33,779 bases of DNA from Chloroflexota bacterium (GCA_003670735.1 QWQU01000009.1:1-33779), one strand, 5' to 3'. Shown: positions 1 to 33,779, counted from the stretch's first letter. The notes: generated by a model not told the origin, from the letters alone. Numbers and translations: made by a program.

Positions 1-271
1 AGAACGGCAGGCCGATGACGCCTTCAGCGACGTAGAGGGCGGCGGTGGCCATGCCGAGCCAGGTGCCGAAGGTGGCGCCCACGAGCAGGACGGCGAAGGG
101 CTGCATGGTGATGGGGACGGGCGTGAAGGCCGTCGTGATGCTGACTCGAGCAGACGCTGCGATGAAGAGCGATCCGAGGATGACGAGGAGCGCGTTGCGC
201 ACGATGGTGCGCTGCGGGAAGAGCACCTGACTGATGGTCTGGTGACTGCGCGTCGGTGAGGCGATAGCCAT
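1..271 (-). CDS. bioY: BioY family biotin transporter substrate-binding subunit, partial (runs off left edge)
   Basis: Minus-strand reading from CAT at 269-271 gives MAIASPTRSHQTISQVLFPQRTIVRNALLVILGSLFIAASARVSITTAFTPVPITMQPFAVLLVGATFGTWLGMATAALYVAEGVIGLPF, with the BioY-like PVPITMQPFAVLLVGA motif. Confidence 0.85.
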   Translation of the reverse strand, partial: MAIASPTRSHQTISQVLFPQRTIVRNALLVILGSLFIAASARVSITTAFTPVPITMQPFAVLLVGATFGTWLGMATAALYVAEGVIGLPF

Positions 272-419
272 TCGAGAAACCTCCACAGCCCTCGCGCCGT
301 TGTGCGCGTTACGATTGGGCCGCCCTAGATTGGGGGCGCGCCCCTCCTTGGTCAACCGGCCGGGAGCTGGTTTGCGCCCAGTGTTTTGGGGCTTGTGCTC
401 GGTTGGTTGGAGGTTTGGG

Positions 420-947
420 ATGGCTCAGCAGGCGGCAGCTACCTCGAGCCAGTCGGAGCGAGACGTGCCGGGCTCGATCGTGGGGATCTTTACGGCGCCG
501 ACGGCTGGGGCGCCGATGGAGCAGCAGGGGTCGGTGGTGCTGCAGCCGGGGGTGGGGATCGTTGGCGACCGTTATGCGCTGCATACGGGGACGTGGAGTG
601 ATCCTCGCTGGCCGGATCAGGAGCTGACGCTGTTCGAGGCGGAGACGGCCGAGGCGGCGGGGATTGAGCCGGGGTTGGCGCGGCGGAACATCGTGACGCG
701 CGGGATCAGTCTCGAGGGGCTGATCGGGGTGCGGTTCCGGATTGGCGGGGCGGTGGTGGCGGGAGTGCGGGCCTGCACGCCATGTCGCTATATCCAGGAG
801 GTGACGGGCGTCGAGGGGCTGACTCGAGCGCTGCATTCGTTCAAGGGCGGGTTGCGCTGCCGGGTGCTCGAGGCGGGCAAGGTGCGGCTGGGCGATGTGA
901 TTGAGGTGCTGGGGCTTGAGCCGGAGACCGAGGCGACCTCGGGGTAG
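420..947 (+). CDS. MOSC domain-containing protein
   Basis: ORF 300..947. ATG at 420 follows an AGG-rich SD. MOSC-like GDRYA..TG, NIVTRGISLEGLIGVRFRIGGAVV, and CTPC..I..V.G.....L......GG.R..VL..G.V..GD. Confidence 0.8.
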   Translation: MAQQAAATSSQSERDVPGSIVGIFTAPTAGAPMEQQGSVVLQPGVGIVGDRYALHTGTWSDPRWPDQELTLFEAETAEAAGIEPGLARRNIVTRGISLEGLIGVRFRIGGAVVAGVRACTPCRYIQEVTGVEGLTRALHSFKGGLRCRVLEAGKVRLGDVIEVLGLEPETEATSG

Positions 948-961
948 TGCGTGTGGCCGCC

Positions 962-1115
962 GTCGGACGGCTCGGCTTGCGCCGAGGCCGGGGCGCGGGC
1001 GGCGTTGCCGCTTGTCGCGCCCGGACAGTATTTCGCCCACCCTCCCGCCCTTGAGCGGGGCTCCGCCCCGCGACCCCGCTGGGGCTTTGCCCCAGACCCC
1101 TCCCGGAATCCAGGC
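962..1115 (+). repeat. Structured intergenic repeat, copy 1
   Basis: GTCGGACGGCTCGGCTTGCGCCGAG, then an outer stem CCGGGGCGCG/CGCGCCCGG, inner GCGGC-GTT-GCCGC, core GGACAGTATTTCGCCCACCCTCCCGCCC, and hairpins GCGGGGCTCCGCCCCGC and TGGGGCTTTGCCCCA. Confidence 0.85.
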
Positions 1116-1162
1116 CGCGGATACCTCGAAATACGCGTCATCTCGAGAGAGCGAGGCTGCGT

Positions 1163-1786
1163 GTGACCTCGGACGTTCGGATTGAGAAGGTCGCGGCGTT
1201 TATCACTCGCGATGTCGAGGTAGGTGGGGTGTGGCAGCGAGAGCTGCTGGTGTTTCGGCATGCGAATCCGTTGGCGGGGGTGCAGGTGCCGGCGGGGACC
1301 GTTGATCCGCCTGAGTCGCCGCTCGCTGCGGTGATGCGGGAGGTGGCTGAGGAGGCGGGGCTGCTCGAGGTCGAGGTAGTCGGCGAGCCGGTGTTGGCAC
1401 GGCTCGAGCTGCTCGACGCGGAGTGGTACCTGACGTTGCACGGCGAGGGGCGCGCGATGCTGAGTGAGCACGACCTGGCGAGTCCGGTGGTGACGATTGT
1501 GCGGCGAGATGGCGATCGGGTGCTGCTCGGCGGTTCGAATCCTGATGGCTCGGCGGTGGAGTGGTGGGCGTCGGCCAGTGCGGTGACTCGCGACCTGCGG
1601 CGCTGGCTGTTTCATCTGCGCGCGACCGGGGATGTGCTCGATAGCTGGTCACGGGCGTTCGATCGGACGGAGCCGTGGTCGTTCTACTGGGTCGCCCTCG
1701 ATGCGCCGAGTCCGCTCGTGGGTGTGCAGTTCGGGTGGTTCGAGGAGATGCGCGAGCGGCTGGTTGCCGGGCGTGATGGCTCGTGA
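1163..1786 (+). CDS. NUDIX hydrolase
   Basis: Nudix box G(TVDPP)E(SPLAAVM)REVAEEAGL. GTG start. Confidence 0.85.
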   Translation: MTSDVRIEKVAAFITRDVEVGGVWQRELLVFRHANPLAGVQVPAGTVDPPESPLAAVMREVAEEAGLLEVEVVGEPVLARLELLDAEWYLTLHGEGRAMLSEHDLASPVVTIVRRDGDRVLLGGSNPDGSAVEWWASASAVTRDLRRWLFHLRATGDVLDSWSRAFDRTEPWSFYWVALDAPSPLVGVQFGWFEEMRERLVAGRDGS

Positions 1787-1793
1787 CTACCAT
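1764..1793 (+). promoter_or_regulatory. Putative sigma70-type promoter for the valS leader
   Basis: TTGCCG (1764-1769), 18 bp spacer, TACCAT (1788-1793). Predicted start near 1800-1801, at the leader peptide ATG. Confidence 0.5.
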
Positions 1794-1800
1794 CGAGGTG

Positions 1801-1836
1801 ATGACGGTATCTGTAGTAGTACGACGCGGCGGCTAG
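1801..1836 (+). CDS. Putative valine-rich leader peptide MTVSVVVRRGG
   Basis: ATG ACG GTA TCT GTA GTA GTA CGA CGC GGC GGC TAG: four valine codons among codons 3-7, all GTA, followed by an intrinsic terminator and valS. Confidence 0.7.
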   Translation: MTVSVVVRRGG

Positions 1837-1873
1837 CAGCCTCGAAACGTTTGAGGTGTGCGAGTCGCCAGTG

Positions 1874-1897
1874 CCCCGCCTAGCGGGGTTTTTCTTT
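1874..1897 (+). terminator. Intrinsic terminator in valS 5' region (probable attenuator)
   Basis: CCCCGC-CTA-GCGGGG followed by TTTTTCTTT, ending about 19 nt before the valS ATG. Confidence 0.8.
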
Positions 1898-1915
1898 GCT
1901 CGTGAGGACAGTGCG

Positions 1916-4654
1916 ATGACAACTGATACGGACAGCCAGCAGCCGACGGAGATGGCGACGGCGTATGAGCCCGCCTCGGTGGAGGAGGCGCTGTACACGT
2001 GGTGGGAGGCGAACGGGTACTTCCAGCCGTCGGGCAGTGGGAAGCCGTTCACGATCATCATGCCGCCGCCGAATGTGACGGGTGAGCTGCACGTCGGGCA
2101 CGCGCTGACGGTGTCGGTGGAGGACCTGCTGATCCGGTGGCACCGGATGCTGGGCGACGACACGCTCTGGCTGCCGGGCGTGGACCACGCGGCGATCGCG
2201 GTGCAGAACGTGGTCGAACGCGAGCTGCGGCGCGAGGGGATCGAGCGGCGCGAGATCGGTCGCGAGGAGTTCCTGAATCGCGTGTGGCAGTGGGTGGAGC
2301 GCACGCGCTCTGCGATCTCGCGGCAGCATCGACGGCTTGGTGCTTCGGCGGACTGGTCGCGCGAGCGGTTCACGATGGATGACGTGCCGCAGCAGGCGGT
2401 GCGGCAGACGTTCGTGCGATTGCACCAGGACGGACTGATCTATCGCGGGGTGCGCCTCGTGAACTGGTGCGTTGATTGCGGGACTGCGATCTCGGACCTC
2501 GAAGTTGAGCATGAGGATGAGGCGGGCTCGTTCTGGTACGTGCGCTATCCGGTGGTCGATGATCGGGATCAGCCGACGAGCGAGTACATCGTGATCGCGA
2601 CGACGCGGCCGGAGACGATTCCGGCTGACGCGGCGGTGGCGGTGCATCCGGAGGATCCTCGATACAGCGCGCTGATCGGCAAGCGGGTGCAGGTGCCGTC
2701 GAGCGATCGCGTGATTCCGATCATCGCGGATACGGCGGTGAGCATTGAAGGCGGATCGGGCGCGCTGAAGGTGACGCCGGGTCACGACCCGGTGGACTTC
2801 GAGATTGGGCAGCGGCACTCGCTGCCGATTCACACGGTGATCGGCTTCGACGGGAAGATGACGGCGGACGCCGGCGTGTACGAAGGCCTCGAACGATTCG
2901 AGGCGCGCACGAAGATCGTTGCGGACATCGAGGCGCGTGGTCTGCTCGAGAAGGTCGATCCGTACACGCACTCGATTGGGCACTGCCAGCGATCAGGGAC
3001 GATCGTGGAGCCGCTGTTGTCGGAGCAGTGGTTTGTGCGCGTGCGCCCTGAGGCGGGCTCGAACCAATACGACCTGGCCGGTGCTGCGATCGCGGCGGTC
3101 GAGGACGGTCGCATTCGGTTCATGCCGGAGCGCTTCGAGCGCACGTACATGCACTGGATGGAGAACATTCGCGACTGGACGATCTCACGGCAGATCTGGT
3201 GGGGGCACCGCATCCCGGTTTGGTACTGCGATGACTGCGGCGCGACGACGCTGCCGAGTCTCGACGATGTGATGGTCGATCCGACTGCATGCAGCGCGTG
3301 TGCATCCTCGAACGTGCGTCAGGACGAGGACACGCTCGACACGTGGTTCTCCTCGGGATTGTGGCCGCACTCGACGCTTGGTTGGCCGAACGCGGGCGCG
3401 CCTGACTTGAAGTACTACCCGACCAATGTGATGGAGACCGGGTACGACATCATCTTCTTCTGGGTGGCACGCATGATCATGCTGTCGCTCTACAACATGA
3501 ACGGCGTGGTGCCGTTCGAGACGGTGTACCTGCACGGCCTGGTGCGCGCGCCCGATGGACAGAAGATGTCGAAGTCGAAGGGCAACACCGTTGACCCGCT
3601 GCAGTCGATCGCGATGTATGGCACGGACGCGCTGCGCTATGCACTGATCTCGAGCACGTCGCCCGGGAATGATCAGCGGATCACTGATCAGCGACTCGAG
3701 GCGGGGCGCAACTTCGCGAACAAGCTGTGGAATGCATCGCGGTTCGTGATCTCGATGGTGCAGGGTATCGAGGATTTGGCCGACGACGACCTCGATGTGC
3801 CTGCGGCGGGTGCAGACATTCCGCTCGAGGATCGCTGGATCCTGTCGCGCACGGAGCACGTGGCGGCGAGCGTTGGTGATCTGCTCGAGAAGTTCGAACT
3901 TGGTGAAGCAGTGCGTCAGCTGCGCGACTTCTTCTGGGAGGAGTTCGCGGACTGGTACATCGAGGCGGCGAAGGTGCGTGTGCGTGAAGGCGACCGCACG
4001 CCGCTGCCGGTGCTGGTGCATGTGCTCGACCGCACGTTGCGGATGCTGCATCCCTCAATGCCGTACGTGACGGAGGAGATCTGGCAGCGACTCGTGTCGG
4101 TGCGTCCGGATCCGGCAGGTGCGCCTGCGCTGATCGTGGCGGCGTATCCGATCGCGGAGGAGGCGCGCTTCGACGATGCAGCGGAGCGCGAGTTCGCGGC
4201 GCTGCAGGACTTCGTGCGCGGCATTCGCAATGTGCGCGCGGAGAAGCGCGTCGAGGCGGCGAAGTGGGTGGAGTCGTACATCGTGGCCGGCGAGGTCGCT
4301 CCTGCGGCACAGGCATGGGCCGGCGCTATCGAGCAGCTCGCGCGGACTCGACCGTTGCATGTCGTGGTGACGGCCGATGAGGCGCCCTCGGAGGGTGTCG
4401 TGACGGCGGTGCTGCCGGTGGGGCGCGTGGTACTGCCACTCGGCGGGATGGTTGACGCGGCTGCGGAGCGCGTGCGGCTGGGCAAACAGATCTCGGAGGC
4501 TGAGGGTGTGGTGTCCTCGCTCGAGGCGAAGCTGGGGGATGCGAACTTCGCGTCTCGGGCGCCTGCGGCGATCGTGGCTAAGGAGCAGGAGCGGCTCGAT
4601 ACCGCTCGTGGTCGCCTCGAGGGTTTGCGGGAGTCGCTGGCCGAGCTGGCTTAG
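1916..4654 (+). CDS. valS: Valine--tRNA ligase
   Basis: ORF 1856..4654 trimmed to ATG 1916 because the terminator lies in the upstream extension. PPPNVTGELHVGHAL (HIGH), KMSKSKGN (KMSKS), C-terminal coiled arm. Confidence 0.95.
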   Translation: MTTDTDSQQPTEMATAYEPASVEEALYTWWEANGYFQPSGSGKPFTIIMPPPNVTGELHVGHALTVSVEDLLIRWHRMLGDDTLWLPGVDHAAIAVQNVVERELRREGIERREIGREEFLNRVWQWVERTRSAISRQHRRLGASADWSRERFTMDDVPQQAVRQTFVRLHQDGLIYRGVRLVNWCVDCGTAISDLEVEHEDEAGSFWYVRYPVVDDRDQPTSEYIVIATTRPETIPADAAVAVHPEDPRYSALIGKRVQVPSSDRVIPIIADTAVSIEGGSGALKVTPGHDPVDFEIGQRHSLPIHTVIGFDGKMTADAGVYEGLERFEARTKIVADIEARGLLEKVDPYTHSIGHCQRSGTIVEPLLSEQWFVRVRPEAGSNQYDLAGAAIAAVEDGRIRFMPERFERTYMHWMENIRDWTISRQIWWGHRIPVWYCDDCGATTLPSLDDVMVDPTACSACASSNVRQDEDTLDTWFSSGLWPHSTLGWPNAGAPDLKYYPTNVMETGYDIIFFWVARMIMLSLYNMNGVVPFETVYLHGLVRAPDGQKMSKSKGNTVDPLQSIAMYGTDALRYALISSTSPGNDQRITDQRLEAGRNFANKLWNASRFVISMVQGIEDLADDDLDVPAAGADIPLEDRWILSRTEHVAASVGDLLEKFELGEAVRQLRDFFWEEFADWYIEAAKVRVREGDRTPLPVLVHVLDRTLRMLHPSMPYVTEEIWQRLVSVRPDPAGAPALIVAAYPIAEEARFDDAAEREFAALQDFVRGIRNVRAEKRVEAAKWVESYIVAGEVAPAAQAWAGAIEQLARTRPLHVVVTADEAPSEGVVTAVLPVGRVVLPLGGMVDAAAERVRLGKQISEAEGVVSSLEAKLGDANFASRAPAAIVAKEQERLDTARGRLEGLRESLAELA

Positions 4655-4683
4655 CGAGTCGACCTCGATGGTTGGTGTTGTGG

Positions 4684-4714
4684 CGAGGCCCCGCGTGAGC
4701 GGGGCCTCGTTTTG
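4684..4714 (+). terminator. Intrinsic terminator after valS
   Basis: CGAGGCCCCGC-GTGA-GCGGGGCCTCG followed by TTTTGTGTG. Confidence 0.8.
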
Positions 4715-4742
4715 TGTGTGGCTAGTCGGGGTCGGAGCTGGG

Positions 4743-5246
4743 TTAGCGGTTCTTCAGGTACAGGGCCGTGTTGAGGGCCGTGGCGAAGGTGGTCCAGGCG
4801 AGGTAAGGGAGGAGGAGGGCGGCGGCGAGGGGGCGGACTCGATAGAAGCTGCGGATGGTGGCGGTGATGGCGACGAGCATCGAGAGGATGACGGCGAGGG
4901 CGAGGTCGATGCGCCTGGCGCCGAAGAAGATCGGGGACCAGGCGGCGTTGAGGCCAAGCTGGGCGGCGTAGATGGCGAGGGCTCGCTTCGTGTCATTCGA
5001 GGCGGGGGCGCCGGATGGGGTGCGGTCGGCGCGGTAGACGAGCCAGGCGGCGGTGCCCATGAGGGCGTAGAGGGCGGTCCAGACGGGGCCGAAGATCCAC
5101 GGGGGCGGGTTCCACTCGGGCTTGTCGAGGGTGCGGTACCAGCCGTTGACCGAATTACTCGTGAACCAGGCGCCAATGGCGCCGCCAAGGTTTGGCAGCA
5201 GGATCGACAGGCCCAGGGCGGCGGCGTCGCGGCGGGTGATTGGCAT
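4743..5246 (-). CDS. TspO/MBR family protein
   Basis: GGAIGAWFT...WYRTLDKPEWNPPPWIFGPVWTALYALMGTAAWLV...LNAAWSPIFFGARR. Confidence 0.9.
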   Translation of the reverse strand: MPITRRDAAALGLSILLPNLGGAIGAWFTSNSVNGWYRTLDKPEWNPPPWIFGPVWTALYALMGTAAWLVYRADRTPSGAPASNDTKRALAIYAAQLGLNAAWSPIFFGARRIDLALAVILSMLVAITATIRSFYRVRPLAAALLLPYLAWTTFATALNTALYLKNR

Positions 5247-5394
5247 GGAACCAGTGTCAGCGGGGCGGCAAGGCGGGTGTTGAGGCGATCTCGATACCTC
5301 CGGCGGGGTGTGACCTCTATCTCATCGGGGGCTGGAGGCGGAATCTCTGGGCGGGCACTCGGGGTGCCTCGAGGGATGCGTTGGGGAGGGCTCG

Positions 5395-5730
5395 ATGGCG
5401 ACGGTGGCGTTGTTGGTGGTCTCGAACACGTTCATGACGTTCGCCTGGTACGGGCATCTGAAGCATGGGAGCTGGCCGCTGTGGCTCGCGATCTTCGTGA
5501 GCTGGGGGATCGCGCTGGGGGAGTACTGCTTCCAGGTGCCGGCGAACCGGCTGGGGTACGGTCAGTTCACCGGTTATCAGCTGAAGATCATCCAGGAGGC
5601 GATCACGCTGGTCGTGTTCGTGGGATTCGCGGCGTTCTACCTCGGCGAGCCGCTGCGGTGGAACTACGTGGGGTCGTTCGCGTGCATCCTAGGCGCGGTG
5701 GTGTTTGCGTTCTGGGGGCGGGCTTCGTAG
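5395..5730 (+). CDS. DMT family (DUF486-type) membrane protein
   Basis: TFAWYGHLKH...SWGIALGEYCFQVPANRLGYGQFTGYQLKIIQEAITLVVF. Confidence 0.85.
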   Translation: MATVALLVVSNTFMTFAWYGHLKHGSWPLWLAIFVSWGIALGEYCFQVPANRLGYGQFTGYQLKIIQEAITLVVFVGFAAFYLGEPLRWNYVGSFACILGAVVFAFWGRAS

Positions 5731-5813
5731 CACATGCGAGCGTGCTCGAGAGATGCGTTTCGTGGTTGCTGGGGCCGCGATCGCAGGCCGTCCGTGCGGC
5801 ATTTCACGATTCG

Positions 5814-5842
5814 TTGACACTCACTAGAGGCGCTGCTACGGT
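5814..5842 (+). promoter_or_regulatory. Putative nuo operon promoter
   Basis: TTGACA (5814-5819), 17 bp spacer, TACGGT (5837-5842), upstream of the nuoA GTG. Hairpin AGCGCA-GGTT-TGCGCT lies in the inferred 5' UTR. Confidence 0.65.
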
Positions 5843-5918
5843 CAGTCCCGACTGAGCCAAGCGCAGGTTTGCGCTGGTTTCGCAGCCGTGTGCATAGGCA
5901 TTTGAAGGTACGGGGCGC

Positions 5919-6293
5919 GTGGAACACCTGGACCAACTGTTCGGGAACTACATCGCGGTGTTCCTCGCCACGATCGCCGGTTTCATCCTCGTTATCTCGG
6001 CGCTGGTCGGTAACCGACTGCTCGCACCGTTCTCGCAGGAGCGCTCCAAGGGCACCTCGTACGAGTGTGGCATGCTGCCGATCAAGCGCGCCCAGACGAA
6101 CGTGGGCATGCGCTTCTACCTGTACGCAATCCTGTTCATCATCTTCGACGTCGAGGCGGTCTTCATCTTCCCGTGGGCGCTCTCCTTCGTGGCCATTGGC
6201 CCGATGGCGTACTACGAGATGGTCCTGTTCGTCGGCATCCTTGCCGCCGGGCTCGCCTACGCGTGGAAGAAGGGAGCCCTGCGATGGCAGTAA
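5919..6293 (+). CDS. nuoA: NADH-quinone oxidoreductase subunit A
   Basis: [44 protein letters not shown]. Confidence 0.93.
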
Positions 6294-6913
6294 ACGTCAC
6301 TGAGACGGGCGTACCTGACGCTCCGGTCGTTGCTCCTGAGTCCCCGGCGATGCCGGGTGGCTTCCCGAGCCCGTTGCCGCTGGAGCACCCGAACGAGGCG
6401 GCTCGGCTGACCCCTGTTGAGGTCGTGCCGGGCAAGGCGCTGTACCGCGCGGTGCTCCCGGGCATCCTGCAGGTACCGGCGGACCTCGTGATTGCCGCTT
6501 CGCGGAAGTCGTCGCTCTGGCCGATGACGTTCGGCCTGGCGTGCTGCGCGATCGAGATGATCGCGACCTACATGTCCCACTACGACCTCGACCGTTTCGG
6601 GATTGTGCCGTGGCCGTCGCCGCGCCAGTCCGACGTGATGATCGTGGCCGGCACCGTGACCAAGAAGATGGCCCCAGCGGTGAAGCTCCTGTACGAACAG
6701 ATGCCGAACCCCAAGTGGGTGATCTCGATGGGCGCGTGCGCCACCAACGGCGGCCCGTACACGCGGTACGACCGCGTGGTGCAGGGCGTCGACAAGCTGA
6801 TTCCGGTCGACGTGTACGTGCCTGGCTGCCCGCCGCGCCCCGAGGCGCTGCTGGATGGCTTCCTGGCACTGCAGGAAAAGATCATGGAAGAGCGGGCGGC
6901 GACCGGACGATGA
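6284..6913 (+). CDS. nuoB: NADH-quinone oxidoreductase subunit B
   Basis: ATG 6284 overlaps the nuoA end. [19 protein letters not shown]...[18 protein letters not shown]...[15 protein letters not shown]. Confidence 0.95.
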
Positions 6914-7437
6914 CGACCGAAGGCGCGGCGCCGGAGCGAACGCTTTCCGGCACGATCTGGTCCGAAGTGGATCGTGCGCTCTCGGGCATCACTGCCTCCG
7001 CGGAGCGTGCTGTCCTCGATGTGATCGTGACGATTCCGCGCGATGAGGTGATTCGCGGGCTGAAGGCGCTGAAGGCTGATGAGGCCCTAGCGTTCGACTA
7101 CCTGCGCTGCCTGACCTGCGTCGACAACGAGGCGGACGGCATGGACGTCGTCTATCACCTCTACTCGACGGAGAAGCGTCACAACGTGACGGTGAAGGTG
7201 CACCTCGAAGCAAACGACCTGTTCGTGGACACGGCGACCACGGTGTGGCGTGCGGCGAACTGGTACGAGCGTGAAGCGGCCGAGATGTTCGGTGTGCGCT
7301 TCCGCGGTCATCCCGATCCTCGGACGCTGCTGATGCCCGAGGACATGACTGACACGTTCCCGCTGCGGAAAGACCACCCCCTGGCGGAGATCGAAGTGCT
7401 GCAGGGCGAGGGCATCGCCTGGGGCGTGGAGGAATAG
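6910..7437 (+). CDS. nuoC: NADH-quinone oxidoreductase subunit C
   Basis: ATGA overlap with nuo[42 protein letters not shown]. Confidence 0.93.
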
Positions 7438-7439
7438 CG

Positions 7440-8567
7440 ATGACGAACGCTCTCCAGCCCAGCGAGTTCGAAGTTCAAGACATCATGATCAACATGGGGC
7501 CGCAGCACCCTGCGACCCACGGCGTGTTCCGGATGGTGCTGCAGGTCGATGGCGAGATCGTCAAAGACCTGATTCCGCACATCGGCTACATGCACCGCGG
7601 CGCGGAGAAGCTGTCGGAGACGATGGACTTCCGCCAGGGCATCGGCTTCATGGACCGCACGGAGTACCTCGCGCAGTTCAATGCTGAGCTGGGCTACGTG
7701 ATGGCCGTCGAGAAGCTGATGGACATCGAGGTGCCGGAGCGCGCGCAGTGGATCCGGATGATCCTCTGCGAGTTGAACCGCCTCTCGAGTCACTTCATGT
7801 TCACTGGCGCGTTCGGCACTGACGCCGGCGTGTTTGGTACCTCGTTCACGTACGCGTTCCGCTGGCGCGAGGAGATCCTTGACCTGTTCGAGGAGATCAC
7901 GGGCGACCGGCTGATGTACGCGTACTTCCGCCCGGGCGGTCTGGCCTGGGAAGTCACGGATAACTTCGAGGCCCGCGTGCGTCAGGTGCTCGAGCTCTCG
8001 AAGCAGGGCATCAAGGACATCGATGGTCTGGTGACCAACAACGAAATCTTCAAGGCACGTACGCAGGGCGTTGGCGTGCTGACGAAGGAACAGGCAATCG
8101 ACTGGGGCACGACAGGCCCGGTGCTGCGCGCGAGTGGTGTCCAGATGGACATTCGTCGCGACGAGCCATACCTGTTCTATGACCAGGTCGAGTTCGACAT
8201 TCCGATCGGGCAGAACGGCGACGTCTACGACCGCTGGTGCCTGCGCATGGAAGAGATGCGCCAGTCGGTGCGCATCGTCGAGCAGTGCCTGACGAAGCTG
8301 CAGCCCGGCCCGATTCAGCCGGAGCGCATGCCTCGCATGCTGCGCACGCCGCCGGGCGAGGTGTACATCCGCACCGAGGCGCCGCGTGGCGAGTTCGGCA
8401 TTTACATGGTGAGCAAGGGCGGCAACCGCCCGCACCGCCTGAAGGTGCGCTCCTCCTGCTTCGCGAACCTGCAGTCGCTGCGGGACATGTCGATCGGCCA
8501 GTACGTGGCCGACGCGGTGCTCGCGCTCGGCTCGATGGACATCGTGCTGTGTGAGGTCGACCGATGA
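7440..8567 (+). CDS. nuoD: NADH-quinone oxidoreductase subunit D
   Basis: NMGPQHPATHGVFRMVLQVDGEIV...HIGYMHRGAEKL. Confidence 0.95.
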   Translation: MTNALQPSEFEVQDIMINMGPQHPATHGVFRMVLQVDGEIVKDLIPHIGYMHRGAEKLSETMDFRQGIGFMDRTEYLAQFNAELGYVMAVEKLMDIEVPERAQWIRMILCELNRLSSHFMFTGAFGTDAGVFGTSFTYAFRWREEILDLFEEITGDRLMYAYFRPGGLAWEVTDNFEARVRQVLELSKQGIKDIDGLVTNNEIFKARTQGVGVLTKEQAIDWGTTGPVLRASGVQMDIRRDEPYLFYDQVEFDIPIGQNGDVYDRWCLRMEEMRQSVRIVEQCLTKLQPGPIQPERMPRMLRTPPGEVYIRTEAPRGEFGIYMVSKGGNRPHRLKVRSSCFANLQSLRDMSIGQYVADAVLALGSMDIVLCEVDR

Positions 8568-9688
8568 ACACGCTGTTCGGCCTGCCGGTCGCACTCGATG
8601 CGTTGATCCGTGTCCTGATCATTGTGAGTGTCATGACCGTGGTGGTCATGGGTCTGATCTATGTCGAGCGCAAGGTGCTGGCTCGCTTCCAGCAACGCCT
8701 CGGCCCGACGCGCACTGGCCCGATGGGTCTGTTGCAGTCGGTCGCGGACGCGCTGAAGCTCGTGGCCAAAGAAGACGTGCGGCCGACGAACGCCGACCCG
8801 TGGGTGTTCGAGCTGGCGCCGTTCCTCGTATTCGTCCCGACCTTCCTCGGGTTTGTCGTTGTCCCGTTCGCGCTGGCCTGGTCTGTGCGCGACCTCGACC
8901 TCGGACTCTTCTACATCCTGGCTGTCTCGTCGGTGAACATTGTTGGCTGGGTGATGGCCGGTTGGGCCTCCGACAACCGCTACGCCATGCTGGGTGCGCT
9001 GCGCGCCGTGGCACAGTCGATCTCGTACGAGCTGCCGCTGGTGATGGCGATGATCGCTGTGGCGATGGTCGCCGACTCGCTGAACATCAGCGAGATCGTG
9101 CGCGGGCAGGCGATGGTGCCGAACATCGTGTGGCAGCCGCTGCCGTTCCTGATGTTCTTCATCTGCATGCTGGCCGAGATGAACCGCCCGCCGTTCGACA
9201 TTCCGGTCGGCGAGTCGGAAGTCGTCGGTGGTCCGTACGTCGAGTACAGCGGCATCCGCTGGTCGATGTTCTTCCTGGCTGAGTACGCCTCGATGTTCAT
9301 CATGGCGCTGCTGGGTGCCGCGGTATTCCTCGGTGGTAGCGCGTGGCCGTTCGGCGAGCAGCTGGGTCTGCCGTGGCAGATTCTGCTGACGGTCGCGAAG
9401 GCCGGGCTGATCATCTTCGTTGTCATCTGGACTCGCGCGTCGTTCCCGCGCCTGCGCATCGATCAGCTGATGTCATTCAGCTGGAAGCTGCTGCTGCCGG
9501 TCTCGTTCGCGCAGATCATGGTGAATGGCCTGATCCTGGTGTACGACCTGCCCTACGGCATGTCGCACACGCTGCTGGCGGTGTGCAGCGCGGCTGGCGT
9601 GCTGTTCGTTGCCTCGGCAATCAACCGCAGTGTCACCAGCCCGCGCCCGCGGCCGCTGCTGATTCCTCGAAGTGAGGCGGCACGATGA
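8564..9688 (+). CDS. nuoH: NADH-quinone oxidoreductase subunit H
   Basis: YVERKVLARFQQRLGPTRTGPMGLLQSVADALKL...EMNRPPFDIPVGESEVVGG. Confidence 0.95.
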   Translation: MNTLFGLPVALDALIRVLIIVSVMTVVVMGLIYVERKVLARFQQRLGPTRTGPMGLLQSVADALKLVAKEDVRPTNADPWVFELAPFLVFVPTFLGFVVVPFALAWSVRDLDLGLFYILAVSSVNIVGWVMAGWASDNRYAMLGALRAVAQSISYELPLVMAMIAVAMVADSLNISEIVRGQAMVPNIVWQPLPFLMFFICMLAEMNRPPFDIPVGESEVVGGPYVEYSGIRWSMFFLAEYASMFIMALLGAAVFLGGSAWPFGEQLGLPWQILLTVAKAGLIIFVVIWTRASFPRLRIDQLMSFSWKLLLPVSFAQIMVNGLILVYDLPYGMSHTLLAVCSAAGVLFVASAINRSVTSPRPRPLLIPRSEAAR

Positions 9689-10155
9689 AGGGCATCCTGA
9701 AGAGCATGGCGACCACGCTTTCGACGTTTGCTCGAAAGCCCGTCACCCGCGAGTACCCCGAGACTCACAAGGAGCTGCCGGAGCGCGACCGCGCCTTCCC
9801 GGTGCTGCTGTGGGACAAGGAAGCGCACGAGCCGTTCTGCACTGGCTGCCACGCGTGTGAGCGCGCGTGCCCGGTGGAGTGCATGACTGTGCTGATGAAG
9901 GACAACCCGGCCCACAAGTCCGTGGGTGGCGAGTCCGGCCGGCGCAAGATCATCGACAAGTTCTGGATCGACTACGGCCGATGCATGCGATGCAACATCT
10001 GTGTCGAGGTGTGCAACTTCGACGCGATCACGATGAACAACACGTGGGAAGGTCACGAGAAGTCGGTCTACGACCGTGCTGACCTCGTGCAGGACCTGCC
10101 GATGCTGCTCTCGGAGCACCGCAGCGGTGAGCTGAAGCCCTGGGTGAACGAATAG
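9685..10155 (+). CDS. nuoI: NADH-quinone oxidoreductase subunit I (2x[4Fe-4S])
   Basis: CTGCHACERACPVECM and CMRCNICVEVC ferredoxin motifs. Confidence 0.93.
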   Translation: MKGILKSMATTLSTFARKPVTREYPETHKELPERDRAFPVLLWDKEAHEPFCTGCHACERACPVECMTVLMKDNPAHKSVGGESGRRKIIDKFWIDYGRCMRCNICVEVCNFDAITMNNTWEGHEKSVYDRADLVQDLPMLLSEHRSGELKPWVNE

Positions 10156-10781
10156 TGCTGAACCGCATGCCGCTCCCGGCGCAGCTGGACCGCGCGATCG
10201 TGACGGGCTCGCTTACTGCGGGCGCGATCGGTCTGCCGTACATCCTGGTGGTGTCGGTGCTGGGGATCATGGGTCGCATCAACGGCGCCGAGGTTGTCTG
10301 GTGGCTGCTCGCGGGGTTGATCCTCGTCGGCGCCATTGGCTCGGTGACCTCGAACAACGTCGTGCACGCTGCGCTGTCACTCGTTGTTGCGGCGATGGGC
10401 ATTGCGGGCATGTTCGTGCTGCTGGCGAGCGAGTTTCTCGCGCTGGTACAGGTGCTGGTCTACGGCGGCGGCGTGGCGATTCTGCTGTTGTTCGCGCTGA
10501 TGATGACGAACGCTTCGGACGACCCCATCGTCGTTGACGGCTCGCAGAAGCCGTTCGGCTTTGGGGTCGCGCTGGTGATGGGCGTCGTGCTGGTGAGTGC
10601 GATGGTTGGCGCGTCATGGAACGCGACGATCACGACGGTGGTTTCCTTCCGGGACATCGGGACGCGGTTGTACCGCGACTACGGTGTGCCGTTCGAGGTG
10701 GCGTCGCTGGTGCTGCTGGTCGCGCTGATTGGCGCGATCGCGATTGCGCGACGCGACACGGAAGAGAGTGACGCCGCGTGA
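10155..10781 (+). CDS. nuoJ: NADH-quinone oxidoreductase subunit J
   Basis: HAALSLVVAAMGIAGMFVLLASEFLALVQVLVYGGGVAILLLFALMM. Confidence 0.92.
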   Translation: MLNRMPLPAQLDRAIVTGSLTAGAIGLPYILVVSVLGIMGRINGAEVVWWLLAGLILVGAIGSVTSNNVVHAALSLVVAAMGIAGMFVLLASEFLALVQVLVYGGGVAILLLFALMMTNASDDPIVVDGSQKPFGFGVALVMGVVLVSAMVGASWNATITTVVSFRDIGTRLYRDYGVPFEVASLVLLVALIGAIAIARRDTEESDAA

Positions 10782-11086
10782 TTTCGCTGACTCACTACCT
10801 CGTGCTGTCTGGTGTGCTGTTTGCCCTCGGGTTCTACGGGGTGCTGGTGCGCCGCTCTGCGATTCTGATTCTGATTGCGGTGGAGCTGATGCTCGCCGCG
10901 GTGTCGATCAACTTCGTCGCCTTCGCGTCATACCTCGACGCCAAGTTGTTCACGGGTGTGATCTTCGCGATCTTTGTCATCACCATCGCTGCGGCCGAAG
11001 TTGGCCTGGCGCTGGGCATCGTGCTGCGCATCTATCGCGAGCGGTCTACCGCAAACGTCGATGAGGCCAGCACGCTCAAGTGGTAG
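10778..11086 (+). CDS. nuoK: NADH-quinone oxidoreductase subunit K
   Basis: LTHYLVLSGVLFALGFYGVLVRRSAILILIAVELMLAAVSINFVAF...AEVGLALGIVLRIYR. Confidence 0.93.
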   Translation: MISLTHYLVLSGVLFALGFYGVLVRRSAILILIAVELMLAAVSINFVAFASYLDAKLFTGVIFAIFVITIAAAEVGLALGIVLRIYRERSTANVDEASTLKW

Positions 11087-11102
11087 TCGAGGGGGACTGC
11101 TG

Positions 11103-13007
11103 ATGAGCATGGCTATGGCTGGGATCCTGATCGCGATCCCGGCATCCATCTTTGTGCTCCTGGCGCTCACCTGGAAGGTGCTGCCTCGCGGTGGCGACTT
11201 CCTGGTGGTTCTCGGCTTCCTCGCGGTGTGGCTGCTCGGTCTCGGCATTGCCGCGGACTTCACGAAGCACTTCCACGACGGCGTGTTCGCGCCGAATGGC
11301 GCCAACGTCTTCTCGTTCGACTGGATCAACATCGGCGACGGGCTGTTCCACATTCAGTTCAGCACGTGGGTCGACTCGATCACGGTGACGATGATCGTGG
11401 TGGTCTCGACCGTTGCGTTGATGGTGGCGATCTACTCGACGGGCTACATGCACGGCGAGGAGCGCTACGGCTGGTACTTCGCGGCGCTGTCGCTGTTCGT
11501 GACGGCGATGCTGACCCTGATCCTCTCCGGCAACCTGCTGCAGCTGTACTTCGCCTGGGAAGGCGTCGGTCTCGCCTCGTTCCTACTGATTGGCTTCTAC
11601 TGGGAGCGACAGTCGGCGGCGGAGGCGGCCAAGAAGGCGTTCATCACGACGCGTATCGGTGACGTCGGTCTGCTGATCGGCATCGTGCTGTTGTGGCGCG
11701 TGGCCGGCACGTTCGACATCCAGGGCATCATTCACTTCGCCGAGGAGGGTGGGTTCGACAAGACCTACCTGACCGTGGCGATGCTGTTCCTCTTCCTTGG
11801 CGCGGTCGGCAAGTCGGCGCAGTTCCCGCTGCACGTCTGGCTGCCGGACGCGATGGAAGGCCCGACGCCGGTGAGCGCACTGATTCACGCCGCGACGATG
11901 GTCGTCGCCGGTGTGTACCTCGTCGCTCGCATGATGCCGGTGTTCGATGTGGTGCCGACGGCGCGCGAGGTTGTGCTCTACACGGGCCTGATCACCGCCG
12001 TGATGGCGGCGACGATGGGTCTGGTCTCCAACGACATCAAGCGTGTATTGGCGTTCTCGACGGTGTCGCAGCTCGGCTTCATGTTCGTCGCGCTCGGCAT
12101 GGGTGCCGTGGGTGTGGCGATGTTCCACCTGTTCACACACGCCTTCTTTAAGGCGCTGCTGTTCCTGGGCTCCGGCTCTGTGATTCACGCGACGCACGAG
12201 CAGACCGTGGAGCACCTCGGTGGCCTGCGGAAGAAGCTACCGATCACGACGTGGACGTTCGTCATCGGCAGCCTCGCACTGGCGGGCATCATTCCGTTCG
12301 CCGGGTTCTGGTCGAAGGACGAGATTCTGCACACGGCGGCGCACAGCCACCCGATGGTCTACGTGATCCTCGCGGGGACGGCGATCCTGACCGCTATCTA
12401 CTCGACGCGCGTCGTACTGCTGACGTTCTGGGGTGAGCCCAAGGACCACCACGCGTACGAGCACGCGCACGAGTCTGGTCCGATCATGGCCGGCCCGCTC
12501 GTCTTCCTATCGCTTCTCGCGATTAGCTCCGGCTTCGTGATCTTCCACAGCGTCGGTGCCGCGCTCGGGTTCCCCGGTGGCATCCTCGAGACGATCTTCA
12601 CGGAAGAGCCTGAGGTCTTCCACTTCGACCCGGTGTTCGCCGCGACGGCCGTGGGCATGTCGCTGGCCGGTATCGGCATCGGCTTCGCGTACTGGTGGGG
12701 CGACGCCTCGCGCGCGGTGCGCGCTCGAGCGTGGGCGCCTGAGCTGCACGCGTTGCTGGTGAACCGCTACTACATCGACGACCTGTATCAGGCGATCATC
12801 GACCGCGTCATCCTCGGTCTCGGCAACATCGTGGCGACGTTTGAGCGTCACGTGGTGAACGAGGCGGGCGTCGATGGCGGCTCGCAGCTCATTGGCTGGT
12901 TTGGCATGCGTCTGAAGTTCCTCCAGACGGGCCGAATCCCGAACTACGCATTGGCGATGGCAGTGGGCGTTGTCGTCCTGGCTGTCATGGCGTTCCGGTC
13001 GGCCTGA
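11103..13007 (+). CDS. nuoL: NADH-quinone oxidoreductase subunit L
   Basis: Start set at ATG 11103. STGYMHGEERYGWYFAALSLF...WEGVGLASFLLIGFYW...MEGPTPVSALIHAATMVVAGVYLVAR. Confidence 0.94.
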   Translation: MSMAMAGILIAIPASIFVLLALTWKVLPRGGDFLVVLGFLAVWLLGLGIAADFTKHFHDGVFAPNGANVFSFDWINIGDGLFHIQFSTWVDSITVTMIVVVSTVALMVAIYSTGYMHGEERYGWYFAALSLFVTAMLTLILSGNLLQLYFAWEGVGLASFLLIGFYWERQSAAEAAKKAFITTRIGDVGLLIGIVLLWRVAGTFDIQGIIHFAEEGGFDKTYLTVAMLFLFLGAVGKSAQFPLHVWLPDAMEGPTPVSALIHAATMVVAGVYLVARMMPVFDVVPTAREVVLYTGLITAVMAATMGLVSNDIKRVLAFSTVSQLGFMFVALGMGAVGVAMFHLFTHAFFKALLFLGSGSVIHATHEQTVEHLGGLRKKLPITTWTFVIGSLALAGIIPFAGFWSKDEILHTAAHSHPMVYVILAGTAILTAIYSTRVVLLTFWGEPKDHHAYEHAHESGPIMAGPLVFLSLLAISSGFVIFHSVGAALGFPGGILETIFTEEPEVFHFDPVFAATAVGMSLAGIGIGFAYWWGDASRAVRARAWAPELHALLVNRYYIDDLYQAIIDRVILGLGNIVATFERHVVNEAGVDGGSQLIGWFGMRLKFLQTGRIPNYALAMAVGVVVLAVMAFRSA

Positions 13008-13018
13008 CAGGGGGACTG

Positions 13019-14512
13019 ATGTCAACGTCCGACGGGTACATCCTGCTGGTTCTGACGGCTCTGCCGTTCATCGCAGCGTTGCTGCTGATGATCACGCCTT
13101 CGCGTGAGCGGACCGCCATCATCGCGATCACGGGGCTGTCGAGCTTCGTGATGTTCGTGCTCTCGGTGTATGTGTTCCAGCGCTACGACTGGCACAGCAG
13201 CGAGCAGTTCCAGGGCGTGCTGGCCTGGGACTGGCTGCAGAACGTCGGCTTCCTGGGTGAGCACGGCATTCAGATCAAGGTCGGCATCGACGGCATTGCG
13301 GCCTCGATGGTGCTGCTGACCGGCATCATCACGATGGCCGGGACGTGGGTGTCGTGGAAGGTGCGTCAGCGCACCAAGGACTTCTTCATCCTGCTCTACA
13401 TCGTGGTGGGCGGCGTCTACGGGACGTTCGTCAGCCTCGATCTGTTCTTCTTCTTCCTGATGTACGAGACGGCCGTGATGCCGATGTACATGCTGATCGC
13501 GATCTGGGGCTCGACGCGCAAGGAATACGGCGCGATGAAGCTGATGATGATGCTGGTCGCAGCATCGATCCTTATCTTCACGGGCATCTTCGCGATCTTC
13601 ACCGAGGCGAACATCGGGTCGTTCGACCTGACTCGTCTCTACGCAGCGCACTACAGCCGCGAGATGCAGATCATCTTCTTCCCGATGATCGCGCTGGGTT
13701 GCGGCACCCTGGGCGGCATGTTCCCGTTCCACTCCTGGTCGCCGGACGGTCACGCCTCGGCGCCGACGGCGGTCTCGATGGTGCACGCCGGCGTCCTGAT
13801 GAAGGTCGGCGCGTTCGCGATCATCCGCCTCGGGATTCAGATTCTTCCTGAGGGCGCGCAGTTCTGGGGTCCGGCGCTGATCACGGTCGGCATCACGGCA
13901 GCCCTCTACGGCGCGGTCTCGGCACTGAAGCAGACGGACCTCAAGCTGATGTCGGGCTTCTCCTCGGTCTCGCACATGGGCTACGTGTTCATGGGCCTGG
14001 GGACGATGAACGTGATCGGCATGACCGGTTCTGTGTTGCAGATGTTTGCGCACGGCGTGATGACGGCGCTGTTCTTCCTCCTGATCGGTGCGATGTACGA
14101 CCAGTCGCACAACCGCGACATCCCGAACTTCTCCGGGTTGGCCAAGCGGATGCCGATGTGGGCGATCTTCTTCGTGATTGGTGCTCTCGCATCGCTCGGA
14201 CTGCCGGGTCTGTCGGGGTTCGTGGCTGAGCTACACATCTTCGTGGGCGCGTTCCGCGCCTACCCGATCGTCGGTGGCCTCGCGGTGCTGACGGCGGCGA
14301 TCACGGCGACGTACCTGCTGCGGATGATGTCGCAGATGTTCTTCGGCGAGTTCAACACGCGCTGGGACATGCTGCGTGATGTGACGTGGGCGGAGCGAGC
14401 GGGCGCAACGGTGCTTGTGCTGTCGATCCTGGCTATGGGCCTCTGGCCGTCACCGTGGGTTCAGCGCATCTCGACGACGCTGGCGCAGACGATTCCGGGG
14501 GTCTCGCTGTGA
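13019..14512 (+). CDS. nuoM: NADH-quinone oxidoreductase subunit M
   Basis: FPFHSWSPDGHASAPTAVSMVHAGVLMKVGAFAIIRLG; SSVSHMGYVFMGLGT. Confidence 0.93.
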   Translation: MSTSDGYILLVLTALPFIAALLLMITPSRERTAIIAITGLSSFVMFVLSVYVFQRYDWHSSEQFQGVLAWDWLQNVGFLGEHGIQIKVGIDGIAASMVLLTGIITMAGTWVSWKVRQRTKDFFILLYIVVGGVYGTFVSLDLFFFFLMYETAVMPMYMLIAIWGSTRKEYGAMKLMMMLVAASILIFTGIFAIFTEANIGSFDLTRLYAAHYSREMQIIFFPMIALGCGTLGGMFPFHSWSPDGHASAPTAVSMVHAGVLMKVGAFAIIRLGIQILPEGAQFWGPALITVGITAALYGAVSALKQTDLKLMSGFSSVSHMGYVFMGLGTMNVIGMTGSVLQMFAHGVMTALFFLLIGAMYDQSHNRDIPNFSGLAKRMPMWAIFFVIGALASLGLPGLSGFVAELHIFVGAFRAYPIVGGLAVLTAAITATYLLRMMSQMFFGEFNTRWDMLRDVTWAERAGATVLVLSILAMGLWPSPWVQRISTTLAQTIPGVSL

Positions 14513-15984
14513 ACCTGGATTACTCGCTGCTGGTGCCGGAGTTCCTGCTGGCGCTGGCCGGTGTGGTGGTACTGCTCGCGGACACGTTCCGCGGTGAGCT
14601 GAAGTCGGGGCGGCAGCTGCTGCCGTGGCTGACGGTGTTCGGTGCTGCGCTGTACGGCGCGACGGGCGCTGCGGCCGGCTCGATGACCTCCGAGTTTGCG
14701 GGGATCTTTGCGGTGGACGCGTTCACGGCGTTCTTCCGCGTGTTGTTCGCAGTGACGCTCGTGGTGGTGGTGGTGGGCTCGCACGAGTACGTGTCGAAGA
14801 ACATCCGCCACCAGGGCGAGTTCTACACGATGCTGCTGTTCGCGACGGTGGGCGCCTCCTTCATGGCGGGTGCGCGCGAGCTGCTGACGGCCTACGTCGG
14901 CATCGAGCTGCTGTCCTTCTCGCTGTATGTCGCGGTATCGCTCGCGAAGAGCGACTCGCGGTCGGGCGAGGCTGGTCTGAAGTACGTGCTCCTCGGTGGT
15001 CTCGCCTCGGCGACGCTGCTGTACGGGCTGAGCCTGGTCTACGGCGCTGGCGGTTCGACGAGCTACGTCGAGATCGCGAAGAACCTCGAGCACGTCGAGG
15101 GGCTGCGGATGCCGCTCGTGCTCGGCCTCGTGATGGTGATTGCTGGCGTGGGCTTCAAGGCCTCGGCGGTGCCGTTCCACATGTGGACGCCGGACGCCTA
15201 CGAGGGCGCACCGCTGCCGGTAACGGCGATCTTGTCGGCAACCTCGAAGGCTGCCGCGTTCGCGTTGATCCTGCGACTGTTCTCGGGCCCGTTCCTGCCG
15301 GTGATCGGCGAATGGCGCACGACGATCGCGATTCTCTCGCTCTCCACGATGGTGGTCGGCAACTTGATCGCGCTGCAACAGACGAACATCAAGCGCCTGC
15401 TGGCGTACTCCTCGATCGCGCAGGTCGGCTACATGCTGATGGCGGTCGTGACGATGTCCGATGTGTCGGCCTCGGCGCTGCTGCTGCACATGGGCGGCTA
15501 CCTCGTGACGAACCTTGCGGTGTTCATGGGCGTAATCGCGTTCTACAACCACAGCAACACCGAGGAGATCTCGGGGTTGCATGGTCTGGCGGAGACGAAC
15601 CCGTTCCTGGCGATGGTGCTGGCCGCTGGCCTGCTGTCGCTGAGCGGCATGCCGCTGCTGGCGGGCTTCACGACGAAGTTCATCCTGTTCCAGGCGGCGG
15701 CGAGTGGTGGCTATCTCTGGCTGGTGACGCTGGCCGTGATCATGTCGACGATCTCGCTCTTCTACTACCTGAAGGTGATTCGGCAGATGTACGTGGTGCT
15801 GCCGGATGGCTCGCAGCTGCCGTACGCGACCGAGCCGAGCGTGCGCCAGGAGCGATGGTCGATGTCGCCGAGCTCGACGCTGGTGGTGTCGGTGCTGTTC
15901 CTGGGGATCGTGGTGGTGGGCCTGTACGTGGCGCCGCTGGCGGTGGCTGCGGACAACGCGGCTCGCGCGCTGTTCAAGGCGTAG
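14509..15984 (+). CDS. nuoN: NADH-quinone oxidoreductase subunit N
   Basis: GTG 14509 overlaps nuoM. VPFHMWTPDAYEGAPLPVTAILSATSKAAAFALILRL; LLAYSSIAQVGYMLM. Confidence 0.93.
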   Translation: MNLDYSLLVPEFLLALAGVVVLLADTFRGELKSGRQLLPWLTVFGAALYGATGAAAGSMTSEFAGIFAVDAFTAFFRVLFAVTLVVVVVGSHEYVSKNIRHQGEFYTMLLFATVGASFMAGARELLTAYVGIELLSFSLYVAVSLAKSDSRSGEAGLKYVLLGGLASATLLYGLSLVYGAGGSTSYVEIAKNLEHVEGLRMPLVLGLVMVIAGVGFKASAVPFHMWTPDAYEGAPLPVTAILSATSKAAAFALILRLFSGPFLPVIGEWRTTIAILSLSTMVVGNLIALQQTNIKRLLAYSSIAQVGYMLMAVVTMSDVSASALLLHMGGYLVTNLAVFMGVIAFYNHSNTEEISGLHGLAETNPFLAMVLAAGLLSLSGMPLLAGFTTKFILFQAAASGGYLWLVTLAVIMSTISLFYYLKVIRQMYVVLPDGSQLPYATEPSVRQERWSMSPSSTLVVSVLFLGIVVVGLYVAPLAVAADNAARALFKA

Positions 15985-16049
15985 CCGCCGGCGCTTCTGG
16001 CTCTTCGCCTGGCGGCTCATCGCGCCAGACCTCGGACGTTCGAGTTGTG

Positions 16050-16082
16050 ACGAAGCCCCGCGCGAGCGGGGCTTCGTTTTGT
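16050..16082 (+). terminator. Intrinsic terminator after nuoN
   Basis: ACGAAGCCCCGC-GCGA-GCGGGGCTTCGT followed by TTTGTGTG. Confidence 0.85.
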
Positions 16083-16096
16083 GTGCGTGTGCTCGG

Positions 16097-16262
16097 CGTC
16101 GGACGGCTCGGCTGTCGCCGTGGCCGGGCGCGAGGGCCGCTGCGCGGCCGTGCTCACGCCGGACAGTATTTCGCCCGCCCTCCCGCCCATGTGAGGGGAC
16201 TTCGTCCCCTCGACCCCTAGCAGGGCTTTGCCCTGCACCCCTTCGGAGTGCGTGGCGCACTC
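16097..16262 (+). repeat. Structured intergenic repeat, copy 2
   Basis: GCGTCGGACGGCTCGGC; outer stem CCGGGCGCGAG/CTCACGCCGG; inner GGCCGC-TGC-GCGGCC; GGACAGTATTTCGCCCGCCCTCCCGCCC; hairpins GAGGGGACTTCGTCCCCTC and GCAGGGCTTTGCCCTGC. Confidence 0.85.
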
Positions 16263-16301
16263 GGGAGGCTGGTCGTTGATTTGTACTGTTCGATTGAGTG
16301 T

Positions 16302-16838
16302 TTAGTCCTCGGCGTTGGGGAGGGGGAGCGGGGCGGCGTTGGGGTCGAAGGATGCGGTCTGTGGGGGTTCGATGTCGGTGGGGTTGGTGGCGTTGTCGCG
16401 GGTGATGGAGTCGATGGGGATGGTGGTGGAGCGGAAGCCGATGCGGCGGTGGGTGCCGTCGCAGTAGGGGCGGTTCTCGCTGCCGCCGCAGCGGCAGAGG
16501 GCGAGGCGTGACTCTCGAATGATGGTCTCGCCGTTGGCGTCGGTGAGGTGGAGGTCACCTCGGACGACGAGCGGGCCGTCTTCGACGAGGACGATGGTTG
16601 TCGGATTCGAGGCGAGCTCGGTGCTGCCGTCGGGGCGGGTGTAGCGGAGCGCGCCAGTGGGGCAGTGCTCGATGGCGGCGGCGACGGTGTCAGCGTCGGC
16701 GCGGTCGAGGTGGATCCACGGGCGGTCGAGCGGGTTGAAGACGTCGGGCAGCGCGCGGATGCAGGCGGCGACATGCACGCAGCGCGATGAATCCCAGTGC
16801 ACCTCGATGTTGTCGTTCTTGTAGGTACGCGTGGTCAT
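16302..16838 (-). CDS. Divergent 4Fe-4S mono-cluster (Fer4_19-like) plus CDGSH iron-sulfur protein
   Basis: N-terminal CVHVAACIRALPDVFN...EHCPTGALRY; C-terminal LCRCGGSENRPYCDGTHRRIGF. SD GAGGAGG before ATG. Confidence 0.85.
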   Translation of the reverse strand: MTTRTYKNDNIEVHWDSSRCVHVAACIRALPDVFNPLDRPWIHLDRADADTVAAAIEHCPTGALRYTRPDGSTELASNPTTIVLVEDGPLVVRGDLHLTDANGETIIRESRLALCRCGGSENRPYCDGTHRRIGFRSTTIPIDSITRDNATNPTDIEPPQTASFDPNAAPLPLPNAED

Positions 16839-16950
16839 CTCGTCCTCCTCGTGGTGCGAGCAGTGGACCGCAACACTGCGGCTTTGCGGTCATCACAAAC
16901 GCCATCCGCAGTGGCCGTCACCAGGCGGCGGCTCGATATATGCTGAGCCC

Positions 16951-17360
16951 ATGACCGCACCGATCGAGATTCCGCGGCAATTTCTCGATGTTCCGTACAA
17001 CGGCGTGGTCATTCCCGGCTCCAGGCCCGTCGGCGATCTGTCGGCCGGCGCAAATTGCCAGGTCTTCGCCTACGCGATCCTGTCCCACTTCGGGATCGAC
17101 TTTCCGCCTCTGCGCTCAAGCGAACTGTGGACGGATACGACGGCTTCGGTTCAGGTCGACGGCGAACCGAGGCCGCTCGATCTCCTGCTCGTCAACCGAA
17201 CGTCCGACCCTTTCGGGCGCATGTCGGATTGTGCCTCGGCGACGGCTCGGTGATCCATCTCGCGAAGCACATCGGCAAGCCAGCTGTATGGCCACTGGAT
17301 CAGTTTGCTGCCTGGCCCGCCTATGGCGTCAGGATCGGAATCAAACGCCCGTTGCGCTGA
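16951..17360 (+). pseudogene. Frameshifted NlpC/P60-like protein
   Basis: First half in one frame (MTAPIEIPRQFLDVPYNGVV...GANCQVFAYAILSHFGIDFPPLRSSELW...LDLLLVNRTSDPFG); continuation HVGLCLGDGSVIHLAKHIGKPAVWPLDQFAAWPAYGVRIGIKRPLR in another. One missing G near 17215-17217 would restore it. Confidence 0.65.
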
Positions 17361-17434
17361 TCTCGATCGGCTCAGCTCAGGCCGCGACCTTCACCTTGTT
17401 GCCTTACGGCTCTTCGCCTTCCGGCTCCGTGAAT

Positions 17435-17500
17435 CGAGCACGGCTCGTCGATGCTCGCTGCGACGGCGCGTGTGAGCTGCTGGAGTTGGCAAGGTGCGGA
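17435..17500 (+). pseudogene. Decayed fragment resembling the C-terminus of the adjacent FAD monooxygenase
   Basis: About 37/49 nt identical to 18917-18965. RARLVDARCDGACEL vs RVRFVDARYDGVWEL. Confidence 0.55.
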
Positions 17501-17626
17501 CGATCGAGGGGTGGAGAGGACTCTCTCCATACTTAACTTATGACTCGTTGGGGGGCTTGCCGCAAGGCCCCAGTCGTGGCGCAGACTCGCCGGCTCGCGG
17601 GGTGCTGCGGAGCTGGAGGTCGCGTG

Positions 17627-19102
17627 ATGCGTACTGAACATGCGGTGGTGATTGCGGGTGGTGGGCCGACGGGGCTGATGCTGGCGGCGGAACTCGCGCT
17701 GGCGGGGGTGGATGCGGCGATCGTGGAGCGGCGCGAATCGCAGATGCTGGCGGGACAGCGAGCGGGCGGACTGCACGCTCGATCGATCGAGGTGCTGGAC
17801 CAGCGTGGGGTGGCGGAGCGGTTTCTATCGGCGGGGAAGACGATGCAGGCAGTGGGGTTCGCGCTGAACCCCCTCGACATCAGCGACTTCCCGACGCGGC
17901 ATCCGTATGTGCTGGCGCTGTGGCAGAACCACATCGAGCGCATCCTTGCGGAGTGGGTGACGGAGCTCGGCGTGCGGTTCTATCGCTCGACGGAGGTGGT
18001 GGGGTTCACACAGGACGATGGCGGTGTGGACATCGAGCTGTCGAGTGGTGACTCGTTGCAGGCGCAGTACCTCGTTGGTTGCGATGGCGGGCGGAGCTTC
18101 GTGCGGAAGCATGCGGGGATCGAGTTCCCCGGTTGGGATCCGTCGACGAGCTTCTTGCTGGCCGAGGTGGAGATGACGGAGGTGCCGCCGTCGGGGATTC
18201 AGCGCGATGCGGTCGAGGGGCTGCGCGGCGCGAGCCTGATGGATGACGGCGTGCACTATCGCGTGATGATCGAACAGCCGCCTGCGGGACTCTCGGATGA
18301 TCCGACGCTGGCTGATCTGAGCGCGAAGCTGATCGAGGTGTATGGCACTGACTTTGGTGTGCGCGATGCCGTGTGGATCACGCGGTTCACGGACATGTCG
18401 CGACAGGCGGCGACGTATCGGCAGGGACGCGTGCTGCTTGCTGGCGACGCGGCGCACATTCACTCACCGGCAGGCGGGCAGGGGCTGAACACCGGCGTGC
18501 AGGACGCGGTGAACCTCGGGTGGAAGTTGGCGCAGGTGGTGCGTGGCACGTCGCCGGAGTCGCTGCTCGACACATATCACGCGGAACGGCATCCAGTTGG
18601 TGCTCGTGTGTTGCGCAACACGATGGCGCAGACGGCGCTGAATCGCGGCGACGATCGGACGATGGCGTTGAACGAGACGATCGCGCAGTTCTTGAGCATG
18701 GATGAACCTCGACGACGGATTGCGGGAATGCTGTCGGCGCTGGATGTGCACTACGACCTGGGGTCGGGACATCCGTTGCTGGGGCGGCGCATGCCTGATC
18801 TCGATGTGGTGTTGAAGGACGGGCCGCGGCGTGTGTTCTCGTTGCTGCACGAGGCGCACGCGGTGGTGCTGCGCTTCGGTGTTGCGGGCGCGCTCGATGT
18901 GCGTGTGTGGGGGGATCGAGTGCGATTCGTTGATGCTCGATACGACGGGGTGTGGGAGTTGCCGGTGCTCGGTGCGGTGGCTGCGCCGAGTGCGGTGTTG
19001 ATTCGACCGGATGGGCATGTGGCGTGGGTGGACGAGGGCACTGACGTTGGATTGCGCGAGGCGCTCGAGCTGTGGTGCGGGGCGGCCGGCGAGGCTGCGT
19101 AA
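17627..19102 (+). CDS. FAD-dependent aromatic-ring hydroxylase family monooxygenase
   Basis: VVIAGGGPTGLMLAAELALAGVDAAIVERR (GxGxxG), YLVGCDGGRSFVRK (DG), GRVLLAGDAAHIHSPAGGQGLNTGVQDAVNLGWKLA (GD). Start trimmed to ATG 17627. Confidence 0.88.
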   Translation: MRTEHAVVIAGGGPTGLMLAAELALAGVDAAIVERRESQMLAGQRAGGLHARSIEVLDQRGVAERFLSAGKTMQAVGFALNPLDISDFPTRHPYVLALWQNHIERILAEWVTELGVRFYRSTEVVGFTQDDGGVDIELSSGDSLQAQYLVGCDGGRSFVRKHAGIEFPGWDPSTSFLLAEVEMTEVPPSGIQRDAVEGLRGASLMDDGVHYRVMIEQPPAGLSDDPTLADLSAKLIEVYGTDFGVRDAVWITRFTDMSRQAATYRQGRVLLAGDAAHIHSPAGGQGLNTGVQDAVNLGWKLAQVVRGTSPESLLDTYHAERHPVGARVLRNTMAQTALNRGDDRTMALNETIAQFLSMDEPRRRIAGMLSALDVHYDLGSGHPLLGRRMPDLDVVLKDGPRRVFSLLHEAHAVVLRFGVAGALDVRVWGDRVRFVDARYDGVWELPVLGAVAAPSAVLIRPDGHVAWVDEGTDVGLREALELWCGAAGEAA

Positions 19103-19120
19103 GCCTCGGTAGTGCGGTGT

Positions 19121-19380
19121 TCGTCGGACGGCTCGGCTTGCGCCGAGGCCGGGCGTCGGGCGGCTTTCAGCCGCGAGCCGACGCCGGACAGTGTTGAGCC
19201 CACCCTCCCACCCTTATGCGAGGGCTGCGCCCTCGCGCTCCTGCTTCGGAGGGGGCTTCGCCCTCCTCGATCCGCTTGGGACTTCGTGCGCTCGGCCTCG
19301 CAGAAGCGAAGCCCCCTCGAATCCATTCGGAACTTCATCCACTCGCGGTCGCAAGGGCGTCGCCCCCGCAACCTCGGAGG
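19121..19380 (+). repeat. Structured intergenic repeat, copy 3 (extended 3' part)
   Basis: CGTCGGACGGCTCGGCTTGCGCCGAG; outer stem CCGGGCGTCGG/CCGACGCCGG; inner GCGGCT-TTC-AGCCGC; GGACAGTGTTGAGCCCACCCTCCCACCC; GCGAGGGCTGCGCCCTCGC and further hairpins. Confidence 0.8.
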
Positions 19381-19452
19381 GCCAGCGCACAACTCGGGTC
19401 GTGTGGTGACCGAGCTACGCGCGCACGGGGCTTCGGCGATCGAACGGATAGC

Positions 19453-19479
19453 ACGAGGCCCGCAGAACGCGGGCCTCGT
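19453..19479 (-). terminator. Hairpin terminator after glnA (19505-20842)
   Basis: ACGAGGCCCGC-AGAAC-GCGGGCCTCGT about 25 nt past the stop. Weak T-tract. Confidence 0.55.
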
Positions 19480-19504
19480 GGGTTGGTGCGTGGGGCTGCG
19501 GGAG

Positions 19505-20842
19505 TTAGAGGTTGCCGAGGTAGCGGCGGACTTCGTACTCAGTGACTTCGCGGCGGAACTGGTCCCATTCCTGGCGCTTGTTCTGGACGAGCGATTCGAC
19601 GATGTGCTCGCCGAGCGCTTGCTTCATGAGCTGGGAGTTGGCGAAGACGGGGATGGCTTCGCCGAGCGAGGACGGGAGCGCAGCGATGTCGAGTGTGGCG
19701 AGCTCAGCTTCGGAGGCGTCGCCGACGGAGCGCTCGAAGGGGGCTGGGAGGGTGTACTGCGCCTCGATGCCCTGCATGCCGGCGGCGAGGGTCGCGGCGA
19801 AGAGCAGGTAGGGGTTGGCGGCGGAGTCGGGCACGCGGAACTCGATACGCGCGGTGTCGGGGCGCTCCGGGTTGTGCGACGGGACGCGCAGCAGGTCTGC
19901 GTGGTTGCTCGTGCTCCACGTGGCGTGGGTGGGGGCTTCGAAGCCGGGCACGATGCGGCGGTACGAGTTCACCCACTGGTTGGAGACGAGCATCATCTCC
20001 GGCGCGTGCTTCAGCACACCGGCCATGTACTGGCGGCCGATCGGGGAGAGCCCGTTGGAGGATGAGGGGTCGGAGAAGATGTTCTCCTCACCTCGGAACA
20101 GCGAGAGCTGGAGGTGCATGCCGGAGCCGTTTTGGTCGGTGCGCGGCTTGGGCATGAAGGTCGCGTAGACGCCGTGGCGCATGGCTACCTCTTTGACGAC
20201 CAGGCGGTACGTCATGATCGAGTCGGCCATGGTGAGCATGTCGGTGTAGCGCAGGTCGATCTCGTGCTGACCGGGCGCCGCCTCGTGGTGACTGAGGACG
20301 ATCGGGATGCCCATCTCCTCGAGCGTGAGCACGGTCTCGCGACGCAGGTCGGAACCAGAGTCGAGCGGCGTGAGGTCGAAGTAGCCGCCGGCGTCGATCG
20401 GCTCGGTGCCGTGCTGGTCACGGAAGTAGAAGAACTCAATCTCTGGGGAGACGTAGCAGGTGAGACCGGCGGCGGTGGCGCGGCGGATCTGCTGCTTGAG
20501 GATGTTGCGCGGGTCACCCTCGAACGGGGTGCCATCGGCCTTGAGGACGTCGCAGAACATGCGGGCCGTGGCGTTGTCGCGCGGCCGCCACGGCAACACC
20601 TGGAAGGTGGCCGGGTCAGGCAGCACGGTCATGTCGGACTCGCTGCGACGCGCGAAGCCCTCGATGGACGAGCCATCAAAGGTGATGCCGTCGGCGAGTG
20701 CGTGCTCGAGGTCCTCGACGGTGATCGCGACGGACTTCAGCACGCCGAGGATGTCGGTGAACCAGAGGCGAATGAACTTCACGTCCAGCTCGCGGCAGGC
20801 GCGGATGACGTGCTGTTGAGAGTCGAGGTCTACGTCTACCAT
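19505..20842 (-). CDS. glnA: Type I glutamine synthetase
   Basis: 445 aa. FTDILGVLKSVAI, DGITFDGSSIEGFARRSESDM, HHEAAPGQHEIDLRY, FMPKPRTDQNGSGMHLQLSL, RRIVPGFEAPTHATWSTSN. Confidence 0.93.
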   Translation of the reverse strand: MVDVDLDSQQHVIRACRELDVKFIRLWFTDILGVLKSVAITVEDLEHALADGITFDGSSIEGFARRSESDMTVLPDPATFQVLPWRPRDNATARMFCDVLKADGTPFEGDPRNILKQQIRRATAAGLTCYVSPEIEFFYFRDQHGTEPIDAGGYFDLTPLDSGSDLRRETVLTLEEMGIPIVLSHHEAAPGQHEIDLRYTDMLTMADSIMTYRLVVKEVAMRHGVYATFMPKPRTDQNGSGMHLQLSLFRGEENIFSDPSSSNGLSPIGRQYMAGVLKHAPEMMLVSNQWVNSYRRIVPGFEAPTHATWSTSNHADLLRVPSHNPERPDTARIEFRVPDSAANPYLLFAATLAAGMQGIEAQYTLPAPFERSVGDASEAELATLDIAALPSSLGEAIPVFANSQLMKQALGEHIVESLVQNKRQEWDQFRREVTEYEVRRYLGNL

Positions 20843-20940
20843 GCTGCGATCCTAACCCAGCGCTGCGCGCTCTGCGTGACCGACTCGTGAAGTTCCGTGT
20901 CTCGTTTGTCTGTGTTCGACTGCCTGGGCTGTACGCAAGC

Positions 20941-20966
20941 AATGGCCCCGGTTGCCCGGGGCCATT
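20941..20966 (-). terminator. Hairpin terminator after upstream glnA
   Basis: AATGGCCCCGG-TTGC-CCGGGGCCATT, about 30 nt past the stop at 20996. Confidence 0.65.
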
Positions 20967-20995
20967 GGTGTTACTCGCAGGCCGTATCGGACGGC

Positions 20996-22420
20996 TTAGC
21001 CGTTGAAGTACAGCTCGTACTCGTACGGAGTCGGGCGGAGGCGCACTTCCTGAGCCTCTGCACGCTTCCACTCCAGCCAGGTGTCGATGACGTCCTGGGT
21101 GAAGACGCCGCCCTGGAGCAGGAACTCGTGGTCCTTCTCCAGCGCGTCGAGGGCCGCGTCGAGCGAACCGGGGACGGTCGGGATCTTGGCAGCTTCTTCG
21201 GCCGGGAGGTCGTAGATGTTGCGGTCGAGCGGGTCACCCGGGTCGATCTGCTTCTGGATGCCGTCGAGGCCAGCCATCAGCATCGCGCTGAACGCGAGGT
21301 ACGGGTTGCTGGTCGCGTCCGCCGGGCGGAACTCGATGCGCTTGGCCTTGGCCGACATCGAGTAGGTCGGGATGCGGACCGAAGCGGAGCGGTTACGCAT
21401 GGAGTACGCCAGGTTCACGGGCGCCTCGTAGTGCGGGACCAGTCGCTTGTACGAGTTGGTCGTCGGCGCCGCGAACGCGAGCACGGAGTGCGCGTGGCGG
21501 AGGAGACCACCGATGTACCAGCGAGCGGTCTGCGACAGGCCGGCGTACCCGTTGCTGTCGTAGAAGGTCGGCTCGCCGTTCTTCCACAGCGACTGGTGCG
21601 TGTGCATGCCGGTGCCGTTGTCGCCGTAGATCGGCTTCGCCATGAACGTGGCGACCTTGCCGTGCTTCTTGGCGATGTTGCGGGTGAAGTACTTGTACCA
21701 CTGGGCTCGGTCGGCCTGCTGCGTGAGCGTGCCGAAGAGCATGGCGAGCTCGCACTGACCAGCAGTGGCGACCTCGTGGTGGTGCAGCTCCATCTCGGCG
21801 CCGACGCTCTCAAGGGCGTCGACGATCTCGTTGCGGATCTCGACGAGGGTGTCGAACGGCGGGACGGGGGCGTAGCCCTCCTTGCCGGGGATCTTGAAGG
21901 CCATGTTGCCGCCAGTGGCGGACTCGTCACGGCCGGTGTTCCAGGCAGCCTCGACGGACTCGACGAAGTAGAAGGCCGTGTTCTGGCCCTGCTGGTAGCG
22001 GACGTCGTCGAAGAGGAAGAACTCCAGCTCCGGGCCCCAGAACGAGGTGTCCGCGATGCCAGTGGTCTTGAGGTAGGCCTCAGCCTTCTTCGCGATGTTG
22101 CGCGGGTCGCGGCTGTAGGGCTGGTGGGTCATCGGGTCGGCGACGTCGCAGATGAGGCTGAGCGTCGGCGTCGTGTAAACGGAGTCGATGGCCGCCGTGT
22201 CGAGGTCCGGCATGAGGAGCATGTCGGACTCGTGGATCTGCTGGAAGCCGCGGAAGCTCGAACCATCGAACCCGCTGCCTTCGGCGATGAGGTCGGCGTT
22301 GAGCCGGTGCGCCGGGAGCATGAAGTGCTGCCAACGGCCGAACAGGTCGGCGACCTTAAGGTCGACCTTGGTGACGCCGTTGGCCTTCACCATGTCGAGC
22401 GCTTCCTGGAGTGTGGTCAC
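20996..22420 (-). CDS. glnA: Type I glutamine synthetase
   Basis: Start set at GTG 22420 (SD GGGGAGG). LFGRWQHFMLPAHRL, GSGFDGSSFRGFQQIHESDM, HHHEVATAGQCELAM, FMAKPIYGDNGTGMHTHQSLW, RLVPHYEAPVNLAYSMRNRSA. Confidence 0.94.
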   Translation of the reverse strand: MTTLQEALDMVKANGVTKVDLKVADLFGRWQHFMLPAHRLNADLIAEGSGFDGSSFRGFQQIHESDMLLMPDLDTAAIDSVYTTPTLSLICDVADPMTHQPYSRDPRNIAKKAEAYLKTTGIADTSFWGPELEFFLFDDVRYQQGQNTAFYFVESVEAAWNTGRDESATGGNMAFKIPGKEGYAPVPPFDTLVEIRNEIVDALESVGAEMELHHHEVATAGQCELAMLFGTLTQQADRAQWYKYFTRNIAKKHGKVATFMAKPIYGDNGTGMHTHQSLWKNGEPTFYDSNGYAGLSQTARWYIGGLLRHAHSVLAFAAPTTNSYKRLVPHYEAPVNLAYSMRNRSASVRIPTYSMSAKAKRIEFRPADATSNPYLAFSAMLMAGLDGIQKQIDPGDPLDRNIYDLPAEEAAKIPTVPGSLDAALDALEKDHEFLLQGGVFTQDVIDTWLEWKRAEAQEVRLRPTPYEYELYFNG

Positions 22421-22559
22421 AGTGCCTCCCCTGCGTCCGCCAGCCGACGGATCGCCCGCAGTCCCTGAAATTGCCAAACAGAGGGCCTCAACAGTGGCCG
22501 CCCGATGGGCTGCCAGATTCTGCCTCGGCTCGTGTTACTGCGGAAGTTAATCCGGGGCG

Positions 22560-22597
22560 GTTTCCCTCGGATTACCTGTTTGTTACGAACACGTTTC
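22560..22597 (-). promoter_or_regulatory. GlnR-box-like array upstream of glnA
   Basis: Minus strand: GAAAC-N6-GTAAC-N6-GTAAT-N6-GAAAC, four pentamers at 11 bp spacing. Resembles actinobacterial GlnR GTnAC/GAAAC half-sites. Confidence 0.6.
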
Positions 22598-22648
22598 GAA
22601 GGTGGTTGATAACACCTGACGTACGGTGAAAGCGGGCAGAACTGCTCG

Positions 22649-23353
22649 TTACTGCTCGCCGAGGCTCATGTTCGGGCGGCCGGCACCGTCGTCGAGGAAG
22701 CGATAGCCCACGTTGCGGACCGTCTCGATGAACGGCTCATGACGTTCGATCTTGGCTCGGATACGGCGGATGTGAACGTCCACGGTACGAGAGCCGCCGT
22801 AGTAGTCGTAGCCCCAGACGCGGTTGAGGAGCGCCTCGCGGGTGAAGGGCTTGCCGGCGTTGGTCGCGAGGAAGCGGAGGAGCTCGTACTCCTTGTAGGT
22901 GAGGTCGACCGCGTCACCATCGACGCTGACGGTATAGCGCTCCAGGTCGATGGCGAGGCCGCCGCGACGGAGGACGTTGCCCTCGTCGGCGCCGGTGCGC
23001 ACCCAGAGCGCTCGGGACATGCGGACCTGGAGCTCTTCCGGGTCGGCGGGGGTGAGCATGAAGTCGTCGACTTTGACGCCGGCGCCGACGAGCGTGAGCT
23101 GCTCCCGGGTGGCGAAGAGGACGACACCGACGCGGTCAGCAATCTCGGAATCCCGCAGCACGGCAGCGAGGCCGCCCGGGGTGATGCCGATGCCGAGGTC
23201 GAGGCCGAGCAGTGCGGGACGCCACTCGCGGACGGCGAGCAGGCCAGCCTCCAGGTTCCGTTCGGAGCGGAAGGGGTGGCCGTTGGCGCGCGCAGCCATG
23301 TTCGCGGCCGTGATGACCTGCGGGTCGTCGCTGACCAGAAGAATGCGCTGCAT
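22649..23353 (-). CDS. GlnR-like orphan OmpR/PhoB-family response regulator
   Basis: C-terminal LTYKEYELLRFLATNAGKPFTREALLNRVWGYDYYGGSRTVDVHIRRIRAKI...IETVRNVGYRF. Atypical receiver with DDFMLTP where a Lys-Pro is expected. Start revised to ATG 23353. Confidence 0.8.
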   Translation of the reverse strand: MQRILLVSDDPQVITAANMAARANGHPFRSERNLEAGLLAVREWRPALLGLDLGIGITPGGLAAVLRDSEIADRVGVVLFATREQLTLVGAGVKVDDFMLTPADPEELQVRMSRALWVRTGADEGNVLRRGGLAIDLERYTVSVDGDAVDLTYKEYELLRFLATNAGKPFTREALLNRVWGYDYYGGSRTVDVHIRRIRAKIERHEPFIETVRNVGYRFLDDGAGRPNMSLGEQ

Positions 23354-23359
23354 CGCTGG

Positions 23360-23365
23360 ATTGTA
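23360..23365 (-). promoter_or_regulatory. -10 element TACAAT, 6 nt before the regulator ATG
   Basis: Minus strand TACAAT-CCAGCG-ATG. Confidence 0.5.
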
Positions 23366-23464
23366 GACCAGCACTCTGGGGCTGTCTCACGCTCGTGAGC
23401 GCGGGATGTTACGAATGGTGGCGAATTGGCAATCTGATCGGAACACGCATCGCGGAGCGAACGC

Positions 23465-23983
23465 ATGCCTGAGCTACGACTGACGAGCTGCACGTTGCGC
23501 CCGATCCGGCCGGGCGATGAGGACTCGATCGCGCGGTACGCAGACAACGTGCAGGTGTGGCGGAACGTGCTCGATCGCTTCCCGCATCCGTACACGCTCG
23601 AAGCCGCTCGGTCGTGGGTGGCGCACTGCCAGACGCACGAGCCGCAGACGCACAACTTCGGGATTGAGGTCGATGGCGCGATCGTGGGGATGATCGGCCT
23701 CGAGTCAGGGGCGGACGTGCACCGACGCTCGATGGAGATCGGGTACTGGCTGGGCGAGCCGTTCTGGGGTCGCGGGATCGCGACGGAGGCGGCCCGCGCG
23801 GTGACGGAGTACGCGTTCGCGACGTTCGACATCAATCGGGTGCAGGCATGGGTGTTCGGCTGGAACCCGGCTTCGGCGCGGGTGCTGGAGAAGGCCGGGT
23901 ACGTACTCGAGGGTCGGCATGTGGGGGCGGTGACGAAGGCGGGCGAGACGACGGACGAGCTGGCCTACGCGATCGTGCGCTGA
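23465..23983 (+). CDS. GNAT family N-acetyltransferase (RimJ/RimL type)
   Basis: LRPIRPGDEDSIARYADN...EIGYWLGEPFWGRGIATEAARAVTEYAF...NRVQAWVFGWNPASARVLEKAGYVLEG. Confidence 0.88.
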   Translation: MPELRLTSCTLRPIRPGDEDSIARYADNVQVWRNVLDRFPHPYTLEAARSWVAHCQTHEPQTHNFGIEVDGAIVGMIGLESGADVHRRSMEIGYWLGEPFWGRGIATEAARAVTEYAFATFDINRVQAWVFGWNPASARVLEKAGYVLEGRHVGAVTKAGETTDELAYAIVR

Positions 23984-23993
23984 GCTCGCGTCC

Positions 23994-24563
23994 TTACAGC
24001 TCTGCGTCGAGGCGCACTGGATAGACGTAGCCGACGAAGGGGTGCCAGATCCGCATGCGCACCTCCTCCCAGGTGAGCGTGGCGCGGTCGACACGGCCCC
24101 ATGCCGAGGTGCGGAAGCGCGTGGACCAGCCGCACATCTGCTGGCTCCAGTTCATCTCGGCGACCTCGATGCCCTCGGGCGTGACGCGCTCGACGTAGGC
24201 GACGTGGCCGGCACCGCCGGACCAGACCACGACTGCGCCGGGTCGCGCGGCGTGCAGATCGTCGACGACCACCCAGCCGGCCCAGGCGGCGTGGTTGGCC
24301 CACGTCCCGGCGTTGCCGCTCCAGTTCACGCCGGGCTCGGGGGCGCGCTCGTCGAAGCGGCGCGCAGCGTAGGTCGTGCACTGGCCGCCGCTGCCGGGGC
24401 GCGTGCTGGCGAAGCCCTTGTATGGGTCGAGGTCGCGGCCTTCGAGGCTGCACTCGTCCGTGGCACTGGCTCGTGCCGGCGAGAGCAGCGCGACTGGGGC
24501 GGCGACGGTCAGTGCGGCGAGGGCGCCGAGGAAGCTGCGTCGGTCGATGGTGGCCACGAGCAC
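23994..24563 (-). CDS. CHAP-like domain secreted protein with Tat-type signal
   Basis: RRSFLGALAALTVAAPVALLSPARASA; GGQCTTYAARRF...AWAGWVVVDDLHAARPGAVVVWSGGAGHVAYVERVTPEGIEVAEMNW. Confidence 0.78.
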   Translation of the reverse strand: MLVATIDRRSFLGALAALTVAAPVALLSPARASATDECSLEGRDLDPYKGFASTRPGSGGQCTTYAARRFDERAPEPGVNWSGNAGTWANHAAWAGWVVVDDLHAARPGAVVVWSGGAGHVAYVERVTPEGIEVAEMNWSQQMCGWSTRFRTSAWGRVDRATLTWEEVRMRIWHPFVGYVYPVRLDAEL

Positions 24564-24623
24564 TCCTCGTCTGCTGGGGGCGAAGGGCGCCCACCGTATC
24601 TGATCTGGCTGCGGCTGTGTGCT

Positions 24624-24815
24624 CGCCGGGACGGCTCGGCAGGCGCCGAGGCCGGGGCACGGGCGGCTCCTCGATGTCGCCCAGCACCATCTGCAGGTGG
24701 CTCGCCGCAGCCGTGCCGGACAGTGTTTCGCCCACCCGCCCGCCCTTATGCGAGGGCGAAGCCCTCGCGCTCCCTCCGGATTCCGCCGGCTTTGCCGCGG
24801 ATCGGAGGCTCCTCG
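24624..24815 (+). repeat. Structured intergenic repeat, copy 4 (expanded apical loop)
   Basis: GACGGCTCGGCAGGCGCCGAG; outer stem CCGGGGCACGG/CCGTGCCGG; inner GCGGC...GCCGC with long insert; GGACAGTGTTTCGCCCACCCGCCCGCCC; GCGAGGGCGAAGCCCTCGC. Confidence 0.8.
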
Positions 24816-25057
24816 GGCTACCTGTAGACGGATTACGGCGAGCTCGAGGGGCTGCGGGCGACCTCGGTGGGTGGTGGCGGCGGGCGGGAGGTCTGGCCCA
24901 AGGGGTGGTGGTAGGGGCGATTACAAGCACGAGATGCTGTGGATATCTCGCTCGCCGCAGGGTGCGGTGGGGGTGGTGAGGCTGCTATCCTTCCGCCTCG
25001 CCCACCCGGAACGGCAGCCCGGTCGCCTCACGGCCGCCCCGCCGAGGGAGTCTCCTC

Positions 25058-26134
25058 ATGCAAGTTGTCGAAGCTACCGATCTCACGAAGATCTACCAGA
25101 ACAAGTACATCGCGCTGAACGCGATGAACCTGAACATCGAAAAAGGCATGGTCTACGGCCTGGTTGGGCCGAACGGTGCCGGCAAGTCCACGACGTTCCG
25201 CGTGATGATGGGCCTACAGCGCCCGACCGCGGGGAGCATCAAGGTTTTTGGCGAGGAGATGGACCCGGAGCGGTCCGACCTGCGCCGACGAATCGGCTTC
25301 CTGCCCACCAACCCGAGCTTCCCTCGCAACCTGACGCCGATCTCGTACCTCGAGTTCATCGGGTCGCTGATGGGGATCCCGACCGACCGAACGAAGATTC
25401 GCCTCGCGACGCTGTTGCAGGCGGTGGACCTCACGGGGGCGGCCTCGCAGCGCATCGATGGGCTGTCGACCGGTATGGTGACGCGCCTTGGGATCGCGGC
25501 GGCGCTGATGGGTGACCCGGAGCTGCTGATCCTCGATGAGCCGACGTCTGGCCTCGACCCGTCCGGCCGCAAGCAGACGATCGAGCTGATCCGTGAGCTG
25601 TCGGGTCGTGACCGCACGATCATCATCGCGACGCACATCCTCGGCGACGTCGAGCGGGTGTGCACCGACGTGGGGATCATCTCGGGCGGCCGACTGATCT
25701 ACACGGGGCCGATGTCGGAGATGCGCCGCCTGGCGCGCCACGGCACGGTGACCGTGGAGATCGAGGGCAACACCAATGCATTCGAGCAGCAGGTGCCACT
25801 GCTGGATGAGCTGGGATCGGTGACGTACGAGCGGACGGGTGCGGAGTTCCACATCTCGTTCCTTGGTACGGAGGCGCTGCCGGTATACATCCACCGTGTG
25901 TTGGACCTGATCGACCGCACGGGGGTCGACCTGCTGCACTTCAACACGGGCGAAGACGAAATCGAAGAGGCGTTCCTGCGCCGCCTAGAGGAGGACAGCA
26001 CGCGCGGCTTCCTGCGGGCGTCGGCGTGGGCGGCGGCGCAGCGAATCGGCGGTGGGCCGGAGACGCTGGCGCTGCCGGAAGCGACGTCTGAGGAGACTGT
26101 GGATGCAGGCGTTTCTGGTACTCCTTCGGTATGA
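25058..26134 (+). CDS. ABC transporter ATP-binding protein
   Basis: Walker A GPNGAGKST, signature-region LSTGMVTRLGIAAALMGDPELLILDEPTSGLDP, H-loop ATHILGDVERVCTDVGII. Confidence 0.93.
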   Translation: MQVVEATDLTKIYQNKYIALNAMNLNIEKGMVYGLVGPNGAGKSTTFRVMMGLQRPTAGSIKVFGEEMDPERSDLRRRIGFLPTNPSFPRNLTPISYLEFIGSLMGIPTDRTKIRLATLLQAVDLTGAASQRIDGLSTGMVTRLGIAAALMGDPELLILDEPTSGLDPSGRKQTIELIRELSGRDRTIIIATHILGDVERVCTDVGIISGGRLIYTGPMSEMRRLARHGTVTVEIEGNTNAFEQQVPLLDELGSVTYERTGAEFHISFLGTEALPVYIHRVLDLIDRTGVDLLHFNTGEDEIEEAFLRRLEEDSTRGFLRASAWAAAQRIGGGPETLALPEATSEETVDAGVSGTPSV

Positions 26135-26819
26135 CCTCGACCAGATGGCGCGGTCCTGGATCGTTCGCGTCTGGGTCGCGCTGCTGATCATTGGGGCCGG
26201 TGTCCTGGTGAGCATCGCGGCGACGAACTCGGAGCTGGCATCGGAGACGATGGCGGCGTACCAGTACGCGGTGTTCGCGCCGCTGTCGTGGCTGGCCGTA
26301 TCGATCTTCGCCGCCTCGGCGATCTCGGGTGAGGCCGGCGTGATGGCCGATGCGATCCTCTCGAAGTCGGTGAATCGCACGCAGTACCTGAGTGCCAAGG
26401 TGGTGTCGCGGATCGGTGCGACGCTGATCGTGTACGTACTGGTGACGGTTCCGCTGGCGTATCTGCTCGGCCGCTACGCGGTGGCGGACACCACGATCAG
26501 CGGACTGTTTGTCGGGCTACTGCTGGTGGCGATGATGGTGTCGTTCCTTGCGGCGCTCGGCATTCTGCTGTCGACGGTGTTCCGCAATGTGCAGCTCGCG
26601 ATCCTCGCGGTGATGGTGACGGTGCTGTTTTCCGGTGCGGTGCTGCAGTTCCTCGGTCTGACGTGGATGTCTACGACGGCGATCCTGAACGAGCTGCCCA
26701 CGACGTTCCGAGGCGAGACGCCGCTGTGGAATGTGTTTCGCGCGATCATCGTGTTTGGGGCGCTGACGGTCGCCTCGATCTCCGCGTCGCTGTACGTGTT
26801 CCGCATGAAGGACCTCTAG
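26103..26819 (+). CDS. ABC-2 type transporter permease
   Basis: ORF trimmed to ATG 26103. Hydrophobic multi-span protein overlapping the ATPase end. Confidence 0.82.
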   Translation: MQAFLVLLRYDLDQMARSWIVRVWVALLIIGAGVLVSIAATNSELASETMAAYQYAVFAPLSWLAVSIFAASAISGEAGVMADAILSKSVNRTQYLSAKVVSRIGATLIVYVLVTVPLAYLLGRYAVADTTISGLFVGLLLVAMMVSFLAALGILLSTVFRNVQLAILAVMVTVLFSGAVLQFLGLTWMSTTAILNELPTTFRGETPLWNVFRAIIVFGALTVASISASLYVFRMKDL

Positions 26820-26934
26820 GCGCCTTCGGCGCTTCTCGCCCAGCTTCTTGTGTCGCGGGTTCGTGACTCGAGGCTTCTTGGGTGCGCGAGCCAGCAAGGA
26901 GATGCGGGCTCGCAGCGCGCGGTAGCATCGAGTC

Positions 26935-27252
26935 ATGCATATCGGCTCGATGCTCAGCTCTACAGACGAGGCGGTTGAACTCGGAACATACGGCGGTCGC
27001 GTCGTGCGTGGCGTGGTGCGTCGTCGCTCGCTGCGCTTCGGGCTCGGCGAGCGGCTGCGGCTGAACCTGCAGCAGCTTTCGCCTGTCGCTGTCGAGGTGG
27101 ACGGGGAGCGCACTCGCATTCACTCGATGGATCCGCGCACGCGTCTGCTGTTGCAGCGGGCGTTGCTGGTGCTCGTAGTGTCGATGGTGGTGCCGCGACT
27201 GCTCGCGCGACGACATCGAGGTGCGCCTGCGGCACAACGGAGGTCTGGATGA
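26935..27252 (+). CDS. Small hypothetical protein with C-terminal hydrophobic segment
   Basis: MHIGSMLSSTDEAVELGTYGGRV...LLLQRALLVLVVSMVVPRLLARR; ATG preceded by TAGCAT-N6; overlaps the next gene. Confidence 0.55.
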   Translation: MHIGSMLSSTDEAVELGTYGGRVVRGVVRRRSLRFGLGERLRLNLQQLSPVAVEVDGERTRIHSMDPRTRLLLQRALLVLVVSMVVPRLLARRHRGAPAAQRRSG

Positions 27253-27641
27253 ACTCGACGGATGGGATGAGTGCGATGGGTGCACTGGCGTCGTTGCCGG
27301 AGCGCGCGTCGGCGGCCTCTGTGTTTGGTGAGCCGGCGACGGCGGGTGACCGGGTGGTGATTCCGGTGGCCGAGGTGATGATTGCGATGGGTGCGGGATG
27401 GGGCGGTGGCAATACAACTGAGCCGACGGCCACGAGTGTGCCGGTGGCGCCCGCTGCTGGCTCAGGTGGTGGCGTCGGTGGTTGGGGGCGCGCTCGGGGC
27501 ATTGCGGTGATCGAGCTGGGGCCGGATGGGGTGCAGGTGCATCCGATCGTGGACCAGACGGCGATCTCGCTCGCGGGAATCGCGTTGGCGGGGGCGGTGT
27601 TGGCGCTCGTGGCACAGGTGACGAAGAAGCTGATTCGCTAG
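27249..27641 (+). CDS. GerW/YtfJ-like family protein
   Basis: VFGEPATAGDRVVIPVAEVMIAMGAGWGGG...Gly-rich...ARGIAVIELGPDGVQVHPI, matching the YtfJ pattern, with a C-terminal TM segment. Confidence 0.7.
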   Translation: MNSTDGMSAMGALASLPERASAASVFGEPATAGDRVVIPVAEVMIAMGAGWGGGNTTEPTATSVPVAPAAGSGGGVGGWGRARGIAVIELGPDGVQVHPIVDQTAISLAGIALAGAVLALVAQVTKKLIR

Positions 27642-27667
27642 GTGGTTGCTGCGCGACGAGTGCGCGC

Positions 27668-27825
27668 TGTCGGACGGCTCGGCTGTGCCGAGGCCGGGCG
27701 CGAGGGCCGCTGTGCGGCCGGACTCGCGCCGAACTGAATTGAACCCACCCTCCCACCCTATGAGGGGACTTCGTCCCCTCGCCCCTAGCAGGGGCTGCGC
27801 CCCTGCACCCTCGGAGTCGCCTCGA
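27668..27825 (+). repeat. Structured intergenic repeat, copy 5
   Basis: TGTCGGACGGCTCGGCTGTGCCGAG; outer stem GGGCGCGAG/CTCGCGCC; inner GGCCGC-TGT-GCGGCC; GAACTGAATTGAACCCACCCTCCCACCC; GAGGGGACTTCGTCCCCTC; GCAGGGGCTGCGCCCCTGC. Confidence 0.85.
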
Positions 27826-27874
27826 ACGACTCTGCGCGCGGTGACAGCAACGTTCGACGCGCGTGAGCTCGGAG

Positions 27875-28513
27875 CTATGGGGTGGGGGCGTGCTCGGTGG
27901 GGGGCTCGAAGGTGGCGCCGTGTTCGCGGGCGTGCTCTTCGCGGAGGTAGCGGAGGCGCTCGACGAAGTCGGGGGCGACGAGGTCGGGGGTGAGCATGAC
28001 GACGGCATCCTCGCCGTTGTCGGAGTAGTAGGCGCGCAGGGTGCCGGTGTTTTCGAAGCCGAACCATTCGTAGAGGCGACGCGCGCGGGCGTTGGTGGGG
28101 CGTACCTCGAGCGCGATGTTCTTAAGCTCGGCGTCGGTGGCGAGGGTGTGCGCTTCCAGCAGCAGGCGCTGCGCGATGCCTCGATGCTGCTGCGTGGGGT
28201 CGACGGCGATGGTGACGACGTGCATCTGGTCGATCGTGTACCAGAGCCCGAGGAAGCCAAGGATGACCTCGGCCGGCTCGTCGAGGCCGAGGATGCGGCG
28301 GATGGCACCCATGACAGCGCCGTTGTGGCGTGGCTGCTGGTGCGGACTGCGCTCGACGGCGACGACGTACTGGGCGAGGCCGTTGTGCAGCTCGCGCTCG
28401 AAGGGTGTGCCGGGGAGGTTCGTGCCGTAGGCGAGGCGCTCGATGCGGCGAACCTGGCGGAGGTCGCCGGCTTCCATCGGGCGGATTGCGATGCGTCGTT
28501 GGTTCGTCGCCAT
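27875..28513 (-). CDS. rimI: GNAT acetyltransferase, RimI-like
   Basis: IRPMEAGDLRQVRRIERLAYGTNLPGTPFERELH...VTIAVDPTQQHRGIAQRLLLEAH...LEVRPTNARARRLYEWFGFENTGTLRAYYSDNGEDAVVM. Confidence 0.82.
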   Translation of the reverse strand: MATNQRRIAIRPMEAGDLRQVRRIERLAYGTNLPGTPFERELHNGLAQYVVAVERSPHQQPRHNGAVMGAIRRILGLDEPAEVILGFLGLWYTIDQMHVVTIAVDPTQQHRGIAQRLLLEAHTLATDAELKNIALEVRPTNARARRLYEWFGFENTGTLRAYYSDNGEDAVVMLTPDLVAPDFVERLRYLREEHAREHGATFEPPTEHAPTP

Positions 28514-28680
28514 GGGCAGGGCACAACGTGCCCGTTTTTGCCCAGCGTTGCAATCAGTCGTTATCGCGCTGGGTGTCATCTCCTGTCGATCGTCGCCGAG
28601 TGCCATGTGGGGCTCGGTGCTGTCGTGGTGTGGGGAGAGCCTTGGTGGGCGCCTCGATGTCGGCGCAGGAGGAGGCGGCG

Positions 28681-29166
28681 ATGACCGGGGAGCGAGTGAG
28701 CACCGAGGACCTCGAGCTGGAGGCGCAGGGGCTGGACGGGTTCAACGCGATCGATGACGACGGTGAGGGGCTACCGGACGAGGCGCTGGCCGAGCTGGCG
28801 GCGCTCGATGCGGAGTCGGGTGGCGAGGACTTCGAGGGTGAGGCGAGGCAGGCGGAGTTGGACGAGCTGCGCTCGGAGCTGGCGCAGGCGGTGGACCGCT
28901 ATCGCTCTGCGGTGCTGGCGGGGGCGCCGGACGTGCCGGGCGACCTGGTACGCGGCGCGACCCTGGACGAGGTGGATGAGTCGTTGGAGGCGGCGAAGCG
29001 GACGGTGACGCAGATCCGCGCGCGTGTGACTGCGGAGTTGGGGAAGGCGGAGGGCTTTCCGGTGGGCTCGCCTGCTCGTGACGACGGCAACCTCGATGGC
29101 CTGTCGGCAAGCGAGAAGATTGCGTACGGGCTGGCGCGGGGGCGCTCTTCGCCCAGCTTCTTGTGA
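28681..29166 (+). CDS. Acidic hypothetical protein
   Basis: SD AGGAGGCGGCG before ATG 28681; acidic, helix-prone sequence ending EKIAYGLARGRSSPSFL. Confidence 0.5.
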   Translation: MTGERVSTEDLELEAQGLDGFNAIDDDGEGLPDEALAELAALDAESGGEDFEGEARQAELDELRSELAQAVDRYRSAVLAGAPDVPGDLVRGATLDEVDESLEAAKRTVTQIRARVTAELGKAEGFPVGSPARDDGNLDGLSASEKIAYGLARGRSSPSFL

Positions 29167-29231
29167 GCGCGGTTGAGCGAACTCGAACGCACGAGGTCTG
29201 AATAAGCTCGGGCGGTGTTGGAAGGGGCTCG

Positions 29232-29690
29232 CTAGTCGAGGAGCTCGGCGATCGAACGGATGATGCGGTCGGGGGTGACTGCTGCATCGGCGGGCAGGCC
29301 GTTGCCGGCGACGTCGACCCAAATCGCCTCGATGCCCAGTTGCTTGGCGCCGCCGATGTCGGCGTAGAGGTCGTCGCCGATCATGACCTCGTGCGCGCCG
29401 AGGGTGTCGAGGACGTGACGGTAGACGCGCTGGTCGGGCTTGCCGACGCCGAACTCGCCTTCGATCGCGATCACCTCGAAGTGATGTGCGAGGTTCCAGC
29501 GTTCGATCTTGCCTCGCTGGTCGGTGGCGGAGCCGTTCGTGATCAGGGCGAGCTTCGCGCCGTTGTTGCGCAGCGTTTCGAGGACGACCAATGACTCGGG
29601 GCGCATGCGCACGCCGGCGTCGCGCAGCGTTCGGTAGTGCTTCGAGAACTCGAGTGCGGCGTCCGCGCTGATGCTCGCACCAAGTCCTCG
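29232..29690 (-). pseudogene. HAD-superfamily hydrolase lacking the N-terminal catalytic motif
   Basis: LRNNGAKLALITNGSATDQRGKIERWNLAHHFEVIAIEGEFGVGKPDQRVYRHVLDTLGAHEVMIGDDLYADIGGAKQLGIEAIWVD (HAD motifs II-IV); no DxDx[TV] motif upstream. Confidence 0.6.
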
Positions 29691-29851
29691 AGGATGGCGC
29701 GTTTCCGTTCGATGGTGCGTACGTGGACTGGACGCCGGCGCCGCACTGGGGCATTCCCGAGCCGCACCCCGACTGGCCGTACCTCGAGCCATACGACACG
29801 CCACTCACGACCGGGCGGCGGCTGCCGTGGACGGATGCGCCTCGAAAGTAG
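29672..29851 (+). pseudogene. 3' remnant of an unidentified plus-strand gene
   Basis: Frame opening after TGA (29669-29671) reads [59 protein letters not shown], protein-like but with no start. Confidence 0.45.
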
Positions 29852-29865
29852 CGTGGTGGGCGATA

Positions 29866-29879
29866 CGAACAATCGTTCG
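29866..29879 (+). promoter_or_regulatory. LexA (SOS) box-like site upstream of ruvB
   Basis: CGAAC-AATC-GTTCG, matching CGAACNNNNGTTCG, next to the -10 TATACT (29881-29886). Confidence 0.7.
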
Positions 29880-29892
29880 GTATACTCGCGGC

Positions 29893-30969
29893 ATGGTTGA
29901 AGACGACACCCGGGGCCCGCTGGCGCGCACGCAGTCGACCGACGACGTCGAGAGCGAGCCGACGCTGCGCCCTCGGCGGCTCGACCAGTACGCCGGCCAG
30001 GAGTCGGTGAAGGAGAGCCTGCGCATCGCGATGACCGCGGCACAGGCGCGGCAGGAACCGCTCGACCATGTGCTGATCTACGGGCCTCCGGGCCTGGGCA
30101 AGACCACACTGGCGATGATCATGGCCGCCGAGATGGGCGTCTCCATCCGCGTGACGGCGGGGCCGGCGATCGAGCGCACGGGCGACCTCGCCTCCATGCT
30201 CACGACGCTGCAGACCGGCGACATCCTGTTCGTCGACGAGATCCATCGCCTGCCTCGCGTCGTCGAGGAGATGCTCTACCCGGCGATGGAGGACTTCGCG
30301 CTCGACATCATCCTGGGGAGCGGGCCGCAGGCGCGCGACGTGCGACTCAAGCTCAACCGCTTCACGCTGATCGGCGCGACGACACGCTACGCCATGATCT
30401 CGCAGCCGCTGCGTGACCGCTTCGGCTCCACGTATCGCCTCGACTTCTACGACGAGGAGGCGCTGTCGCGCATCGTGCGCCGCTCCTCCGACGTGCTGCA
30501 TGTGCCGGTCGACGAGGACGGCGTGCGCGAGATCGCGCGGCGATCTCGAGGTACCGCGCGCGTGGCCAACCGGCTGCTGCGCCGGCTGCGCGACTACGCG
30601 CAGGTCGAGGGCAACGGCGTCGTCACTGGCCCGCTCGCGCAGCTGGCGCTGGAGCAGCTGCAGATCGACTCGCTCGGCCTTGACTCGATGGATCGTGAGC
30701 TGCTGCGCGTGCTGATCGAGCGCTTCAACGGCGGCCCCGCCGGCCTCGAGACCCTCGCGGCGGCGGTATCCGAGGAGTCGGACACGATCATGGACGTGTA
30801 CGAGCCGCATCTGCTGAAGATCGGCTTCCTGCAGCGCACGCCGCGCGGCCGCGTGGCGACGCGACTTGCGTATGACCACCTGGGGCTTGAGGCTCCACGT
30901 GCGGCATATCCGGGGACCCTTCCGGGCGGGACATCGCCGCAAGCACCATTGTTTGGAGTGGGGGACTGA
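29893..30969 (+). CDS. ruvB: Holliday junction branch migration helicase RuvB
   Basis: [90 protein letters not shown]. Start set at ATG 29893. Confidence 0.95.
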
Positions 30970-31358
30970 TGAGCGGACGAACGCGGATCTCCTCGGGATC
31001 GCCGTGGGAGAGCCGGATTGGCTATTCGCGAGCGGTGCGCGTGGGCGACCACGTGTGGGTCTCGGGCACGACGGGCACGCATCCGGATGGCACGGTGCCG
31101 GAGGGTGCGATCAACCAGACGCGCGTCGCGCTGGGCGTGATGCAGAAGGCGCTGCAAGAAGCGGGCGCCTCGATGGCTGATGTCGTGGCCGTGCGCGCGT
31201 ACCTGGTCGACATCAGCGAGTGGGAAGCGATCGGCAGTGCGCTGGGCGAGAAGTTCAGCGACGTGCGTCCCGCGCTGCTGCTCGTGCAGGTCGCGGCGCT
31301 GATCTCGCCGGAGCATCGCGTGGAGATCGAGTGCGAGGCCGTGATCGGCTCGGCGTAA
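30969..31358 (+). CDS. RidA family protein
   Basis: SPWESRIGYSRAVRVGDHVWVSGTTG...QTRVALGVMQKALQEAGASMADVVAVRAYLVDI...RPALLLVQVAAL...VEIECEAVIG. Confidence 0.88.
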   Translation: MSGRTRISSGSPWESRIGYSRAVRVGDHVWVSGTTGTHPDGTVPEGAINQTRVALGVMQKALQEAGASMADVVAVRAYLVDISEWEAIGSALGEKFSDVRPALLLVQVAALISPEHRVEIECEAVIGSA

Positions 31359-31385
31359 CGCACACGCCTCGAACGTTCGAGTACG

Positions 31386-31421
31386 ACGAAGGCCGCATCA
31401 GTGATGCGGCCTTCGTGTTGT
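31386..31421 (+). terminator. Intrinsic terminator after the RidA gene
   Basis: ACGAAGGCCGCATC-AGT-GATGCGGCCTTCGT followed by GTTGT. Confidence 0.8.
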
Positions 31422-31437
31422 GCATGCGTTGTGTGGC

Positions 31438-32067
31438 CTACTCGGGCTTCACGTCCTCGTGTGGGAGCGGCTGCTGCTGCTCAGGTGGCGGTGGCGTCAT
31501 CGGTGGTGGTGGCGGCGTAGCTGGTGTGGTCGGCGCGTCACTACTCGATGCAGTGTTCGCAGTTGGCGGGGTCCCCTCCGCAGATTCGGTACGTGCGGCT
31601 GCCGCGCGCTGCTGCTGTTGCTGGTCCCACGCCACGCGACCGGCTGCTGCTGCGGCCTTCGCGACTTCGGCGAACTGCTCGGCGGCCACGCGTGCGGTTT
31701 CCGCTGCACTGCGCGCGGCGACGGCAAACTCCTCGGCGGCTCGCTTCGCGCGGTCCGCGAGGTCTTCGTCGACGAACGGCGGTCGAGGCGTGCTCGATGT
31801 GCTCGATGGATCCGAGCTGCCCTCGCCCAGCGAGCCGGCAATCGGGATGCTGTGGCCCTGCTCGTCGGCGGGCATCACCATCCAGAGCACGGCATATACG
31901 AGTACGCCTGCGCCCCAGACGAGGGTGAGCAGCACGGCCACGACTCGCACGACAGTGGTGTCGTAGCCGTAGTGCCGTGCGATGCCGGCGCAGACGCCGC
32001 CGAGGATCTTGTGTTCGAGGTCGCGCGTCAGGCGTTCTGAGCGCGGCTGGTAATCGGGTTGCTGCAT
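31438..32067 (-). CDS. PspC domain protein with Ala-rich helical and Pro/Gln-rich tail
   Basis: RSERLTRDLEHKILGGVCAGIARHYGYDTTVVRVVAVLLTLVWGAGVLVYAVLWMVMPADE. Confidence 0.88.
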   Translation of the reverse strand: MQQPDYQPRSERLTRDLEHKILGGVCAGIARHYGYDTTVVRVVAVLLTLVWGAGVLVYAVLWMVMPADEQGHSIPIAGSLGEGSSDPSSTSSTPRPPFVDEDLADRAKRAAEEFAVAARSAAETARVAAEQFAEVAKAAAAAGRVAWDQQQQQRAAAARTESAEGTPPTANTASSSDAPTTPATPPPPPMTPPPPEQQQPLPHEDVKPE

Positions 32068-32242
32068 AGGTGCATCTGCCTCCGCGGCGATCGTACGCGC
32101 CGCCTGAAGGCCATGTGTTACATGCGCGTATGGACTCCATGACAACTGGCGTTACGAAACTGCTGCGGTGTGAGCGGCTCGCTAACCGAGACGACAACTG
32201 CAGCGATGCTGGTGCTCAAGGGTGTCTCGGGGTGCATCGAGG

Positions 32243-32605
32243 TCAGGATCCATCACGTCTGATCTTGAGCACCCGAAACACGGTGCGTCGTGACACACCG
32301 AAGCGCCTGGCGATTTCGTCGACAGTCGCACAGTTAGTGTCGTGGACTCGACGGATTTCCTGATCACGGACGACGTTGATCATGGTGCGTGCCCCTCCCG
32401 GTTCGTCAAAGCGGCAACGCGGCAGCGGACACGTGAGACAGGACCTGAAAAGATCGCAACCTTCGTCGCGGTAATTCACGTGCTCAGGTAGGGCGTCTTC
32501 GCGGGGCCGTCGTCCGCTGGGGTGGATCGACGTGGCGTTGAGGCCACCGCAGCCGGCGGTCATGAGTTCCTCGGCTGCGGCGACAGTTGTGAACAGTCCG
32601 GGCAT
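32243..32605 (-). CDS. Small Cys4-motif plus helix-turn-helix DNA-binding protein
   Basis: CDLFRSCLTCPLPRC (C-x5-C-x2-C-x4-C) followed by the HTH VDEIARRFGVSRRTVFRVLK. Confidence 0.75.
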   Translation of the reverse strand: MPGLFTTVAAAEELMTAGCGGLNATSIHPSGRRPREDALPEHVNYRDEGCDLFRSCLTCPLPRCRFDEPGGARTMINVVRDQEIRRVHDTNCATVDEIARRFGVSRRTVFRVLKIRRDGS

Positions 32606-32638
32606 GGCGCGTTCCCTTCTCGTGGCGGAGAGGGAGAG

Positions 32639-32654
32639 TAGAACTAACGTTCTA
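32639..32654 (-). promoter_or_regulatory. LexA-box-like inverted repeat upstream of the Cys4-HTH gene
   Basis: TAGAAC-TAAC-GTTCTA, 6 bp arms, 4 nt spacer, about 34 bp upstream of the ATG. Confidence 0.55.
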
Positions 32655-32700
32655 CATAGTGAAGGGGCAAGCGGCGCGTTCGGTCAGACTGCAACAGCAG

Positions 32701-33312
32701 TCAGGCGTGGGCTCGAACCTGGGAGCGAAGCCAGGCGAGCGTCTCGGTCTGGAGCGGGTGGATGTCCCAGCCCTTGGCCTGGCCGTCCTCTTCCATCAGC
32801 TCGAGGTAGGCCAGTGCGCCCTCCAGCAGCCCGACCTCGGCAGCATCGGCGACGCGCTGGAGGGTAGGCCGGCGCTTGAGCTTGTTTGGCTCGAACTTGT
32901 CGGCGAGGAACATGCACCACGCCTCAGGCGTGTAGGAGGGGTGGCCGGTGGTGTGACAGCGAATAGCGCTCACCAGCTCGGGATCGCTCAGCCATGCTCG
33001 CTCTTCGAGGATGGCCGCGGCGATCGGGCCGTGCAGCAGCACGGGGTTCGCGCGGTCCACCGGCAGCACCTCGATGCCGCGCGCCTCGGCCTCCGCGAGC
33101 CATTGCTCGTCGGACCAGTGGCGCACGAGGTCGTGGCCCTGCGCGGCGAGCGTCGCGCGCGCCTCGTCGGCCCCATGTCGTCTCGCGAGCTCCGAGGCGA
33201 GCGTGACCACGCGATCGATGTGCTTGGTGAGGCGCTTGGGGAGCTCGGGCTCCATCAACGCTCGCAGCTGTTGTGCTGGGCTTAACACAGTCTTAGCCAT
33301 CTTTGATCCCAT
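32701..33312 (-). CDS. HD-domain protein, YqeK-like
   Basis: LTKHIDRVVTLASELARRHGADEARATLAAQGHDLVR...NPVLLHGPIAAAIL...AIRCHTTGHPSYTPEAWCMFLADKFEPNK. Confidence 0.75.
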   Translation of the reverse strand: MGSKMAKTVLSPAQQLRALMEPELPKRLTKHIDRVVTLASELARRHGADEARATLAAQGHDLVRHWSDEQWLAEAEARGIEVLPVDRANPVLLHGPIAAAILEERAWLSDPELVSAIRCHTTGHPSYTPEAWCMFLADKFEPNKLKRRPTLQRVADAAEVGLLEGALAYLELMEEDGQAKGWDIHPLQTETLAWLRSQVRAHA

Positions 33313-33429
33313 ACCTAGGGAGTCTACCTATGACAGGGAGTCCCCGCGCCGACCACGATATCCACCGAGTGATGCACGCATGAGGCGCGCACTGCTCAAC
33401 GCACGCCGTGGGGCGTGATGGGGCGAACG

Positions 33430-33779
33430 ATGCAGGGACTGCCAGCGCAGCGGGCGACGATGCCGCAGCCGAGCAATGCTCGGCGGGTGCTGCACGTTGC
33501 CTGGGCGCCGCTGCTCTGGACCGTCACGCTCGGTATCACCGCACTGCTCGCACGCGAGAGCGTCCGGCTGCCGGAGGAGCGCGTGCTCTTCGCGACCGCG
33601 GCGTTGCTGCCGATCGCACTCGCTGCCGGGATCCATGGTCTGGTGATCGCGCTGCGTCGCAGCCGTCGGCGCCTCGAACACCAGCGTGTCGAGGTCGCCT
33701 CCGTATTGCACGACCTGCGCGCGCCGCTGATGACCGCTCGTTCCTACCTCGACCTGCTCGCTGCGGAGACGCTCGGCCC
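33430..33779 (+). CDS. Sensor histidine kinase, partial (runs off right edge)
   Basis: Two hydrophobic segments, then VASVLHDLRAPLMTARSYLDLLAAE, a HisKA H-box. Confidence 0.78.
   Translation, partial: MQGLPAQRATMPQPSNARRVLHVAWAPLLWTVTLGITALLARESVRLPEERVLFATAALLPIALAAGIHGLVIALRRSRRRLEHQRVEVASVLHDLRAPLMTARSYLDLLAAETLG

Follow-up and report, generated by a model that had tools for sequence, protein, structure and literature searches.

The 33,779-nt window, by which we mean the whole stretch of DNA analysed here, belongs to an assembly of 1.36 Mb that is 77% complete. Between its genes, which were called with a simple codon-bias script, lie five structured elements, all on the plus strand and all at the positions originally predicted; the end proposed for copy 3 (19380) had taken in flank past the common unit. 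As the original prediction held, four of the five copies are found just 3' of a plus-strand stop codon. The exception, copy 4, is placed between divergent genes and carries an insert within its inner stem. The features are listed below, with the span and score of the covariance-model match for each copy and the sequence of each right hairpin.

962-1076, plus strand: copy 1, between a MOSC-domain gene (+) and a NUDIX gene (+); match 959-1077, 108.9 bits
1036-1050, plus strand: (CCCN)4 tract of copy 1; GGGNGGGNGGGNGGG on the minus strand
1055-1071, plus strand: right hairpin of copy 1, GCGGGGC-TCC-GCCCCGC
16051-16083, plus strand: intrinsic-terminator-like hairpin CGAAGCCCCGC-GCGA-GCGGGGCTTCG followed by TTTTGTG, upstream of copy 2 and outside the element
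16098-16216, plus strand: copy 2, between a nuoN-like gene (+) and a convergent gene (-); match 16095-16217, 119.3 bits
16174-16188, plus strand: (CCCN)4 tract of copy 2
16193-16211, plus strand: right hairpin of copy 2, GAGGGGAC-TTC-GTCCCCTC
19123-19241, plus strand: copy 3, between an FAD monooxygenase gene (+) and a convergent gene (-); match 19120-19242, 127.1 bits
19199-19213, plus strand: (CCCN)4 tract of copy 3
19218-19236, plus strand: right hairpin of copy 3, GCGAGGGC-TGC-GCCCTCGC
24624-24773, plus strand: copy 4, with inner-stem insert, between divergent genes; match 24623-24774, 95.4 bits
24731-24745, plus strand: (CCCN)4 tract of copy 4
24750-24768, plus strand: right hairpin of copy 4, GCGAGGGC-GAA-GCCCTCGC
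27669-27785, plus strand: copy 5, between a YtfJ-like gene (+) and a convergent gene (-); match 27666-27786, 124.8 bits
27744-27758, plus strand: (CCCN)4 tract of copy 5
27762-27780, plus strand: right hairpin of copy 5, GAGGGGAC-TTC-GTCCCCTC

Structure and core of the elements

Read 5' to 3' on the C-strand, the elements start with GTCGGACGG and a hairpin CTCGGC/GCCGAG. A two-part stem of copy-specific sequence follows, then AGTATTTCG or similar, the CCCNCCCNCCCNCCC tract, TTATG or similar, a hairpin of ~8 bp, and CTCC or ACCCC, often with more hairpins beyond. The 5' sequence GTCGGACGGCTCGGC, predicted to be common to the copies, is exact in copies 1, 2, 3 and 5 (0.01 exact occurrences expected), but copy 4 reads GCCGGGACGGCTCGGC. 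The first hairpin is likewise shared, but with one mismatch in copy 2 (CTCGGC/GCCGTG). Copy 2 does have the reported C-A mismatch, and the extra G described for the 5' arm is present too. The elements measure ~75-150 bp. In three short own-genome copies the left module is swapped for another stem, and the constant unit is therefore stem – tract – hairpin. No long terminal inverted repeat was seen in the copies, and every copy lacks a T-run (a U-run in RNA) 3' of the right hairpin.

A covariance model seeded with the five window copies, the check proposed with the original prediction, retrieves 14 own-genome copies and one decayed fragment (E values from 9e-22 to 7.6e-6); the copies lie on contigs C84 (the window, five), C12 (four) and C56 (three), and also on C45 and C67. 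Over the 14 copies, in an alignment biased towards structure because the model guided it, 95.6% of the structure cells are paired compared with 77.9% in shuffled sequence, and slid partners pair in 37-48% of cells. Two-sided changes occur at 23 of 29 pairs, compared with 8.3 in shuffles, and none of 500 shuffles reached the covariation score of the alignment. That pairing and covariation beat shuffled sequence supports the earlier claim that the paired changes reflect selected structure, and the covariation bears out an outer stem that changes in sequence while staying paired. Nothing in the window reaches an Rfam gathering threshold; at a permissive limit there are only weak chance matches, at copy 3.

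The core had been described as unpaired and pyrimidine-rich, which is correct but too general: 5/5 copies contain the (CCCN)4 tract CCCNCCCNCCCNCCC. The tract has five sites in the window, one per element and none elsewhere (0.07 expected), and in the rest of the assembly it is confined to elements, except for one poly-C run. All four C-triplets are kept in eight of the nine own-genome copies outside the model seed. Such strict conservation of a tract that is unpaired suggests more than selfish spread. The minus strand of the tract, GGGNGGGNGGGNGGG, is a perfect G-quadruplex (G4) motif with one-base loops, a feature that the original prediction overlooked, as it did the replication polarity described below. 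An RNA energy model that includes G-quadruplexes predicts a gain of 17-31 kcal/mol for the minus (G) strand, with the flanking hairpins retained. An intrastrand triplex of the C-tract with the hairpin was rejected, because the hairpin arms vary (GCGAGGGC, GAGGGGAC, AAGGGGGC) while the tract is constant.

Distribution and site turnover among relatives

The relatives contain the dozens of further copies expected of a real family. A reduced model, R2, consisting of the tract and right hairpin (two-sided changes at 6/8 pairs), finds 40 copies in genome G005, 28 in G003, 21 in G032, 13 in G004 and 3 in G001; it has no match in G002 or in many further genomes of this family. The carriers are Dehalococcoidia-type MAGs of that family, and their copies are arranged as hairpin – (CCCN)4 – hairpin. 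The unit of G003 and G005 measures ~75 bp: its 5' part comprises GGACG, a short hairpin with a TCC loop, GGGGA or GTTA, and (CCCN)4, and its 3' part a T/C-rich spacer, a GCGAGGGGC hairpin and GCTCC. A pattern scan of named genomes gave matches in Dehalococcoidia bacterium SJ354 (JADLFF01), Chloroflexi bacterium K_Offshore_80m_m2_170 (VGPB01) and a MAG labelled Thermoflexus (CAMDBZ01), which are probably the genomes G003, G005 and G032 and not additional carriers. We therefore presume that the host belongs to a lineage of Chloroflexota akin to Dehalococcoidia. Copy number is uneven among close relatives, at 0, 3 and 14 in one genus and 0 and 28 in another. The element has no match in phage records. 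Genome G061, from another class of the phylum, was rejected as a carrier of the same family; it has a C-tract and hairpin ~10 nt past stop codons, and its polarity is less strict (12/15).

Two congeners, G001 and G002, which are 70-83% identical, retain most of the gene order around the window. We compared the sites of copies 2-5, leaving out copy 1, around which gene order is rearranged in G001, and all four lack the element in both congeners. Where the window has copy 5 in a gap of 233 nt, the YtfJ-like gene of G002 almost abuts the gene convergent with it, and copies 2 and 3 flank a 3.5-kb stretch that is absent from G002. Conversely, one gap that is empty in the window holds a degenerate element in G001, oriented the same way relative to replication. 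In the second genus, each of the three clear sites of G003 is closed in G031 (3/3), and a fourth G003 stretch holds a different gene there. On these comparisons, which rest on relatives 70-84% identical, gain in the carrier would be the simpler account of the empty sites, and loss could account for part of them.

Orientation relative to genes and replication

Within one contig segment, strict copies share one direction in four family genomes. We related this direction to GC skew, calculated over 8 kb either side of each element with elements masked, for 60 strict copies from four genera. The C-strand lies on the locally G-rich strand in 59 of them: 13/13 in the genome of the window (G000), 25/25 in G003, 6/6 in G004 and 15/16 in G005. 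Since copies sharing a contig are not independent, we also counted by contig segment, and 34 of 35 segments have this orientation. At |skew| > 0.05 the rule holds for 49/49 copies. It also holds for 28/28 copies where coding is mostly on the other strand; given this, and because only 57% of genes lie on the G-rich strand, gene direction was rejected as the cause of the polarity. G003 contains another palindromic repeat that is polar too (~84%), and repeats in these genomes may thus share some of the polarity.

The genes parB, parA, jag and yidC form a common oriC neighbourhood. On contig C67 the skew flips from minus to plus next to these genes, and we therefore take the G-rich strand to be the leading strand. 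An element ~4 kb past this region obeys the flip while both of its neighbour genes run opposite. In the own genome, where skew was calculated on individual stretches of contig, every copy is located where the skew is strong (median |skew| 0.145, compared with 0.05 for element-free contigs; p = 5e-9), which may reflect nearness to the origin. The polarity points to replication as the process by which the elements are placed or retained.

Of the strict copies, 58/60 are intergenic. Both neighbouring genes were called for 56 of the intergenic copies, of which 20 occupy convergent gaps (8.5 expected) and 23 lie in gaps co-directional with the element (20.9 expected), while 9 are antisense to both neighbours (15.8 expected) and 4 are in divergent gaps (10.8 expected). 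This pattern fits REP-like promoter avoidance plus a fixed orientation.

Origin of the elements

Short interspersed repeats are widespread in bacteria. The suggestion of a REP/MITE-like element, one of those made in the original prediction, agrees with the dozens of copies in relatives, the strong covariation, the intergenic placement and the site turnover. Our best explanation, to which we give an even chance, is a non-autonomous REP/MITE-type mobile repeat that is inserted strand-specifically and coupled to replication. IS200/IS605 elements use the lagging-strand template for both excision and insertion, and the way they are oriented reflects replication (PMC5371812, PMC6006769). Turnover together with a strand-locked orientation, as in these elements, favours single-strand, replication-coupled insertion. 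A point against it is that the copies within one genome are diverged, so that any movement may not be recent. With the G-rich strand taken as leading, the C-strand, its hairpins able to form, would be the sequence exposed in the lagging-strand template, presumably leaving the G4 motif on the leading-strand template. A putative enzyme, supplied in trans, would act on single-stranded DNA at the fork, where it would recognize the hairpins and join the unit into the lagging-strand template, fixing its orientation as for IS200/IS605. Loss of insertions in promoters would then leave mainly those at gene 3' ends.

A resident Y1 transposase or reverse transcriptase was rejected as the driver: no Y1 transposase was found in any carrier genome with full copies, and the carriers have a single reverse transcriptase, in G003. 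We therefore infer the insertion mechanism from the pattern of the copies. The RAYT family PF01797 is absent from the incomplete assemblies G000-G005 and G032; it occurs in 4 of 44 family genomes, among which only G017 has weak core matches. An integron attC array was rejected because long housekeeping operons (nuo, valS) sit between copies.

Like the GTAG/CGTC-tagged REP sequences associated with RAYT (PMC3733652, PMC6006769), the elements are short palindromic intergenic repeats that lie mainly 3' of genes and vary among close species. They differ in that the carriers have no RAYT gene and the copies of the four genomes no constant tetranucleotide tag; GT[AG]G, sought as a loose pattern 0-2 nt before the hairpin, precedes 1/13 copies in G000, 2/16 in G005, 3/6 in G004 and 11/25 in G003. 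In addition, each copy is a single unit built around a (CCCN)4 core and its orientation is fixed, whereas REPs form head-to-head dimers. With IS200/IS605 and its non-autonomous derivatives they share hairpins near the ends and an orientation mirroring replication direction (PMC5371812), but not the cognate Y1 transposase. Methanomicrobiaceae rPQS (PMC8044849) and the E. coli TMECO triplex repeats (PMC4666352) are also repeated intergenic quadruplex- or triplex-capable motifs with a complementary tract beside the motif, often between convergent genes. Their orientation is unbiased relative to genes and replication polarity is not reported for them, whereas the motif described here has one-base G4 loops and is flanked by independent covarying hairpins. 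It is possible, if doubtful, that the elements represent a new class, a replication-strand-locked hairpin – G4/i-motif core – hairpin repeat, with a mover that is neither a Y1 enzyme nor a reverse transcriptase and acts on the lagging-strand template only. In this family it is defined which replication strand bears a strong G-quadruplex motif, and the near-absolute polarity, species-level turnover and lack of a known driver make replication-coupled spread directly testable.

The main rival to a mobile repeat, which we consider unlikely, is a polar functional chromosomal site that is read one way by a DNA-tracking protein or the fork, with selection keeping the orientation while sites move; a KOPS/AIMS-like motif, a polar fork barrier or a lagging-strand priming site could serve as models. 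Such a site would account for the near-absolute polarity, for the conservation of the C-tract in the non-seed copies and for the restriction of own-genome copies to the most skewed parts, one of them 4 kb from the oriC-type region. KOPS/AIMS polar oligomers do share the replication-strand polarity (PMC5993296), but they are 8-base sequences, whereas the elements are structured, 75-150 bp long, few in number and fast in turnover. The low and very uneven copy number in close relatives and the lack of conservation of single sites would also be unusual for a signal that the chromosome needs.

A structured 3'-UTR RNA, or a transcription terminator or decay module, made from the plus strand had also been proposed. 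The strong covariation of the stems would suit such a module, as would the 43/57 copies that follow a same-strand gene and the excess in convergent gaps. We nevertheless judge it quite improbable, because 13/56 copies are antisense or divergent and obey the replication strand over the genes, as do all copies amid oppositely coded genes, and because copy 2 is located past the intrinsic-terminator-like hairpin and the hairpins have no U-run. The terminator-like hairpin was read directly from the sequence and is absent from the list of a consensus terminator scan, which shows nothing inside the copies that it covered and no terminator at copies 2-5.

Very improbable, finally, is strand tolerance alone, in which insertion is random and elements with their G4 on the lagging-strand template are purged: in all copies but one the G4 does lie on the C-rich strand and thus off what is presumed to be the lagging-strand template, but other G4 motifs in the same segments are mostly biased the opposite way (G-rich:C-rich strand, 53:7 in G003, 34:1 in G004 and 17:8 in G000), the exception being the intergenic ones in G005 (5:16).

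Element copies in the window and their surroundings

In the window, copies 2 and 3 of the intergenic element (together spanning 16098-19241) are mutually direct repeats and flank a stretch of ~3 kb that contains an FAD monooxygenase gene. In the congener G002, the far-side gene directly follows nuoN, whereas copies 2 and 3 and the ~3 kb stretch between them occupy this interval in the window. Copy 4 is adjoined by two genes (23495-24815, copy 4 included), one of which encodes a GNAT acetyltransferase; both are absent from the syntenic place in the two congeners.

Two element copies carry tandem duplications inside their stems, as expected of slippage at hairpins.

Element copies with internal stem duplications
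L071:778-923
L072:1105-1235

Further repeats in other genomes

In G061, which belongs to another class of the phylum, a hairpin and a (CCCN)-type tract lie ~10 nt downstream of stop codons. The arrangement often reads AAGAGGAAGG-CCCGCCC, and its polarity relative to GC skew is weaker, at 12 of 15.

Tract and hairpin in G061, examples
L158
L162
L164
L165

The intergenic gaps of G003, the element carrier in the second genus, are filled by a second abundant palindromic repeat of the CCGTTCGTGGTGAGCC / GGGCGAACGG type (stretches L218-L231). It is missing from the compact intergenic gaps that were compared in G031, the sister genome. This repeat is polar too, at ~84% relative to GC skew.

Second palindromic repeat in G003, examples
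L221, near 7360
L221, near 8890

The valS leader and a skew switch

A terminator-like hairpin, GCCCCGCCTAGCGGGGTTTTTC, closes the valS leader immediately 5' of the gene (window 1795-1900), an arrangement like that of attenuated synthetase genes. No Rfam match to a T-box was obtained in this leader.

Elsewhere in the same genome (G000), GC skew on contig C12 (L071) also changes sign from minus to plus, near 43-45 kb. Among the genes scanned, no origin genes lie at this switch, which possibly reflects a rearrangement or misassembly.
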